Source of the DNA: Propioniciclava coleopterorum
GTDB taxonomy: Bacteria; Actinomycetota; Actinomycetes; Propionibacteriales; Propionibacteriaceae
NCBI RefSeq assembly: GCF_011393335.1
Contig: NZ_CP049865.1
Span: 3,552,722-3,616,721 of the forward strand
Length of the DNA: 64,000 nt
Direction of reading: 5' to 3'
Shown here: one piece after another, positions 1 to 64,000 of the stretch
How the letters are laid out: each line of letters opens with the position of its first letter
Numbering within the stretch: the first letter of the stretch is position 1
Made by a program: the position numbers and the translations under genes
Notes under the pieces: model-generated
What the model was told of the DNA's origin: nothing
The model's database searches: none
What the model saw: only the letters and a program-made list of their open reading frames with translations

Positions 1-53
1 TGCCGCTAGCGTGAGCGGTCCCGAAGAACACCCACTGAGAAGGAGCGACGACG

Positions 54-2066
54 ATGTCTCATGATCCGCACGGAGGCCTGACCGGTTGGGACCTCGAGGG
101 TTTTCACAGCGGTGGCGACACCGAGCTGTGGAAGCGGCTCGGCGCGCACGTCGTGACGGTGCACGACGACGAACGCGGTGAGCTCACCGGGACGCGGTTC
201 GCGGTGTGGGCGCCGAACGCCCAGGAGGTGCGGATCAACGCCGACTTCAACTGGTGGACCGGCGACGCCATGACGCGCATCCCCGGCACCGGCGTGTGGG
301 CCACCTTCGTCGAGGGCGTGGGCGACGGGACGCTGTACAAGTACAACATCCTGGGCGCCGACGGGGTGTGGCACGAGAAGGTCGACCCGATGGCGACCTT
401 CGCCGAGCAGGCGCCGGCGAACTCCTCCATCGTCTACACCAGCCGGTTCGGCTGGGGTGACGACGCGTGGATGGAGGCGCGGGCGTCCAAGAACATGCAG
501 GTCGAGCCGATGTCGATCTACGAGGTGCACCTGGGCAGCTGGCGCAAGGGCAAGACCTACCTCGAGTTGGCCGAGGAACTGGTCGAGTACGTCACGTGGC
601 AGGGTTTCACCCACGTCGAGTTCCTGCCGGTCACCGAGCACCCGTTCGAGCCGAGCTGGGGCTACCAGGTCACCAACTACTTCGCGCCGCAGAGCCGGCT
701 GGGCAAGCCCGACGAGTTCCGCTACCTGGTGGACCGCCTGCACCAGGCCGGCATCGGCGTCATCCTCGACTGGGTGCCCGGCCACTTCCCCAAGGACGAG
801 TGGGCGCTGGGACGCTTCGACGGCACCGCGCTGTACGAGCACGCCGACCCGCGCCAGGGCGAGCACAAGGACTGGGGCACGTACATCTTCAACTACGGCC
901 GCGACGAGGTGAAGTCGTTCCTGGTCAGCAACGCGCTGTACTGGGTGACCGAGTTCCACATCGACGCGCTCCGGGTGGACGCCGTGGCGTCCATGCTCTA
1001 CCTCGACTACAGCCGCGAGGACGGCGAGTGGGTGCCCAACGAGTTCGGCGGCAACCACAACCTGGAGGCCATCGACTTCCTGCGCTACGTCAACCGGCAC
1101 CTCTACGAGCGCGTCCCGGGCGTGGCGATGATCGCCGAGGAGTCCACCTCGTTCGGCGGGGTCACGCAGCCCACCAACCTGGGCGGCCTGGGCTTCGGCT
1201 TCAAGTGGAACATGGGCTGGATGAACGACTCGCTGCGCTACCTGGCGCTGGAGCCGATCTACCGGCAGTGGCACCACCACGAGATGACCTTCGCGATGGT
1301 CTACCAGTACTCGGAGAACTTCATCCTGCCGATCAGCCACGACGAGGTCGTGCACGGCAAGGGGTCGATGATCAACAAGATCCCGCAGGACGCCTGGCGC
1401 CAGTTCGCCACGCTGCGCGCGTTCTACGCGTTCATGTGGGCCTTCCCGGGCAAGCAGCTTCTGTTCATGGGCCAGGAGTTCGGGCAGCGCTCCGAGTTCA
1501 ACGAGGCCGTCAGCCTCGAGTGGTGGGTCTCGGACCTGTGGGGCCACCACGGCCTGCAGCGCCTCATCAAGGACCTCAACGAGGTCTACCGCGAGCACCC
1601 GGCGATGTGGCAGTTGGACGGCGACCCCGCGGGGTTCTCGTGGATCAACGCCGACGACGCGGGCCGCAATACCTACTCGTGGATCCGCCGTGACGACGCC
1701 GGCCAGCAGTTGGCCGTCATCGTGAACTTCAGCTCGGAGCCCTGGTACGACTACGAGATCGGCCTGCCCGAGGCGGGCACGTGGACCGAGGTCATCAACA
1801 CCGACGCCACCGTCTACGACGGCTCGGGCATCGGCAACTTCGGCGCCGTCGAGGCCACCGAGGGCACCTGGGGCGAGTACCCGGCGCACGCCAAGGTCCA
1901 GGTGCCGCCGCTCGGCGCGGTGATCCTGCGCCACGACGGCGACGTCGCCGACGGGGCCCAGCCGCGGCGCGCGGTCGAGTCCGCGTCCGACGGCCCCGAG
2001 GCCCCCGAGGTCTCCGAGCCGACGGAGGAGGCCGAGGTCTCCGAGGCGGTCGCGGAGGCCCGCTAG
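54..2066 (+). CDS. glgB: 1,4-alpha-glucan branching enzyme (GH13)
   Basis: Cytosolic enzyme that makes alpha-1,6 branches in glycogen by cutting an alpha-1,4 chain and transferring it. The 670-residue protein has an N-terminal CBM48-like region (about residues 40-130), the GH13 barrel and a C-terminal beta domain. The catalytic set is visible: nucleophile D309 in ALRVDAV, acid/base E362 in IAEESTSF and D430 in SHDEVVHGKG, where DEVVHGK is typical of branching enzymes. The last 40 residues are an acidic Glu/Pro/Ser-rich tail beyond the usual fold. An AGGAG Shine-Dalgarno lies 8-12 nt before the ATG. The stop abuts the GTG of the downstream NUDIX gene, so the two are probably cotranscribed. The preceding gene is outside the window. 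Confidence 0.97.
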   Translation: MSHDPHGGLTGWDLEGFHSGGDTELWKRLGAHVVTVHDDERGELTGTRFAVWAPNAQEVRINADFNWWTGDAMTRIPGTGVWATFVEGVGDGTLYKYNILGADGVWHEKVDPMATFAEQAPANSSIVYTSRFGWGDDAWMEARASKNMQVEPMSIYEVHLGSWRKGKTYLELAEELVEYVTWQGFTHVEFLPVTEHPFEPSWGYQVTNYFAPQSRLGKPDEFRYLVDRLHQAGIGVILDWVPGHFPKDEWALGRFDGTALYEHADPRQGEHKDWGTYIFNYGRDEVKSFLVSNALYWVTEFHIDALRVDAVASMLYLDYSREDGEWVPNEFGGNHNLEAIDFLRYVNRHLYERVPGVAMIAEESTSFGGVTQPTNLGGLGFGFKWNMGWMNDSLRYLALEPIYRQWHHHEMTFAMVYQYSENFILPISHDEVVHGKGSMINKIPQDAWRQFATLRAFYAFMWAFPGKQLLFMGQEFGQRSEFNEAVSLEWWVSDLWGHHGLQRLIKDLNEVYREHPAMWQLDGDPAGFSWINADDAGRNTYSWIRRDDAGQQLAVIVNFSSEPWYDYEIGLPEAGTWTEVINTDATVYDGSGIGNFGAVEATEGTWGEYPAHAKVQVPPLGAVILRHDGDVADGAQPRRAVESASDGPEAPEVSEPTEEAEVSEAVAEAR

Positions 2067-2822
2067 GTGTCGGATCGGGAGCCGCGGCGCACCGAGGAGC
2101 GCGTCGCGGCCGACGACGTCGAGGGGAGGCGCGCGCTGCACCGGCGCGGATTCCGGCTCGAGGGCCGGCTGCGGGAGGCGCGTCCGCGCGGCGACGGCTG
2201 GGTCGACGAGTTGGTCTACGCGCGCCTGACCGGGGATCCCGAGGGGCCCGAGGCGCATCGGCACGTCATGAACTCGGTGACGCCCCGCAAACGGCTCATC
2301 GCGCACGCGCTGGTGCGCGACGAGGCGGGGCGCGTGCTGCTGTGCGAGACCTCGTTCAAGGACGACTGGGAGTTGCCCGGCGGGATCGTCGAGCCCGGCG
2401 AGTCCCCGCGCGACGCGTGCGCCCGCGAGATGGTCGAGGAGATGGGCTTCGCCCCCGGCGTCCGAGGCGTGCTGGTGGTGGACTGGCTGGCCCCCTACAG
2501 AGGCTGGGAGGACGCCGTCGAGCTCGTGTTCGCCACGGACCCCGTCGTCGAGCTGGACAAGCCGCGCCTGCGTCCCGACGGCCACGAGATCCTGGCGCTC
2601 CACTGGCTGACCGTCCCGGAAGCGCAGGCGAAGATGACCCCGTTCGGGCGGCGCGGTTGGCGTCCGCGGTGGCGGCGGCGGACGCGGGCACCACGCTCTA
2701 CACCGAGGCGGGCGTGGTCGGTCACTGACACAGGCGAACTGATTCACGCTTCTGGGCGACATCCCCTTCGCCGGCTCGCCGCCGGAGCGGTACCGGCCGC
2801 CGGTCTGGGATCCCCGACCTGA
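2067..2822 (+). CDS. NUDIX hydrolase, frameshifted near its 3' end
   Basis: NUDIX pyrophosphohydrolase of unknown substrate. The Nudix box is at about residues 110-132 (GGIVEPGESPRDAC followed by REMVEEMG). The GTG start directly follows the glgB stop, so translation is likely coupled. The frame given runs on to 2822, but after about residue 193 it turns into Arg/Pro-rich sequence typical of a wrong frame. The neighbouring frame from about 2650 gives a normal NUDIX ending (ASAVAAADAGTTLYTEAG) and stops at 2728. Adding one G to the GGG run at 2646-2648 restores a protein of about 220 residues. The real gene therefore probably ends at 2728. Substrate cannot be told from the sequence. Confidence 0.85.
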   Translation: MSDREPRRTEERVAADDVEGRRALHRRGFRLEGRLREARPRGDGWVDELVYARLTGDPEGPEAHRHVMNSVTPRKRLIAHALVRDEAGRVLLCETSFKDDWELPGGIVEPGESPRDACAREMVEEMGFAPGVRGVLVVDWLAPYRGWEDAVELVFATDPVVELDKPRLRPDGHEILALHWLTVPEAQAKMTPFGRRGWRPRWRRRTRAPRSTPRRAWSVTDTGELIHASGRHPLRRLAAGAVPAAGLGSPT

Positions 2823-3179
2823 TCAGGGGCGCGGCACGTAGAGCGCGCCCTGGGGCTGCGGCGCGTAGAAGCGCTCCAGGGTCGCCACGTCGTCGGGGCC
2901 GGCGTCCCAGACGAGCTTCACCTCCATGTCGGCCTTGTGGGGGTCGGCGGTCACGAACGCGCCGATCAGCCCGGCGCCGGGGCGCGTCCCGACCCAGATG
3001 TCGATGCCCTCGCCATCGCCGCCGGAGGTCGCCTCCAGGTAGCCGTAGTCGAGCGGGTAGACCACCTCGGGGAACCGCGGGTGCCGGCTGCCGCGCGGCC
3101 GGTCGACCCGGACGGCGTGCCGGGCGACCAGGTCGGCGGCGACGTCCCAGAACGTCGCCCCGACCCGCCGCGGCGTCAC
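2823..3179 (-). CDS. Inorganic pyrophosphatase-like small protein
   Basis: A 118-residue protein related to soluble inorganic pyrophosphatases. YPLDYGYLEAT matches the family's conserved Tyr-rich strand, and GEGIDIWVG and DMEVKLVWD sit where the metal-binding segments of the enzyme lie. It is shorter than classical PPases (about 165 residues), and the DxDPxD metal loop is reduced to GIDIWVG, so activity on PPi is uncertain. The start is GTG, 1 nt from the stop of the upstream 75-residue gene, so the two form a pair. It may be a degenerate or altered-specificity PPase-fold protein. Confidence 0.7.
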   Translation of the reverse strand: MTPRRVGATFWDVAADLVARHAVRVDRPRGSRHPRFPEVVYPLDYGYLEATSGGDGEGIDIWVGTRPGAGLIGAFVTADPHKADMEVKLVWDAGPDDVATLERFYAPQPQGALYVPRP

Positions 3180-3180
3180 A

Positions 3181-3408
3181 TCAGCCCTCGCGGACCCGGG
3201 CGCGGGCCGTCCGCAGCAGAGCCTCGGGGTTCGAGTGCCGCACCTCGCCCAGCGCGTCGTCCAGCGTGGCGAGCAGGTCGCCCAGCAGGCGCGGCTCGGC
3301 GTCGTCCACGAAGGGCGCGGGCGCGTCCGCCTCGGCCGACCGGGCCAGCCACTCCCGCAGCACCAACGCCTCGGCCTGGCTCAGCCGCAGGACCAGTTCG
3401 TCGTCCAT
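3181..3408 (-). CDS. Small protein of unknown function
   Basis: A 75-residue acidic, leucine- and alanine-rich protein (LVLRLSQAEALVLREWLARS), mostly predictable as alpha-helix, with no membrane segment and no motif I recognise. A GAGGAAGG Shine-Dalgarno precedes the ATG and supports it as a real gene. Its stop lies 1 nt before the GTG of the pyrophosphatase-like gene, so the two are probably one transcript. The 260-nt stretch between it and ppc must hold both divergent promoters. Confidence 0.6.
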   Translation of the reverse strand: MDDELVLRLSQAEALVLREWLARSAEADAPAPFVDDAEPRLLGDLLATLDDALGEVRHSNPEALLRTARARVREG

Positions 3409-3656
3409 GTCACACCCTTCCTCGCGTGCGGCCAGACTAATGGGCCGGGCGGCGCCGTGTCGTTCTGGTGCCTCCAGTCGCGCGGCGGGATCCGCTCACA
3501 AGGGGAAACGTCCGGCGCACGCCGCGCTCGGGGCACCACGACGACATGGCCCGCCCCGGCGGCCCGGACGCGCGACCCCGCCTTACGCCCCGGACGCGCC
3601 GAGCGCAAACCGGCCTCACCTCGTGGAACGCTCAACGACCCCGCGCGCGGGGGTGT

Positions 3657-3662
3657 CAGGCT
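3657..3662 (+). promoter_or_regulatory. -10-like box for leaderless ppc mRNA
   Basis: CAGGCT lies 6 nt upstream of the GTG chosen for ppc and there is no Shine-Dalgarno. Transcription would start at or next to the start codon. A GC palindrome (CCCCGCGCGCGGGG, 3639-3652) lies just upstream. Confidence 0.55.
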
Positions 3663-3668
3663 TGTCGG

Positions 3669-6446
3669 GTGACCGATCCCGACGAAACCACCGCCATCGA
3701 CCCCGAGTTGCGCGCCGACGTGCGCCGGGTCTCCACCCTGCTGGGCGAGAGCCTGGTCCGCCAGGGAGGCCAGCGGCTGCTCGACCTCGTCGAGGACGTG
3801 CGCGTCCAGATCAAGCAGGCGCGCACCCAGGCCGAGCCGGACGCCGCCGAGCACGCACGCGCCGCGCTGAAGCAACTCGACCTCGCCGACGCCACGGCGC
3901 TGGTCCGGGCGTTCGCGTCCTACTTCCAGCTCGCGAACACTGCCGAGCAGGTGCACCGGGTACGGGCGATCGAGGCGTCCGACGCCGAGGAGGGCTGGCT
4001 GGAGGCCGCCGTCCGCGACATCGTCGCCGAGGGTGGCCCCGCGCTGCTGGCCGACACCCTCGCCGCCACCGACCTGCGCCCCGTGTTCACCGCGCACCCC
4101 ACCGAGGCGTCCCGCCGCTCGGTGCTGCTGAAGCTGCGCGACATCGCCGACGAGCTCGCGTCCCCCACGGCCGAGGGCTCGGCGGCGCGCCGCCGGCAGG
4201 ACGTCCGGCTGGCCGAGACGATCGACCTGCTGTGGCAGACCGACGAACTGCGGCTCGCCTCCCCCACGCCGGTCGACGAGGCGCGCAACGCGCTGTTCTA
4301 CCTGGACGCCATCGTCACCGACGCGCTGCCGGCGGTGCTGACCGACCTCAACGCGCTGTGCGCCGAGCACGGCGTCGACGTGTCCGCCACCGCGGCCCCG
4401 ATCCGGCTGGGCAGCTGGATCGGCGGCGACCGCGACGGCAACCCGTTCGTCACCCCCGCGGTCACCCGCGAGGTGCTGCAACTGCAGCACGAGCACGCCA
4501 TCACGCACGCGCTGGCGGTGGTCGCCGACCTGATCACCGCGCTGTCGGTCTCGGCGCGGCTGGCCCCGGTATCGGAGGAACTCGCCGAGTCGCTGGCGGC
4601 CGATCTGGAGCGGCTGCCGAACCTGGACGCCCGCCTCCTGGCCATCAACGCCGAGGAGCCCTACCGCCTCAAGCTGTCGTGCGTCCGGGCCAAGCTGGCC
4701 AACACCCGGCAGCGCAACCGCGTCGGGGCGCCGCACGAGGCCGGCCTGGACTACGCCGACGCCACCGAGCTGCTGGACGAACTGCAGCTGGTCGCCGACT
4801 CCCTCGAGGTGCACCACGGCGCGCTGGCCGCGCACGGCCGCGTCCGCACTGCGATGCAGGCGCTGGCGGCGTCCGGGCTGCACCTGGCGACCCTGGACGT
4901 CCGCGAGCATTCCGACGCCCACCACGAGGCCGTCGGCGCGCTGCTGGACCGGCTCGGCGTGCTGGACCGGCCCTACGCCGACCTGACCCGCGAGGAGCGC
5001 CGCGCGGCCCTGTCCGCCGAGTTGGCGTCCCGGCGCCCGCTGGCCGGACGCCGCTCGCCGCTGACCGGCCACGAGCGGCAGACCTTCGACGTGTTCACCG
5101 CGATCGCCGAGGCCCAGTCCCGCTACGGCCGCGAGGTGATCGAGACCTACATCGTGTCGATGACGCACGGCGTCGACGACATCCTGGCCGCCGCGATCCT
5201 GGCCCGCGAGGCCGGCCTGGTGGACCTGCACGGCGGCGCCGACGGCACCGGCGCGCACGCCGACCTCGGCATGGTCGCGCTACTGGAGACCATCGAGGAG
5301 CTGCGGCACTGCGCCGAGCTGGTCGACGGCCTGCTGTCCGACCCCTCGTTCCGGCGGCTGGTCGAGCTGCGCGGCAACCGCCTGGAGGTCATGCTCGGCT
5401 ACTCCGACTCCAACAAGCAGGCCGGCGTCCTGACCAGCCAGTGGGAGATCCACCAGGCCCAGCGCAAGCTGCGCGACGTGACGCGGCGCCACGGCGTGAA
5501 GCTGCGGCTGTTCCACGGTCGCGGCGGATCTGTGGGGCGCGGCGGTGGCCCCACCTACGACGCGATCATGGCCCAGCCCGGCGGCGTCCTGGACGGCACC
5601 ATCAAGTTCACCGAGCAGGGCGAGGTCATCTCCGACAAGTACTCGCTGCCGGCGCTGGCCCGCGACAACCTGGCGCTCTCGCTGGCCGCGGTGCTCTCGG
5701 CGACCGCGCTGCACCAGCACCCGCGCCAGCCCGCCGAGGATCTGGCCCGCTGGGACGCCGTCCTGCAGGTCGCCTCGGACGCCGCCTACGACGCCTACTC
5801 CCGCCTCGTCTCAGACCCCGACCTGCCCGCCTACTTCGTGGCGTCCACCCCCGTCGACCAGCTCGGCGCGCTGCACATCGGGTCCCGACCCAGCAAGCGT
5901 CCCGACTCGGGCAGCGGCATCGAGGGCCTGCGCGCCATCCCGTGGGTGTTCGGCTGGACCCAGTCCCGTCAGATCATCCCCGGCTGGTTCGGCGTCGGTT
6001 CCGGGCTCAAGGCGGCCCGCGAGGCCGGGCACGAGGCGGACCTGGCGCAGATGCTGCAGCAGTGGAACTTCTTCGCCACCGTGGCGTCCAACGTGTCGAT
6101 GACGCTGGCCAAGACCGACCTCGATGTGGCCTCCCACTACGTGGATTCCCTCGTGCCCGAAGACCTGCGGCACGTCTTCGACGTGATCCGTGCCGAGTAC
6201 GAACTGACGCTGGCCGAGCTCGCCCGGCTCACCGGCGAGGACCACCTGCTCGACACCCAGCCCCGGCTGCAGCGCACCCTGGCTGTCCGCGACCAGTACC
6301 TCGACCCGATCTCCTACCTGCAGGTCGAGCTGCTTCGCCGCGTCCGCGCCCTGGACGCCGCCGGCGAGGCGATCCCCGACGAACTCCAGCGCGCGCTGCT
6401 GGTGACCGTCAACGGCGTCGCCGCCGGCCTGCGCAACACGGGGTAG
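3669..6446 (+). CDS. ppc: Phosphoenolpyruvate carboxylase
   Basis: Anaplerotic enzyme that carboxylates PEP to oxaloacetate in the cytosol. The open frame extends back to 3468, but the upstream part is Arg/Pro-rich non-protein-like sequence. The GTG at 3669 gives a 925-residue protein starting [15 protein letters not shown], the usual family start and length. Visible signatures are [12 protein letters not shown] with catalytic His143, [23 protein letters not shown], the mobile loop [18 protein letters not shown] at about residue 615, [11 protein letters not shown] and the conserved C-terminal Asn-Thr-Gly. The mRNA appears leaderless. The stop codon lies inside a hairpin shared with the convergent ROK repressor gene. 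Confidence 0.97.
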
Positions 6447-6458
6447 CCACTACCCCGT
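6438..6458. terminator. Bidirectional hairpin containing both convergent stop codons
   Basis: A perfect 9-bp stem (ACGGGGTAG / CTACCCCGT) with a CCA loop. The ppc stop (6444-6446) lies in the left arm and the ROK repressor stop (complement of 6450-6452) in the right arm. There is no U-tract, so it would be a weak or Rho-assisted terminator in both directions. Confidence 0.6.
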
Positions 6459-7610
6459 CGCCAGCAGTTCGTCGATCACCGGCGCCGCCAGGGCGTCGGC
6501 CACCACGAGGGCGACCAGCCCGGACGCCGCGGTGTGGTCGCCGTTCGCCACCCGGTACTCCGCTGCGTTCCCGATGCGATCGGAGAGTTGCTCCCGGATC
6601 GCGGCTTCGACCTGCTGCGCGATCGTCGGGCGTCCGCCCAGGACGCCCCCGAAGGCGACGTACTGGGGGTTGGAGACCTGGACGAAGCCCCCGACGTGGG
6701 TACCCAGCAGCCGAGCGGCGGCGTGGACCCGCTCGACGACGTCGGGCTCGCCGCGATCATAGGCGGCGGAGAGATCGCTCACCGAAGCGATGTCGCGGCG
6801 GGCGACATCCCGCACGAGGGCGCGCCCGGACGCGTACGCGGCGAGGCAACCGCGCCGCCCACAGGTGCACTCCGGCCCCCGGCCCGGGGTGATGCGAAGG
6901 TGGCCGAGGTCACCGGCCGCCCCCGTCGACCCGCGCATCATGTGGCCGCCCGTCAGGAGTCCGAGCCCCAGCCCGGTGGAGAACTTCACGCCCAACAGGA
7001 CGCCGTCGTCGTCCATATCGGGCACTTCGGTGGAGACCCCCAGGGCGAGGGCGCGCGCGTCGTTCTCCACGGAGACTGCGCAGCCGAACCTCGTCGCCAC
7101 GAGGGACTCGATGGGGTAGCTCGGATCCGGCAGCGCCACCGATGCCAGGCGCTGTCCCGTGTGGCGGTCGACGGGCGCCGGCAGTGCCAGCCCCACTCCC
7201 ATCAGGCGTGCCGCGCGCCGCTCGGCCAGGAGTCGCTCCCCCACCCCGCACAGGTGCTCGACGAGTTCGGGCAGCGTCTCGTCCGAGCCACGGATGACCG
7301 CCTCGGAGGCCAGCGACGCCCCGTCGACGTCGCACACGGACGCCGCGGCCCGGTGGTGGCCGACGTCCAGCGTCAGGACGACGCGGTCCCGTGCGTCGAA
7401 CGCCAGGACGGCCGCAGGGCGTCCGCCGGTCGAGGTGCGGAACCCGGATTCGCGGATGAGCCCGGCGGCCTGCAACTGGTCCAGACGCAGGTACAGCGTG
7501 GAGCGCGCCATCCCGGTTCGCTCGAGAAGTTCGGCCCGTGTCAGGCCCCCCGATCCGCGGATGACGCCCAGGATCTCACCCGCGCTGGTCGCCGAAGGCT
7601 GCGTCGGCAC
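6450..7610 (-). CDS. ROK-family transcriptional repressor
   Basis: A 386-residue regulator with an N-terminal winged helix-turn-helix (about residues 10-70; LTRAELLERTGMARSTLYLRLDQLQAAGLI) and a sugar-kinase-like ROK domain. The ROK domain shows ENDARALALG and the zinc motif CTCGRRGCLAAYASG. Proteins of this type (NagC, Mlc and XylR relatives) repress sugar genes until they bind a sugar or sugar phosphate. It is transcribed away from the large glycoside operon that starts at 7730, with a 119-nt shared promoter region holding two inverted repeats, so it very likely controls that operon and itself. The GTG start has a good GGAGGTGG Shine-Dalgarno. Confidence 0.9.
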   Translation of the reverse strand: MPTQPSATSAGEILGVIRGSGGLTRAELLERTGMARSTLYLRLDQLQAAGLIRESGFRTSTGGRPAAVLAFDARDRVVLTLDVGHHRAAASVCDVDGASLASEAVIRGSDETLPELVEHLCGVGERLLAERRAARLMGVGLALPAPVDRHTGQRLASVALPDPSYPIESLVATRFGCAVSVENDARALALGVSTEVPDMDDDGVLLGVKFSTGLGLGLLTGGHMMRGSTGAAGDLGHLRITPGRGPECTCGRRGCLAAYASGRALVRDVARRDIASVSDLSAAYDRGEPDVVERVHAAARLLGTHVGGFVQVSNPQYVAFGGVLGGRPTIAQQVEAAIREQLSDRIGNAAEYRVANGDHTAASGLVALVVADALAAPVIDELLATG

Positions 7611-7655
7611 GTTCCACCTCCGATCGTCGCCGGGTCTTCCCAGGCGCGCACTTAT

Positions 7656-7694
7656 GTCTTACGCTAACACCGAAGTGTATTGATCGCCTATCAA
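7656..7694. promoter_or_regulatory. Candidate ROK operators between divergent promoters
   Basis: Two AT-richer imperfect palindromes lie in the divergent intergenic region: GTCTTACGCTAACAC (7656-7670) and TTGATCGCCTATCAA (7680-7694). Their outer bases pair perfectly and the centres do not. Both lie where promoter elements for the repressor and the operon must overlap. A small GC hairpin (CGCCCC/GGGGCG, 7701-7716) lies just before the Shine-Dalgarno of the first operon gene. Assignment to the ROK protein is inference from position. Confidence 0.45.
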
Positions 7695-7729
7695 ACAAAA
7701 CGCCCCAGGCGGGGCGAGAGGAGACAACG

Positions 7730-9049
7730 ATGTCCCAAGTCCTCAACGCGTCCTTCTCGCGGCGCGGCCTGCTGGGCCTCGGCGCAGGGCTCGCAGTGGC
7801 CTCCACGCTGGCGGGCTGCGCCGGCGCAAGCACCTCCGGTGGCGGCGACGTCACGTTCTTCTCCACGCAGTTCGCCCCCGTCGAGGAGAAGCAGCGGTTC
7901 GAGAAGATCCTCACCGAGTACGTCAAGGACGTGAAGGTGGGCTTCAACGCCCTCCCCTCCGCCGCGGACTTCAACACCCAACTCAAGTCCCAGGTGGACG
8001 CCAAGAAGGTCTCCATCGGTGTCGCCGCCGCGATCCACGGCGACCTCGCCCCGCTCGGGGACTACCTCGACAACGTCGACGATCTCGTGGCGGACGCCAA
8101 GGCGGCGGGGATCACCGACGATCTGCTCACACTCGGCAAGATGGGGACGGCACAGCAGAAGTACATCCCCTGGATGCAGGCCTCCTACGTCGTCTGCGTG
8201 AACAAGAAGGCGCTCGAATGGCTCCCCTCGGGCGCCGACGTCAACGCCCTGACCTACGACCAGTTCCTGCAGTGGGCAGTCGACGCCAACAAGGCCAACG
8301 GCAAGCCCGTCTTCGGATTCCCCGCCGGCCCGAAGGGGTTGTACCACCGCTTCTTCCAGGGCTACCTGCTCCCCTCCTTCACCGGCGGTGTGGTGTCACG
8401 GTGGACCTCGGACGACGCGGTCAAGGGCTGGACCTGGATGCAGGAGTTCTGGAAGAACTGCAACCCGGCCTCGACCAACTACGAGTTCATGCAGGAGCCG
8501 CTCGCCCGCGGCGAGGTTCTGGTCGCCTGGGATCACGTGGCTCGACTGGTCGCGGCCCCCAAGGACAAGCCCGAGGACTGGATCATGGTCCCGGCACCCA
8601 TCGGCGACAAGGGCCTGGGCTACATGCTCATCGTCGCCGGCATGGCCGTCCCGAAGGGCGGCGACAAGGCACAGGCCGCCAAGGTCATCAAGGCGCTGTC
8701 GGCCCCGGCGGCCCAGGTCGAACTCCTCCGTCAGAACGCCTTCTTCCCGGTCGTCAAGGCGGATCTCCCGACCGACCTTCCCGGCCCGATCAAGCTGGCC
8801 GCCGAGGCCATCGAGAAGCAGGCCACGTCGCCCAAGGCGCTGCTCGCCCTGCCGCCGGTCGGCCTGGGTGCCAAGGACGGCGAGTTCGGCCAGGTCTTCA
8901 AGGACGTCTTCCGCGAGACCTGCCTGCAGGGAGCTGATCCCAAGGCCACGATCACCAAGTACGCGACGAACCTGGAGACGATCCTGGCCGGGGCGAAGGT
9001 TCCGTGCTGGGCGCCGGATCCGGCGGCCGACGTCTGCAAGGTGGGCTGA
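7730..9049 (+). CDS. ABC transporter sugar-binding lipoprotein
   Basis: A 439-residue extracellular solute-binding protein (MalE-like, family 1). The N-terminus has twin arginines (SRRGLLGLG) followed by a lipobox LAGC with Cys30, so it is probably exported through Tat or Sec and anchored by lipid. It delivers its ligand to the permeases that follow. It is the first gene of the 13-gene operon, preceded by GAGAGGAG. Its stop overlaps the next start as ATGA-type. By operon content the ligand is likely a small glycoside or oligosaccharide; E. coli YcjN is the positional counterpart. Confidence 0.9.
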   Translation: MSQVLNASFSRRGLLGLGAGLAVASTLAGCAGASTSGGGDVTFFSTQFAPVEEKQRFEKILTEYVKDVKVGFNALPSAADFNTQLKSQVDAKKVSIGVAAAIHGDLAPLGDYLDNVDDLVADAKAAGITDDLLTLGKMGTAQQKYIPWMQASYVVCVNKKALEWLPSGADVNALTYDQFLQWAVDANKANGKPVFGFPAGPKGLYHRFFQGYLLPSFTGGVVSRWTSDDAVKGWTWMQEFWKNCNPASTNYEFMQEPLARGEVLVAWDHVARLVAAPKDKPEDWIMVPAPIGDKGLGYMLIVAGMAVPKGGDKAQAAKVIKALSAPAAQVELLRQNAFFPVVKADLPTDLPGPIKLAAEAIEKQATSPKALLALPPVGLGAKDGEFGQVFKDVFRETCLQGADPKATITKYATNLETILAGAKVPCWAPDPAADVCKVG

Positions 9050-9942
9050 TGGTCGAGGCCACCGGCCCGGCCGTGGTCGCCCCGTCCCGGCGACCACGGC
9101 GCCTCTCGCCGGCCTTCTGGCTGATCCTGCCGTCGATCATCCTGATGCTGCTGCTGTTCGCCTACCCGATGTTCGTCGGCATCCGAGCGGCGTTCGTCGA
9201 GGGTGACGGCGGAGGATTCACGATGGCGAACTGGGCGCGGATGGTCAACGACCCCCAGTTCTGGCCGGCGGTGCGCAACACTGTGCTGCTGATCGTGGTC
9301 ATCATCCCGTTGCAGTTCCTCTTCGCCATGATCATGGCGTTGTTGCTGCAGGCCAAACCGCGCGGGAGCGCCGTCTACTTCTACCTGTGGGCGATCCCCC
9401 TGGCGGTCTCCGATCTGGCGGCGGGCCTGGTGTGGCTGTCCATCTTCTCCGACCAGGGTTACCTCAACTCGGTCCTGGTCGATCTCGGCCTGCAGCCGTT
9501 CGCCTGGCTGAGCTACCAGAATCCCCAGACGCAGTTCCTCGCCGTGACCCTGGCCGAGCTCTGGCGCGCGACCTCCCTGGTGCTGGTGATCGTCGTGTCG
9601 GGCATGCAGGGCATCCCCAAGGACTACGACGAGGCGGCCGCGGTCTTCGGGGCGAACTACTGGCAGCGACTGTGGCAGGTCACCATGCCGCTGCTTCGTC
9701 CCAGCCTCCAGGTGGCCCTCATCCTGCGCACGATCCTCGCCTTCCAGACCTTCGCGGTCGCCCAGGCGCTGACCGGGGAGAGTTTCCCCCTGCTGGTCGG
9801 AGAGACCTACCGGTGGTACTCCGCCCTCAGCAATCCGAACGTCGCTTCGGCGTACGCCTTGGTGATCATGGCCGTATCCATGGTCACCGCGGTGATCTAC
9901 CTTCGCGCCCTGCGCGACGAGAGCAGGCAGGTGAAGCGATGA
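9049..9942 (+). CDS. ABC sugar permease (MalF/UgpA type)
   Basis: A 297-residue inner-membrane protein with six predicted helices; the first is residues 20-45 (FWLILPSIILMLLLFAYP). The EAA loop is DEAAAVFGANYWQRLWQVTMP, which contacts the ATPase. The ATG at 9049 overlaps the stop of the binding-protein gene by one base. It forms the transport channel with the next gene product. Confidence 0.93.
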   Translation: MVEATGPAVVAPSRRPRRLSPAFWLILPSIILMLLLFAYPMFVGIRAAFVEGDGGGFTMANWARMVNDPQFWPAVRNTVLLIVVIIPLQFLFAMIMALLLQAKPRGSAVYFYLWAIPLAVSDLAAGLVWLSIFSDQGYLNSVLVDLGLQPFAWLSYQNPQTQFLAVTLAELWRATSLVLVIVVSGMQGIPKDYDEAAAVFGANYWQRLWQVTMPLLRPSLQVALILRTILAFQTFAVAQALTGESFPLLVGETYRWYSALSNPNVASAYALVIMAVSMVTAVIYLRALRDESRQVKR

Positions 9943-10808
9943 CCGCTCCGACTTCGACCCCGCCCCGTGCCGCCGTGCCGGTCGACTACGCGCCGCTGCG
10001 CGCCCACCGCCGCAACCGCGCGCTCATCCAGGTGGGCTGCGTACTGATCAGCCTGTTCATGGCCGTCCCGATCTACTTGATCGCCGTCGCGTCCTTCAGC
10101 ACGCGCGAAGGGCTCAACCAGTTCCCGCAGCCCCTGTGGCCCAAGAACTTCGGCACCGAGACGATGGCCACGTTCCTGCAGTCGACCGGCATCGTGGGTG
10201 GCCTGATCAACTCCCTCTACGTGGGGGTCGGCACGCTGGCCTTCAGCTCGCTCATCGGCGCCCCGGCCGGGTATGCCATCGCCAGGTTCGCCTTCCGCGG
10301 CAAGGACCCCTACCAGCTGTTCCTCCTGTTCACCCGGGCGCTGCCGATCGTGGTGCTGTCGGTGCCGCTGGCCGGCATCTTCCTGCAGGTCGGCATCTAC
10401 GACTCACCGTTGGCCGTGATCCTGCTCCACACCGCGCTGGCTCTCCCGACGACGATCCTGATCACCTCGAGCGTGTTCCTGGCGGTGCCCGTGGACGCGG
10501 AAGAGGCCGCCCGGATCTTCGGCTGTACCCCCGTGGGCGCCTTCGTGCGGGTCGTGTTGCCACTGGCGCTCCCCGGGATGGCGGCGGCGTCCATCTTCAC
10601 CTTCGTCATGAGCTGGAACGAGGTGCTGGGCGCCACGATCCTCACATTCAGCCAACGGACGCTGCCCGCCCAGGTCCTCAGTTCGCTGTCGGACAGCCCA
10701 CTCGCCTTCCGGTTCGCGGGCGGTCTCGTCCTGGTGATCCCGGCGCTCATCTTCATCGCGCTGATGCGCAAGTACCTGCTCAACATGTGGGGGACGACGA
10801 TCCGATGA
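9939..10808 (+). CDS. ABC sugar permease (MalG/UgpE type)
   Basis: A 289-residue inner-membrane protein with six predicted helices and an EAA loop (DAEEAARIFGCTPVGAFVRV). The ATG overlaps the preceding permease stop by 4 nt (ATGA). It is the second half of the heterodimeric channel. The matching genes in the E. coli ycj locus are ycjO and ycjP. Confidence 0.93.
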   Translation: MTAPTSTPPRAAVPVDYAPLRAHRRNRALIQVGCVLISLFMAVPIYLIAVASFSTREGLNQFPQPLWPKNFGTETMATFLQSTGIVGGLINSLYVGVGTLAFSSLIGAPAGYAIARFAFRGKDPYQLFLLFTRALPIVVLSVPLAGIFLQVGIYDSPLAVILLHTALALPTTILITSSVFLAVPVDAEEAARIFGCTPVGAFVRVVLPLALPGMAAASIFTFVMSWNEVLGATILTFSQRTLPAQVLSSLSDSPLAFRFAGGLVLVIPALIFIALMRKYLLNMWGTTIR

Positions 10809-10835
10809 CCCACGCATCCGAACGAGGGAACCTCC

Positions 10836-11912
10836 ATGGCTGACATCCAGATCAACAACCTCGTCAAGGTCTACCCGGGCAGCACCGAGCGGGCCAACGA
10901 CGACGTGTCCATGACGATCGCCGACGGGCAGTTCATGGTGCTGCTGGGCCCGTCGGGCTGCGGCAAGACCACGCTGCTGCGTCAGATCGCCGGTCTCGAA
11001 CTGCCCACCTCGGGCTCGATCGCGATCGGTGGCCGCGACGTCACGTACATGCCGGTGCATCAACGCAACCTGTCCATGGTGTTCCAGAGCTACGCCGTGT
11101 TCCCGCACCGCCGCGTCCGACACAACATCGCCTTCCCGCTGAAGACGAAGAAACTGCCGCAGGCGGAGATCGACAAGAAGGTGGCGTGGGCGGCCGACCT
11201 GCTGCAGCTCACCCCCTACCTCGACCGATTCCCCGCTCAGCTGTCGGGCGGTCAGCGGCAGCGCGTCGCGGTCGCGCGCGCCATCGTCGTGGACGCCGAC
11301 GTGCTCCTGATGGACGAGCCGCTGTCCAACCTGGACGCACTCCTGCGGCTCAGCTTCCGCTCCGAGCTGAAGCGGATCGTGGAGCAGTTGGGCACCACGA
11401 CGGTCTACGTCACCCACGACCAGTCCGAGGCGTTGTCCCTGGGCGACCAGGTCGCGGTGATGCGCAGCGGCAAGGTGAGCCAGCTCGCTCCGCCCCTGGA
11501 CATCTACGACCACCCCTCCGACACCTTCGTGGGTGGCTTCATCGGCTCGCCGCCGATGAACTTCCTCGACGGCCAGGCCACCGAGACCGGCATCGACATC
11601 GGCGGCCACACCGTCGCGGCGCCGGCGGGCCTGCCGCGCGGCAAGGTCCGCGTCGGCATCCGTGCCGAGGCCATCGACGTGGCGCCCCACGGGACCCCGG
11701 GGACGGTCCCCGCACAGGTGCTCGTGGTCGAGCCCCTGGGCGCGTCCACGCTGTTGAGCGTGGCGATCGGCGAACATCAGCTGAAGGTGCAGGCGGACCC
11801 CGACATCAGCGTCAAGACCGGCGACACGGTCTCGCTGCGCCTGGCGGAGAAGGCGATCCGGCTCTTCGACCACGAGACCAGGCTGGCCTGGCAGGCGCAG
11901 GCGGTCCGGTGA
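10836..11912 (+). CDS. ABC sugar-import ATPase (MalK/UgpC type)
   Basis: A 358-residue cytosolic ATPase. Walker A is GPSGCGKT (38-45), the signature LSGGQRQRVA (about 135), Walker B VLLMDEPLSNLDA and the switch His is in VTHD. The C-terminal third is the TOBE/OB regulatory domain of the MalK group. A 27-nt gap with GAGGGAAC separates it from the permease gene. Having its own ATPase makes the importer self-sufficient. The counterpart in the E. coli ycj locus is ycjV. Confidence 0.94.
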   Translation: MADIQINNLVKVYPGSTERANDDVSMTIADGQFMVLLGPSGCGKTTLLRQIAGLELPTSGSIAIGGRDVTYMPVHQRNLSMVFQSYAVFPHRRVRHNIAFPLKTKKLPQAEIDKKVAWAADLLQLTPYLDRFPAQLSGGQRQRVAVARAIVVDADVLLMDEPLSNLDALLRLSFRSELKRIVEQLGTTTVYVTHDQSEALSLGDQVAVMRSGKVSQLAPPLDIYDHPSDTFVGGFIGSPPMNFLDGQATETGIDIGGHTVAAPAGLPRGKVRVGIRAEAIDVAPHGTPGTVPAQVLVVEPLGASTLLSVAIGEHQLKVQADPDISVKTGDTVSLRLAEKAIRLFDHETRLAWQAQAVR

Positions 11913-13228
11913 GCGCCGATCTCGCCCGCGCGGCCGCCGACGTGCTGCGCGCCAACGACACGGGCACCATGGTGACCGCCGCGCCTCACCTCTACCCCCA
12001 CCAGTGGTCGTGGGACGCGGCGTTCGTGTCGGTGGGGCTGGCGCACCTGTCGGTGGCCCGCGCCATCGTCGAGTGGGACACCATCTTCGGGGCGCAGTGG
12101 GCCACCGGCATGCTCCCCCACATCGTGTTCGCCGACGAGCCCGACTACTTCCCCGGGTTCGGGGTCTGGGGCACCGAGATCGCCGCCGCCCGTCCCGACG
12201 GGGTGGAGTCGTCGGGCATCTGCCAGCCTCCGGTGCACGCCCTGTGCATCGAGCAACTGGTCGCGATCGGCCGGGCCCAGGGCGGGGAGGCCGCGGAGCG
12301 CGCAGACGCCTTCATGGCCGACGCCGTACCGCGGCTGGCCCGCTGGCACGCCTGGATGAGCCGCGCCCGTGACCGCGAGGGCATCGGGCTGGTGGAGATC
12401 CACCACGGCTGGGAGTCCGGCATGGACAACTCGCCCCGGTTCGACCCGTTCTACGAACGGATCGAGGTCGCCACCCCCAAGGCGCTGCCGCGCACGGACC
12501 TGAAGTACGCCGACGCGTCCGAGCGGCCCTCCGACCGGGAGTACCAGCGCTACATCCATCTGATCGACCAGATGATCGCGGTGGAGTTCGAGGACGACCG
12601 CATCCCCGCCGTGATCGACTTCCGCTGCGGGGATGTGTTCATGACCGCCAGCCTGGCCGCCTCCGCAGAGGCGCTGGCCAGGATGGCCGACGAGACCGGT
12701 GACGCCGACCTGGCCGCCACCGAGCGGGCCCGCGCTGAGCACGCCCGGACGGCCGTGCTGGCCTCGGTCGACCCGACGACGGGATTGTGCCGTGACTACG
12801 ACTACCACGCGGGCCACCACACCGACGTCGCCTCGATCGCCGGTTTCTCGGCCCTGATCTGCGGTGGTGACGACGCCGTGGTGGCCCGGCAGCGCGCGAT
12901 CCTGACCGGCCCGCAGTGGATGGGCCACCCCGACAACCGCTACCCGCTGCCACCCAGCATCAGCCTGGACGACCCTGCCTGTCGGCCGCGCGAGTACTGG
13001 CGCGGGCCGGTGTGGCCCATCATGAACTGGTTGTTCGCGCACTGCGCGCTGCAACAAGGCGACACGGCGCTCGCGTCCGGGCTGCGGGAGGCGGGCCTGG
13101 CCCAGTTGGCCGACGAGGAGTTCGGGGAGTACTACGAGCCGCGCACCGGGGAACCGCTCGGCAGCCACCAGCAGTCCTGGAGCGCGATGGCCGCCCTGGA
13201 CTGGCTCACCGCGGACCGGTGGCGATGA
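11909..13228 (+). CDS. GH63 hydrolase, glucosylglycerate/mannosylglycerate hydrolase-like
   Basis: A 439-residue (alpha/alpha)6 glycosidase. Length and motifs match the small bacterial GH63 group that hydrolyses glucosylglycerate or mannosylglycerate. YPHQWSWDAAF contains Asp36. ESGMDNSPRFD contains the general-acid candidate Asp173. EYYEPRTG, with Glu407 or Glu410, holds the base candidate. There is no signal peptide, so it acts on imported substrate. The GTG overlaps the ATPase stop (GTGA) and its own stop overlaps the phosphorylase start (ATGA). Exact substrate is inferred, not proven; other small alpha-glycosides are possible. Confidence 0.82.
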   Translation: MSADLARAAADVLRANDTGTMVTAAPHLYPHQWSWDAAFVSVGLAHLSVARAIVEWDTIFGAQWATGMLPHIVFADEPDYFPGFGVWGTEIAAARPDGVESSGICQPPVHALCIEQLVAIGRAQGGEAAERADAFMADAVPRLARWHAWMSRARDREGIGLVEIHHGWESGMDNSPRFDPFYERIEVATPKALPRTDLKYADASERPSDREYQRYIHLIDQMIAVEFEDDRIPAVIDFRCGDVFMTASLAASAEALARMADETGDADLAATERARAEHARTAVLASVDPTTGLCRDYDYHAGHHTDVASIAGFSALICGGDDAVVARQRAILTGPQWMGHPDNRYPLPPSISLDDPACRPREYWRGPVWPIMNWLFAHCALQQGDTALASGLREAGLAQLADEEFGEYYEPRTGEPLGSHQQSWSAMAALDWLTADRWR

Positions 13229-14901
13229 GCACCCTGGCCGAGGATCTGGCGCTGCTGTACCCCAGCTGCGCCGACGAGGTGGGCGCCGCCCTGGACGCGG
13301 TGCTGGCCCGGCACGCCGAGGCGCTGCGCCCCGACGGCCGGCGCCGCACCTGGACCCAGCGCGACGCGATCCTGATCACCTACGCCGACTCCCTGTCGGC
13401 GCCCGGGCAGGCACCGCTGGCCACCCTGGCCGACATCCTGCCCCGGCTCACCGACGGCACCATCCCGACCGTGCACCTCCTGCCGTTCTACCCCTGGACC
13501 TCCGACGACGGCTTCTCCGTGGTGGACTACCTGGCGGTCGATCCAGCCGTCGGCACGTGGCACGACGTGGCGCACCTGCGCCGCCAGGTGGAACTGATGT
13601 TCGACGCCGTCATCAACCACGTCTCAGCGTCCTCGCCGTGGTTCGCCGGCTTCCTGGCCGACGACGAGCACCGCGACTGGTTCCTGGTGGTCGACGAGGA
13701 CGCCGACACCAGCAGTATCGTGCGGCCCCGGACCCTGCCGCTGTTGACCGGGTTCGACACCGCCCGTGGCCGCGAGCACGTCTGGACGACGTTCAGCGCC
13801 GATCAGGTCGACCTCAACTACGCCGAACCGGCGGTGCTGCTGGCCGTGCTGGACGTGGTGCTCACCTACGTGCGCCGTGGCGCCTCGGTGATCCGGCTCG
13901 ACGCGGTCACCTACCTGTGGAAGGAACTCGGCACCAGCGGCGTCCACCTGCCGCAGACGCACGCGGTGATCAGGGTGCTGCGCGCCGCCCTGGACGCGGT
14001 CGCGCCCGACGTCACGCTCATCACCGAGACCAACGTCCCCCACGCCGAGAACGTCTCCTACTTCGGCGACGGCCACGACGAGGCGCAACTGGTCTACAAC
14101 TTCGCGCTGCCGCCGCTGGTGCTGCACAGCTTCGTCGCCGGCGACGCGTCCGCGCTCTCGGCCTGGGCGGCCGGGCTGACGACGCCCTCGCAGGAGACGA
14201 GCTTCTTCAACTTCCTGGCCAGCCACGACGGCGTCGGCGTCCGGGGCGCGGAGGGCATCCTGGCTGCGGCCGACCTGACGGCGCTCGCCGACCGCGTCCA
14301 CGCCCACGGTGGCCACGTCAGCTACCGGGCGGTGGAGGACGGCGAGCGGGTGCCCTACGAGCTGAACATCAACTACTTCGACGCGCTGTCCGACCCGGCG
14401 GGCGACGAGCCCCTCGCCACGCAGGTGGCGCGGTTCCTGACCGCTCAGTCGATCATGGCGACGCTGCCCGGCGTGCCGGGCATCTACCTCCACAGCCTGC
14501 TCGGCTCCCGCGGCTGGCCCGCGGGCGTGGCGCTGACCGGCGCCAACCGCAGCATCAACCGCGAGAAGCTGGACCGCGACACCCTGCTGGCCGAGTTGTC
14601 CCACCCGGACGGCCGACGCGCCCGCGTCCTGCGCGGATACCAGCGGCTGCTGAGGGTCCGCTCGGGTCAGGCCGCGTTCGACCCGCGCGCGTCCGCCGCG
14701 GTGATCGACCTGGGGCCCGGCGCGTTCGCGCTGCTGCGCGGCAGCGGCCCCGAGGCCGTGCTGGCGGTGCACAACGTCACCGCCGAGCCGCTGCCGCTGC
14801 CCGCGGCGGGACACGACCTGCTGACCGACGCCGAGGTGGCGGCCGTGCCACCGTTCGGCACCGTGTGGCTGAACGGGGGTGCGCCGTGGGCCGCGTCCTG
14901 A
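13225..14901 (+). CDS. GH13_18 glycoside phosphorylase, glucosylglycerate phosphorylase-like
   Basis: A 558-residue member of the sucrose-phosphorylase subfamily. Catalytic residues are D226 (VIRLDAVTYLWKELGTS), E268 (LITETNVPHAENVSYFGDGH) and D335 (NFLASHDG). The WKELGTS...LPQTH and ETNVPHAENVSYFGDGHDEAQ stretches look like the glucosylglycerate-phosphorylase branch (E. coli YcjM) rather than true sucrose phosphorylases. The expected reaction is glucosyl-X plus phosphate giving glucose-1-phosphate plus X. It is cytosolic. It lies directly after the GH63 gene (ATGA overlap), so a hydrolytic and a phosphorolytic enzyme for related substrates are made together. Confidence 0.85.
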   Translation: MSTLAEDLALLYPSCADEVGAALDAVLARHAEALRPDGRRRTWTQRDAILITYADSLSAPGQAPLATLADILPRLTDGTIPTVHLLPFYPWTSDDGFSVVDYLAVDPAVGTWHDVAHLRRQVELMFDAVINHVSASSPWFAGFLADDEHRDWFLVVDEDADTSSIVRPRTLPLLTGFDTARGREHVWTTFSADQVDLNYAEPAVLLAVLDVVLTYVRRGASVIRLDAVTYLWKELGTSGVHLPQTHAVIRVLRAALDAVAPDVTLITETNVPHAENVSYFGDGHDEAQLVYNFALPPLVLHSFVAGDASALSAWAAGLTTPSQETSFFNFLASHDGVGVRGAEGILAAADLTALADRVHAHGGHVSYRAVEDGERVPYELNINYFDALSDPAGDEPLATQVARFLTAQSIMATLPGVPGIYLHSLLGSRGWPAGVALTGANRSINREKLDRDTLLAELSHPDGRRARVLRGYQRLLRVRSGQAAFDPRASAAVIDLGPGAFALLRGSGPEAVLAVHNVTAEPLPLPAAGHDLLTDAEVAAVPPFGTVWLNGGAPWAAS

Positions 14902-15929
14902 GGTTCGTCGCGCCGGGCGAGGTGGACGTCGTCGACGAGCCCGATCCCCCGCTGGCGGCCGGCCAGGTCCGCGTCGACACCCTGTTCTCGGGCATCTCGG
15001 CCGGCACCGAGTTGTCGGCGTACCGCGGCACCAACCCGTACCTGACCAGGCGCTGGGACGCCGAGGCGCACCTGTTCCTCGACGCGGACGCCGCGGGCCC
15101 GGCCTACCCACTGGTGGGCTGGGGCTACAGCGAGGTGGGGGTCGTCGTCGAGGCCGCGCCGGACGTCACGGCGGTCGCCGTCGGCGACACCGTCTGGGGC
15201 ATCTGGGGCCACCGCTCCCGCGCGGTGCTGCCGCAGGAGGCGTTGGCCGGGCACGTGGTGCCCGACGAAGTCGACCCGCGGGCGGCGACGTTCGTCCGCG
15301 TGGCGTCCGTGGCGCTCAACGGGGTGCTGAACACCCAGCTCGGCATCGGCTCGGTGGTCGGCGTCGTCGGCCTGGGCGTGATCGGGCTGCTCGCCACCCG
15401 GTTCGCGGTGCTGTCGGGCGCGACCGTGGTCGCGGTCGATCCCATCGCCGCCCGACGCGACCGGGCCGCTGCCTGGGGCGCGGCGCACACCTTCGCCCCC
15501 GGGGTGGGCCTGGCGGCCGACGTCCGCGACCTGACGCAGGGCCGCGGCGCCGACGTGGTGCTGGAGCTGTCCGGGTCGGCGCGCGCGCTGCACGAGGCCG
15601 TCCGGCTGGCCGGCCCGGAGGGCGTCGTGGTGGCGTCCGGCTTCTACCAGGGCGACGCCGAAGGGCTGCGGTTGGGCGAGGAGTTCCACCACAACCGGGT
15701 GCGGCTGCAGTCCAGCCAGATCGGCGCGGTACCGCCCCAACTGGCGGCACGCTGGACGCGCGACCGGCTCATCTTCGCCGCCGCGCAGCGCGTCCTGGCC
15801 GGCGATCCGGACGCCGCCGCCCTGGTCAGCGACACCTTCGGCCTCGACGAGGCAGCCGCCGCCTACGACCTGGTGGACCGGCGCGGGCACGAGGCGCTGC
15901 AGGTGCTGTTCAACTTCACCGGGAGCTGA
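14886..15929 (+). CDS. MDR-family NAD(P)-dependent dehydrogenase, zinc-less, YcjQ-like
   Basis: A 347-residue medium-chain dehydrogenase. The Rossmann fold is at about residues 155-185 (VVGVVGLGVIGLLATRFAV). The catalytic-zinc positions of alcohol dehydrogenase are absent: FSGISAGTELSAYRG replaces the Cys-containing motif and GWGYSEVG replaces GHE. No structural-zinc Cys cluster is present. The tail region EEFHHNRVRLQSSQ followed by RWTRDRL is like E. coli YcjQ, a guloside 3-dehydrogenase. GTG 14886 overlaps the phosphorylase by 16 nt. Likely oxidises or reduces a ring hydroxyl of a glycoside; which carbon is unknown. Confidence 0.8.
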   Translation: MGRVLRFVAPGEVDVVDEPDPPLAAGQVRVDTLFSGISAGTELSAYRGTNPYLTRRWDAEAHLFLDADAAGPAYPLVGWGYSEVGVVVEAAPDVTAVAVGDTVWGIWGHRSRAVLPQEALAGHVVPDEVDPRAATFVRVASVALNGVLNTQLGIGSVVGVVGLGVIGLLATRFAVLSGATVVAVDPIAARRDRAAAWGAAHTFAPGVGLAADVRDLTQGRGADVVLELSGSARALHEAVRLAGPEGVVVASGFYQGDAEGLRLGEEFHHNRVRLQSSQIGAVPPQLAARWTRDRLIFAAAQRVLAGDPDAAALVSDTFGLDEAAAAYDLVDRRGHEALQVLFNFTGS

Positions 15930-15930
15930 C

Positions 15931-16983
15931 GTGGACATCCCTGACCATCGCCCCCGTCTCCCGCGCCGCCCGCTCGGCATCGGGGTCCTGGGCTGCGGCA
16001 CCATCGCGCGCACCGCGCACCTGCCCGCCTACCGCGACCACGGCCTGCCCGTGGTCGGGGTGTGGAGCCGCTCGGGCGCCGCCGACGTGCCGGGCGCGTT
16101 CCCGCAGGTGGGCCGGGTCTACGCGAGCGCCGAGGAACTGCTGGCCGACCCGGCCGTCGAGGTGGTGGACCTGGCCGGGGTCGCGCACGGCCGCGTGGAC
16201 TGGATCGAACGCTGCGTGCGCGCCGGCAAGCACGTCCTGGCCCAGAAACCCCTGGTCACCGACCCGGCCGAGCTGGACCGGCTGCTGCCGATCCTGGACG
16301 CCGCGGCGGCCGCAGGACTGCGCGTCGCGGTGAACCAGAACGGCCGCTGGGCGCCGCCCTGGCGGCTGGCGACACTGCTGATCCGGGCGGGGGCCATCGG
16401 CGAGGTGGTCGGCGTGACGCACCTGCACGACAAGCCGCTGCCGCCGATCGTCGGCACCCCGTTCGACGACCTGGAGCACATGCTGGTCAGCGACTACCTG
16501 ATGCACTGGATCGACATCACCACCGCCTGGATGGGCCCCTCGTCCCGGGCCGCCGCGTGGGAGGCCCGCGTGCCGGGCCAGCCGGATCACGCCCAGAACC
16601 CCTGGTCGGCGACGGTGTCGCTGGCCACCGAGTCCGGCGCGACCGCGGTGCTGCGCGTCGTCGGGGAGGCCCGCGCGAGCGCCGGGGGCTGCCCGTTCTG
16701 GATCCACGGCACCACCGGCACGCTGCGCGGCAGCGTCCTGCTCGGCTCGGATCGGCTCAGCCTGGAGCGCGACGGACGGACCACCGACCACCCGCTGACC
16801 GGGCAGTGGTTCACCGACGGGTTCGCCGGCACGATGGCCGAGCTGATGTGCGCCGTCGAGGAGGACCGCGAACCCGAGAACGCCGCCCGCACGGTCGCGG
16901 ACTCCGTCGCGGCGATGCTGGCCGCGCTGGCGTCGGCGCGCGCCGGGGGCGTCCCCCAGCCGGTGCGGGCGGTGACACCGTGA
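15931..16983 (+). CDS. Gfo/Idh/MocA-family sugar dehydrogenase, YcjS-like
   Basis: A 350-residue oxidoreductase. The N-terminal Rossmann motif is GVLGCGTIARTAHLPAY (about residues 17-33). The family's EKP motif appears as AQKP (about residues 106-109), keeping the catalytic-lysine position. VNQNGRWAPPW follows. The C-terminal alpha/beta domain carries the substrate His-containing strand (DYLMHWIDITTAW). It starts 1 nt after the MDR gene. In the E. coli ycj pathway an MDR and a Gfo/Idh/MocA enzyme work as a pair through a 3-keto-glycoside, and the same pairing is likely here. Confidence 0.85.
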   Translation: MDIPDHRPRLPRRPLGIGVLGCGTIARTAHLPAYRDHGLPVVGVWSRSGAADVPGAFPQVGRVYASAEELLADPAVEVVDLAGVAHGRVDWIERCVRAGKHVLAQKPLVTDPAELDRLLPILDAAAAAGLRVAVNQNGRWAPPWRLATLLIRAGAIGEVVGVTHLHDKPLPPIVGTPFDDLEHMLVSDYLMHWIDITTAWMGPSSRAAAWEARVPGQPDHAQNPWSATVSLATESGATAVLRVVGEARASAGGCPFWIHGTTGTLRGSVLLGSDRLSLERDGRTTDHPLTGQWFTDGFAGTMAELMCAVEEDREPENAARTVADSVAAMLAALASARAGGVPQPVRAVTP

Positions 16984-18251
16984 TCGTCGACGATCTGCGG
17001 CTCGGCCCCCACGCACGGGTCTACGCCGAGGGCTGGCAGAGCTGGAGCGCGACGGGGTGGTCGGCCGCGTCCGCGTCCGGGCCGGCACCCCAGACCGAGT
17101 GGCAACGGCTGATGCGATTCCGGCCCGACTCCCCGCTGAGCAACACCGGGCGTCAAGGCGAGGGCCTCCTGCTGGTGGACCCGGGCGACGGCTCGCCGGT
17201 GCTGCGCTACGCGGGCGCCACGGACGAGGTGCCCAGCATCCGCACCACCCCCACGGAGGTTCCCGGCGGCACGACGCTGAGGATCGACGCGTCCGGGCCG
17301 GTGCGCCGCAGCGAGCATGCCGACGCCGCCGAGGCGCTGGCCGGCTTCGCGGACGCGGTGGCCGCCGAGCGCGACGTGCGCGTCCGGCCGGCCCCGCGGG
17401 TGTGGTGCTCGTGGTACCGCTACTTCGAGGACGTCACCGCCGCCGACATCGCCGAGAACCTCGCCGCGATCGACGCCGCCGGGCTCGAGGTCGAGGTGAT
17501 CCAGATCGACGACGGCTGGAGCCCCGGCCTGGGTGAGGGCGCGCGTCCGGACCCGGGGTTCGGCCACCTGCCCGGTCTGGTCACCGCCATCCGCGACTCC
17601 GGGCGGGCCGCAGGGCTGTGGCTGGCCCCGTTCCTGGTCGGCCGCGACACCACCCTGGCCCGCCGGCACCCCGACTGGCTCACCGGCCCGGCGGGCTACA
17701 ACTGGGGCCAGGATCTGGTCGGCCTCGACCTGACTCACCCAGGCGTCCGGGAGCACCTCGCCGACACCGTCGCGTGGGCGGTCGGGCTGGGGATCAGCTA
17801 CCTCAAGCTCGACTTCCTCTACGCCGGCGCGCTGCCCGGCCCCCGGCACAGCGGGGCCGCGCCGTTGGCGTCCTACCGCGACGGGCTGGCGCTGATCCGC
17901 GAGGCAGCCGGCCCCGACGCGTACCTGGTGGGGTGCGGCGCTCCGCTGCTGCCGTCGGTGGGGCTGGTGGACGCGATGCGCGTCTCCCCCGACACCTTCC
18001 ACGAGGGCGGTCAGGACGGCTCAGCCGGACTGCGCGGGGCCCCCAACGTTGCCGCCCGCACCTGGCAGGACGGCCGCTGGTGGGCCAACGACCCCGACTG
18101 CCTGGTGATGCGGCCCTCCTTCGTGCTGCGCGACGCGTGGGCGGAGGCCATCACCGGACGCGGGACGCTGCGCTCCTTCTCCGACCGGGTCGCCGACCTG
18201 GACGCCCACGGCCTGGCCGCCGTCCGCCGCCACCTGTCCCCGGCGCCGTGA
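16980..18251 (+). CDS. GH36-like (clan GH-D) alpha-glycosidase
   Basis: A 423-residue cytosolic glycosidase of the alpha-galactosidase/GH36 type. The catalytic barrel begins at about residue 140 (WCSWYRYFEDVT). It has IQIDDGW, the nucleophile Asp278 in YLKLDFLY and the acid/base candidate Asp338 in MRVSPDT. It is much shorter than standard GH36 enzymes (over 700 residues) because the large N-terminal beta-sandwich is reduced to about 130 residues beginning VYAEGWQSWSATGW. The GTG overlaps the preceding stop (GTGA). Could be an alpha-galactosidase or act on another alpha-glycoside; substrate unknown. Confidence 0.8.
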   Translation: MIVDDLRLGPHARVYAEGWQSWSATGWSAASASGPAPQTEWQRLMRFRPDSPLSNTGRQGEGLLLVDPGDGSPVLRYAGATDEVPSIRTTPTEVPGGTTLRIDASGPVRRSEHADAAEALAGFADAVAAERDVRVRPAPRVWCSWYRYFEDVTAADIAENLAAIDAAGLEVEVIQIDDGWSPGLGEGARPDPGFGHLPGLVTAIRDSGRAAGLWLAPFLVGRDTTLARRHPDWLTGPAGYNWGQDLVGLDLTHPGVREHLADTVAWAVGLGISYLKLDFLYAGALPGPRHSGAAPLASYRDGLALIREAAGPDAYLVGCGAPLLPSVGLVDAMRVSPDTFHEGGQDGSAGLRGAPNVAARTWQDGRWWANDPDCLVMRPSFVLRDAWAEAITGRGTLRSFSDRVADLDAHGLAAVRRHLSPAP

Positions 18252-19915
18252 TGCGCGCCGGGGACGCCCTCGAACCGGGCACCGCACTGCACCGCCGGTA
18301 CGAGAGCCTTCAGGCGGCCCCGCGCGGCCGACACGCCGCGCCGCCGCCGCCCGCCGGGCCGTTGCCCGAGGCGTCCGCGCTCCTCGGGCGGCTACCCGGG
18401 CCCTGGGTCGCCGGGCGACCCGACTACCGCGCCTGCTACGACTACGCGGTCGCGACGTTGCTGGGGTCACGCCGGGCGCCCCAGCCGGGCAGCGGCTTCG
18501 TCAGCCCGTTCCTGGACAGCGCGTTCAACGACAACGTGTTCTGGTGGGACTCCTGCTTCATCACCATGTTCGCTCGACTGCTGCACCCGTACGTGCCGGG
18601 CATCTGCTCGCTGGACAACTTCTACGCCCGCCAGTTCGACGACGGCGAGATCTGCCGCGAGATCAACGCCACCACCGGGCGCGACCTGCCGTGGTGGACC
18701 AACCTGGACGGCGGGCCGCTGTACTCGTTCTACGACCGCGCCTACGGCTACCGCTCGCTGACGTCGGCCGCCCCCGACCTGGACCTGGCCACCTGCCGCC
18801 GCCCGGATCTCGGCCGCGTGCCGGCCGCGCCGCCGCACCTCACGCTCGACGCGCTGAACCACCCCGTCGCGGCGTGGGCCGAGTGGCTCAGCTTCACCCA
18901 GACCGGCGACCTGGACCGGCTCGAACGCGTCCTGCCGGCGCTGGCCGCCTACCACGCAGCGCTCGAGGAGCACCTGGGTCACGCCGAGGGGCTCTACGTC
19001 TCGGACTGGGCCAGCATGGACAACTCGCCCCGCAACGCGCGGCTGGGCTTCGGCGTCGACACCGCCTGCGAGATGGTGCTGGACGCCCGGCACCTCCTCC
19101 AGATCGCCGCGGCGCTGCGGGCAGCCGGACGTCGCGCCGACCTGGACGACGCCGCGCTGGGGCGCCGCGCCGAGGCGACCGATGCGGCGATCAACGCGCT
19201 GATGTGGGACCCCGAGCGGGCCTTCTACGTCGACCTGGACGCCGACCGCGTGCGGATCGAGGTGCGGACCATCGCCGGATTCTGGCCGCTCATCGCGGGA
19301 GTGGCGCGCGGCGAGCGGGCCGACGCGCTGGTGGCCGCCCTGCTGGATCCCGCCGCGTTCGGTCGCCTCAACCCGGTGCCGTCGGTCGCCGCCGACGAGC
19401 CCGGCTACGTGCCCGAGGGCGGCTACTGGCGCGGCGGCACCTGGTCGCCGACCAACCAGATGGTGATCGCCGGGCTGGCCGCCGTCGGCCGTCACGACCT
19501 GGCCCGGGAGTTGGCCACCCGGCACCTGGACGCCGTGTGCCGGGTCCACGCAGACACCGGCACCATCTACGAGTACTCCTCCCCCGACCTGCTCAGCGCG
19601 GGCGCCAACGACCATCCGGCGTTCGTCGGCTGGTCGGGCATGGCGCCGATCGGCTTCCTGATCGAGCGGGTGATCGGGCTGCAGGCCGACGCCCCCACTG
19701 CGAGGCTGACGTGGCGGCTGCCCGCCGCCGGGCCCGACTGCGGCGTCGAGCGGTACTGGTTCGGCGGGATCACCGCGGACCTGGCGTTGCGTCATACCGA
19801 CCGGGAACGCGTCGTCGAGGTGACCGCGGACGGGCCGTTCACCCTGGAACTGGTCGGAGCCACCGGCACCAGCCGCCATGCGGTCACCGCCCGGCACCGG
19901 TTCGAGGCACCGTGA
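18251..19915 (+). CDS. (alpha/alpha)6 glycosidase, GH63/trehalase-like
   Basis: A 554-residue six-hairpin glycosidase distantly related to GH63 and GH37. NDNVFWWDSCFITMFARL lines the first helix pair, and DWASMDNSPRNARLGFG carries the candidate acid Asp257, mirroring ESGMDNSPR of the upstream GH63 enzyme. YWRGGTWSPTNQMVIAGL is the typical C-terminal barrel motif. There is no signal peptide. The start ATG overlaps the GH36-like stop by one base. It is the second (alpha/alpha)6 hydrolase in the operon but only remotely similar to the first, suggesting a different linkage or aglycone. Confidence 0.78.
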   Translation: MRAGDALEPGTALHRRYESLQAAPRGRHAAPPPPAGPLPEASALLGRLPGPWVAGRPDYRACYDYAVATLLGSRRAPQPGSGFVSPFLDSAFNDNVFWWDSCFITMFARLLHPYVPGICSLDNFYARQFDDGEICREINATTGRDLPWWTNLDGGPLYSFYDRAYGYRSLTSAAPDLDLATCRRPDLGRVPAAPPHLTLDALNHPVAAWAEWLSFTQTGDLDRLERVLPALAAYHAALEEHLGHAEGLYVSDWASMDNSPRNARLGFGVDTACEMVLDARHLLQIAAALRAAGRRADLDDAALGRRAEATDAAINALMWDPERAFYVDLDADRVRIEVRTIAGFWPLIAGVARGERADALVAALLDPAAFGRLNPVPSVAADEPGYVPEGGYWRGGTWSPTNQMVIAGLAAVGRHDLARELATRHLDAVCRVHADTGTIYEYSSPDLLSAGANDHPAFVGWSGMAPIGFLIERVIGLQADAPTARLTWRLPAAGPDCGVERYWFGGITADLALRHTDRERVVEVTADGPFTLELVGATGTSRHAVTARHRFEAP

Positions 19916-20538
19916 GCCCCGTCATCGTCGTCTACGGCGACAGCATCTCGTCCGGCAGCCACGGCGACGGCGGCTACCTCCCCGCCCTGGCCGAACTCGG
20001 CGAGGTGCGCAACCACGCGATCGGCGGCAGCCCGCTCGCCCCGACCGCTCCCGGTTCGCTGGTCGAGGTGCTGGCCGACCCGGCCCGACTCCACGCCGAC
20101 GCCGACGTCGCGGTGGTGTGGCACGGCTCCAACGACTGGTTCTGGGGCAGCCCGCTCGGCGACCCGGACGCCCCCGACCCCGACTCGTTCCGCGGCGCGC
20201 TGCGGCGCTGCCTGGCGATGCTGCGGGCAGCCGCTCCGGGCGTCGGCGTCCTGGCGCCGCTGCCGCTGCCGCGGTTCGAGGCCCCCGCGGGTGCCGCGGA
20301 GCCGGGCGACGCGCACCTGACCCCCAACCATGTCGGGGCCACCCTGGCCGACTACGCCGGCGTCCTCCGAGGGGAGGCCGACCGCCTCGGCTACCGGATC
20401 GTGGACCTCGCCGGCGCCGGCCTGAGCACCGCCACGCCGGAGCTGTACGAGGACAGGGTGCACCCCAACGCGGCGGGCTACGCGCGACTCGCCCCGTTGC
20501 TCGCCGCCGCCGTCACCGGCCTGCTGGCGGCGCCGTGA
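19912..20538 (+). CDS. SGNH/GDSL-family hydrolase
   Basis: A 208-residue cytosolic esterase-type hydrolase. Block I is VIVVYGDSISSG with nucleophile Ser11. Block III is WHGSNDWFWG. Block V is EDRVHPNAAGY with Asp181 and His184 completing the triad. The GTG overlaps the previous stop (GTGA) and its own stop overlaps the ROK kinase start. In a glycoside operon it most likely removes acetyl or another acyl group from the imported compound, implying the natural substrate is esterified. Confidence 0.85.
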   Translation: MSPVIVVYGDSISSGSHGDGGYLPALAELGEVRNHAIGGSPLAPTAPGSLVEVLADPARLHADADVAVVWHGSNDWFWGSPLGDPDAPDPDSFRGALRRCLAMLRAAAPGVGVLAPLPLPRFEAPAGAAEPGDAHLTPNHVGATLADYAGVLRGEADRLGYRIVDLAGAGLSTATPELYEDRVHPNAAGYARLAPLLAAAVTGLLAAP

Positions 20539-21419
20539 TCGCCGCGGTCGACCTGGGCGGCGGCACCATCCGGCTGGGGCTGCACGACGGGAACGGCTGG
20601 GTCGAGCGAGTGCGCCTGCCCAACACCGACCAGCCCGCCGACCTCGACGCCGCGGCGGCCCAGTTGACCCGCTGGCGCGCCGCACACGGCGCACCGACCC
20701 GGGTCGGGGTCGCGATCCCTGGCATCGTCACCGCGGACGGCACGGGGCTGGCCTCGGCGCACGGCAAGTACGCCCACCTGCGCGGCCGCGACCTGCGCGC
20801 CTGGGCCGCGGCCGCCGCCGGAGCCCCGGCGCGCGTCGAGAACGACGCCCGCGCCGCCCTGCTGGGCGAGGCCGCGGCCGGCGCCGCGCACGGCTGCCGG
20901 GACGCCGTCCTGCTGATCGTCGGCACCGGCATCGGTACCGCCGCCCTGGTCGACGGACACCTGGTTCGGGGCGCACACGGTCACGGCGGCGTCCTGGGCG
21001 GCCACGTGACCATCGACCTCGCCGGCGCCGCCTGTCCCTGCGGCAACCTCGGCTGCGCCGAGACGCTGGGCGGATCGTGGGCGCTGGCTGGGCTTGCGGC
21101 CACCCGGCCCGACTACGGGGCCTCGCCGCTGGCGTCCGGCCCCGTCGGGTTCCGCGAGGTGATCGCGGCCGCGGACGCGGGCGACCCGTGCGCGGCGGCG
21201 GTCCTGGACCGCGCCCTCGCGTCCTGGGCCGCGGTGCTGGTGACGCTGATCCACCTCTTCGACCCCGAGCGCGTCGTGCTGGCCGGCGGCCCGCTGTGCT
21301 CCGCGCCCGCGCTGGTCTCCGGGCTCCGCGGCCGCGTCGCCTCCCACCTGTGGTCGGGGATCGCCTGCCCCGACCTCGTCGTTTCCCCGCGCCCGAGGAG
21401 TCGGTGCTCCGCGGGCTGA
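20535..21419 (+). CDS. ROK-family sugar kinase, frameshifted C-terminus
   Basis: Sugar kinase without a DNA-binding domain. It starts directly with the ATP-binding motif AAVDLGGGTIRLGLHD, then has ENDARAALLGEA, GTGIGTAALVDG and the ROK zinc motif CPCGNLGCAETLGG. The frame given ends at 21419 with an abnormal tail. One extra base at the CCCC run 21385-21388 gives a normal ending (APEESVLRGLIQLASRAEQE) whose TGA at 21458-21460 overlaps the next ATG, as at most other junctions of this operon. Restored length is about 308 residues. With the ManA-like isomerase next door, mannose, fructose or glucose are plausible substrates. Confidence 0.85.
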   Translation: MIAAVDLGGGTIRLGLHDGNGWVERVRLPNTDQPADLDAAAAQLTRWRAAHGAPTRVGVAIPGIVTADGTGLASAHGKYAHLRGRDLRAWAAAAAGAPARVENDARAALLGEAAAGAAHGCRDAVLLIVGTGIGTAALVDGHLVRGAHGHGGVLGGHVTIDLAGAACPCGNLGCAETLGGSWALAGLAATRPDYGASPLASGPVGFREVIAAADAGDPCAAAVLDRALASWAAVLVTLIHLFDPERVVLAGGPLCSAPALVSGLRGRVASHLWSGIACPDLVVSPRPRSRCSAG

Positions 21420-21456
21420 TCCAGCTTGCCTCCCGAGCAGAACAGGAACCCGCGCC

Positions 21457-23199
21457 ATGACCGCGCCCCGGACGCCCGACTACGACCCGCACCCCGTGAT
21501 CGAGGTGCCCGGCACCGCCCTGCGGGGCGCCGACCTGTGGCACGCCCTCAACACCGACGCACGCGCCCGCGGCGGCGAGCGGCCCGTCATCGTGCTGGAC
21601 ACCTACCCCGCCACCGACACCCCCGGCCTCGTCGCGCAGGCCCTGGCCCACCTGCCGGGCTACACCGCGCTCGACGTCGAGGAGGCCGCCCTGCCCATCT
21701 CCGCGATCGACGCCCTGATCGGACGCCACCTCACCGACGACCGCGTGTTCGGCGTCCTGGCCCCGCATCGGCTCGCCGAGTTCTACGATCCCGACGCACT
21801 GGACGCGCTCACCACGTCCGTGGCCGCGGCGCCAGGACCGCTGCTGGTCCACGGCTGGGGCGCCGCCCTCGCCGCGCCGGCCCGCGCGGTGCTCGCCCTG
21901 GTCGACCTGGCCCGCTGGGAGATCCAGCAGCGTTACCGGGGCGGGACGCCGAACTGGCGCTGCCCGCGTCCCGAGGACGACGTGCTGCGGGCCTACAAGC
22001 GCGGCTTCTTCGTGGAGTGGCGCGTCGCGGACGCCCACAAGCGCGGCCTGTTCGACCGGCTCGACTGGGTGCTGGACGGCAACGCGTCCGAGCCGGTCGG
22101 GCTGTCCGGGGCCGACTTCCGGGCGGGCATGGCGTCTGCCGCTCGGCGTCCGTTCCGCCTGGTGCCGTACTTCGACCAGGGCGTGTGGGGTGGCCACTGG
22201 ATGCAGGAGAGGTTCGGGCTGCCGGCCGCGACCAACTACGCATGGTGCTTCGACTGCGTCCCCGAGGAGAACAGCATCGTGCTGCGGCTGACCGGCGGCG
22301 ACGTCGAACTGCCGGCCATCGACCTGGTGCTGTCCCAGCCCGACGCCCTGCTCGGACGCCGCACGCACGCCCGGTTCGGCGCCGAGTTCCCGATCCGGTT
22401 CGACTTCCTGGACACCATGGGCGGGCAGAACCTGTCCCTTCAGGTGCACCCCAGCACCGACTACATCCAGCGCACCTTCGGCATGCACTACACCCAGGAC
22501 GAGTCCTACTACCTGCTGGACGCCGCCCCGGGCGCACAGGTCTACCTCGGGCTGCGCGAGGACGCCGACCCCGAGGCGCTGCGCGACGCGCTCCGCCGCG
22601 CGGAGGCGGGAGCGCCGTTCGAGGCCGACGCGTTCGTCAACAGCTTCCCGGCCGCCAAGCACGACCACTTCCTGATCCCCGCCGGCACGGTGCACTGCTC
22701 AGGAGGGGACGCGATGGTCCTGGAGATCTCGGCGACCCCCTTCATCTTCACCTTCAAGATGTGGGACTGGGATCGGCTCGGCCTTGACGGCCGGCCACGG
22801 CCGGTTCACCTCGATCATGCGTTCGCGAACATCGACTGGTCGCGCCGCACCGCCTGGGTCGAGCGCGAACTCGTCGACCGGGTCGTCATCACGGAAGAGG
22901 GCGAGGGCTGGCGCCGCGAGGTGACGGGACTGCACGAGTTGGAGTTCATCGAGACCACCCGGACCTGGTTCACCGGCCCGATCGAGGACGACACCCATGG
23001 GACCGTGCATGTGCTCAACCTCGTGGAGGGGGGCCCGATCCTCCTGGAGAGCCCCACGGGCGCCTTCGCTCCGTTCGCCGTGCACTACGCCGAAACGTTC
23101 GTCGTCCCCGCCGCCGTGGGGCGCTACCGGGCCCGGCCCCTCGCCGAGGGTGCGCACGCCGTCCTCCGGGCGCACGTCCGCGGCACCGAGACGGACTGA
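21457..23199 (+). CDS. Large class I mannose-6-phosphate isomerase-like protein
   Basis: A 580-residue protein. The C-terminal part (about residues 215-580) is a cupin-type ManA domain: LVPYFDQGVWGGHWMQE, the zinc-site segment LSLQVHPSTDYIQ, QDESYYLLDA and FLIPAGTVHCSGG. The N-terminal 200 residues (RPVIVLDTYPATDTPGLVAQ) are extra compared with ordinary ManA (about 390 residues), and I do not recognise their role. As the last gene of the operon it would convert a phosphorylated hexose made by the ROK kinase to fructose-6-phosphate. The natural sugar could be something other than mannose. Confidence 0.78.
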   Translation: MTAPRTPDYDPHPVIEVPGTALRGADLWHALNTDARARGGERPVIVLDTYPATDTPGLVAQALAHLPGYTALDVEEAALPISAIDALIGRHLTDDRVFGVLAPHRLAEFYDPDALDALTTSVAAAPGPLLVHGWGAALAAPARAVLALVDLARWEIQQRYRGGTPNWRCPRPEDDVLRAYKRGFFVEWRVADAHKRGLFDRLDWVLDGNASEPVGLSGADFRAGMASAARRPFRLVPYFDQGVWGGHWMQERFGLPAATNYAWCFDCVPEENSIVLRLTGGDVELPAIDLVLSQPDALLGRRTHARFGAEFPIRFDFLDTMGGQNLSLQVHPSTDYIQRTFGMHYTQDESYYLLDAAPGAQVYLGLREDADPEALRDALRRAEAGAPFEADAFVNSFPAAKHDHFLIPAGTVHCSGGDAMVLEISATPFIFTFKMWDWDRLGLDGRPRPVHLDHAFANIDWSRRTAWVERELVDRVVITEEGEGWRREVTGLHELEFIETTRTWFTGPIEDDTHGTVHVLNLVEGGPILLESPTGAFAPFAVHYAETFVVPAAVGRYRARPLAEGAHAVLRAHVRGTETD

Positions 23200-23253
23200 C
23201 GCCGGTCGTGCTGCCGGGGTGCCGAACGCACGACACTGCGAGCAGTTCGGGTC

Positions 23254-23259
23254 TAGCCT
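23254..23259 (+). promoter_or_regulatory. -10-like box for leaderless DinB-like gene
   Basis: TAGCCT ends 6 nt before the ATG at 23266; no Shine-Dalgarno is visible. Read as a promoter producing a leaderless mRNA. Confidence 0.5.
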
Positions 23260-23265
23260 TCCCGC

Positions 23266-23784
23266 ATGGACGAACCGCGCCATCCCGGGCATGCGCATCA
23301 GGCCTCGTTCGGCGTCCGTGAGGCCGCCGAGAGGACGATGCTCACCACGTTCCTCGACGAGCACCGCGCGGCGGCAGCGGGGCTGCTCGACGGGCTCAGC
23401 GAGGAGGAGGCGGCCCTCTCCCTGGTGCCCTCGGCCACGACGGTGCTCGGGCTGGTGAAGCACCTCACGCTCGTCGAGACGATCTGGTTCGCCGAACTGC
23501 TCACCGGCACCACCCGCGCCGACCTGGGGCTGCCCGCCACTCCAGCCGCGAGCTTCGAGCTCGCACCCGACGACACGGTCGCATCGATCGCACGCGGGTA
23601 CGCGCAGGCCTGCGACCGCTCCCGCGCCGCGCTGGTCGGTCACGATCTCGACGAGATCGTCGCCGGTCACCGACTCGGCCCGATGAGCCTGCGGTGGATC
23701 CTGCTGCACTGCATCCGCGAGACCGCCCAGCACGTCGGGCACGGCGAGATCCTGCGCGAGCAGACCCTCGCGTCCCGAGGCTGA
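23266..23784 (+). CDS. DinB/DUF664-family protein
   Basis: A 172-residue four-helix-bundle protein of the DinB/YfiT-like family. Metal-binding histidines are visible in LVKHLTLVETIWF (about residue 65) and LLHCIRETAQHVGHGEIL (about residues 146-163). Actinobacterial members include mycothiol- or other thiol-dependent transferases, but the family is functionally broad. It stands alone, reading away from the large operon. Confidence 0.8.
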   Translation: MDEPRHPGHAHQASFGVREAAERTMLTTFLDEHRAAAAGLLDGLSEEEAALSLVPSATTVLGLVKHLTLVETIWFAELLTGTTRADLGLPATPAASFELAPDDTVASIARGYAQACDRSRAALVGHDLDEIVAGHRLGPMSLRWILLHCIRETAQHVGHGEILREQTLASRG

Positions 23785-23827
23785 CCAGTCGACGAGGGCC
23801 CGCCCGTCTCGGCGCCGAGCCGACGCC

Positions 23828-24496
23828 TCAGGGCCCCGGAGTCTCCGCGTGCGGCGCTCCGACCTGCTTCGACTCCGGGGAGCCCCGTTGGCGCAGGTAC
23901 ACCGTGAAGATCGCCATGGACGCCACCGCCAGGAACTCCGACTGCCAGTTCTGAAGGGTTCGCCCCCAGAAGTCGGTGTCCCCGAGGTACTGCCCCAGGG
24001 TGAGCGGATCGAGTTGGTCGCGGATCCGCTCCTCGTTCAGCGCGACGCGTCCCGCGACGGCCTGCGTCGCCCAGGACAGGAGGAAGATGACCGCCATCAC
24101 GAGCGTCAGGGAGAACCCGAAGACGCGCGTCCCGATGCCGCCGGCCCTTGCTGCGCGGGGTGAGTCCGCCTGGGCGAACGGGCCGACACGCTGCTGCTCG
24201 TCGGTTCCGAGTCCCTCCTGTCCCGGCGGTTTGGATTCCGCCGACCCCCGCTGCACCAGCCACACCGTCAGGAAGATGTACAGGGTGAACTGGAGGTACT
24301 CGGACTGCCAGTTCTCCGCGACGTCGACCCCGAAGGCCGACGAGGTGACGTAGGTCGCCCAGTCGATCTCGGCCAGGTGCGCGGTGCGGGCGGCGTCGTT
24401 GTAGTCGGCCAGCCCGACCAGCGACTGTCCGACGAGGGCGCCCAGGAGCAGCACCAGGAACGTGAGCGTCAGCGCATTGTCGCGCAGCCTCCTCAC
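23828..24496 (-). CDS. DUF6766-like membrane protein with internal duplication
   Basis: A 222-residue membrane protein with four predicted helices in two pairs. The halves repeat one another: ENWQSEYL...QRGSAESK at about residues 60-90 and QNWQSEFL...QRGSPESK at about residues 180-210. The charged linker between them is cytosolic or external. The GTG start overlaps the upstream micro-protein stop (GTGA). Function is unknown; the DUF number is my recollection of the family and should be verified. Confidence 0.75.
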   Translation of the reverse strand: MRRLRDNALTLTFLVLLLGALVGQSLVGLADYNDAARTAHLAEIDWATYVTSSAFGVDVAENWQSEYLQFTLYIFLTVWLVQRGSAESKPPGQEGLGTDEQQRVGPFAQADSPRAARAGGIGTRVFGFSLTLVMAVIFLLSWATQAVAGRVALNEERIRDQLDPLTLGQYLGDTDFWGRTLQNWQSEFLAVASMAIFTVYLRQRGSPESKQVGAPHAETPGP

Positions 24497-24585
24497 CGCC
24501 CCATCACCCCGACGGCGATCATCGCGGCCAGCGCCAGACCGATCCCGACCAGCAGGATCACGAACAGCGCGCGCGTCGTCCTCAC
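24493..24585 (-). CDS. Micro-protein with one membrane helix (30 aa)
   Basis: A 30-residue reading frame, VRTTRALFVILLVGIGLA followed by AAMIAVGVMGR: two arginines, then a single hydrophobic helix. Its GTG start overlaps the lipoprotein stop and its TGA overlaps the GTG of the DUF6766-like gene, so all three frames are chained by 4-nt overlaps. That precise chaining is the main evidence that it is translated. Confidence 0.55.
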   Translation of the reverse strand: MRTTRALFVILLVGIGLALAAMIAVGVMGR

Positions 24586-25118
24586 GGCTCCACCTCGCAG
24601 ACGTACGGGATCGCGGGATCCTCGCTGACGCGGCGGCATCCGGCCGCGGTGATCCGCCAGCCCCCGGGGAACGATGCGAGGAAGACCACGTCCCCGGTGA
24701 AGCGAACCTGGGCGCCCTGACCCGCGATCTCGACGTGCGTCACGTCGCCGGCCCGGGTCCCGCGCGGCAGACCCGCCAGCACGTCCGGACAGGCCCCCAG
24801 CTCTTCCACCTCGTGGAACGTCGCCGGGGCCAGCAGGGCGCAGGCACGCTCGGCCGGGGCGCGCTGGAACTCCTCCGCCGCGGATCTCACGGCGGCCGTC
24901 GAGGGATTGGTGCACCCCGCCAGCATCAGCGCGCCGATCGCCATCGAGCCCAGGGGCCCGACCCTCACGCCGGCCGATCCCCGGGTGAGCCGCCGGCTCC
25001 CGCCCGGGTGCACCGCGGCAGCCTGGGAACCACCCTGCGCCGGCCGCCGGGGTCTGGACGCGGTCCGGGACGGGCACGCCTCGCGCCGCGTGAGCGCTGG
25101 TTCGCGGATTCGGGCCAT
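24582..25118 (-). CDS. Putative lipoprotein of unknown function
   Basis: A secreted, lipid-anchored protein. The hydrophobic segment SMAIGALMLAGC ends in a lipobox Cys, followed by a region of about 110 residues with three further cysteines (ERACALL, LGACPDV, AAGCRRV) and a beta-rich end (GDVVFLASFPGGWRIT). The start is uncertain. ATG 25118 has an excellent GGGAGGGGG Shine-Dalgarno but puts about 55 charged residues before the signal helix. GTG 24968 gives a normal 128-residue prelipoprotein. It is the first gene of a three-gene chain with the micro-protein and DUF6766-like protein. Confidence 0.65.
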   Translation of the reverse strand: MARIREPALTRREACPSRTASRPRRPAQGGSQAAAVHPGGSRRLTRGSAGVRVGPLGSMAIGALMLAGCTNPSTAAVRSAAEEFQRAPAERACALLAPATFHEVEELGACPDVLAGLPRGTRAGDVTHVEIAGQGAQVRFTGDVVFLASFPGGWRITAAGCRRVSEDPAIPYVCEVEP

Positions 25119-25297
25119 GACACCCCCTCCCGGGAGCGACCGAGTCGCCGTGCCGGTCGCTGGACCTTCCTCACCGTGTCACTGCTCGCGGCCGCTGACA
25201 AGCCCGGGCGCAGGGCCGGACGCGGGGGGCCGGCCCCCGACGCGGACCCCACCTTCGCGCGTCCCGGCCGGCGGCCGCCCTCACCGGGGAGACCCCC

Positions 25298-26212
25298 CTA
25301 GAACACGGCGCGGCCGCCCGTGACGCCGAGCACGGTCCCGGAGACGTAGGACGCCTCCTGCGGGGAGGCGAGGAACACGAACGCGCCCGCCAGTTCGGCC
25401 GGCTGCCCCGGACGCCCCAGCGGCGTGTCCTCCCCGAAGCCCGGAATGGTGTCCGGGTTCCGCGTCGCGGGCTGCAACGGCGTCCAGATGGGGCCGGGCG
25501 CCACGCAGTTCACGCGGATGCCGCGGGGGCCGAGCTCGGCCGCGAGGTTCACGGTCAGGTTGTTGATCGCCGCCTTCGTGGAGGCGTAGTCGATCAGCGA
25601 GGCCGACGGGTCGTAGGCCTGGATCGAGCTGACGTTGATGATGCTCGCGCCCCGGCCGAGGTGCTTCAGCGCCTGCTGGGTCACCCAGAACAGCCCGTAC
25701 AGGTTGGTCGTGAAGACGCGGTCCATCATCTCGGTGGTCACCGACTCGATCCCGGCCTCACGTCGCGCCCATTGGAAGCCCGCGTTGTTGACGAGGATGT
25801 CGAGGCCACCCAGCTGCGACGCGGCGTCGTCCACGACGCGGCGGGCGGTCTCCTCGTCGCGCAGGTCGCCCGGCAGCAGGATGCAGCGCCGTCCGGCCTT
25901 CTCCACCCAGGAGGCGACGTCGTCGGCGTCGGACTGCTCCTCGGGCAGGTAACTCAGCGCGACGTCGCAGCCCTCCCTCGCGAAGGCCAGCGCGACGGCG
26001 CGGCCGATCCCCGAGTCCCCGCCGGTGATCAGGGCCCGCATCCCCGGGAGGCGGTCCCGCCCGGTCCAGCTTTCCTCGCCGTGATCGGGGACGGGGGTCA
26101 TGTCGGTCGTGAGACCCGGCGGTTGCTGTTCCTGCTCCGGGAAGCCCCCGTCGCGCGTGGCCTTGTCCTCGGCGGTCAGGTCGACCTGGCTCTGTTCCTC
26201 GTGTGCGCTCAT
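25298..26212 (-). CDS. SDR-family oxidoreductase (YghA/GSP39-like)
   Basis: A 304-residue short-chain dehydrogenase with the 45-residue N-terminal extension typical of the YghA/general-stress-protein group. Coenzyme motif is ALITGGDSGIGRAVA, then NNAG (LDILVNNAGFQW), catalytic Ser in INVSSIQAY and YxxxK in YASTKAAINN, and a VAPGPIWTPL segment. Likely reduces an aldehyde or ketone with NAD(P)H under stress; substrate unknown. It stands alone. A TAGGGC box 6 nt before the ATG hints at a leaderless start but is weaker than others here. Confidence 0.9.
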   Translation of the reverse strand: MSAHEEQSQVDLTAEDKATRDGGFPEQEQQPPGLTTDMTPVPDHGEESWTGRDRLPGMRALITGGDSGIGRAVALAFAREGCDVALSYLPEEQSDADDVASWVEKAGRRCILLPGDLRDEETARRVVDDAASQLGGLDILVNNAGFQWARREAGIESVTTEMMDRVFTTNLYGLFWVTQQALKHLGRGASIINVSSIQAYDPSASLIDYASTKAAINNLTVNLAAELGPRGIRVNCVAPGPIWTPLQPATRNPDTIPGFGEDTPLGRPGQPAELAGAFVFLASPQEASYVSGTVLGVTGGRAVF

Positions 26213-26361
26213 GTCACTGCCCTACCCTTCTGTGCGCCCCTTCAAACATCGTCCGCTGAAGGGGCAAGCCTACGCGAGCAGCCCACCGCCGCAACCGCCG
26301 GCTCCCTCCGCCCGGCCCTCGACGCCCTCACGGGCGCCCGCTCGGTCCCGCGTGAGGCCGC

Positions 26362-27243
26362 TCAGAACAGGGCGGTCGTCAGGTCGCGGCGGGCCTTCAG
26401 CACCGCGGGTTCGTTGGCGCCCACGGTCTCGAACAGCTCCAGCAGGCGCTTGCGGGCCCTGTCGCGCTCCTTGCCCGAGGTCAGCCGGATCGCCTCGATG
26501 ATCCGATCGAAGGCCGGCACGACGCGGCCCGTGGCGATCTCCAGGTCGGCCATCGCCAGTTGGGCGTCCACGTCGGCGGCGTCGGCGTCCGCCTTGGCCT
26601 TGGTCTCGGCGGCGTCCAGATCCGCGATGCGGACCATCAGCGACGCCTGCGCCTTCCCGGCGGCCGCCTCGGCGTCCGCGGGATTGGCCGCCAGCAGCTT
26701 GTCGAACTCCACCACGGCCTGGGCGAAGTCGCCCTGCTGGAGCGCGGCGTCGGCGGCGTCGAAGCGTGGGTCGGGGCCGCCGGCGTCCGCGGTGGGGTCG
26801 ACGACCGGCTGGGCGCGCCCCGACAGCCCGTTGGACGCCGCGACCTGCAGCAGCTGGTCGATGGCCGTCTTGGCGGTCGCCTTGTCGGTGGTGCCCTGGA
26901 ACAGCGGCGCGAGCTGGCCGGCGATGACGCCGACGACGAGCGGCACGCTCTGGATCTGCAGCGCCTGCGCGATGGTGGGCGCCCGGTCGACGTCCACGCG
27001 GACGAGGAGGTAGGCGCCCGCGGCCTCGTTGGCCAGGTCGGTCAGGACGCCGGCGAACTGCGGGTCCGGCGCGCGCGAGGACCAGAACTCCAGCACCAGG
27101 GGGTGCTGCATCGACAGGCCGAGGACCTGCTCGAAGGACTGATCATCGGCCTCGACCACCCACGAGGCGCCGGGCGGCGGGGGCGGGGTCGGCTTGAGGG
27201 CGGAGAGATCCATAGCTCCGCCACGGAGCGGCATAGAAGTCAT
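26362..27243 (-). CDS. Thioredoxin-fold/TPR protein (CnoX/YbbN-like)
   Basis: A 293-residue cytosolic protein with a thioredoxin domain (about residues 30-135) and a C-terminal TPR-like helical part (about 150-290). The redox motif CxxC is missing: WSSRAPDP stands in its place. It therefore cannot do disulfide exchange and probably acts as a holdase or co-chaperone, as described for YbbN/CnoX relatives. The start at 27243 is supported by an AACAAT box exactly 6 nt upstream (leaderless pattern); ATG 27213 (MDLSALK) is an alternative. Confidence 0.88.
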   Translation of the reverse strand: MTSMPLRGGAMDLSALKPTPPPPPGASWVVEADDQSFEQVLGLSMQHPLVLEFWSSRAPDPQFAGVLTDLANEAAGAYLLVRVDVDRAPTIAQALQIQSVPLVVGVIAGQLAPLFQGTTDKATAKTAIDQLLQVAASNGLSGRAQPVVDPTADAGGPDPRFDAADAALQQGDFAQAVVEFDKLLAANPADAEAAAGKAQASLMVRIADLDAAETKAKADADAADVDAQLAMADLEIATGRVVPAFDRIIEAIRLTSGKERDRARKRLLELFETVGANEPAVLKARRDLTTALF

Positions 27244-27249
27244 GCCCTC

Positions 27250-27255
27250 ATTGTT
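27250..27255 (-). promoter_or_regulatory. -10-like box for leaderless CnoX-like gene
   Basis: AACAAT on the minus strand, 6 nt from the ATG at 27243. Confidence 0.4.
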
Positions 27256-27325
27256 CCACCCCTTTTGAAAGCGGTGCCTGACGAGACGATGTCATGGCGG
27301 GGCTGCGTCCCGACGGTGTGAGCGG

Positions 27326-27331
27326 CATGAT
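27326..27331 (+). promoter_or_regulatory. -10-like box for leaderless pgm
   Basis: CATGAT, 6 nt upstream of the pgm ATG, with no Shine-Dalgarno in between. Confidence 0.45.
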
Positions 27332-27337
27332 GGGCCC

Positions 27338-28954
<1,617 letters not shown>

Positions 28955-28969
<15 letters not shown>

Positions 28970-30705
28970 GTCGCCCGCCCGCCGCCGGCGCGTCAGGACC
29001 CGACCCACCCACGTGTCGGGCACCTGGACGCCGGTGGCGAGGTACTCCACGGTCTGCTCGTAGTACAGCGCCTGCGACATGATGTCGAAGGCGTTCGGAC
29101 GCCCCACCGCCACGATGGTGTCGCCCACGCACAGCTCCAGGTCCAGGTCGGGCACGAACGCGTCGACGCCGTTGCGGATCACCGTGACCGGCAGCGCCTG
29201 CACCTTGATCTCGCGGTCGTCGGGGTGCCGGAACAGATCGCCCAGCCGCAGCGTCCGGCCCTGGCGCAGCCAGCGCGTCACCGCGGGCGCCTGGGCGGCG
29301 TCCAGCACCAGCCGGTCGGTGTCGGGCGATCCCCGCCCCACCCGCGCGACGATCCGGCGCAGCAGGGCGTCGGACGCCTCGTCGTCCAGCGTCCACAGGT
29401 GCCGCACGAAGTCCCAGAAGTCGGGGGTCACGACGCGGGCGAGCGCTTCGGCCACGGTGAGCTGGGCCGGGATGAACACCGAGTCGGGGTCCATCGCCGC
29501 CAGCAGCGGCTTGGACCGCGGCGACCGCTGCCGGATGCTCACGAAGATGTCGGGGTTCTCCAGGCGGGCGTGGCCCGCGAGCGCCAGGTTGAGGGCGTCG
29601 TTGGTGCTGCCGGCGATGAACCCGACGGCGTCGGTGACGTCGGGCGGACCGTCCGCCGCCTCCGTGAGCGTCCAGTTCAGCCCGGCGTCCTCCAGGTCCT
29701 GGGCGATCTCGTGGCCGAAGCGGTCGTCGGAGGTGATGACCCAGTGCCCGTCCTCGTGCTCCTCGGTCTCGGGCGGCAGCGGCTCCCCGGGCTTGGCCGT
29801 CAGCCACGTGACGAGGCGGTAGGTGTCGGGACGCCGCAGCCGCATCACCAGGTAGTTGCCGTAGCGCTCGTAGGGGTTGACCACCGCTTCGGCGCCGAAG
29901 TCGTGCATGGCGTTGCCGGTCATCCGGTCGTTGGCGCACGCGATGACGGGCACGTCGTCGCGCAGCAGCGCGACCGCCATCACGATGGCCAGGTTGACGT
30001 CGTCGGAGTGCGTCAGCGCCAGCACGCCGGTGCAGTAGGGGCTCCCCAGCCCGGCGAGGCCGAGGGCGCGGGGTCGCGGGCGTCGGCGATCAGCGCGGGG
30101 ATGTCGCTGGCGAGTTGCGCGTTGGCCAGCGCGTCCAGGGACTCGGGGTCGGCGTCCAGCACGACGCACGAGCGGCCGAGGGTGTCCAGGGTCTCGGCGA
30201 CCATCCGCCCCATCTGCCCGTACCCGGCGACGATGAGGAACGGACGCCGCAGCGTCCGCACCTTGCGCACGAACGACTGCCGCGCCAGCGCGAGCCGGAA
30301 CGCGCGGTCCTGGATCAGCGACAGCGTGACGCCGATGAAATACGCCCACCCGATCACCGAGGCGAAGATGCACACGATCACCCACGCCCGCTGGGGGTAG
30401 GACAGCGCGTAGGGGATCTCGCCGAAGCCGATCGTGGTGGCGGTGTAGCTCATGAGGTAGAGCGCGTCGAAGACGGACATCTTCCACGGGTTGCCGTCGG
30501 GGTCGGTGCCGGGGATGAGCGTGAGCCCGGTGACCGAGATCGAGAACACCACCACCACGACGATCAGGGGCGCCCGCATCCGGCGCAGCGCCATGAACAG
30601 CGCGTCCGTGGAGGGCGCGGGCTGCGGCACGGGCACGTCCTTGCGGCGCAGCAGGTTGTGGCCGCTGCGGCGCGGCGCCTCGGGGGCTGGACGCTTCAGG
30701 GGCAT
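28955..30705 (-). pseudogene. TrkA-N/RCK-gated potassium channel, one frameshift
   Basis: Membrane K+ channel with cytosolic gating domain. After a 40-residue tail come the first helix (about residues 44-65), a pore with selectivity filter TATTIGFGEIPYA and the second helix. An RCK/TrkA-N nucleotide-binding domain follows (FLIVAGYGQMGRMVAETL) and then a second, degenerate RCK-like half (HWVITSDDRFGHEIAQDL) and TrkA-C-like end. The frame breaks near 30064-30072, where one base is missing after GACCCCGCG on the minus strand; restoring it joins LIADARDPA to LAGLGSPYCTGVLAL. Typed as pseudogene only because the frame is broken as given. Sequence on both sides is well conserved, so a consensus error is more likely. 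Confidence 0.85.
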
Positions 30706-30714
30706 GGGAGGTGG

Positions 30715-31101
30715 TCAGTGGCGACGGAAGTTGGCGGTCTCGATCACCATCAGCACCACCGACACCACGTTGGCCAGCAGGGCGCCCAACGCCATCGACA
30801 CGACGCTCGACATCGCGGACTCGGTCAGCGGCTGCGGGGCGATCTGGGTGTACCAGATCCACACGACGCCGGCGATGATCAGCTGGATGGTCGCCACGAG
30901 GCTCGTCGCGAGGTGGATCGCGCCGATCTGGGTCCGGTCGCCGAACTTGAGGATGGTCGCGATGATGTTCACCACGATGGCGGCGTAGAGCTCGATGACG
31001 TTGTGGTGCATCGGGTTGCCGATCTCACCGGTCACGTAGCCGAAGTTCAGGGTGGCGGCCAGCAGCACGAAGAAGCCGAAGACCACCTTCTCCAGGTTCA
31101 T
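30715..31101 (-). CDS. Four-helix membrane protein linked to K+ channel
   Basis: A 128-residue protein with four predicted membrane helices (about residues 5-25, 37-57, 64-86, 95-122) and almost no soluble part. It lies 9 nt upstream of the K+ channel gene on the same strand, so it is likely an accessory subunit or regulator of that channel. A TAGGGT box 6 nt before the ATG suggests a leaderless transcript covering both genes. I do not recognise the family with certainty. Confidence 0.7.
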   Translation of the reverse strand: MNLEKVVFGFFVLLAATLNFGYVTGEIGNPMHHNVIELYAAIVVNIIATILKFGDRTQIGAIHLATSLVATIQLIIAGVVWIWYTQIAPQPLTESAMSSVVSMALGALLANVVSVVLMVIETANFRRH

Positions 31102-31107
31102 GCCGAC

Positions 31108-31113
31108 ACCCTA
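31108..31113 (-). promoter_or_regulatory. -10-like box for leaderless membrane-protein/K+ channel operon
   Basis: TAGGGT on the minus strand, 6 nt from the ATG at 31101; no Shine-Dalgarno. Confidence 0.5.
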
Positions 31114-31176
31114 GCGGGACGGGCCCCGTACGCCGCGCCCCCACGGCGGGTCGCGCCGGTTGCAGCACGAGGGGCC

Positions 31177-31206
31177 TTGCCACCCGAATGTTATCGGCAC
31201 TAACAT
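31177..31206 (+). promoter_or_regulatory. Promoter with overlapping TetR-type operator
   Basis: A -35 (TTGCCA, 31177-31182), 18-bp spacer and -10 (TAACAT, 31201-31206) end 6 nt before the ATG at 31213, so the mRNA is probably leaderless. The inverted repeat TGTTA-N7-TAACA (31189-31205) lies across the spacer and -10. The TetR gene of this operon is the obvious candidate repressor. Confidence 0.6.
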
Positions 31207-31212
31207 CGCACC

Positions 31213-31443
31213 ATGTTCACCCCCCGAACCGTCCGAACCCTCCTCCGCTTCCTGCATCTCGCACTCGGTGCCTGCGTGGCCGCGTCCCTGTACCTACCGC
31301 TCGCCTGGGTGTCCCCGCTGCGCCCGGCGCTCGGCATCGCGGTCGTCCCGCTCGTCGTGCTCACCGGCCTGGCGCTGTGGCAGCAGGCCCGGCTGCGCCG
31401 ACTCGCCCGGCGCGTCGCACCCGAGCGAGCGGATGCCGCGTGA
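31213..31443 (+). CDS. Small membrane protein in TetR operon
   Basis: A 76-residue protein with two hydrophobic helices (about residues 12-30 and 37-56) and an Arg-rich C-terminal end (RLRRLARRV). It is the first gene of a three-gene operon with a 196-residue membrane protein and a TetR regulator. The stop overlaps the next GTG (GTGA). Function unknown. Confidence 0.65.
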   Translation: MFTPRTVRTLLRFLHLALGACVAASLYLPLAWVSPLRPALGIAVVPLVVLTGLALWQQARLRRLARRVAPERADAA

Positions 31444-32030
31444 CGGGTCGCCCCGACGTCCGCCGCGCCGGCATCGCGCTGGCGGTGTCCCTCGCCCTCG
31501 CGGCCGGGGCGCAGGTCGCACTCCAGGCCGCCTATGCGCGCGTCGATGCGCCCCTGCCCCTGCTGACCTACGGTCTCCTCGACGACCCCGGGACGCTCCG
31601 GTCGCTGTACGCCTCGCTGCAGGAGGGCGGCAGGCTGGGGCTCCTCATCAGGGTCGAGGTGATCGATCTGGGTTGGGCGGCGGCTCTGGCGCTGGCGACG
31701 ACGGCGCTGCCGCGCTTCGTGGGCGCCGCGGGGTGGCACCGGCGGCCGCGCCCGGCCCGATGGATGGTCCGCTGGGCCGCCCTGTGGGCGCTCCCGTCGC
31801 TGTGCGACGTCGTCGAGAACGCCTTCTCCCTGGCCATGCTCACCCAGCCCGGCGACTTCCCGGCCTGGTGGGCGGGCGCTCACGGGCTGGCCGCCCGGGC
31901 CAAGCTGGCCGCGACCGGGCTCGCGGTACTGTCCGGCCTCATCCTGACCACTATCGTGGCGGTGCGGCCCCGGCGGAGGGCCGCGCACGCCGACGAGAGC
32001 ACCGATGTCGAGTTCCTACCATCGCCCTGA
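31440..32030 (+). CDS. Membrane protein of unknown function
   Basis: A 196-residue protein with about four predicted helices. The first is ALAVSLALAAGAQVALQA, then VIDLGWAAALALATTALP, a segment WAALWALPSLCDVVENAF and the final helix near residues 155-175. The Asp-Val-Val-Glu-Asn within the third helix is a polar patch. The GTG start overlaps the upstream stop, and its 3' end overlaps the TetR gene by 26 nt. The tight layout suggests it is the target or sensor partner of that regulator. Confidence 0.68.
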   Translation: MTGRPDVRRAGIALAVSLALAAGAQVALQAAYARVDAPLPLLTYGLLDDPGTLRSLYASLQEGGRLGLLIRVEVIDLGWAAALALATTALPRFVGAAGWHRRPRPARWMVRWAALWALPSLCDVVENAFSLAMLTQPGDFPAWWAGAHGLAARAKLAATGLAVLSGLILTTIVAVRPRRRAAHADESTDVEFLPSP

Positions 32031-32565
32031 GTTGCGCGCGGACCTGCTCGCGGCCACCCGCGCGCTCGTCGAGGCCGAGGGCACCCACGCGGTCACCATC
32101 GCGCGTGTCGCGCGGGCGTGCGACGTGAGCGTCGCCGCCCCCTACCGGCACTTCGCCAACAAGGCCGCCCTGCTGGGCGCCGTCGCGGCCGACGGCTACG
32201 CGGCGCTCGGTTCTGAGATGGCGGCGGCTGCGGGGCGGGCAGGCAGCCCCGCCGACCGGCTCGTCGCGGCGGGTGTGGCCTACGTCGGCTTCGCGATCGC
32301 GCACCCGGACCTGTTCGCGCTGATGTTCGACCGCGACCTGCGCGACCCTCACCCGGCCGCGCACGCCGTGCTGGAGGGGCTCGCCGCCCTGATCGACAGC
32401 CAGGATCTGGCGGTGCCGCCCGAGGTGGCGCTGCGCGACGCCTGGGCGCTGGCGCACGGGCTCGCGACCCTGCGGATCGGCGGCATGGCCACCTTCACCC
32501 GGGACGACTCCCCCGCCCGGCTGGAGCGGGACCTGCGAGGCCTGCTCAGCGGCATCCTGCGATGA
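32005..32565 (+). CDS. TetR/AcrR-family transcriptional regulator
   Basis: A 186-residue repressor. The N-terminal helix-turn-helix is at about residues 10-55 (VTIARVARACDVSVAAPYRHFANKAALL is the recognition region). The C-terminal ligand-binding domain is of the WHG-containing type (AWALAHGLATLRIGGM). It overlaps the 3' end of the preceding membrane-protein gene by 26 nt. The inverted repeat over the operon promoter at 31189-31205 is a natural autoregulatory site. Ligand unknown. Confidence 0.88.
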   Translation: MSSSYHRPELRADLLAATRALVEAEGTHAVTIARVARACDVSVAAPYRHFANKAALLGAVAADGYAALGSEMAAAAGRAGSPADRLVAAGVAYVGFAIAHPDLFALMFDRDLRDPHPAAHAVLEGLAALIDSQDLAVPPEVALRDAWALAHGLATLRIGGMATFTRDDSPARLERDLRGLLSGILR

Positions 32566-32619
32566 GCGGACGCGCCGACGCCGCCCGAAGCGGTGCTGCG
32601 GGCGGCGTCGGAGGCGGGC

Positions 32620-33636
32620 TCAGCCGGTGACCGAGCTGGAGAACAGGATGTCGACGGTGTAGACCAGCGTGTCGCCGGCCTCGATCGCCGGCGTCGCGTT
32701 GCCCTGGGGGTAGGCGTCGGCGGGCGGCGCGACGATGACGACGCGGGAGCCGATCGGCTTGCCGACCAGGCCCTTCTGCCAGCCGGGGATCAGCCGCGCG
32801 AGCTGGCCGGCCTCCGGCGCCTCGTACACGTCCTCGATCATCTGGCCGGTCTTCCACGACCAGGTGCGGTAGCGCACCATCACGTAGTCGGTGGCCGCGA
32901 CCGGACGCTGCGCGCCGACGATGACGCTCTCGGCCACCAGGTTCGCCGGGGGCGTCGCGCCCGCGGGGATGCTGACGGTCGGCTTGCCGCCGTCCTCGCC
33001 CACCGTGACCGGGAGGCTCGGGCTCGCGGGCGTCCCGACGGCGGTCTTGGTCGAGACCGCGATCACGTCGACCAGGAAGACCAGCGAGTCCCCCACCTCG
33101 ATCCCGGCGTCCGGGGAGCCGCCCGAGGCGTCGTACCCGTCGGCGCCGGGCATGCCGATCAGGACGCGCTCGCCCGGCTTCGCGCCGGTCAGCCCCTTGG
33201 TGAAGCCGGGGACGACCTGGTCGAGCGAGAACAGCCCGTGCGTCCCGCGCTGCCAGGAGGAGTCGAAGACCTCGCCCGTGCGGCCGTTGGTGCCCACGTA
33301 GTTGACCTCGACGATCGAGTCGCCCTCGGCAGCCGGCCCGTTGCCCTCGACGAGCACCGAGCGACGCGTCTGGTCGATCGCCCACGGGGAGGGCACCGTG
33401 ACGGTGGGCGCCGCGCCGGCGTCGCCGGTCACCGTGATGCCGTCGAGCGACGTCGAGGGGGTGATCGGCGTCGGCGTGGCCGTCGGGGTCGGCGTCGCCG
33501 TCTCGGTCGGCGTCGCGGTCGCGGGGTCGGACGGGGTCGGGGAAGGCGAGGCGGCGGGTCCGCCGCACGCGGCGAGCGTCAGCGCGAGGGCGAGCCCGGC
33601 CACGGCGGCGAGGGCCGTCTTGGGAGATTTGTGCAC
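32620..33636 (-). CDS. Tandem FKBP-type peptidyl-prolyl isomerase lipoprotein
   Basis: A 338-residue exported lipoprotein: signal peptide with lipobox LAAC and Cys24, a Pro/Thr-rich spacer (about residues 27-60), then two FKBP domains. The first is at about residues 95-195 (VEVNYVGTNGRTGEVFDSSW, VVPGFTKGLTGAKPGERVLI), the second about 230-335 (VMVRYRTWSWKTGQMIEDVY, LIPGWQKGLVGKPIGSRVVI). Both keep the family's G-W/F-x-x-G-L core but some active-site aromatics differ, so one may be mainly structural. It helps fold secreted proteins. The GTG start has TAGCAT 6 nt upstream (leaderless). Confidence 0.9.
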   Translation of the reverse strand: MHKSPKTALAAVAGLALALTLAACGGPAASPSPTPSDPATATPTETATPTPTATPTPITPSTSLDGITVTGDAGAAPTVTVPSPWAIDQTRRSVLVEGNGPAAEGDSIVEVNYVGTNGRTGEVFDSSWQRGTHGLFSLDQVVPGFTKGLTGAKPGERVLIGMPGADGYDASGGSPDAGIEVGDSLVFLVDVIAVSTKTAVGTPASPSLPVTVGEDGGKPTVSIPAGATPPANLVAESVIVGAQRPVAATDYVMVRYRTWSWKTGQMIEDVYEAPEAGQLARLIPGWQKGLVGKPIGSRVVIVAPPADAYPQGNATPAIEAGDTLVYTVDILFSSSVTG

Positions 33637-33642
33637 CCCGTC

Positions 33643-33648
33643 ATGCTA
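33643..33648 (-). promoter_or_regulatory. -10-like box for leaderless FKBP gene
   Basis: TAGCAT on the minus strand, 6 nt from the GTG at 33636, overlapping the stop codon of the upstream 2Fe-2S gene. Confidence 0.55.
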
Positions 33649-34327
33649 CCGAGTCGCCCCACGCGGCAGCCGTTCCGGTTGCCCCGGCGGGTCCGGCTCC
33701 TCCAGCAGGCGCGCGATCAGCGCCCGCGCGTCGCCGGGGCTCACGCGGCGCAGCCACACGTTGTCGGGGTAGATGCTGACCACCGGGGCGTTGTTGCACG
33801 GGAACTGGCACAGGGTTCGCGTCACGAGCACGTCGTGGTCGTGGGCGCCGCGCGCCGTCAGTTCGTCGGCGACGGCGGCCGCGACGGCGTCGGAGCCCTG
33901 GGCCTTGCAGCGCACGCCCGCGCACAGCAGCAGGTGGTGCCGGAAGCCCGGCAACCCTTCCCACGCCTCGCTGCGCAGCGGCGCCTCCCGCCCGGTGACC
34001 GGACGCCAGCCGCGCGCGTCGGCGCCGGGGCGTCCGTCCCTCGGCCGCACCGCGGCCGGCCAGACCAGGACGGCCGGGGCGCCCGGCGACCCGCGCAGCC
34101 AGTCCCCGGCGACGCGGCGCAGCCACGACAGCGGCGCCGGGCCCTCGCCCGCGGCGACGCCGACCAGGCCGACCGGGCCGTCGAACCCGCTCAGCACGGA
34201 CGCCAGCCCTGGCCCGTCGCCCTCCAGCGCCGCCCACGCTCCGGCGCCGGCCAGCGCGCGGGTCGCCGCCGCGGCGTCCTGGGTGAGGGCGACGCACACC
34301 ACGGCGGCCCCGGCGGGCAGGGGGCCG

Positions 34328-34344
<17 letters not shown>
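33646..34344 (-). CDS. Thioredoxin-like 2Fe-2S ferredoxin-domain protein in B12 operon
   Basis: A 232-residue cytosolic protein. The C-terminal 90 residues form a thioredoxin-like [2Fe-2S] domain with four cysteines, two in LLCAGVRCKAQG and two in LCQFPCNNAPVV. The N-terminal half is an alpha/beta region (VLVWPAAVRP) I cannot assign. It is the last gene of the riboswitch-controlled B12 import operon, overlapping the ATPase gene by 17 nt. A role in reducing imported corrinoid cobalt or in cobalamin handling is plausible but inferred from context. Confidence 0.75.
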
Positions 34345-35127
<783 letters not shown>

Positions 35128-35131
<4 letters not shown>

Positions 35132-36216
35132 GCGCGTGCCCGTCGGCGGAGGAGGTGGATCAGGACCGGGGTGCCGACGACGGCGGTGACGATCCCGATG
35201 GGGATCTCGCTGGACGTCAGCGAGCGGGCCGCCGTGTCGGACCAGATCAGCAGGATGGCCCCGGCCGCGGCGGACAGCGGCAGCAGGACGGCGTGCCGCG
35301 CCCCGACGAGGAACCGGACGATGTGGGGCACCGTCAGCCCCACGAAGCCGATCGGGCCGACGAACGCGACCGTGCCGGCGGCGGCCAGCGCCGTGCCGAG
35401 CATCAGCGTCCACCGGGCCCGGTTCACCGCGACGCCGAGCGACGCCGCCGCGGACTCGCCGAAGCTGAAGGCGTCCAGCGTGCGGGCGTGGCCGAGCGTG
35501 AGGGCGAGGACGGCGGCGGCCAGGACGAGCGTGATCGACGTCGTGGGCCAGCGCAGCCCGGCCATGGTCCCGAGCATCCACTCCATCGCCGAGCGGGCGG
35601 CAGTGTTGTGGCCGAAGACCATGATCATCAGCGAGGTGAGCGCCCCGCACAGCTGCCCCACGGCGACGCCGGCGAGGATGGTCCGGCTGGCGGGCAGGTC
35701 GCCGGAGCGGCCCCGCGCCAGGGCCAGGACGATCGCCAGGGCGGCCAGGGCCCCGGCGAACGAGGCCGCCATCATCAGCAGCGACTGCGGGGCGAGGACC
35801 CCGACGCCGAAGACCAGCACGAACACCGCCCCCACCGAGGCGCCGCTGGACACGCCGAGCAGGTAGGGGTCGGCGAGCTCGTTCCCGGTCAGGGACTGCA
35901 GCACCGCCCCGCACACCGCCAGCACGGCGCCGACGCAGGCGGCCCCCAGCACGCGCGGCGCCCGCAGCCGCCACACGATGTCGTCCTGCAGCGCCGTGAC
36001 GCCCGCGCCCTCGATCAGGCGCAGCCGGCGGGCGATGACCGCGACGACGTCGGTCCACGGGACCTGCACCGAGCCGATGCCCAGCGCGATCACCATGGAG
36101 ATCAGCAGCAGCACCGCCAGCCCGAGCGCGACCGGCGCGACGGGCGGCCGCCCGGCCGGGGGCGCCGGCCGGGGGCGGTGACGGGCGAGCGGTCGGACCC
36201 GCGCGTCGGCCACCAT
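35128..36216 (-). CDS. btuC: Cobalamin ABC transporter permease
   Basis: A 362-residue FecCD/BtuC-family permease with about ten predicted helices. Family motifs include WRLRAPRVLGAACVGAVLAVCGAVLQ (first part of the conserved GAxLxxxGxxxQ region), LLGVSSGASVGA and FVGPIGFVGLTVPHIVR. It starts 1 nt after the binding-protein gene. An Arg/Pro-rich N-terminal tail of about 25 residues precedes the first helix. Confidence 0.92.
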
Positions 36217-36217
36217 C

Positions 36218-37219
36218 TCAGGCGGGCAACCGCTCGAGCTGCTCCGCGAGGCTCCGCGCCCCGTCGATCAGCCCGACGCCGGGCGTGGACTGCGAGAAGG
36301 CCACCGTGACGATCCGGCCCTCGCGGACCGCGCGGAGGTTCTGCAGCACCGGGTCCGCCTGCAGGTGGGCCCGCTTCTGCTCGGCGGGGTCCCACGAGGC
36401 GTCGACCGTGACGATCACGTCCGGGTCGGCGGCGACGACCTGCTCCCACGAGACGCTCGCCCACGCCTTCGGCTGGTCGGCGAACACGTTGGTGGCGCCC
36501 ACGGCGTCCAGGACGAGCGCGGGGCCGCCCCCGGCGCCGCCCACCGACGGCGCGGTGTCGCCGCCGTCCCACCACACGACGCGCAGACCGTCGCCGGCGC
36601 GGTCGGCGCGCAGGGACGCGAGCCGGGTGCGCTGGGCCTCGATCAGGGCGGTGGCCTCGGCGTCGCGGCCGAAGATGGCCCCGACCTCGCCGATGCCGGT
36701 CCAGACGTTCTCGAAGGTCGCCGCGGGGCGGTCGGCCACGTTCGGGCACCCGAACGGGTCGATGTAGGTGCCGATGCCGGACGCCGCGAGTTCCTCGCGT
36801 GACCCGACCCCCTTCTCGCCGAAGGCGCTGTTGTAGGACGCCAGCGCGAAGTCCGGGGTGGCCTGGAGGAACGCCTCGCGCGTGGGGTACTGCTCGGCGA
36901 GCACCGGCACCGTGGCGTAGGCGGCCTCGAGGTGCTCGGCGATCGCGTCGTCGAGGTAGGCCGTGCCCGCCAACTGGCCGGCGGCCCCCACCGAGAGCAC
37001 CTCCTCGATGACCCCCTGGTTGAGCGCGACGGCGCGGGCGGGCGGCGCGTCCAGGGTCAGCGGCACGCCGCAGTTGGTGAGCGAGACGTGGAACGGGGCC
37101 TGCGACTCCGACGGCGACGAGCCCGGGGTGGCGTCCGGCGCGCCGGCGCAGCCGGTGAGGGCCAGCCCGGCGGCCAGGCCGAGGGCGACGAGACGGGTGA
37201 TGGGTGATGAGGGACGCAT
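36218..37219 (-). CDS. btuF: Cobalamin-binding lipoprotein of ABC importer
   Basis: A 333-residue periplasmic-binding-protein-fold lipoprotein. Signal peptide ends at lipobox LTGC with Cys24. The cluster A-type fold has a long interdomain helix and the conserved FecB/BtuF segments (NQGVIEEVLSVGAAGQLAGTA; VVAADPDVIVTVDASW). Signature residues for B12 versus siderophore cannot be read directly, so the assignment rests on the riboswitch immediately upstream. It is the first gene of the four-gene operon. Confidence 0.88.
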   Translation of the reverse strand: MRPSSPITRLVALGLAAGLALTGCAGAPDATPGSSPSESQAPFHVSLTNCGVPLTLDAPPARAVALNQGVIEEVLSVGAAGQLAGTAYLDDAIAEHLEAAYATVPVLAEQYPTREAFLQATPDFALASYNSAFGEKGVGSREELAASGIGTYIDPFGCPNVADRPAATFENVWTGIGEVGAIFGRDAEATALIEAQRTRLASLRADRAGDGLRVVWWDGGDTAPSVGGAGGGPALVLDAVGATNVFADQPKAWASVSWEQVVAADPDVIVTVDASWDPAEQKRAHLQADPVLQNLRAVREGRIVTVAFSQSTPGVGLIDGARSLAEQLERLPA

Positions 37220-37270
37220 GGGCGACTCCTTCGCGAACGGTCCTGACGCGGGACCGGAATGAACACGGAC

Positions 37271-37429
37271 GCGTCCAGCCGGTCTTCGGACTCGGAATCA
37301 CACGCCTCCGGCACCTTCCCGGGATCACTCCCAGTGGTGTCTTGCCGGAGGCATCATCCTCACCGCTGCGCGACAGTTCCGGACTCTCACCGGATTCCCA
37401 CCCCTCGACGGATCGAGGGCGCTGGACGC
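37271..37429 (-). ncRNA. Cobalamin (B12) riboswitch
   Basis: On the minus strand this leader has the cobalamin-riboswitch core: GAATCCGGTGAGAGTCCGG, AACTGTCGCGCAGCGGTGA, ACACCACTGGGAG (B12-box region) and CCGGGAAGGTGCCGG. The closing P1 helix is perfect over 9 bp: GCGTCCAGC (37421-37429) pairs with GCTGGACGC (37271-37279). Downstream, a CGGTCC/GGACCG hairpin (37238-37256) sits just before the GAAGGAG Shine-Dalgarno of btuF and may be the expression platform. The 372-nt stretch 37220-37591 has no gene; apart from this element I see nothing in 37430-37591. Confidence 0.93.
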
Positions 37430-37591
37430 CCTGAAGGTACCACGCGGCCGCACCCGGCCACGCCGGTCCCCCGGCGCCGGACGGCGCGGCGTTCGCCGGA
37501 ACGCAAGCACCACGGGGTCGGACAGCGGAGGGCGGAGGAAGGGCCCCGACCCACGACCGTCAGGTCGGCGCCGCCGGGGCACCGGGGCTTG

Positions 37592-39010
37592 TCAGGCCCC
37601 GGACGCGGGGACGCCGGGTCCGGGCGGGGTGAAGCCGCCGAGCGCGCGGATCCGTGGCTCGTCCCGCAGGCGGTCCACCAGGGCGTGCAGGCCGGGCGGC
37701 TCGGGGTCGAAGGGGTCGTCCCACGCCATCTTGACGGTCTGCGGCGCCGCGGGCGTCGGCCCCGGCAGGTCGTGCACCGCGAAGCTCGCCCAGTCCACGG
37801 CGATGTCCCGCTCGCGGGACCGGGCGGCATCCAGCACGAGGCCGCGGGCGCGCGCCCGGGACGCCGACGGGGCCCGCGTCAGGGCCGCCGCGACGGCGGC
37901 CGGATCGGCGATCGGCTCCGCGCCGGACTGCAGCAGCGCAGCCAGCCCGCGGGGGCGTCCGGAGGCGTCGGCGCCGAGCTCGTGCCAGCGCAGGTCGAGG
38001 GCGTCGAGCCGCGGGTCGTCGGGGGCGATCCGGTGCCGCTCGGCCCACCCCCGGATCAGGCGGCGCTTGGCGCCCCACTCGGTGCCCTCGGTGCGGCCGG
38101 CGTCCAGGTCGTCCAGGAGCCGCGTCCAGGCGGCGTGGGCCGCCGCGCCCTCGGCGTCTCCGGACTCGGCCAGGGCGCGGGTGGCGTCGAGGTGGGCGCG
38201 CTGCAGCGCCCGGGCGGTCGTGGCTCCCCCGCCGGCGGCCGGGACGGCGGCGTCCGGGTCGACGGTCCAGGCCCGCAGCGCGGCGAGCGGGTCCGCGGGG
38301 CCCGGCGGGGGCGCGCCGCCCGCCTCGGCGCGCCGCAGCACGAGCTCGGTGGCGGCGACCGTCAGCCACATCACGGCGTCCAGGCTGGTGGTGTCGCCGG
38401 AGATGACGTGCAGCCGGCGGTAGCGCGCCGGGTCGGCGTGCGGCTCGTCGCGGGTGTTGATCAGGGGGCGGCTGCGGGTGGTCTGGTTGGACACCACGTC
38501 GCCGAGGAGGTCGCCGCGCTGCGACAGCGTGAACCGGCCGCGCCGCCAGTGCCCGGCGCCGCCGATGAGTTGGCGGCTCACCAGGAAGCCGATCAGCCAG
38601 TCCGCCAGCACCCGCGGGTCGGTGTCGCGGGCGACGAGGTAGTTCTCGTGGCTACCCCAGGTGTTGCCGTAGGAGTCGGTGTTGTTGCGGAACAGCCGGA
38701 ACGTCACGTCGTGGCCCTCGTCGGCCTCGGCGGCCCGCGCCTGCGCCGCCAGGTCGACCAGGAGCGCGTCGCCGGCCCGCTGCGCGATCACCAGGTCGGC
38801 CGCCGACGTGCACTCAGGCGTGGCGTACTCCGGGTGCGACCCGATGTCGAGGTAGAGCCGGCCGCCGTTGCCCAGGAACGCGTTGGTCGAGGCGAACCGC
38901 GCCGCCAGGGGCGTGAAGAGCCGCGCCGCGGCCTCGTCGGAGGCCAGCCGCTTGCCGTCGGCGGTCGCCAGCAGCCCGTACTCGGTCTCGATCCCGACGA
39001 TGCGGCGCAT
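37592..39010 (-). CDS. pafA: Pup-protein ligase
   Basis: A 472-residue enzyme of the carboxylate-amine ligase fold that attaches the small protein Pup to lysines of target proteins. Motifs are IVGIETEYGLL at the start, GRLYLDIGSHPEYATPEC, RLFRNNTDSYGNTWGSHENYL and TTRSRPLINTRDEPHAD. GSHPEYATPEC and the NNTDS...GSHENY motif fit PafA better than the paralogue Dop. The Pup, Dop, Mpa and 20S proteasome genes normally found nearby are not in this window. It lies 8 nt downstream of rluB on the same strand. Confidence 0.88.
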   Translation of the reverse strand: MRRIVGIETEYGLLATADGKRLASDEAAARLFTPLAARFASTNAFLGNGGRLYLDIGSHPEYATPECTSAADLVIAQRAGDALLVDLAAQARAAEADEGHDVTFRLFRNNTDSYGNTWGSHENYLVARDTDPRVLADWLIGFLVSRQLIGGAGHWRRGRFTLSQRGDLLGDVVSNQTTRSRPLINTRDEPHADPARYRRLHVISGDTTSLDAVMWLTVAATELVLRRAEAGGAPPPGPADPLAALRAWTVDPDAAVPAAGGGATTARALQRAHLDATRALAESGDAEGAAAHAAWTRLLDDLDAGRTEGTEWGAKRRLIRGWAERHRIAPDDPRLDALDLRWHELGADASGRPRGLAALLQSGAEPIADPAAVAAALTRAPSASRARARGLVLDAARSRERDIAVDWASFAVHDLPGPTPAAPQTVKMAWDDPFDPEPPGLHALVDRLRDEPRIRALGGFTPPGPGVPASGA

Positions 39011-39018
39011 GGCCCGTC

Positions 39019-39756
39019 CTAGAGCTTGACGGCGTCCAGGAGGGCGCCGAGTTCGTCGCGGGTGACCTCGCGCAGTTCGCCCGGACGCAGCCGGCCCATC
39101 CGCACCGGCCCGATCTGGGTGCGCGAGAGCGCGGTGACGGGGTGGCCGACCTCCGCGAACATGCGCCGGACGATCCGGTTGCGGCCCTCGTGCAGCACCA
39201 CGGTGACCATGGTGCGCCGGCCGGTCCCCGCGCCGAGCTTGACCAGGTCGGGTTTGACGGGGCCGTCCTCCAGCGTGATCCCGGACGCCAGCCTGCGGCG
39301 CGTGGCCTCGGTGAGGTCGCCCTCCACCTCGGCCACGTAGGTTTTGGTGAGCTCGTAGCTGGGGTGGGCCATCCGCTGGGCGAAGTCGCCGTCGTTGGTC
39401 AGCAGGATCATGCCGTCGGTGTCGGTGTCGAGGCGTCCGACGTGGAACAGGCCCTCGCCCGCGTGCTCGCCCAGGTAGTCGCTCAGGGTCGGGCGGCCCT
39501 GCGGGTCGCTCATGGTGGACACCACGCCGCGCGGCTTGTTGAACACGAGGTACTGGTGCTCGCGGGGCGGCGGGATGCGGCGGCCGTCGACGCGGATCAC
39601 GTCGCGGTGCGGGTCGACGCGGCGGCCCTGTTCGGAGACGATCTCGCCGTTGATCTCGATGCGGCCCTGGTCGACGAGTTGCTCGGCCGCCCGCCGCGAG
39701 GCGACGCCGGCCTGCGCCAGCACCTTCTGCAGCCGGATGCCCTCGGGCTCGCTCAT
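39019..39756 (-). CDS. rluB: 23S rRNA pseudouridine synthase B-type
   Basis: A 245-residue RsuA/RluB-family enzyme that isomerises uridine in rRNA. An N-terminal S4 RNA-binding domain (IRLQKVLAQAGVASRRAAEQL) precedes the catalytic domain with the nucleophile Asp in GRLDTDTDGMILLTNDG. It starts inside the 3' end of scpB (ATGA-type overlap). The longer open frame upstream is only the scpB shadow. The position at the end of the scpA-scpB-rluB block is conserved in actinobacteria. Confidence 0.95.
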   Translation of the reverse strand: MSEPEGIRLQKVLAQAGVASRRAAEQLVDQGRIEINGEIVSEQGRRVDPHRDVIRVDGRRIPPPREHQYLVFNKPRGVVSTMSDPQGRPTLSDYLGEHAGEGLFHVGRLDTDTDGMILLTNDGDFAQRMAHPSYELTKTYVAEVEGDLTEATRRRLASGITLEDGPVKPDLVKLGAGTGRRTMVTVVLHEGRNRIVRRMFAEVGHPVTALSRTQIGPVRMGRLRPGELREVTRDELGALLDAVKL

Positions 39757-40445
39757 GCGTCCTCCTCGTGGTCGTCGGCGGCCGGCTCGGCCGCCCCGGG
39801 GTCGTGGTGGGCTGGGGTCGTCGCCGGGGCGTCCGGCGCGGGCTCCTCCGCGTCCGGGTCGAGCGCCTCGGCGGTCAGCGTCTCGGCCAAACCCGCCAGC
39901 TCGGCCTCCAGCAGGGACGCCTCGGGCAGGTGGGGCGCGATCGGCGGGAGGTCGTCCAGGCTGGTGTAGCCCATCTTCTCCAGGAACAGCGCGCTGGTGC
40001 GGAACAGCATCGCGCCCGTCTCGGCGGATGCCCCCGCCTCCTCGACCAGGCCCCGCGTCACGAGCGTCCGCATCACGCCGTCGACGTTGACGCCGCGGAT
40101 CCCCGAGACCCGCGAGCGCGAGATGGGCTGCAGGTACGCCACGACGGCGAGCGTCTCCAGCGCGGCCTGCGACAGCTTGGCCTGCTGTCCCTCCAGGATC
40201 CAGGCGGCGATCAGGTCGGCGTGCTCGGCGCGCGTGTAGAGCCGCCAGCCCTCTCCGACCTGCCGCAGCTCGAACCCCCGGCCCGTCTCGTCGTAGAACA
40301 GCGCCAGTTCCTCCAGCGCCTCCCACACCGCGGGCGTGGCGACGTCGAGCGCCTGGGCGAGCTCGGCGGTGCCGACGGGCTCGGTCGCCATCAGCAGCAG
40401 CGCCTCCAGGGGCGCGGTGAGGGCGGTGTCCACCCGCTCAGCCAT
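39753..40445 (-). CDS. scpB: Segregation and condensation protein B
   Basis: A 230-residue winged-helix protein, kleisin-associated subunit of the SMC-ScpAB condensin that organises and segregates the chromosome. Family segments LEALLLMATEPVGTAELA, ALETLAVVAYLQPISRSRVS and RGVNVDGVMRTLVTRGLV are present. The acidic Ala/Pro-rich C-terminal 35 residues are a divergent tail. It overlaps scpA by 8 nt and rluB by 4 nt. Confidence 0.95.
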   Translation of the reverse strand: MAERVDTALTAPLEALLLMATEPVGTAELAQALDVATPAVWEALEELALFYDETGRGFELRQVGEGWRLYTRAEHADLIAAWILEGQQAKLSQAALETLAVVAYLQPISRSRVSGIRGVNVDGVMRTLVTRGLVEEAGASAETGAMLFRTSALFLEKMGYTSLDDLPPIAPHLPEASLLEAELAGLAETLTAEALDPDAEEPAPDAPATTPAHHDPGAAEPAADDHEEDA

Positions 40446-41259
40446 CTGTGTCTCCTTGTTGCGGGACGCCGGTGAACTCGTCGATGCCTCCGGCGAGGTC
40501 GGCGCCCTCGTCCATGGTGCCGGTCCAGCGCACCGTCAGCTCGCCCAGCGGGGTGAGCTGGTCGAAGGCGACCGCGCGCTGGCGCGCCAGTTCGAGCAGA
40601 GCCAGGAACCGCGCCACGACCACGATGCGCTCCCCGGCGTCCGCGATCAGGGCGCGGAACGTCGCCGTGCCCTGGCCGCGCAGCCGGTCGATGAGCAGGT
40701 CCGCCTGCTCCCGGACGCTGACCGCCGGGGCGTGCAGGTGCGCCAGCGAGATCGACTCCTCGGGCTTCGGCTGCAGCGCCCGGGCGGCCAGCCAGGCGAG
40801 CTGGTCGCCGTCGACGCCGATGACGACCTCGGGCAGCAGCCGGGCGAACGCCTCCTCCAGCCCGCCGGGGCGCGCGTGCCGCCGCCCCTCCTCCTGGAGC
40901 CGGGTCTGCATGAGGCCGGACACGACCTTGAAGGCCCGGTACTGCAGCAGCCGGGCGAACAGCAGGTCGCGGGCCTCGAGCATGGCCAGGTCCTCGGGGT
41001 CCTCCACCTCGCCCGCGGGCAGCAGCCGTGCGGCCTTCAGGTCCAGCAGGGTGGCCGCGACGACGACGAACGAGCTGGTCTGGTCGAGGTCCCACGCGGG
41101 GCCCATGGCGCGCAGGTGGGCGATGAACTCGTCGGTGACCGTCGAGAGGGCGACCTCGGTGACGTCCAGCTTGTGCCGGGTGATGAGCTGCAGCAGCAGG
41201 TCGAAGGGGCCCTCGAAGTTGGTCAGCTTGACGGTGAATCCCCCGTGGGCTTCGGTCAC
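40438..41259 (-). CDS. scpA: Segregation and condensation protein A (kleisin)
   Basis: A 273-residue kleisin subunit of the SMC complex. The N-terminal region FTVKLTNFEGPFDLLLQLI is the family hallmark and binds the SMC neck; the C-terminal winged helix (about residues 195-245) binds the SMC head. The start overlaps the stop of the upstream RHH gene by 4 nt and its stop overlaps scpB. Confidence 0.95.
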   Translation of the reverse strand: MTEAHGGFTVKLTNFEGPFDLLLQLITRHKLDVTEVALSTVTDEFIAHLRAMGPAWDLDQTSSFVVVAATLLDLKAARLLPAGEVEDPEDLAMLEARDLLFARLLQYRAFKVVSGLMQTRLQEEGRRHARPGGLEEAFARLLPEVVIGVDGDQLAWLAARALQPKPEESISLAHLHAPAVSVREQADLLIDRLRGQGTATFRALIADAGERIVVVARFLALLELARQRAVAFDQLTPLGELTVRWTGTMDEGADLAGGIDEFTGVPQQGDTDG

Positions 41260-41729
41260 GACGGGGCGGCCAGCCGGCGCAGCACGTCGGAGCCGGCGCC
41301 CTCGGCCTCGATGGCGGCCAGCGCCGACGCGATGGCGGCGCGCACGATCCGGCCGCGGTCGACGGCCAGGCCGTGTTCGGCGCGCAGCTCCAGCCGGAGC
41401 CGCTCCAGGGCCAGCAGTTCCTCGCTGCTCACGTAGACGGTGATCTTCTCGTCGTGGCGGACCCGCCCGGTGTGCTCGACGGGCCCGGACGCCGCGGCCA
41501 GGCGGCGGCGCGGCGCCTCCTGCTCGGCGGTCGCCGGCTCGGGGGCGGGGTCGGGCGCGCGCAGTTCGTCGTGGGCCGCGGGGCCGGCGTCCCGGGTGCG
41601 GCGCGGCGCGGCCGTGCGGTGGTCGCCGGGGCGGCGGGACGCGCGGTGGGCGTCGGCGGCCTCGTTCAGCTCCGCCGCGGTGGAGCGGAACAGCTCGGAC
41701 GCGCCGGGCAGGCCTACGCGTCGGGGCAT
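41256..41729 (-). CDS. Ribbon-helix-helix-like protein between parA and scpA
   Basis: A 157-residue protein. The N-terminal 100 residues are Ala/Arg/Pro-rich and probably disordered. The C-terminal segment HDEKITVYVSSEELLALERL continuing to RGRIVRAAIASALAAIE has the strand-helix-helix pattern of CopG/MetJ-type DNA-binding domains. It overlaps parA by 16 nt and scpA by 4 nt. ParA-type ATPases usually work with a DNA-binding partner, so this could be the partner of the adjacent ParA. It is not a ParB homologue. Confidence 0.7.
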   Translation of the reverse strand: MPRRVGLPGASELFRSTAAELNEAADAHRASRRPGDHRTAAPRRTRDAGPAAHDELRAPDPAPEPATAEQEAPRRRLAAASGPVEHTGRVRHDEKITVYVSSEELLALERLRLELRAEHGLAVDRGRIVRAAIASALAAIEAEGAGSDVLRRLAAPS

Positions 41730-42607
41730 CGGACGAGCACCTCCTTGGCCAGGGTGCGGTAGGCCTCCGCGCCGGGGCTCGAGCTCGCGTAGGTGGTGAT
41801 GGGCTCGCCGGCCACCGTGGTCTCGGGGAACTTGACGGTGCGCTTGATGACGGTGTGGAACACCTTGTCGCCGAAGGCCTCGACGACCCGCTCGAGCACC
41901 TCGCGGCTGTGCAGCGTCCGGCCGTCGTACATGGTGCCGACGATGCCCAGGATCTGCAGGTCGGGGTTCAGCCGCTCGGTGACCTTCGTGATGGTGTCGG
42001 TGAGCAGCGCCACGCCGCGCAGCGCGAAGAACTCGCATTCGAGCGGGATGAGGGCGTAGTCGGACGCGGTGAGGGCGTTGACGGTGAGCAGGCCCAGGCT
42101 CGGCGCACAGTCGATGATGATGACGTCGTACTCGCTCTTGGCGGGGCGCAGCACGCGCCGCAGCGTCTGCTCGCGCGCCACCTCGGAGACCAGCTGCACC
42201 TCGGCGGCGGACAGATCGATGTTGGCCGGCAGCAGGTCGAGGTTGTCGACGTTGGTCTGCAGGATCACGTCGTCGATGTCCACGTCGCGGCCCAGCAGCA
42301 GGTTGTAGATCGACGTGTCGAGGGTGTGCGGGTTGACGCCCAGCCCCACCGACGCGGACCCCTGCGGATCGAAGTCGACCAGCAGCACCTTGCGGCCGGT
42401 CTCGGCCAGCGCGGCACCGAGGTTGATCGTCGTGGTGGTCTTCCCCACGCCGCCCTTCTGGTTGGTCATCGCGATGATCCTGGCGTTCTTGGGGCCCGCC
42501 TTCGGCGCGCGCGGCTCGGGAAGGTCCGGCCAGGGGCGACCGGTGGGACCCAGGTCGTCGGCTGCGGCGTCCGTGTCGTTCTCGAACAGGGCAGGGTTCT
42601 GGCTCAC
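41714..42607 (-). CDS. parA: ParA-family (Soj-like) ATPase
   Basis: A 297-residue Walker-type ATPase: deviant Walker A KGGVGKTTTTIN, VDFDPQGSASVGLG and IIDCAPSLGLLTVNAL. The 40-residue N-terminal tail is acidic and Pro-rich. The GTG at 42607 has AGGA before it, and a TAGGCT -10 candidate lies at 42637-42642 (minus). By position in the xerD-parA-scpAB block this is the second ParA paralogue common in actinobacteria, not the ParA next to ParB at the origin. Likely moves or positions chromosome or cell components. Confidence 0.92.
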   Translation of the reverse strand: MSQNPALFENDTDAAADDLGPTGRPWPDLPEPRAPKAGPKNARIIAMTNQKGGVGKTTTTINLGAALAETGRKVLLVDFDPQGSASVGLGVNPHTLDTSIYNLLLGRDVDIDDVILQTNVDNLDLLPANIDLSAAEVQLVSEVAREQTLRRVLRPAKSEYDVIIIDCAPSLGLLTVNALTASDYALIPLECEFFALRGVALLTDTITKVTERLNPDLQILGIVGTMYDGRTLHSREVLERVVEAFGDKVFHTVIKRTVKFPETTVAGEPITTYASSSPGAEAYRTLAKEVLVRCPDA

Positions 42608-42700
42608 GACGGGTCCTTCCTCGGTGGTCTGGCGACAGCCTACGCCCCCAAAAGGCGACAAAGTGACACCGGTGCCGCCGTGTCCCCCGGGTGTACCCCC

Positions 42701-42706
42701 TAGGCT
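42701..42706 (+). promoter_or_regulatory. -10-like box for leaderless 152-aa protein gene
   Basis: TAGGCT, 6 nt upstream of ATG 42713, no Shine-Dalgarno. Confidence 0.5.
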
Positions 42707-42712
42707 CGGGGC

Positions 42713-43171
42713 ATGACGAACACCCCCCACGACCGCGTCCCCGGCCCCGCCTTCGAGGGCGGCGACATCTCGCTGCCCGTCCCGCTCACCGTCGAGACAG
42801 CCGCGGCGCTGGCCGACTCGGTGGTCGACGCCGCCCGCCAGCTCAACGGCGTGGAACTCGACTTCAGCGAGGCGTCGCTGGCCCAGGTGGACGCCATCCT
42901 CGACGAGTTCCACGAGATCGGGTCGCGGGCCACCGCGTCCGCCACCGTCGCCTTCGGCGCCTACATCGGCGAGGTCCTCGTCCGGAACGCCGGCTACCGC
43001 TGGCGCGACACGACCGCCGAGGAGCGCGACCTGTACGGCGGCTGGCCCATGGTGGTCGCGCGCGACGCCGATCAGAAGGTCGCCAACCCGATCGGCAAGG
43101 CCTTCAAGCGCGTCGACAACGGCCCCGGCGAGGGGGTCGCCTTCTTCTACACGGTGATGGCCCAGAGCTGA
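42713..43171 (+). CDS. Conserved-looking protein of unknown function
   Basis: A 152-residue acidic soluble protein with alternating helices and strands (ETAAALADSVVDAARQLNG; ATVAFGAYIGEVLVRNAGYRW). A Trp-rich patch is followed by PIGKAFKRVDNGPGEGVAFF. No signal peptide or membrane segment. I do not recognise the family. It is the first of three plus-strand genes that interrupt the otherwise minus-strand xerD-parA-scpA block. Confidence 0.7.
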   Translation: MTNTPHDRVPGPAFEGGDISLPVPLTVETAAALADSVVDAARQLNGVELDFSEASLAQVDAILDEFHEIGSRATASATVAFGAYIGEVLVRNAGYRWRDTTAEERDLYGGWPMVVARDADQKVANPIGKAFKRVDNGPGEGVAFFYTVMAQS

Positions 43172-43237
43172 CGTCCGGAGGTCCCGCGCCGCCCCGGATG
43201 CGCCACCGAAGATCCGTCACGACACCTTGCCTGGTTT

Positions 43238-43253
43238 AGTTGATTGATCAACT
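43238..43253. promoter_or_regulatory. MarR-type operator
   Basis: AGTTGATTGATCAACT: 7-bp arms around a TG centre, containing the TTGAT-N2-ATCAA core typical of MarR-family sites. It lies 12 bp before the MarR start codon, in the most AT-rich patch of this region, so autorepression is likely. Confidence 0.7.
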
Positions 43254-43265
43254 TATTTTGGTACC

Positions 43266-43751
43266 ATGGTGGTCATGACCGATGTGCTGTGGCTGGATGA
43301 GGACGAGATCAGGACCTGGCTGAAGTTCCGGGCCGTCGTCGAACTCTATCCGAGCATCCTGGACAGCCAGTTGCGCCGCGACGCCCAGCTCACGCACATG
43401 GAGTACCAGGTGCTGGCGATGCTGTCGGAGGCGCCGGGCGGCTCGCTGCGGATGTCGGTCCTGGCCTCGCGCACCAACTCCTCGCTCACCCGGATGTCGC
43501 ACGTCGTGACCCGGCTCAGCGAGCGCGGCATCGTGGCGCGGCAGGCCTGCGAACTGGACGGCCGCGCCACCAACGTGGTGCTCAGCGACGCCGGGCGCGC
43601 CCGGCTGCAGGACGCCGCCCCGGGCCACGTCGCGCAGGTGCGGCGTTCGTTCGTCGACGCGCTCACCCCCGAGCAACTCGACCAGCTCGACGCTATCTGC
43701 GAGGCCATCCTGGGCCGCATCGACCCGGACGGCCGCATGACGGGGCGTTGA
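43266..43751 (+). CDS. MarR-family transcriptional regulator
   Basis: A 161-residue winged-helix dimeric regulator. The DNA-binding part is at about residues 40-105 (LTHMEYQVLAMLSEAPGG, VLASRTNSSLTRMSHVVTRL), with the wing in RQACELDGRATNVVLSDAG. ATG 43266 or ATG 43275 (MTDVLW) may be the start. The strong palindrome just upstream is its probable operator. The downstream VOC protein gene has its own -10-like box but is close enough to share regulation. Confidence 0.9.
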   Translation: MVVMTDVLWLDEDEIRTWLKFRAVVELYPSILDSQLRRDAQLTHMEYQVLAMLSEAPGGSLRMSVLASRTNSSLTRMSHVVTRLSERGIVARQACELDGRATNVVLSDAGRARLQDAAPGHVAQVRRSFVDALTPEQLDQLDAICEAILGRIDPDGRMTGR

Positions 43752-43783
43752 TCCCCTCCCTTGTCAGGTCGGGCGTGACCGGT

Positions 43784-43789
43784 CAGGCT
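43784..43789 (+). promoter_or_regulatory. -10-like box for leaderless VOC gene
   Basis: CAGGCT, 6 nt upstream of ATG 43796; identical to the ppc box. Confidence 0.45.
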
Positions 43790-43795
43790 GAACCC

Positions 43796-44230
43796 ATGTC
43801 CGTCACGATCCAGGTCACGTTCGACGCCCACGACCCCGCCGCCCTGGGCGAGTTCTGGGCGTTCGCGCTCGGCTACGACAAGGACGCTCCCCCGGCCGGC
43901 TTCCCGACGTGGGAGGACGCCCTGGACCACTTCGGGGTCCCGCAGGATGAGCGCAACAACGCCTTCGCGGTGCACGACCCCGACGGGGTGGGGCCGCGGC
44001 TGTTCTTCCAGCGCGTCCCCGAGCCCAAGGTCGCCAAGAACCGGGTGCACCTGGACCTGCGCGCCGCCCCCGGCCTGGAGGGCGACGACCGGATGCACGC
44101 CCTGGAGGCGCGCGCGGGTGAACTCGTCGGCCGCGGCGCGACCCGCGTCCGGCTGGTGCCGCCCGACGCGCTGAACAAGGGGTTCATCGTCATGCACGAC
44201 CCCGAGGGCAACGAGTTCTGCCTCGACTGA
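43796..44230 (+). CDS. VOC/glyoxalase-like protein
   Basis: A 144-residue vicinal-oxygen-chelate-fold protein. TIQVTFDAHDPAALGEFWAF is the first beta-alpha motif, RVHLDLRA the metal-strand region and VMHDPEGNEFCLD the typical C-terminal ending. Members include glyoxalases, dioxygenases and antibiotic-binding proteins; the substrate is unknown. The MarR gene beside it suggests a small detoxification unit. Confidence 0.85.
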   Translation: MSVTIQVTFDAHDPAALGEFWAFALGYDKDAPPAGFPTWEDALDHFGVPQDERNNAFAVHDPDGVGPRLFFQRVPEPKVAKNRVHLDLRAAPGLEGDDRMHALEARAGELVGRGATRVRLVPPDALNKGFIVMHDPEGNEFCLD

Positions 44231-44272
44231 GGCGCACTGCCAACCCGGTCGGCGGGCAGGCTCCGCGAGGCG

Positions 44273-45204
44273 TCAGCGGGCCCGCGGGTGCGCGGTGAGG
44301 AACACCTCGCGCAGGTGCTCGGCGGTCACGAGCGTGTACAGCTGCGTCGTCGTCACCGAGGCGTGGCCCAGCAGTTCCTGCACGACCCGGACGTCGGCGC
44401 CGCCGTCCAGCAGGTGCGTGGCGAACGAGTGCCGCAGCGTGTGGGGGCTGACGGGCACCCCCAGTTCGGCGGCCTCCCCCGCGGCCGCCAGGACGTTGTA
44501 GGCGGACTGCCGGCTGAGCCGCCCGCCGCGGGCGTTGAGCAGCAGCGCCGGCCCCGGGCGGGCCGCGCCGGCGATCAGCCCGGGACGCCCCCGCACGAGC
44601 CACGCGCCCACGGCGTCGCGGGCGTAGGACCCCAGCGGCACCACGCGCTCCTTGCGGCCCTTGCCGAAGAGGCGCAGCCCGGCGTCGGGGTCCTCCAGCG
44701 CGCCGGTCACGTCGTCGACGTCCAGGGCGAGCACCTCCGAGACCCGCGCGCCGGTGCCGTAGAGCAGTTCCAGGAGCGCCGCGTCGCGCAGGCCGATCGG
44801 GGTGTCGCGGTCGGGGAGGTCGAGCAGCGCCTGCACCTGGTCAAGGGCGAGCGCCTTCGGCAGCCGCCTGGCCTGCCGCGGCGGGGCCACGTCGGCGGCC
44901 GGGTCGCCGACCGCGACCCCGTCCCGGACCGCGAACCGGTGCAGCGACCGCACCGCGGCCACCGCGCGGGCCACCGAGGACGCGGCCAGTCCCGGTCGCT
45001 CCCCCTCGCCGGCGGCCAGCGACTGGGCGAAGCCCGCGATGTCGTCGGCCGTCACCGCGTCGATCGCGGTGATGCCCCGGCGCTCGAGCCAGCCCAGGTA
45101 CCGGTCCAGGTCGCGGCGGTAACCCGCCACCGTGTGACGGGACGCGCCGACCTCGGCCTCGAGGTGGTCCAGGTACGCCGCGACCACCCGCGTCAGCGTG
45201 CTGC

Positions 45205-45208
<4 letters not shown>
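44273..45208 (-). CDS. xerD: Tyrosine recombinase XerD
   Basis: A 311-residue recombinase that resolves chromosome dimers at dif with XerC and FtsK. The N-terminal core-binding (SAM-like) domain is residues 1-105. The catalytic residues are R155 (GTGARVSE), H256 and R259 ([12 protein letters not shown]), H282 ([12 protein letters not shown]) and nucleophile Y291. The GTG start overlaps the stop of the NUDIX gene (GTGA). Linkage to pyrG and scpAB fits the chromosomal housekeeping enzyme rather than a mobile-element integrase. Confidence 0.94.
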
Positions 45209-47566
<2,358 letters not shown>

Positions 47567-47631
47567 TCAGCATACGGCGTCGCAGGTTGCGCCCGTGTTA
47601 CGAAATCCCGCCGCCCGCCACCGGGGCGTGG

Positions 47632-47637
47632 TTGGCT
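47632..47637 (+). promoter_or_regulatory. -10-like box for leaderless DUF294 gene
   Basis: TTGGCT, 7 nt upstream of ATG 47645, without a Shine-Dalgarno. Confidence 0.35.
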
Positions 47638-47644
47638 GGGCGGC

Positions 47645-49502
47645 ATGGATGTCGAACTCGCGACGGTGCGGGACTTCCTGGCCGAGCACGAGCCCTTCAG
47701 CGACCTGCCCGAGGCCGTCCTGAACGCGCTGCCCGCCCGCCTGGTGGCGCGCTACTACCGGCGCGGCAGCGTCCTGGTCGAGCACGGCGCGTCCAACGCG
47801 TTCCTGTTCGTGCTGCGCTCCGGCTCGGTCGACATCCTCGACTCCCAGGGCGGCCTGGTGGAGCGCGCGGAGGTGGGCGAGTCGTTCGGCGTCTCGTCGG
47901 TGATGACGGGCGGACCCAGCAACTACCGGCTCAAGGCCCACACCGACTCGCTGTGCCTGCTGCTACCCGCGGACGCCTTCGCCGAACTGATGGCCACCTC
48001 CCCGCCGTTCAACCGGCACTTCCTGGGCCAGCAGGCGGGCCGGATCCGAGCGGCGATCGAATCGGTGCGCGCCGCGGACGCGGGCTCGGCGATCCTGCGG
48101 ACGCGGGTGCGCGACATCCTGCGCTCGGCCCCCATCACCATCTCCCCGGACGCCGACGTGACGGCCGCGGCCCGGCTGATGACGCAGCGGCGCGTCTCGG
48201 CGCTGCTGGTCACCGACGCCGACGCGCTCGTCGGGATCGTCACCGACCGCGACCTGCGCGCCAAGGTGGTCGCGGAGGCCCGCCCCCGAGCGAGCCCATC
48301 TCGGCGGTCATGACGCCCGACCCGCTGGCGGTCTCCCCCGACACGCTGGCCTTCGAGGTGCTCGTCGTGATGACGCAGCGCGGCTTCCACCACCTGCCGG
48401 TGATGGACGAGGGCCGCCTGCTCGGCATGGTGACCTCGGGCGACCTGATGCGGCTGGAGCAGGCCAACCCCAGCTACCTCGTGGGGTTGATCGAGCGGCA
48501 GGCCGACGTGGGCGGGCTGGCCGAGACGGCCCGGCGGATCCCCGAGATCGTGTCGGCGGCCGCCGCGCAGGACGCGACCGCCGCGGACGTCGCCCGGGTG
48601 GTCACGGCCACGATCGACGCCCTGACCCGCAAGCTGATCGCGCTGGCCGAGGCCGAACTCGGCCCGGCGCCCGCCGACTACTGCTGGGTGGCCCTGGGGT
48701 CGCAGGGACGCCTCGAGGCGGGCGTCGGGTCCGACCAGGACAACGCGCTGGTGCTCGCCCACGACCCCACCCCGACGAGGCCGCGTGGTTCGCGACCTTC
48801 GCCGAGTTCGTGGTCGACGGCCTCGAACGGTGCGGCTTCCCCCGGTGCCCGGGCGACATGATGGCCACCAACCCCGCGTGGCGGCTGTCGGTGCGCGGCT
48901 GGGAGGGCTGCTTCGCCCGCTGGCTCAACGAGCCCGAGCCGGACGCGATGCTGCACGCCCAGACGTTCCTCGACATGCGCCCCGTGCAGGGCGACCGCGA
49001 GCTGGCCGAGCGGGTGCACGACCAGGCCGTCGCGCTCGTGCCGGGGTCGCAGCGCTTCCAGGCCCACCTGGCCAAGCAGGCGCAGCGCTTCGAGCCGCCG
49101 CTGGGCTTCTTCCGCGACTTCGTCCTGGAGGGCCCGGGCGAGCACACCGACGCCCTGGACCTGAAGGCCGGCGGGGTCACCCCGATCGTGCAGCTGGCCC
49201 GGCTGTTCTCCCTGGCGGCGGGCTCCCGCGCCCTCGCCACGGGCGACCGGCTGCGGGTGGCCGGGGAGACCGGCGCGCTGACGCCGGAGAACGCGGCGAA
49301 CCTCGCCGACGCCTTCGAGTTCATCAACTACGTGCGGCTGCAGCACCAGGTCCGCCAGCTCGCCGAGGCCGCGCCGGTGGACAACTACATCCGCCCGGCG
49401 ACGCTGAGCCCGTTCGAGCGCCGCCACCTCAAGGAGGCGTTCTCGATCATCCGCGCGCTGCAGAAGGCCGTCGCGTACCGCTACCGCACCGACGTCACCT
49501 AG
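47645..49502 (+). pseudogene. cNMP-binding/CBS/DUF294 nucleotidyltransferase-like protein, two frameshifts
   Basis: Signalling protein of about 620 residues if repaired. It has a cyclic-nucleotide-binding domain (about residues 15-130; YYRRGSVLVEHGASNAFLFV), a CBS pair (about 155-280; SAVMTPDPLAVSPDTLAFEV in the second), a DUF294 nucleotidyltransferase domain (GSQGRLEAGVGSDQDNALVL) and a DUF294 C-terminal helical domain. As given it is split by two single-C losses, in the C run at 48283-48287 and the C run at 48770-48773. Adding one C at each gives one continuous protein to 49502. Typed as pseudogene because the frame is broken, but every domain is well preserved. A DnaQ-like exonuclease gene follows after 2 nt, a common pairing. 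Confidence 0.85.
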
Positions 49503-49504
49503 CC

Positions 49505-50188
49505 ATGCCGCTCGCCCCCACCTTCGCGCTGCGCCGCAGCCGGGCCGCCCGCCGCGCCGCCGGCCCGCTGCGCGACTTCTACGCCGTCCCGGCTCCGGCG
49601 CCCGGCACGCCGGCGTCCGAGCTGGGACTGTTGGCGATCGACGCCGAGACCACCGGCCTGGACCCGGGCAGCGACGCGATCCTGAGCCTGGGGTACCTGC
49701 GCGTCGACGGCCCGAACATCGTGCTGGGCGGCGCGACCCACCGGATCCTGGACGCGGGCGTGGCCGTCGGGCAGTCGGCGGTGTTCCACGGCATCACCGA
49801 CGACGCGCTGGCCGCCGGCGAGGACCTGTCCTCGGTGATGGCCGGCGTCCTGCAGGCGCTGGCGGGGCGGGCGCTGCTGGCGCACTTCGCCTACATCGAA
49901 CGGCGGTTCCTGTCCCGGCTGTGCGAGCGGCTCTACGGCGCCCCGCTGATCGTGCCGGCGGTGTGCACGCTGGTCCTGCACGACAAGCTCGTGAACCGGG
50001 GGTTCGACGACGAGGCGCACGCCGACGAACTGCGGCTGTGGAACGCCCGGGCGCGGTACCGGCTCCCCCGCTACCCGGCGCACGACGCCCTGGTGGACGC
50101 GCTGGCCTGCGCTGAGCTGTATCAGGCCCAGGTCGCCGAACTCGGCGCGACGCGGCCGCAGACGCTGAAGACGCTGTCGACGCGCTAG
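49505..50188 (+). CDS. DnaQ-like 3'-5' exonuclease
   Basis: A 227-residue DEDDh exonuclease. Exo I is LLAIDAETTGLDPG, Exo II LLAHFAYIERRFL and Exo III YPAHDALVDALACAELY with the catalytic His/Asp. It begins 2 nt after the DUF294 gene, and this protein pair recurs in many bacteria, suggesting the exonuclease acts together with or under the CBS/cNMP protein. Its TAG and the convergent yggS stop share a CTAG palindrome. Confidence 0.87.
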   Translation: MPLAPTFALRRSRAARRAAGPLRDFYAVPAPAPGTPASELGLLAIDAETTGLDPGSDAILSLGYLRVDGPNIVLGGATHRILDAGVAVGQSAVFHGITDDALAAGEDLSSVMAGVLQALAGRALLAHFAYIERRFLSRLCERLYGAPLIVPAVCTLVLHDKLVNRGFDDEAHADELRLWNARARYRLPRYPAHDALVDALACAELYQAQVAELGATRPQTLKTLSTR

Positions 50189-50880
50189 CCGACCGGCGGA
50201 CGGGAGCCGAAGATCGTCGTGCCGAGCCGGACGCACGTCGAGCCCTCCTCCACGGCGGTCTCGAAGTCCCCCGACATGCCCATCGACAGGGTGTCGAAGC
50301 CGCCGCCGTGGGCGTCCCGGAGCCGGTCGCGCACCGCGCGCAGCGCCGCGAACGCGCCCCGCACGGCGGCCTCGTCGTCGGTGCGGGCCGCCATGGTCAT
50401 CAGGCCGTCGATCCGCAGGTGGTCGTGGCCGGCCAGCGCGTCCACGGCGGCGGCGACGTCGGCGGGCGCGAACCCGGCCTTCGCGGCCTCGCCGGAGGTG
50501 TTGACCTGGAGCAGCACCGGCAGCCGACGCCCGAGGCCGGCCAGCCGCCGCTCGAGCGCGTCGGCCAGCCCGAGGGAGTCCAGCGACTGCAGTTCGGCGG
50601 CGTGCTCGGCGATCAGCCGGGCCTTGTTGGTCTGGACGCGGCCGACCGCGACCCAGGAGACATCGTCTCCGGCGAACTCCTCGGCACGCCGCGCGAGTTC
50701 CTGGGGGCGGCTCTCCCCGAAGCGGCGGTGGCCCGCGGCCAGCGCGTCCCGGATCAGCGCGGCCGGGTGGGTCTTGCTGATGGGCAGCAACTCCACGCCG
50801 CCGGGGTCGCGTCCCACCCGGGCGCAGGCCGCCTCGATCCGGGCGCGCGCCGCCGACAGGTTCCCCACCACGTCCACCAT
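50185..50880 (-). CDS. YggS-family PLP-homeostasis protein
   Basis: A 231-residue monomeric PLP-binding barrel. The PLP lysine is Lys36 in LLPISKTHPA. VAVGRVQTNKARLI corresponds to the family's IGxxQxNK motif, and LSMGMSGDFETAVEEGSTCVRLG binds the phosphate. It buffers pyridoxal phosphate in the cytosol. The gene is convergent with the exonuclease (4-nt overlap). Confidence 0.93.
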   Translation of the reverse strand: MVDVVGNLSAARARIEAACARVGRDPGGVELLPISKTHPAALIRDALAAGHRRFGESRPQELARRAEEFAGDDVSWVAVGRVQTNKARLIAEHAAELQSLDSLGLADALERRLAGLGRRLPVLLQVNTSGEAAKAGFAPADVAAAVDALAGHDHLRIDGLMTMAARTDDEAAVRGAFAALRAVRDRLRDAHGGGFDTLSMGMSGDFETAVEEGSTCVRLGTTIFGSRPPVG

Positions 50881-50916
50881 GGCCCCAGAACTACCACACG
50901 GCGGACCCCGCGGCGC

Positions 50917-51561
50917 TCAGTCCTCCTGGGGCTGGCCGTATCCCTGCATCGCGATCACCATGGCGTCGGTCTGCGCGGCGTCGAGCAGCTTCACCGGGCC
51001 GCCGGTGGCCATGGCGCGCAGCTGGATCTCGCAGATGTACTCCAGGTAGGGCAGCAGCGACAGCGCCTTGTCGAGCGTGGCACCGATGGTGACCGCGCCG
51101 TGGTTCGCCATGAGCGCCCCGGTGCGGCCGTCCAGGGCCTCCACGACGCCGCGGGCGAGCGCGTCGGTACCGAACGGGGCGTACGGCGCCACGCGCACGG
51201 GGCCGCCGAACATCGCCGAGTAGTAGTGCGAGGTCGGGACGACGTCGCACACCAGGCCCATGGCCGTGGAGGCGGGCGCGTGGTTGTGCGTGATCGCGCC
51301 GGCGTCCGTGCCGCGGTACACCGCCAGGTGCAGCGGCAGTTCGCTGGAGGGCTTCAGCGGGGCGTCGATCTCGCCCCCGTCGAGGTCGTGGACGCCGACG
51401 AGCCCGGGCGTCAGGTCGGCGTACTCGATGCCGGACGGGGAGATGAGCACCTCGTCCCCGATCCGCACGGACACGTTGCCGGCCGTGCGCACCACCAGCC
51501 CGAGGCGCTGCAGGCGCTGGCAGGCGCGGACGACGGCCGTGCGGGCTTCTTCGTGGATCAT
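50917..51561 (-). CDS. Class II aldolase (L-fuculose-phosphate aldolase-like)
   Basis: A 214-residue zinc-dependent class II aldolase/adducin-fold enzyme. Metal histidines are in AITHNHAPASTAMGL (HxH), with a further His near GPVRV and MANHGAVTIG. It splits a phosphorylated ketose or aldonate to dihydroxyacetone phosphate or pyruvate plus an aldehyde. It lies 22 nt downstream of the PRD regulator on the same strand and next to the polyol PTS genes, so it probably cleaves the ketose phosphate that the dehydrogenase produces. Confidence 0.87.
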   Translation of the reverse strand: MIHEEARTAVVRACQRLQRLGLVVRTAGNVSVRIGDEVLISPSGIEYADLTPGLVGVHDLDGGEIDAPLKPSSELPLHLAVYRGTDAGAITHNHAPASTAMGLVCDVVPTSHYYSAMFGGPVRVAPYAPFGTDALARGVVEALDGRTGALMANHGAVTIGATLDKALSLLPYLEYICEIQLRAMATGGPVKLLDAAQTDAMVIAMQGYGQPQED

Positions 51562-51583
51562 CGGGGTTCTCCTTCGTTGTGGG

Positions 51584-53503
51584 TCATTCGGCCGAGAGTT
51601 GCTCGCCCAGGAGGTCGCGGAACTCGGCGAAGCCGGACGCCTTGCGCACCTGGGAGAACAGCTGGGGGTCGTACAGCAGCCGCACCAGCGGCTGGTAGAA
51701 GTCGATGAAGTCGTCGTAGTCGTCGCCGTTGATCGCCAGCATCAGCACCAGCGTCACGTCGGCTCCCTCCCAGCTGATCGGGGCCTCGGGGATCAGCACC
51801 GCGACCTTCGTCTCGTGCGCGATCAGGTCCATCGCGTGCGGGATCGCGAACCGGCGTGCGAACGCCGTCGAGGAGTAGGTCTCCCGCAGCAGCACGCTGT
51901 CGAGGTACTCCGGCGGGACGACGCCGCGCTCGGCCATGGCCCGGGACAGGAAGACGATCGCCTCGGTGGCGTCGTCGAAGCGCTGCCCGGTGAAGAACAG
52001 GGCGGGATCCAGGAAGCGGGCCATCGTGCGCGCCATCCGGCCGCGCGACCGGGACTCCCGGACCCGCGACAGGGCCGCGTCGATCGCCTGGACGTCCAGG
52101 TGGGAGAGCACGGCGCTGATCTGCACGGTCGGACGTCCGTTGCCGGAGTCCTCGAACGTGGTGATCACGAGATCGGCTTCGAGCGCGTCGGCCTCGGCGG
52201 GCGTCGACACGATGTCGACGATCCGCAGGGTCTCCAGGTACCGCTCGACGAGGCCGGCGATCAGCCAGTCCTGCAGCGTCTGGTAGCGCGGGCACACGAG
52301 CACCGCGGTGACGGCCTGCTCGTCGGTGGTCGGCTCGGTCGAGTAGAGCCCGAAGTAGATCGCCAGCAGCCCGATCTCGTCGTCGGTGAACCGCACGTCC
52401 AGGCGGCGGGCGATCCGGTCGGCGAGGAACACGGCGACGTCGTACAGGAACGGCGAACGGGCGTGCAGCGAGTCCTGCAGGCTGTTGCGGAAGTACAGCA
52501 TGGTGTCGACGCGGCGCAGCATCCTGCCGATGTGCCCCTCCAGGCTGCTGAGCAGCTTGTCGCGCTGGATCGTGAGGTTGAAGCGCGCGACGGTCTCCTC
52601 CAGCGCGTCGTGCACCACGCAGCGCACGGTGGCGGCGTCGGGGCGGCCGGCCGGTGACGGCCGTTCGTCGTCGGCGTCCAGGGCGGACGCGACGAGCCCG
52701 GCCAGGTGCGCCTGGTCGGCCAGCCCGAGCGGCCGCTCGGGGTACAGGCGGGCCGCCTGCGTCGTCAGGGCGGCGACGATGCGGCTCGCCGCGTCCTCCC
52801 CCAGGTCCCTGCCGCCGGGCTGCGGCGAGCGCCGCCGGGAGCGCTGCAGGCAGATGGCCAGCGTGATGACGAGGCTTTCGCGCCGCAGGTCGTCCATCGA
52901 GACCCCGTGCTCGGCCAGGACGGCGTCGACGAGCACCCCGAGGCGCGGGACGTCCACGTCGGGCAGGTAGCGACCGATGCGCGAGTTGCGGCCGCCGGCG
53001 ACGTCCATGGCGCGGTGCACGAGTTGGCCGAGCAGGCGGCGCAGCTCGAGTTCGTCGGCGTCCAGGGAGACGGCGCTGCCGCGCGTGCTCAGCGTCGTGG
53101 GCCCGTTGCCCAGCTGCGCCTTGAGCTTGCGCAGCGCCGACCGGACGACCGATTCGCCCAGGTAGCAGTCCACGACGATGTCGTGGACGTCGGTGCGCGG
53201 GTGGTCCAGCAGGTACAGCAGGACGCGGTCCTCGTTGCCCAGCTCGGGCGTCAGGTGGACGCCGGCCTGCGTGAGCGACTGGTGGGCCGCCAGGTCGAGC
53301 CGGTAGCCCTGCGACGTGCCCTGCACGAGGTCGACGCCGGCCGTGCGGTTGACGCGGGCGATGTCGTAACGCAGCGTGCGCGGGCTGACGCCCAGCAGCG
53401 TCGTTAGACCCTGCCCCGTCACCGGGTGCCCGACCTCGCTCAGCAGGTGCAGAAGCAACGCCTGCCGCTCGCTCAACCAGGCCACATCCACCCCCACACG
53501 CAT
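51584..53503 (-). CDS. PRD-containing PTS transcriptional regulator (MtlR/LicR type)
   Basis: A 639-residue activator: HTH domains (about residues 1-110; HLLSEVGHPVTGQGLTTLLG), two PTS-regulation domains (about 170-390), a GatB-like IIB domain (about 395-480) and a C-terminal IIA domain with phosphorylatable His556 in FAIPHAMDL. PTS phosphoryl transfer on these histidines tunes DNA binding. The open frame extends upstream to 53641, but ATG 53503 (MRVGVDVAWL) starts the folded protein. It is divergent from the PTS operon and very likely its activator. Confidence 0.9.
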   Translation of the reverse strand: MRVGVDVAWLSERQALLLHLLSEVGHPVTGQGLTTLLGVSPRTLRYDIARVNRTAGVDLVQGTSQGYRLDLAAHQSLTQAGVHLTPELGNEDRVLLYLLDHPRTDVHDIVVDCYLGESVVRSALRKLKAQLGNGPTTLSTRGSAVSLDADELELRRLLGQLVHRAMDVAGGRNSRIGRYLPDVDVPRLGVLVDAVLAEHGVSMDDLRRESLVITLAICLQRSRRRSPQPGGRDLGEDAASRIVAALTTQAARLYPERPLGLADQAHLAGLVASALDADDERPSPAGRPDAATVRCVVHDALEETVARFNLTIQRDKLLSSLEGHIGRMLRRVDTMLYFRNSLQDSLHARSPFLYDVAVFLADRIARRLDVRFTDDEIGLLAIYFGLYSTEPTTDEQAVTAVLVCPRYQTLQDWLIAGLVERYLETLRIVDIVSTPAEADALEADLVITTFEDSGNGRPTVQISAVLSHLDVQAIDAALSRVRESRSRGRMARTMARFLDPALFFTGQRFDDATEAIVFLSRAMAERGVVPPEYLDSVLLRETYSSTAFARRFAIPHAMDLIAHETKVAVLIPEAPISWEGADVTLVLMLAINGDDYDDFIDFYQPLVRLLYDPQLFSQVRKASGFAEFRDLLGEQLSAE

Positions 53504-53582
53504 CGCTCGGATCGTCGGGGTCGCTCGCCGGCCCCGGGAGAATTTCACCGCACCAAAACCAGTGCGACAAGGGAATCCGTTG

Positions 53583-53598
53583 CCTGCCCCCCGGCAGG
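53583..53598. repeat. Small hairpin in the divergent PTS promoter region
   Basis: CCTGCC-CCCC-GGCAGG, about 105 bp before the dehydrogenase start, in the 201-nt region between regulator and PTS operon. Could be an activator site or part of a leader; no further support. Confidence 0.25.
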
Positions 53599-53704
53599 TC
53601 GCGGTGCGCCCGGCTGCCGCCGGGGAGGCAAAACGTTCCATGGTGTTCCGGGCGCGGCCGCGGCGAAACTACAGCGCAGGAATCAGCGCTGAAGGAGACG
53701 CACC

Positions 53705-54763
53705 GTGACACAACTGATGGACGCCGCCGTCATGCACGGCCCCGGGGACGTCCGCTTCGAGAAGGTCCCCCGCCCCACGTGCCCCGAGGGGGGTTTCGTG
53801 GTGAAGGTCGAGGCGATCGGCCTGTGCGGTTCGGACATCCGCAACCTCACCACGGACTCCCGCAAGGGGGCCTACCCGCACATCTACGGCCACGAGGTCG
53901 TGGGGATCGTCGACGAGGTCGCCCCGGGCGTCACGCAGTACAGCGTCGGCGACCGGATCTACGTCTACCCCGTCGCGCACTGCCTGCGGTGCGAGTTCTG
54001 CCGGGGCGGCCACAGCGAGCAGTGCCCCAACGTCGAGAACTACGCCGACCGTCCTGGCGGGTTCGCGCAGTACATCGCCTACACCGACAAGCGCGTCGAG
54101 CGCGGCGCCACGTTCCCGGTGCCGAAGGGCGTGGACCCGGTGGCGGCCTCCCTGGCGGAGCCGCTGTCCTCGACGTACGCCTGCGTCGACAACATCGACG
54201 TCCGGCTGGGCGACACCGTGGCCGTGCTCGGCGCGGGACCCATCGGGGTCTTCCTCTCGATCCTGTGCCGGATGCGCGGGGCGAAGACCATCATCCTGGT
54301 CGACGTCAACGCCGACCGGCTGGCCAAGTCCAGCGGGTTCGCGATCGACCACCGCGTCGACTCCTCGGCCGTGGACGCCGTCGAGGAGGTCCGCCGGCTC
54401 ACCGACGGGCTCGGCGTGGACAAGGTCATCTCCGCCAACCCGTCCACCGTCGCCCAGCAGCAGGGGCTCGCGATGGCGAAGAAGACCGGCACCGTCGTGT
54501 TCTTCGGGGGCGTCCCCAAGGGGGCGCTCACCGAGATCGACAGCAACCTGGTGCACTACAGCGGCCTGTGGATCTACGGCCACTACGGCGCGAACAGCAT
54601 GCAGGTCCAGCGGGCCTTCGAGCTCGCGATCGACCCCAGTTTCCCGGCCTCGAGGATCGTCACGCACGTGCTGCCGCTGCGCGAGATCAACCGGGCCATC
54701 GAACTCACCCGCACCGGCGAAGCGCTCAAAGTGGTGCTTCTGCCCAACTCCGAGGAGGAATGA
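53705..54763 (+). CDS. Zinc-dependent polyol(-phosphate) dehydrogenase, GatD/sorbitol-dehydrogenase-like
   Basis: A 352-residue MDR dehydrogenase with complete zinc sites: catalytic Cys in GLCGSDIR and His-Glu in YGHEVVGIVDE, and four structural-zinc cysteines in HCLRCEFCRGGHSEQC. The coenzyme motif is VAVLGAGPIGVFLSIL. It should oxidise the polyol phosphate delivered by the PTS (galactitol-1-phosphate or similar) to a ketose phosphate. The GTG has AAGGAGAC in front. Its stop overlaps the IIB start. Confidence 0.88.
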   Translation: MTQLMDAAVMHGPGDVRFEKVPRPTCPEGGFVVKVEAIGLCGSDIRNLTTDSRKGAYPHIYGHEVVGIVDEVAPGVTQYSVGDRIYVYPVAHCLRCEFCRGGHSEQCPNVENYADRPGGFAQYIAYTDKRVERGATFPVPKGVDPVAASLAEPLSSTYACVDNIDVRLGDTVAVLGAGPIGVFLSILCRMRGAKTIILVDVNADRLAKSSGFAIDHRVDSSAVDAVEEVRRLTDGLGVDKVISANPSTVAQQQGLAMAKKTGTVVFFGGVPKGALTEIDSNLVHYSGLWIYGHYGANSMQVQRAFELAIDPSFPASRIVTHVLPLREINRAIELTRTGEALKVVLLPNSEEE

Positions 54764-55074
54764 TGACCGCACAGGTCAAGATCCTGATCGCCTGTGGGAG
54801 TGGCATCGCCACGTCCACCGTCGCTCAGGAGAAGGTCAAGGAGATCCTGAAGGAGGCCGGGATCCCGGCCTCGATCACCAAGGGCACCGTCGGGCAGGTC
54901 CCGGCGCTCGTGGACGGCGTCGACGTCGTCATGGTGACCACCCGTTACCCCAAGCCGCTCGACAAGCCCGTCGTCCAGGTGTTCGGGCTGATCTCGGGCG
55001 TCAACGAGGACAAGGTCGCGGCCGAGATCGTCGCCACCTGCCGCGCGGTCCTGGAGGGCTCGCCCGATGCTTGA
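54763..55074 (+). CDS. PTS galactitol-type IIB component
   Basis: A 103-residue cytosolic IIB protein. The phosphocysteine is Cys11 in ILIACGSGIATST, the GatB-family motif. Two ATGs (54760 and 54763) are possible behind GAGGAGGAA. It receives phosphate from IIA and phosphorylates the polyol bound in IIC. It overlaps the IIC gene by 8 nt. Confidence 0.9.
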   Translation: MTAQVKILIACGSGIATSTVAQEKVKEILKEAGIPASITKGTVGQVPALVDGVDVVMVTTRYPKPLDKPVVQVFGLISGVNEDKVAAEIVATCRAVLEGSPDA

Positions 55075-56314
55075 GGTGATCCAGTCCATCATGGATCTGG
55101 GGGCTGTCGTCATGCTCCCGCTCGTGATGACGATCCTCGGCCTGGTCTTCCGCATGAAGGTCGGCAAGGCGGTCAAGGCGGGCCTGATGATCGGCATCGG
55201 CTTCGCCGGCCTGCAGTTGGTCATCGGGTTGCTGATGACCAGCGTCGAGCCCGCCATCACGTACTACAAGGGCCTCGACACCGCGGGCTTCACCACGGTG
55301 GACGTGGGCTGGGCCGCCATGGGGGCGTCGGTGTGGTCGGTGCCGTTCGCCGCCCTGGCGATCCTGCTGATCGTCCTGGTGAACCTGCTGATGATCGCGC
55401 TGAAGTGGACCAACGTCCTCAACGTGGACATCTGGAACTACATCCACTTCCTCATCCCCGGCACCCTCGCCTACGCCCTCACCGGCAGCTTCTGGGTCGG
55501 GCTGATCGTCACCGTCGTGCTGTCGGTGGTCTCGCTCGTCGTGGGCAGGATCATCGCCCCGTACTGGCAGAAGTACTACGGCCTGGAGGGCACCACCTGC
55601 ACCACGTTCTCCTTCATCACCCTCGCCTGGCCCGTCGGCGTGCTCGTCGACAAGGTCATCGGCTCCATCCCGGGGCTGAAGAAGATCGACCTGTCCATGG
55701 ACAAGGTCGGCGACCGGCTCGGGTTCTTCGGCGACACCGCCATCATCGGCCTGCTGGTGGGCGCCTTCCTGGGCGTCCTCACGGGTCAGCCCTGGCAGGG
55801 CGTCCTGACCATGGGCATGGGCATCGCCGCCACGCTGGTGCTGCTGCCGCGCATGGTCTCGGTGATGATGGAGGGCCTCAGCGCCGTCGGCACCGGGGCG
55901 CACGAGTTCATGAAGCGACGCGTGGGCAAGGACCGCGAGCTGACCATCGGCATGGACGTGGCGCTGGCGCTGGGCGATCCGACCGCCATCACCACGACCG
56001 TCCTGATGATCCCGCTCGCCATCCTGTACGCGTTCATCATCCCGGGCATGACGTACTTCCCGGTCGGGCTGCTGACCGTGATCGTCTACATGGTCCCGAT
56101 GATCTCGCTGGGCTGCCGCGGCAACCTGTTCCGCACCATCGTGGGCAGCGCGCTGTTCCTGCTGTTCGTGCAGTTCGCCGCCAATCTGTTCGCCCCCGAG
56201 GCGACCGAGATGATGCGCGCCACCGGCGTCCAGGTCGACGGGGTCGTCACCGACGGCTTCTTCGGGTTCAACCTGGCCAACGTCGTCATCAGCACCCTCA
56301 ACCGGATCTTCTGA
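55067..56314 (+). CDS. PTS galactitol-type IIC component (GatC-like permease)
   Basis: A 415-residue integral membrane protein with about ten helices, family GatC. Features include VIQSIMDLGAVVMLPLVMTI at the start, the glycine-rich FFGDTAIIGLLVGAFLGVL and the substrate region MISLGCRGNLFRTIVGSA. Polyol substrate (galactitol, arabitol or other) cannot be told. Located between IIB and IIA. Confidence 0.93.
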   Translation: MLEVIQSIMDLGAVVMLPLVMTILGLVFRMKVGKAVKAGLMIGIGFAGLQLVIGLLMTSVEPAITYYKGLDTAGFTTVDVGWAAMGASVWSVPFAALAILLIVLVNLLMIALKWTNVLNVDIWNYIHFLIPGTLAYALTGSFWVGLIVTVVLSVVSLVVGRIIAPYWQKYYGLEGTTCTTFSFITLAWPVGVLVDKVIGSIPGLKKIDLSMDKVGDRLGFFGDTAIIGLLVGAFLGVLTGQPWQGVLTMGMGIAATLVLLPRMVSVMMEGLSAVGTGAHEFMKRRVGKDRELTIGMDVALALGDPTAITTTVLMIPLAILYAFIIPGMTYFPVGLLTVIVYMVPMISLGCRGNLFRTIVGSALFLLFVQFAANLFAPEATEMMRATGVQVDGVVTDGFFGFNLANVVISTLNRIF

Positions 56315-56342
56315 TCCCCGACCGTCACGAGAGGCGAAGGAC

Positions 56343-56804
56343 ATGAGCGTGCTGATCAGCACCGAGTTCACCCACGTCAACCTCTGGGCGCCGGACCAGG
56401 CGGTCCTCTTCGACGCGATGGCCGACGCCCTGGTGGCCGGCGGCCGGGTGCGCCCGACCTTCCGGGAGGCCATCTCCCAGCGGGAGCGCACCTTCCCGAC
56501 CGGGCTGCCGGTGGGCTGCGGGGTCGCGATCCCCCACACCGACGCGGTGCACGTCGTCGCCGACACCATCTCGGTGGCGACGCTCGGCCGGCCGGTCCGG
56601 TTCGGGGAGATGGCGGGCCACGAGGACGCCCACGTGGACGTCCGGGTCGTCGTGATGCTGGCGTTGTCGGGAGGCAACCAGCTCGGGGTGCTCAAGCGGG
56701 TGATCAAGGCGATCCAGGACGACGCGTTCCTCGACGCGCTCCTCGGCGCTTCGGACCGGGAGACCCTCGTCGCCCTCACCCAGGAGGCCTTCCTCCCGCA
56801 GTGA
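56343..56804 (+). CDS. PTS galactitol/fructose-type IIA component
   Basis: A 153-residue cytosolic IIA domain protein of the PtsN/GatA type. Active-site His65 is in GVAIPHTDAVHV. It carries phosphate from HPr to IIB. It starts 28 nt after IIC behind GAGAGGCGAAGGA and is the last gene of the operon, before a strong terminator palindrome. Confidence 0.93.
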   Translation: MSVLISTEFTHVNLWAPDQAVLFDAMADALVAGGRVRPTFREAISQRERTFPTGLPVGCGVAIPHTDAVHVVADTISVATLGRPVRFGEMAGHEDAHVDVRVVVMLALSGGNQLGVLKRVIKAIQDDAFLDALLGASDRETLVALTQEAFLPQ

Positions 56805-56828
56805 CGCGAGGACGTCCACGACGACAGA

Positions 56829-56858
56829 GGGGCGGGTGGCCGATCGGCCACCCGCCCC
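56829..56858. terminator. Perfect 30-bp palindrome between convergent genes
   Basis: GGGGCGGGTGGCC with centre GATC and its exact complement; a 13-bp G/C stem with a 4-nt loop. It is extended outside by near-complementary ACGAC/GTCGT flanks. It lies 24 nt after the PTS IIA stop and 18 nt from the stop of the DUF5134-like gene, so it serves both strands. Short T runs follow only weakly. Confidence 0.8.
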
Positions 56859-56876
56859 TTCGTCGTGCTGCGTGGT

Positions 56877-57551
56877 CTAGAGCTGCAGCACCTTCATGAA
56901 CGGCATGAGCGGGGCGATCAGCCCCACGCTCATCCAGAACATGCCCAGATTCATGGCCGCACCCATCGCCAGGTGCGCGCGCCGCGCCGGCGCGGCGCCC
57001 GGGCGCAGGCATCCGAGGAGGTCGGAGACCCCCATGACCAGCAGAGCGGTCATGAAGAACAGGCCCATCCAGGCGATGACGAGCATCCCGGGCGGCGTCA
57101 TCAGCGCGTCGCCGGACATGCCGCCGTGCGAGCCGTGGTCGCCGCGCATCTTCATGGACGCCATGGCGACGGCCATGCCGGCCAGGTGCCAGGCCATGGC
57201 GGCGAACATCACCGCGTGGCCCGCGAGGTGCCGGCCGTGGCCGGCGTGGCCCTCGTGACCGGCGTGGCCGGCGTGGCGGCGGGAGCGGAACGCCGCCCAG
57301 ACGAACCACGCGGCGCACGCCACGAAGATCGCCGACAGGACGGGCGTGGGGATCAGGCCCGCCAGCGCGGACCAGGTCGGGCGGGGCACCATCAGGAGCA
57401 TGACCACCGACATGAACAGGTGCAGAGCGTTCATGATGCGGTCCTGGGCCGTGCGCGAGCCGACGAGTTCGACGAGGCTCCAGATCGTGCACCACGCGAA
57501 CATGACGAGAAGGCCGGTGAACATCACCGGCGTCTGGGTGAATGAGAACAA
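56877..57551 (-). CDS. DUF5134-like membrane protein with His/Met-rich loop
   Basis: A membrane protein of about 224 residues with six predicted helices. Between helices lie the His-rich stretch RRHAGHAGHEGHAGHGRH (18 residues with six His) and, further on, a His/Met-rich loop (MKMRGDHGSHGGM), suggesting copper or other metal binding. The start is probably TTG 57551 (LFSFTQTPVM), because GGAGGAA lies 6-12 nt in front. The open frame runs back to 57695 without support. The Shine-Dalgarno is enclosed in a hairpin. The DUF assignment is from memory of the family's topology. Confidence 0.7.
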   Translation of the reverse strand: MFSFTQTPVMFTGLLVMFAWCTIWSLVELVGSRTAQDRIMNALHLFMSVVMLLMVPRPTWSALAGLIPTPVLSAIFVACAAWFVWAAFRSRRHAGHAGHEGHAGHGRHLAGHAVMFAAMAWHLAGMAVAMASMKMRGDHGSHGGMSGDALMTPPGMLVIAWMGLFFMTALLVMGVSDLLGCLRPGAAPARRAHLAMGAAMNLGMFWMSVGLIAPLMPFMKVLQL

Positions 57552-57555
57552 GGCA

Positions 57556-57586
57556 GGTTCCTCCCCGGTCCTTCGACCGAGGAACC
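57556..57586 (-). promoter_or_regulatory. Hairpin enclosing the ribosome-binding site
   Basis: On the minus strand GGTTCCT pairs with AGGAACC and, inside, CGGTC pairs with GACCG around a GAAG loop, with a short G bulge. The 3' arm contains the GGAGGAA Shine-Dalgarno of the TTG start at 57551. Such a fold would block translation unless opened. Confidence 0.55.
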
Positions 57587-57729
57587 ATCGGGTCGCCCAG
57601 GGCGTGAAGAAGGACGCCGGGCGCTGTGATGCGATTGCGGGGACCGGCGGACGCCGGTGCCTCGACCCTAGATCAGTCGGGACGGCCCGCGCCACTTGAA
57701 ACGTTGTGCGACTACGGGTTGGACGCCCG

Positions 57730-58695
57730 TCAGGGCCAGCGGGCGGCCAACGACGCCACGGCGAGGCTCGCGAGGATCGCGAAGCCCAGCGCGATGCCGG
57801 CGTAGAGCTCGGTGACCTCCTGGTCGACCTTCTCGTACCCCACCGAGCTGGCGATGCTCGCGTACACCTTCTGCAGCTCGTTGGCCGACCCGGCCTTGAA
57901 CGCCTCGCCGCCGGACTCCCGGGCCACCGTGGCGAGCTCCGCGGTGTTGACCGGCACCGGCTCGCGGCGTCCGTTGCTCACCACGTAGCCGTTGGGGGTG
58001 CCGTAGGCGATCGTGTAGATCGGGTAGCCGGCGGCCTTCGAATCCCGCGCGGCGGCCGCGGAGGACCGCCCGATGTTGGTGAACCCGTCGGACAGCAGCA
58101 CGATCGCCCCGGGCGTCGGCTCGTCGGGGCGGTTCGGGTCGGGCGGCACCAGCGCCATGGCGTCCAGCGAGCTGTAGATGCCCTCGCCGATGGCGGTGGA
58201 CGGCGCGAGTGCCAGGTTCTCGATCGCGCGGCCGACCAGCCCGCGGTCGGGCGTCGGGGGCACGATGATCGAGGAGGAGCCGGCGAAGGCGACCAGCGAG
58301 ACGTTGAAGCCGCGCGGCAGCATCCCGAGGAAGTTCTGCGCCGCCGCCTTCGCGGCCACGAGGCGGTTCGGGTCGATGTCGGTGGCCTCCATCGAGCGCG
58401 AGACGTCGATCGCCACCACGATGGTGGCCCGCTCGCGCGGAACGTTCACCGAGTCCTTGGGCTGGGAGAACGCGACGGTGAGCGACGCCAGGCTTCCGAT
58501 CGCGGCGAAGACGGCGATGTGCCGCTTCCAGGAGGCCTGCTTGGGCAGCACGCGGTCGAGGTTGTCGATGCCGAAGCGGCGGCTGCGCTGGGCGCTGCGC
58601 CGGACCAGGGCGTAGTAGACGACCAGCAGCACCGGGATCAGCAGCAGCAGCCACAGCCGCTCCGGGTGGAAGAACGAGATCAGTGGCGTCATCAT
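57730..58695 (-). CDS. VWA-domain membrane protein (BatA/BatB-like)
   Basis: A 321-residue protein with two N-terminal membrane helices (about residues 13-30 and 60-78), a von Willebrand A domain with intact MIDAS (AIDVSRSM, LLSDGFTN) at about 88-280 and a C-terminal helix. Part of the MoxR-DUF58-VWA-VWA operon, which in other bacteria supports metal- or chaperone-like assembly of envelope or enzyme complexes. It starts inside the stop of the upstream VWA gene (ATGA). It is about half identical by eye to that neighbour, so they are tandem paralogues. Confidence 0.9.
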   Translation of the reverse strand: MMTPLISFFHPERLWLLLLIPVLLVVYYALVRRSAQRSRRFGIDNLDRVLPKQASWKRHIAVFAAIGSLASLTVAFSQPKDSVNVPRERATIVVAIDVSRSMEATDIDPNRLVAAKAAAQNFLGMLPRGFNVSLVAFAGSSSIIVPPTPDRGLVGRAIENLALAPSTAIGEGIYSSLDAMALVPPDPNRPDEPTPGAIVLLSDGFTNIGRSSAAAARDSKAAGYPIYTIAYGTPNGYVVSNGRREPVPVNTAELATVARESGGEAFKAGSANELQKVYASIASSVGYEKVDQEVTELYAGIALGFAILASLAVASLAARWP

Positions 58696-59651
58696 GGCCA
58701 GCGGGCCCCCAGGGACACGGCCGCGAGGGCGGCCACGACGGCGAACGCCAGGCCGTACCCGGCCCACGTCGCGGTGGTCTCCTTCTTGACCTCGTCGTAG
58801 CCGATCTCGGAGCGGATCGACTGGTAGATCCTGCTGAGGTCGCCGGCCGACTCCGCCGCGGCGTAGGTGCCGCCCGAGATCTCGGCGATGGTCCGCATCA
58901 GCGCGGGGTCGGGCGGTACGCGCTCCCGCTTGCCGTCCAGATCGACCGAGCCGTTCTCCGTGCCGTAGGCGATGGTGTGGATCGGCACCTCGTCCTCGCG
59001 CGCCTGCGCCGCGCCCTGCTGCGGCGAGCGCCCGGCGGTGTTCTGGCCGTCCGACAGCAGCACGATGGCCCCGGGCGCGATCGAGCCGTCGTCGCCCTTG
59101 GGCGCCATCTGGATCGCGCTGAGCGCCACGTAGATCGCGTCCCCGATCGCGGTGGAGTCCTGCAGGGCGAGCCCCTGGATCGCCCGGGTCGCCATGGTGC
59201 GGTCGGTGGTGGGGCCCAGGCGGGTGGCGGGGTTGCCCGACATCGACACGACCGCGACGTTGTACTGCTCGGGCAGGGTCTTCACGAAATCGATCGACGT
59301 CTGCTTGGCCGCCTCGAGCCGCGACGGCGCGACGTCGGTGGCCGCCATGGACTGCGACACGTCGATGACCAGGACGATGGTGGCGCGCTCCCGCGGCACC
59401 CGGTCCACCCCGTTGGGGCGCGACCAGGCCAGCACGAGCGTCACGAGGCTCAGCAGCGACAGCGCGACGGCGAGGTGCCGGCGCCACTGCGACTGCTTGC
59501 GGACCACCCGCCCCAGCACCGCGGTGTTGGTGAACCGCATCCCCGTGCGCTTCTTGCGGCGCGTCACGATGATGTAGGCCAGCACCAGCACCGGCACCAC
59601 GAGCAGCATCCACAGTCGCCCCGGCTGCAGGAACATCTCCGACAGGTTCAC
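58692..59651 (-). CDS. VWA-domain membrane protein (BatA/BatB-like)
   Basis: A 319-residue paralogue of the next gene: N-terminal helices (about residues 12-30 and 60-76), VWA domain with MIDAS VIDVSQSM and LLSDGQNT, and a C-terminal membrane helix ending GARWP as in the neighbour (AARWP). The GTG at 59651 overlaps the DUF58 stop (GTGA). The two VWA proteins probably form a hetero-oligomer in the membrane. Confidence 0.9.
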   Translation of the reverse strand: MNLSEMFLQPGRLWMLLVVPVLVLAYIIVTRRKKRTGMRFTNTAVLGRVVRKQSQWRRHLAVALSLLSLVTLVLAWSRPNGVDRVPRERATIVLVIDVSQSMAATDVAPSRLEAAKQTSIDFVKTLPEQYNVAVVSMSGNPATRLGPTTDRTMATRAIQGLALQDSTAIGDAIYVALSAIQMAPKGDDGSIAPGAIVLLSDGQNTAGRSPQQGAAQAREDEVPIHTIAYGTENGSVDLDGKRERVPPDPALMRTIAEISGGTYAAAESAGDLSRIYQSIRSEIGYDEVKKETTATWAGYGLAFAVVAALAAVSLGARWP

Positions 59652-60700
59652 TTCGCGACCCCCTGCGGCGGCTGGTGCAGCTGGCCGGCGACGCGCCGGT
59701 ACGACAGCACGAAGCGGGCGATGTCCTCGACCCAGTCCCGGTCGGTCCGCAGCTGGATATGGGCGACGCCGGCGCGCCGGAAGGCGATCCGCGTCCGCTC
59801 CCGCTGCGCCTGGGAGGCGGCGTTGAAGCGGTCGCGCGCGGCGGCGTCCGAGGTGTTGATGTAGCGGGCGAAGTCGCTTTCGGGGTCGCGGATCAGGATG
59901 TCGCCGACGTCGGGGAACTCCACCTCGCGGCGGTCCAGCACCTCGACGCAGATCACCTGGTTCTTCACCGCCAGGCGGCGCAGCGGCCGCTCCCACTCCG
60001 GCGGGATGTCGGGGTCGAGCTCGGTCTCGCCCGGGCTGAGGAAGTCCGACACCACGACGCGCAGCCCGCGGCGGCGCTGGGTGCGCGCCAACTGGTCGAT
60101 GCCGCGCGCCAGCGTGTAGTCGCCCGTGGCGTGGTCGGGCACGATCGGCTCGGTCAGGAGCCGGCGCAGCAGCGAGTACAGCGCCATGCGCCCGGACCGC
60201 GCGGGGATCCGCACCATGGCGTCGGGACGCATGATGAGCGCGCCGAACCGGTCGCCCATCTTCTGGCTGAGGAAGCCGATCGTCGCGATCGCGGCGATCC
60301 CCAGGTCCCGTTTGGTGACGCCCTCGGTGCCCCAGTTCATCGACGGGGTGGCGTCCAGCAGCGCCCACACCTCCAGCTCGCGGTCGGCGATCGTGTCGCG
60401 GACGTGCGGGGTCTGGGTCCGGGCGGTGACCGCCCAGTCCATCTTGCGGACGTCGTCCTGACCCGGCACGTACAGCCGCGCGTCGTTGGTCTCCGAGCCC
60501 GAACCCGGCAGCAGGCCGCGGTGGTCGCCGTGCAGGTAGCCCTCCATGCGTCGCACGACCGCCAACTCGAGCCGCTTCAGCGCCTGCTCGGGCGCCAGCT
60601 TCGACAGCGGGATGGTGGCGCCCGTGGGCTCGCGCAGGACCGACGCCACCACACCGAGGTCGTCGGTGGGCGCGAAGTCCGGGCGGGGCTGGTTCGTCAC
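59648..60700 (-). CDS. DUF58-domain protein
   Basis: A 350-residue soluble protein with the DUF58 signature (GSGSETNDARLYVPGQDDVRKMDW, residues about 65-90) inside a VWA-like fold (VWALLDATPSMNWG as MIDAS-like strand). It is the adaptor usually encoded between MoxR ATPases and VWA proteins. It lies 9 nt after the MoxR gene and overlaps the VWA gene by 4 nt. Confidence 0.92.
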   Translation of the reverse strand: MTNQPRPDFAPTDDLGVVASVLREPTGATIPLSKLAPEQALKRLELAVVRRMEGYLHGDHRGLLPGSGSETNDARLYVPGQDDVRKMDWAVTARTQTPHVRDTIADRELEVWALLDATPSMNWGTEGVTKRDLGIAAIATIGFLSQKMGDRFGALIMRPDAMVRIPARSGRMALYSLLRRLLTEPIVPDHATGDYTLARGIDQLARTQRRRGLRVVVSDFLSPGETELDPDIPPEWERPLRRLAVKNQVICVEVLDRREVEFPDVGDILIRDPESDFARYINTSDAAARDRFNAASQAQRERTRIAFRRAGVAHIQLRTDRDWVEDIARFVLSYRRVAGQLHQPPQGVAK

Positions 60701-60709
60701 GGGGCTCCC

Positions 60710-61768
<1,059 letters not shown>

Positions 61769-61898
61769 GCGCGTGTTCTCCTTGGTGCGGGCTGGGCTTG
61801 GCAAGAACGGGATCGACCTTACCTGCTCGTTCCTGTGCATCCGAGGTGGGGTCGCCTCGCCGGGCGGCCGCACCCGACCCCGGTTCGGGGCGATGCGG

Positions 61899-61904
61899 CA
61901 CAAT
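61899..61904 (+). promoter_or_regulatory. -10-like box for leaderless membrane-protein gene
   Basis: CACAAT, 7 nt upstream of ATG 61912. Confidence 0.4.
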
Positions 61905-61911
61905 GGGGACG

Positions 61912-62757
61912 ATGACCGAGCCGCCCAGCGCAGACCAGCCCGCCCCCGACGCCGGGGGCGCCCTGCTGTATCCCCTGCTGCCGGTCGACCCGCCCCGGGT
62001 CGGCGGCTACTGGCTCGACGCCCGGGTCGCGGGCTCGCCGTCGGGGGTGGCGTACGCCGCGCACACCGAAGGCGACCGGCCCGCCATGGTCGTGATGCTG
62101 AGCGAGGGCGCCACCGAGGACGCCGCCGCCGTGGACCGGTTCGCCGGCACCGTCGACAAGATGCACATCGACACCGTCATCGCCCGCGGCGGACGCGGGC
62201 AGGACGGCGGCCGGCTCGCCGGCAAGTACGTCGCCCCCGAGGGCACCCCCGAGCCCCCGGACGCGAGCCCCACCGCGCCGTGGGTGGCCCTGGACTACGA
62301 CGGCTCGCCCGCGGCGGTCGCCGAGGCCGAGCGGATCCTCGCCGAGGTCGACCTGTCCTGGCTGCCCAACCTGGGCGCGCAGAAGGGCCCGGGGTACGCC
62401 CTGCACTGGATCGACAAGGTGGCGCCGGGCGCCGCCCGGCAGTGGCCGCTGCCGTGGCCGGGCAGGCCGCAGCGCGCCGGCTGGGCCAGCATCCTCATCT
62501 CGTGGCTCATCATGATGCTGCTGATGGCCCTGGCGATCCTGATCGCGATCCTGCTCTTCCAGGCCACCCCGCCCCAGTCCGCGCCGGACCCGGTCCCCAA
62601 CTCGGCCAGCGCCTCGGGCGGCTCCGGTTCGCCGTCGCCGCAGTCCGGCTCGCCCAGCCCGCAGTCCGGCTCCCCGAGCCCGCAGTCGGGCTCGCCGCAG
62701 CCGTCGGGATCCGCCAGCCAGACGGCCAACTCCCCCACGCCCAACAGCAAGCTATGA
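61912..62757 (+). CDS. Single-pass membrane protein with Pro/Ser repeat tail
   Basis: A 281-residue protein: a cytosolic alpha/beta region (about residues 1-190), one membrane helix (about 195-222) and an external tail made of GSPSPQS repeats. The cytosolic part contains WLDARVAGSPSGVAYAAHTE and ALDYDGSPAAVAEAERI. Actinobacterial proteins with this layout occur near MoxR/PrpC-type genes, but I cannot name a function. Its ATG is preceded by a leaderless box, and the stop overlaps the HAD gene (ATGA). Confidence 0.75.
   Translation: MTEPPSADQPAPDAGGALLYPLLPVDPPRVGGYWLDARVAGSPSGVAYAAHTEGDRPAMVVMLSEGATEDAAAVDRFAGTVDKMHIDTVIARGGRGQDGGRLAGKYVAPEGTPEPPDASPTAPWVALDYDGSPAAVAEAERILAEVDLSWLPNLGAQKGPGYALHWIDKVAPGAARQWPLPWPGRPQRAGWASILISWLIMMLLMALAILIAILLFQATPPQSAPDPVPNSASASGGSGSPSPQSGSPSPQSGSPSPQSGSPQPSGSASQTANSPTPNSKL
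62626..62688 (+). repeat. Three 21-bp coding repeats (GSPSPQS)
   Basis: Units at 62626-62646, 62647-62667 and 62668-62688, followed by a partial fourth. Each encodes Gly-Ser-Pro-Ser-Pro-Gln-Ser. Codon differences between units show the repeat is kept at protein level and is not a recent slip. Confidence 0.8.
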
Positions 62758-63581
62758 CCGACCTGCGCCTCATCGCGACCGACCTGGACGGGACGCTGCT
62801 CGGCCCCGACGGCCGCGTGTCCGACTCCGACGCCGACGCGCTGCTCGAGGCGCACGCCCGCGGCGTCCGGATCGTGGTGGCGACCGGGCGGCCCGCCCGC
62901 TGGCTCGGCTGCCTCGACCCGATCCGGGACGCCGACCCGCACGTCATCGTCAGCAACGGCGCCGCCGTCGTCGACCTGGCCACCGGCGCCATGGAGCGCG
63001 TCCGGGCGATCGGCGTGCCCGACCTCCACGCGGTCGCCACCGCGATGCGGGCCGCGTTCCCCGGCGTCCTGTTCGCCATCGAGCACGGCTACCTGTTCGG
63101 CTGCGAGCCCGCGTGGCCGGTGCGCGAATCCGACCCGGCCGGCCAGGTGATCGACGAGACCCTCGACACCGTGCACGCCCCGTGGGAGCAGTTGACCGCC
63201 CACGACGAGCCGGTGGTCAAGATGCTGGCCATGGCGCACGACCTGGGGATCGACGCCTTCCTCGCGCAGGCCTCGGCGCTCGTCGGGGACCGCGTCACCG
63301 TCACGCACTCCACCCCGCCCGGCCACCGCGGCCTGCTCGAGATGAGCGCGCCCGGGGTCTGCAAGGCCACGACGCTGGCCGCCTTCTGCGACGAGCTCGG
63401 CGTCCCCGCGGCGTCCGTGGCCGCGTTCGGGGACATGCCCAACGACCTGGAGATGCTGACGTTCGCGGGGCACGGCTACGCCATGGGCAACGCGCACGCG
63501 TCCCTGCAGGGCCGCTTCCCGCAGGCGCCGACCAACGCCGAGGGCGGCGTGGGGGCGACCGTCCGCCGCCTGCTGGGCTGA
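62754..63581 (+). CDS. HAD-superfamily Cof-type phosphatase
   Basis: A 275-residue cytosolic phosphatase of the Cof/IIB subfamily. Motif I ATDLDGTLLGPDG has nucleophile Asp, motif II is VVATGRP and motif IV AFGDMPNDLEML. The long C2 cap lies at about residues 80-190. Such enzymes dephosphorylate sugar phosphates or cofactors; the substrate is unknown. The ATG overlaps the preceding stop. Confidence 0.92.
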   Translation: MTDLRLIATDLDGTLLGPDGRVSDSDADALLEAHARGVRIVVATGRPARWLGCLDPIRDADPHVIVSNGAAVVDLATGAMERVRAIGVPDLHAVATAMRAAFPGVLFAIEHGYLFGCEPAWPVRESDPAGQVIDETLDTVHAPWEQLTAHDEPVVKMLAMAHDLGIDAFLAQASALVGDRVTVTHSTPPGHRGLLEMSAPGVCKATTLAAFCDELGVPAASVAAFGDMPNDLEMLTFAGHGYAMGNAHASLQGRFPQAPTNAEGGVGATVRRLLG

Positions 63582-63601
63582 GCACCCGCGCCCGGTCGGC
63601 G

Positions 63602-63952
63602 TCAGGCGTAGCCCAGTTCGTGCAGCCGGTCGTCGTCGATGCCGAAGAAGTGCGCGATCTCGTGCACGACCGTGATGCCGACCTCCTCGACCACCTCGGC
63701 GTGGCTGCGGCAGTACCGCAGCGTCGGGTTCTTGTAGATGATGATCCGGTCCGGCAGCACCCCGCCGTACTGGAAGCCGCGCTCGGTCAGGGGCGTGCCG
63801 TCGTACTCGCCCAGGAGGTCGGGGTCGTGCTCGGGGGCCTCGTCCTCGATCACGATCACGCAGTTGTCGAGCAGGTCGAGCAGCTCCGCCGGGATCGAGT
63901 CCAGGGCGTCGTTGACGTGGCCCTCGAACTCGTCGTCCGTCATCGCGATCAC
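63602..63952 (-). CDS. Small zincin-like metallopeptidase
   Basis: A 116-residue protein of the DUF1025/minimal-metalloprotease family. The zinc motif HEIAHFFGIDDDRLHELGY sits at the C-terminus, with the third ligand likely the second His or an Asp. The N-terminal half contains FEGHVNDALDSIPAEL. The GTG start at 63952 is supported by a TAGGCT box 6 nt upstream. Biological target unknown. It is convergent with the HAD gene; the 20-nt gap shows no obvious terminator. Confidence 0.88.
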   Translation of the reverse strand: MIAMTDDEFEGHVNDALDSIPAELLDLLDNCVIVIEDEAPEHDPDLLGEYDGTPLTERGFQYGGVLPDRIIIYKNPTLRYCRSHAEVVEEVGITVVHEIAHFFGIDDDRLHELGYA

Positions 63953-63958
63953 CCCGCC

Positions 63959-63964
63959 AGCCTA
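63959..63964 (-). promoter_or_regulatory. -10-like box for leaderless metallopeptidase gene
   Basis: TAGGCT on the minus strand, 6 nt from the GTG at 63952; same hexamer and spacing as for the gene at 42713. Confidence 0.5.
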
Positions 63965-64000
63965 GCCACCAGCGCCCCGCGGACTCGCTAGGTTGAGACC

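Follow-up and report, generated by a model that had tools for sequence, protein, structure and literature searches.

A candidate operon for a glucosylglycerate-based glycoside in Propioniciclava coleopterorum and a conserved MDR-Gfo-GH36 gene trio in actinobacteria

Described routes and the content of the operon

Few routes have been described by which the compatible solute glucosylglycerate is broken down: in the available text of the respective papers these are hydrolysis by glucosylglycerate hydrolase (GgH) in mycobacteria (PMC6608630) and phosphorolysis by glucosylglycerate phosphorylase (GGaP; PMC7178133), GH13_18 enzymes of the latter type being those of Meiothermus, Spirochaeta and E. 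coli. The E. coli cluster, ycjMNOPQRSTUV, encodes proteins that RefSeq names glucosylglycerate phosphorylase (YcjM), D-guloside 3-dehydrogenase (YcjQ), 3-dehydro-D-guloside 4-epimerase (YcjR) and kojibiose phosphorylase (YcjT). A screen for ligands of the binding protein YcjN found none, according to the accessible part of PMC11543891.

In the window (the whole stretch of 64,000 nucleotides that was analyzed), 13 genes without internal stops run unbroken on one strand from 7730 to 23199, as a sequence-only reading had described, and the gene families given in that reading were confirmed by Pfam and NCBIfam profile matches. The genes and the probable regulator are as follows:

6450..7610, minus strand: REG, divergent ROK-family repressor with winged HTH, probable regulator (Pfam ROK and HTH)
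7730..9049, plus strand: putative solute-binding protein, SBP (gene position, lipoprotein-like start)
9049..9942, plus strand: ABC permease 1, TM1 (PF00528; 27% to YcjO)
9939..10808, plus strand: ABC permease 2, TM2 (PF00528; 29% to YcjP)
10836..11912, plus strand: MalK/UgpC-type ABC ATPase (PF00005, TOBE_2, OB_MalK; 42% to YcjV)
11909..13228, plus strand: predicted glucosylglycerate hydrolase, GgH, GH63/MGH1-like (NF047898, MhGgH match, active-site residues)
13225..14901, plus strand: predicted GH13_18 glucosylglycerate phosphorylase, GGaP, YcjM type (YcjM identity, TETN, loop-A Glu)
14886..15929, plus strand: MDR dehydrogenase, YcjQ type (29% to YcjQ, full length; GTE region)
15931..16983, plus strand: Gfo/Idh/MocA dehydrogenase (Gfo), distant from YcjS (PF01408; invariant K106, D188, H192)
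16980..18251, plus strand: short GH36 alpha-galactosidase-like hydrolase (180 bits to T. maritima GalA, 1zy9)
18251..19915, plus strand: MGH2, second MGH1-like (alpha/alpha)6 hydrolase with a C-terminal beta-rich part (PF22422, 117.8 bits)
19912..20538, plus strand: SGNH/GDSL esterase, presumed deacylase (PF13472, 72.3 bits)
20535..21419, plus strand: ROK sugar kinase, apparent late C-terminal frameshift (PF00480, 140.5 bits)
21457..23199, plus strand: MANA, large mannose-6-phosphate-isomerase-like (ManA-like) protein (1qwr, 48.3 bits; AlphaFold model)

The junction gaps are, in order, -1, -4, +27, -4, -4, -16, +1, -4, -1, -4, -4 and +37 nt; 10 of the 12 junctions overlap or are at most 1 nt apart, and not eleven as counted earlier. 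Such close spacing is consistent with an operon but unremarkable taken alone, because in the rest of the window 20 of the 35 same-strand junctions are equally tight (with the gene caller used in the analysis); co-recurrence of the genes in other genomes speaks more strongly for a functional unit. The ROK kinase gene, which directly precedes the +37 gap, seems to be frameshifted over its final ~20 codons in a frame comparison with three related ROK kinases: residues matching the C-termini of these relatives sit in another frame, which reaches the start of the last gene. Relatives of the regulator (31–36% identity) adjoin most related clusters, mainly in divergent orientation.

With the ycj cluster the operon has in common an ABC importer, a YcjM-type phosphorylase, a YcjQ-type MDR and a Gfo/Idh/MocA dehydrogenase. 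It lacks the YcjR epimerase, the GH65 kojibiose phosphorylase and the beta-phosphoglucomutase (bPGM), as the similarities of YcjR, YcjT and YcjU to window genes did not exceed chance level (best E 0.006), and adds GH36, GgH, MGH2, SGNH, ROK and ManA-like genes. The earlier description of the locus as ycj-like is therefore retained for the overall logic, the phosphorylase, the MDR (29% to YcjQ over 345 aa) and, distantly, the permeases, but not for the full set. The Gfo gene, previously equated with ycjS, is not its orthologue (21% over 159 aa, E 0.001), and the 42% identity of the ATPase to YcjV (over 326 aa) concerns a generic type of ATPase. The binding protein, taken for ycjN, has no significant match to YcjN and no detectable kinship with it; it belongs to no Pfam or NCBIfam family, has no significant PDB match (best E 0.26) and differs from the YcjN-type protein of related clusters, its own relatives occurring in 0 of 24 GGaP-type and 0 of 6 GgH-type loci.

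Predicted enzymes of the operon

Identification of 11909–13228 as a glucosylglycerate hydrolase is a well-supported prediction, since the protein matches NF047898 over its full length with 595.7 bits (curated cut-off 550) and the mycobacterial MhGgH chain with 401 bits, and all 19 checked MhGgH active-site residues are identical, including the catalytic Asp182 and Glu419 and the glycerate contacts Tyr36, Trp40, Tyr88, Arg216 and Tyr375 (residue roles from the available text of PMC6608630). While the same text describes MhGgH in recovery from nitrogen starvation, the gene found here sits in an uptake operon.

Also well supported is the prediction of 13225–14901 as a YcjM-type phosphorylase: its identity to E. 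coli YcjM is 41% across 531 aa, and it has TETN at strand 5 (the (T/S)ETN motif) and the loop-A Glu (PYELN), which are signatures of GGaP in the part of PMC7178133 at hand. These marks are present in 41 of 41 compared sequences and do not alone separate the phosphorylase groups. In a comparison including YcjM, the window enzyme sits on a long branch next to an actinobacterial group without characterised members. It clusters with phosphorylases of other neighbourhoods and apart from the enzymes of the trio clusters described below, a placement made unsure by long branches. Unlike the Meiothermus, Spirochaeta and E. coli enzymes, it is co-encoded with a GgH. Glucosylglycerate synthase or phosphatase genes were absent from the operon by family annotation.

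The MDR, Gfo and GH36 genes stand side by side and are referred to as the trio. In the MDR, G40-T41-E42 (GTE) is invariant in 26 sequences including YcjQ, and lies in the region where zinc MDRs carry a Cys ligand. K106, D188 and H192 of the Gfo protein are likewise invariant in 26 sequences including YcjS, and its PDB relatives include a sugar 3-ketoreductase and DgpA. The GH36 protein is a predicted alpha-galactosidase-like hydrolase with intact catalytic aspartates, as 10 of the 11 checked active-site or -1 subsite positions of T. maritima GalA are identical, among them D278, the nucleophile, and D338, the acid/base. It has 423 aa, compared with 564–575 in the GalA PDB chains.

As for the remaining genes, MGH2 keeps both catalytic carboxylate columns, while the glycerate-binding motif did not align; a search of 394 genomes of the class (E ≤ 1e-20, at most three candidates scored per genome) returned only the genome's own copy. 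The SGNH protein has no detectable orthology to the Arthrobacter-type SGNH enzyme (E 0.15). The ManA-like protein shares the fold and the conserved metal-site residues of class I mannose-6-phosphate isomerases: it matches B. subtilis ManA (1qwr) in sequence at 230–455 and in the fold of its AlphaFold model (mean pLDDT 79.9; E 3.3e-19), and H331, E349 and H413, the metal-site ligands, are invariant in 11 sequences. Against TIGR00218 it scores 27 bits, below the cut-off of 116.2, and, unlike the class I enzyme, it has an extra N-terminal domain of ~230 aa without match. Its relatives are found near ROK kinase and GH38 alpha-mannosidase genes, and together with the ROK kinase it looks like a mannose module.

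Recurrence of the trio

What is new here is the conserved MDR-Gfo-GH36 trio, which is present in some 30 other actinobacteria as well; we found no published description of its pathway. Among 67 GH36 loci surveyed in named genomes, 29 have the three genes together, 24 with GGaP, five with a GgH-type gene and none with both, in contrast to the window, which carries both. The claim of a new combination made by the sequence-only reading holds for the whole 13-gene set among the genomes searched, whereas most parts recur elsewhere: the trio is widespread together with a glucosylglycerate-cleaving enzyme, and Arthrobacter-type clusters also contain another MGH1-like hydrolase along with SGNH and ManA-like genes. 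Unlike GalA, the close relatives of the window GH36 (≥ 49% identity, 30 loci) adjoin an MDR in 30/30 cases and a Gfo gene in 29/30 (L022 being the exception), and all 30 loci also carry either GGaP or a gene of the GgH type. The 37 loci without the MDR-Gfo pair have GH36 proteins at most 46% identical, several of them on short contigs, and one further locus (L154), found through its Gfo gene instead, has the trio with the hydrolase type. No close GH36 was found in the 12 congeners searched, which suggests recent assembly or rarity.

GGaP can occur without the trio: among 384 genomes of the class examined, six carry a GGaP (P. coleopterorum included), and the trio is present in the window and G216 and missing in G142, G186, G212 and G231. 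One of these four trio-less cases, locus L139, combines GGaP with a binding protein of the YcjN type that shares 75% identity with its counterpart in a trio cluster; the trio may therefore be there for an alternative substrate and not be a compulsory step.

None of the 67 GH36 loci has a YcjT or YcjU relative in the ~10 kb surveyed to either side (a shorter span if the contig stops), and the single YcjR relative, in L005, lies outside the cluster at the opposite edge of that locus; conversely, the three YcjR/GH65 clusters checked have no GH36. Gene positions correspond between the Pseudalkalibacillus cluster (SBP-TM-TM-MDR-epimerase-Gfo-GH65-bPGM-GGaP) and the actinobacterial one (SBP-TM-TM-MDR-Gfo-GH36-GGaP), with GH36 at the place of GH65 and bPGM and the epimerase missing. 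The actinobacterial counterpart of the MDR-YcjR-Gfo-GH65-bPGM series in E. coli-type clusters is MDR-Gfo-GH36.

Proposed pathway and its alternatives

On balance, we lean towards reading the block as an operon for the catabolism of a larger glycoside based on 2-O-alpha-glucosyl-D-glycerate, which probably imports decorated glucosylglycerate and reduces it to ordinary sugars and glycerate. Uptake by the ABC importer is supported by the completeness of the latter, the ligand being putative. We infer, for the SGNH enzyme from its family only, that an acyl group would then be removed, after which the outer sugar would take on a new configuration as the MDR and Gfo enzymes oxidise and re-reduce it, and GH36 would hydrolyse this sugar off. 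The following cleavage is well supported by the predicted enzymes: the exposed glucosylglycerate would be phosphorolysed by GGaP to glucose 1-phosphate and glycerate or, alternatively, hydrolysed by GgH to glucose and glycerate. Free hexoses would, we infer, be phosphorylated by the ROK kinase, and mannose, if present, isomerised by the ManA-like enzyme, MGH2 probably freeing that further sugar. Glycerate would pass to a glycerate kinase, which is encoded elsewhere in the genome. The earlier proposal of an acylated, multi-residue solute of the glucosylglycerate type, degraded by redox conversion and phosphorolysis, is partly supported, as it fits the GgH and GGaP predictions and the glycerate kinase gene found directly 3' of GGaP in 6 of the 24 GGaP-type trio clusters.

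For the redox step, C3 epimerisation is judged the likeliest chemistry. Gulose is the C3 epimer of galactose, which, together with the replacement of MDR-YcjR-Gfo-GH65-bPGM by MDR-Gfo-GH36, suggests a shortened guloside-to-galactoside route: the YcjQ-type MDR would oxidise an alpha-D-guloside, Gfo would reduce the 3-ketone to an alpha-D-galactoside, and GH36 would remove galactose, so that neither YcjR as C4 epimerase nor YcjT as GH65 phosphorylase would be required. We advance only tentatively the fuller version, a galactosidase-type guloside pathway of actinobacteria in which two dehydrogenases of opposite C3 face preference convert a gulosyl-glucosylglycerate into its galactosyl form for removal by GH36, with no need of a C4 epimerase and an alpha-1,2-glucoside phosphorylase; the low identity of the MDR to YcjQ (29%) and the lack of orthology between the Gfo gene and YcjS count against C3 epimerisation.

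It is unlikely that the dehydrogenases do not epimerise at all, Gfo making a 3-keto glycoside that is then split, either by elimination or because its bond hydrolyses more easily, and MDR re-reducing the freed keto sugar, as for levoglucosan and plant glycosides. The dehydrogenases of the described elimination routes are reportedly of the Gfo type, and the structural relatives of the Gfo protein named above would agree with this reading. Such 3-keto oxidation and elimination routes appear in the available text of PMC10628242 and PMC7676230. The conserved partner GH36, however, has its catalytic aspartates intact. Moreover, none of the 13 genes belongs to a Pfam family of known eliminases. Interconversion at C2 or C4 (e.g., mannosyl- to glucosylglycerate, or galacto to gluco), by which one phosphorylase would serve several glycerate glycosides and GH36 would be a parallel galactoside route, seems quite improbable: YcjQ, the sole named MDR relative compared, is called a 3-dehydrogenase, though it is just 29% identical. 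A shared binding-protein type without the trio, as in L139, would nevertheless be expected if the trio does no more than widen the substrate range, and MhGgH also takes mannosylglycerate (PMC6608630, available text).

Two further readings concern the substrate. The window phosphorylase could act on the glucoside of another 2-hydroxy acid, its nearest relatives (best identity 51%) including that of L136, where MR_MLE, 2-hydroxyacid dehydrogenase and amidohydrolase genes lie between permease and phosphorylase; with a GgH that keeps all checked glycerate contacts in the same operon, we hold a substrate not based on glucosylglycerate to be very unlikely. Stacking of unrelated glucosylglycerate (GgH, GGaP), alpha-galactoside (trio) and mannose (ROK, ManA-like) modules, with no single substrate, would agree with a binding protein and a GGaP outside the trio-cluster lineages and with the lack of a close GH36 in the congeners searched, but we likewise give it a small chance, given that a GGaP or GgH-type gene accompanies the trio in 29 of 29 trio loci and that hydrolase-type clusters repeatedly gain the same MGH1-like, SGNH and ManA-like additions.

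That related clusters have either the phosphorylase or the hydrolase, whereas this operon has the two together, can be put to a direct test. The existence of a parallel cluster that uses another glycosidase also narrows the possible substrate of the E. coli ycj cluster: if both serve one kind of substrate, it must be convertible to an alpha-glucoside (for GH65) and to an alpha-galactoside (for GH36) on glucosylglycerate. If the shortened guloside pathway is true, gulosyl-glucosylglycerates or close epimers would be a real nutrient in nature.

Gene block and flanks

The genome is a single contig of 3.67 Mb, and the G+C content of the window is 72.5%. Positions 7730-23199 hold 13 genes on one strand, all free of internal stops; those discussed here, together with the flanking genes, are listed below.

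6450-7610, divergent, ROK-type repressor upstream of the block
11909-13228, block strand, glucosylglycerate hydrolase (GgH)
13225-14901, block strand, GH13_18 glucosylglycerate phosphorylase of the YcjM type (GGaP)
14886-15929, block strand, YcjQ-type dehydrogenase (MDR)
15931-16983, block strand, Gfo/Idh/MocA dehydrogenase (Gfo)
16980-18251, block strand, GH36 enzyme
18251-19915, block strand, second MGH1-like hydrolase (MGH2)
19912-20538, block strand, SGNH gene
20535-21419, block strand, ROK kinase
21457-23199, block strand, ManA-like gene
After the block, mycothiol S-transferase gene

The sequence-only reading had described a co-directional run of 13 genes with 11 of 12 junctions tight; the run stands, while the count is corrected to 10 of 12 that overlap or are at most 1 nt apart (gaps in order: -1, -4, +27, -4, -4, -16, +1, -4, -1, -4, -4, and +37 nt). 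Such packing alone is ordinary in this window, since 20 of the 35 same-strand junctions in the rest of it, as placed by the gene caller, are also ≤ 1 nt. The search for an operator or terminator found no inverted repeat of at least 8 nt in 7590-7740, and the sites predicted across 6400-23800 were at chance level (promoter-like: 0 vs. 0.4 expected; terminator-like: 4 vs. 2.9 expected), and such elements in the gaps were rejected on these results; one weak terminator-like stem lies at 7701-7716 on the minus strand. The 13-gene block is judged to be a real operon. Elsewhere in the window, a cobalamin riboswitch occupies 37260-37441 on the minus strand (Rfam RF00174, 105.8 bits).

The ROK frame stops at 21419, and the +37 gap separates it from the last gene. 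Residues matching the C-termini of three related ROK kinases sit in a different frame, which extends to the start of that gene (21380-21460), so that the ROK gene looks to have suffered a late frameshift, either real or a sequencing error; its relatives carry intact copies.

Predicted glucosylglycerate-cleaving enzymes and the ManA-like gene

The assignments of GgH and GGaP, as judged from their sequences, are firm enzyme calls. GgH scored 595.7 bits against the NCBI glucosylglycerate hydrolase model (cut-off 550), aligned along its full length with the M. hassiacum enzyme of known structure (401 bits), and was identical at 19/19 active-site residues taken from PMC6608630, among them the catalytic Asp/Glu pair and the residues that contact glycerate. 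GGaP is 41% identical to YcjM across 531 aa and carries the TETN motif and the loop-A Glu, which PMC7178133 gives as marks of glucosylglycerate phosphorylases; on these signature motifs, a sucrose or glucosylglycerol phosphorylase was rejected.

The isomerase part of the ManA-like protein matched B. subtilis ManA by Foldseek (E 3.3e-19, model mean pLDDT 79.9), and no match was found for its N-terminal domain of ~230 residues. A standard ManA was ruled out by score. The copy is probably specialised, because the genome has, elsewhere, another ManA-type match that exceeds the cut-off (168.9 bits) as well as one split into two pieces, each under it (114.3 and 87.5 bits). Relatives were present in 13 of 394 genomes of the same class at E ≤ 1e-20, its own included. 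Among ten of the neighbourhoods of these relatives (L-numbers denote loci in other genomes), a ROK gene similar to that of the window was adjacent in three (L115, L116, and L118), and the gene next to the ManA-like one in L119 was ROK by Pfam. The ~1040-1060-aa neighbours in L114, L117, L119, and L120 were all GH38; those in L121-L123 are similar in size, the GH38 assignment covering the former four, and no Pfam family matched the ~710-aa neighbours found in L115 and in L118. This 580-aa family recurs near GH38 genes (the same four loci) and, for the most part, near ABC importers. The adjacency of its relatives to ROK and GH38 genes suggests that the ROK kinase and the ManA-like enzyme handle mannose.

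The MDR-Gfo-GH36 trio and its two cluster types

The window's GH36 is a short enzyme that scored 180 bits to T. maritima GalA and was identical at 10/11 checked positions, the nucleophile and acid/base positions among them, residue roles and numbering being those of the T. maritima enzyme. MDR is 29% identical to YcjQ over the full length and shares its GTE region. Gfo retains the Lys, Asp, and His of its family, which we take to be catalytic, and aligned with YcjS at 21% across 159 aa, i.e., it is no YcjS orthologue. None of 12 congeners searched had a GH36 close to the window's (best E 3.9e-14).

Six short peptide patterns from the GH36 protein served as seeds for a non-exhaustive scan across a collection of 84,980 species genomes. 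It returned 67 loci, of which 29 held MDR, Gfo, and GH36 together (relatives being counted at > 90 bits each). GGaP occurred in 24 of these 29, a GgH-type gene in five, and both in none. In the 30 loci with a GH36 at least 49% identical (Microbacterium, Nocardioides, Cellulomonas, Naasia, Microlunatus, Ornithinimicrobium, Knoellia, Georgenia, Arthrobacter, and unclassified actinobacteria), MDR was found in 30/30, Gfo in 29/30 (missing in L022), and either GGaP or a GgH-type gene in 30/30. The other 37 loci, some of them short contigs, had a GH36 ≤ 46% identical and no MDR and Gfo pair (L038 gave a 33% Gfo match). The usual order was a divergent repressor, binding protein, two permeases, MDR, Gfo, GH36, and GGaP, with a glycerate kinase directly 3' of GGaP in 6 of the 24 GGaP-type loci (Pfam check on L002). 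Two further trio loci were L154, reached via its Gfo gene in a sample of 378 class genomes (three of which, the window's own included, had that gene at E ≤ 1e-70), and L138, which may not be independent, its GGaP being identical to that of L016.

GGaP was present in 6 of 384 class genomes, the window's own included, and the trio was absent in four of these six, which counts against the proposed route. One of the four (L139, genome G186) contains only a repressor, a YcjN-type binding protein, two permeases, and GGaP, and is by its gene content a candidate for a simple glucosylglycerate uptake system. Since its binding protein is of the type found in trio clusters, the trio may broaden the substrate range instead of being a compulsory step. 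No report of MDR-Gfo-GH36 with a glucosylglycerate enzyme appeared among the literature matches listed, judged by title and opening of the abstract, in a collection with few subscription papers.

As far as these sequences go, GGaP and GgH-type genes are mutually exclusive in the relatives. A second MGH1-like hydrolase accompanied the GgH-type gene in L018, L023, L026, L034, and L154 (it was lacking in L022 and L029), an SGNH gene in L018, L023, L026, and L034, and a ManA-like gene in L023, L026, and L034; within the DNA examined per locus, all 24 GGaP-type loci lacked the three of them. The window has counterparts of GgH, the MGH1-like hydrolase, SGNH, and ManA-like genes, plus GGaP. The same functions seem to have been assembled separately in its operon, because MGH2 and SGNH share a family with their counterparts in those loci without being clear orthologues, the binding protein is unrelated to theirs, the permeases are 23-32% identical to theirs, and GGaP differs in lineage from that of the trio clusters. 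MGH2 itself is an (alpha/alpha)6 hydrolase of 554 aa that ends in a beta-rich part. At E ≤ 1e-20 its own copy was the only hit among 394 class genomes, each contributing no more than three scored candidates. Its fold assignment was set aside: the model is poor (mean pLDDT 56.4), and the enzymes that it matched, GH63 mannosylglycerate hydrolase and others of the (alpha/alpha)6 type, repeat the Pfam result.

On long branches, the window's GGaP appears to cluster with phosphorylases from a neighbourhood other than that of the trio clusters, a further point against the proposed route. The Pfam families of this other neighbourhood come from L136 (G231), where MR_MLE, 2-hydroxyacid dehydrogenase, and amidohydrolase genes precede the phosphorylase and an octopine-dehydrogenase-like gene is close by; L135 (G142) and L137 (G212) have similar gene sizes. 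The substrate of a phosphorylase in this setting may be a different glucosyl hydroxy acid. In L143 (Pseudoalteromonas) and L142 (Qingshengfaniella), a YcjM-type gene annotated as "sugar phosphorylase" adjoins a HAD hydrolase and a glycosyl transferase, resembling the known context of glucosylglycerate synthesis.

Comparison with the ycj route

Functions of the E. coli cluster were taken from RefSeq names, PMC11543891, PMC7178133, and general background; the RefSeq names are D-guloside 3-dehydrogenase (YcjQ), 3-dehydro-D-guloside 4-epimerase (YcjR), D-glucoside 3-dehydrogenase (YcjS), kojibiose phosphorylase (YcjT), and glucosylglycerate phosphorylase (YcjM). The block as an orthologue of this cluster is ruled out by YcjS, YcjR, YcjT, YcjU, and the binding protein. 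Relatives of YcjT and YcjU were found in 0/67 loci, and one of YcjR in 1/67 (L005, at the far end, outside the cluster). The comparison covered three YcjR-type clusters, two of them enterobacterial: E. coli, a Citrobacter plasmid with the same gene order, and a Pseudalkalibacillus plasmid with the order binding protein, permeases, MDR, epimerase, Gfo, GH65, beta-phosphoglucomutase, and GGaP. None of these stretches had a GH36 relative, whereas the actinobacterial clusters lack the epimerase and have GH36 in place of GH65 and the phosphoglucomutase.

D-galactose and D-gulose are C3 epimers, and a guloside could therefore be converted to a galactoside by C3 oxidation and re-reduction. GH36 could then take off the galactoside, exposing glucosylglycerate. 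Such C3 chemistry would predict both changes at once, the absent C4 epimerase and the different glycosidase; the identity of the outer sugar, the order of the steps, a deacylation, and the mannose branch are putative parts of the same route. The operon is a new variant of ycj-type glucosylglycerate-linked catabolism, and its trio is widespread.
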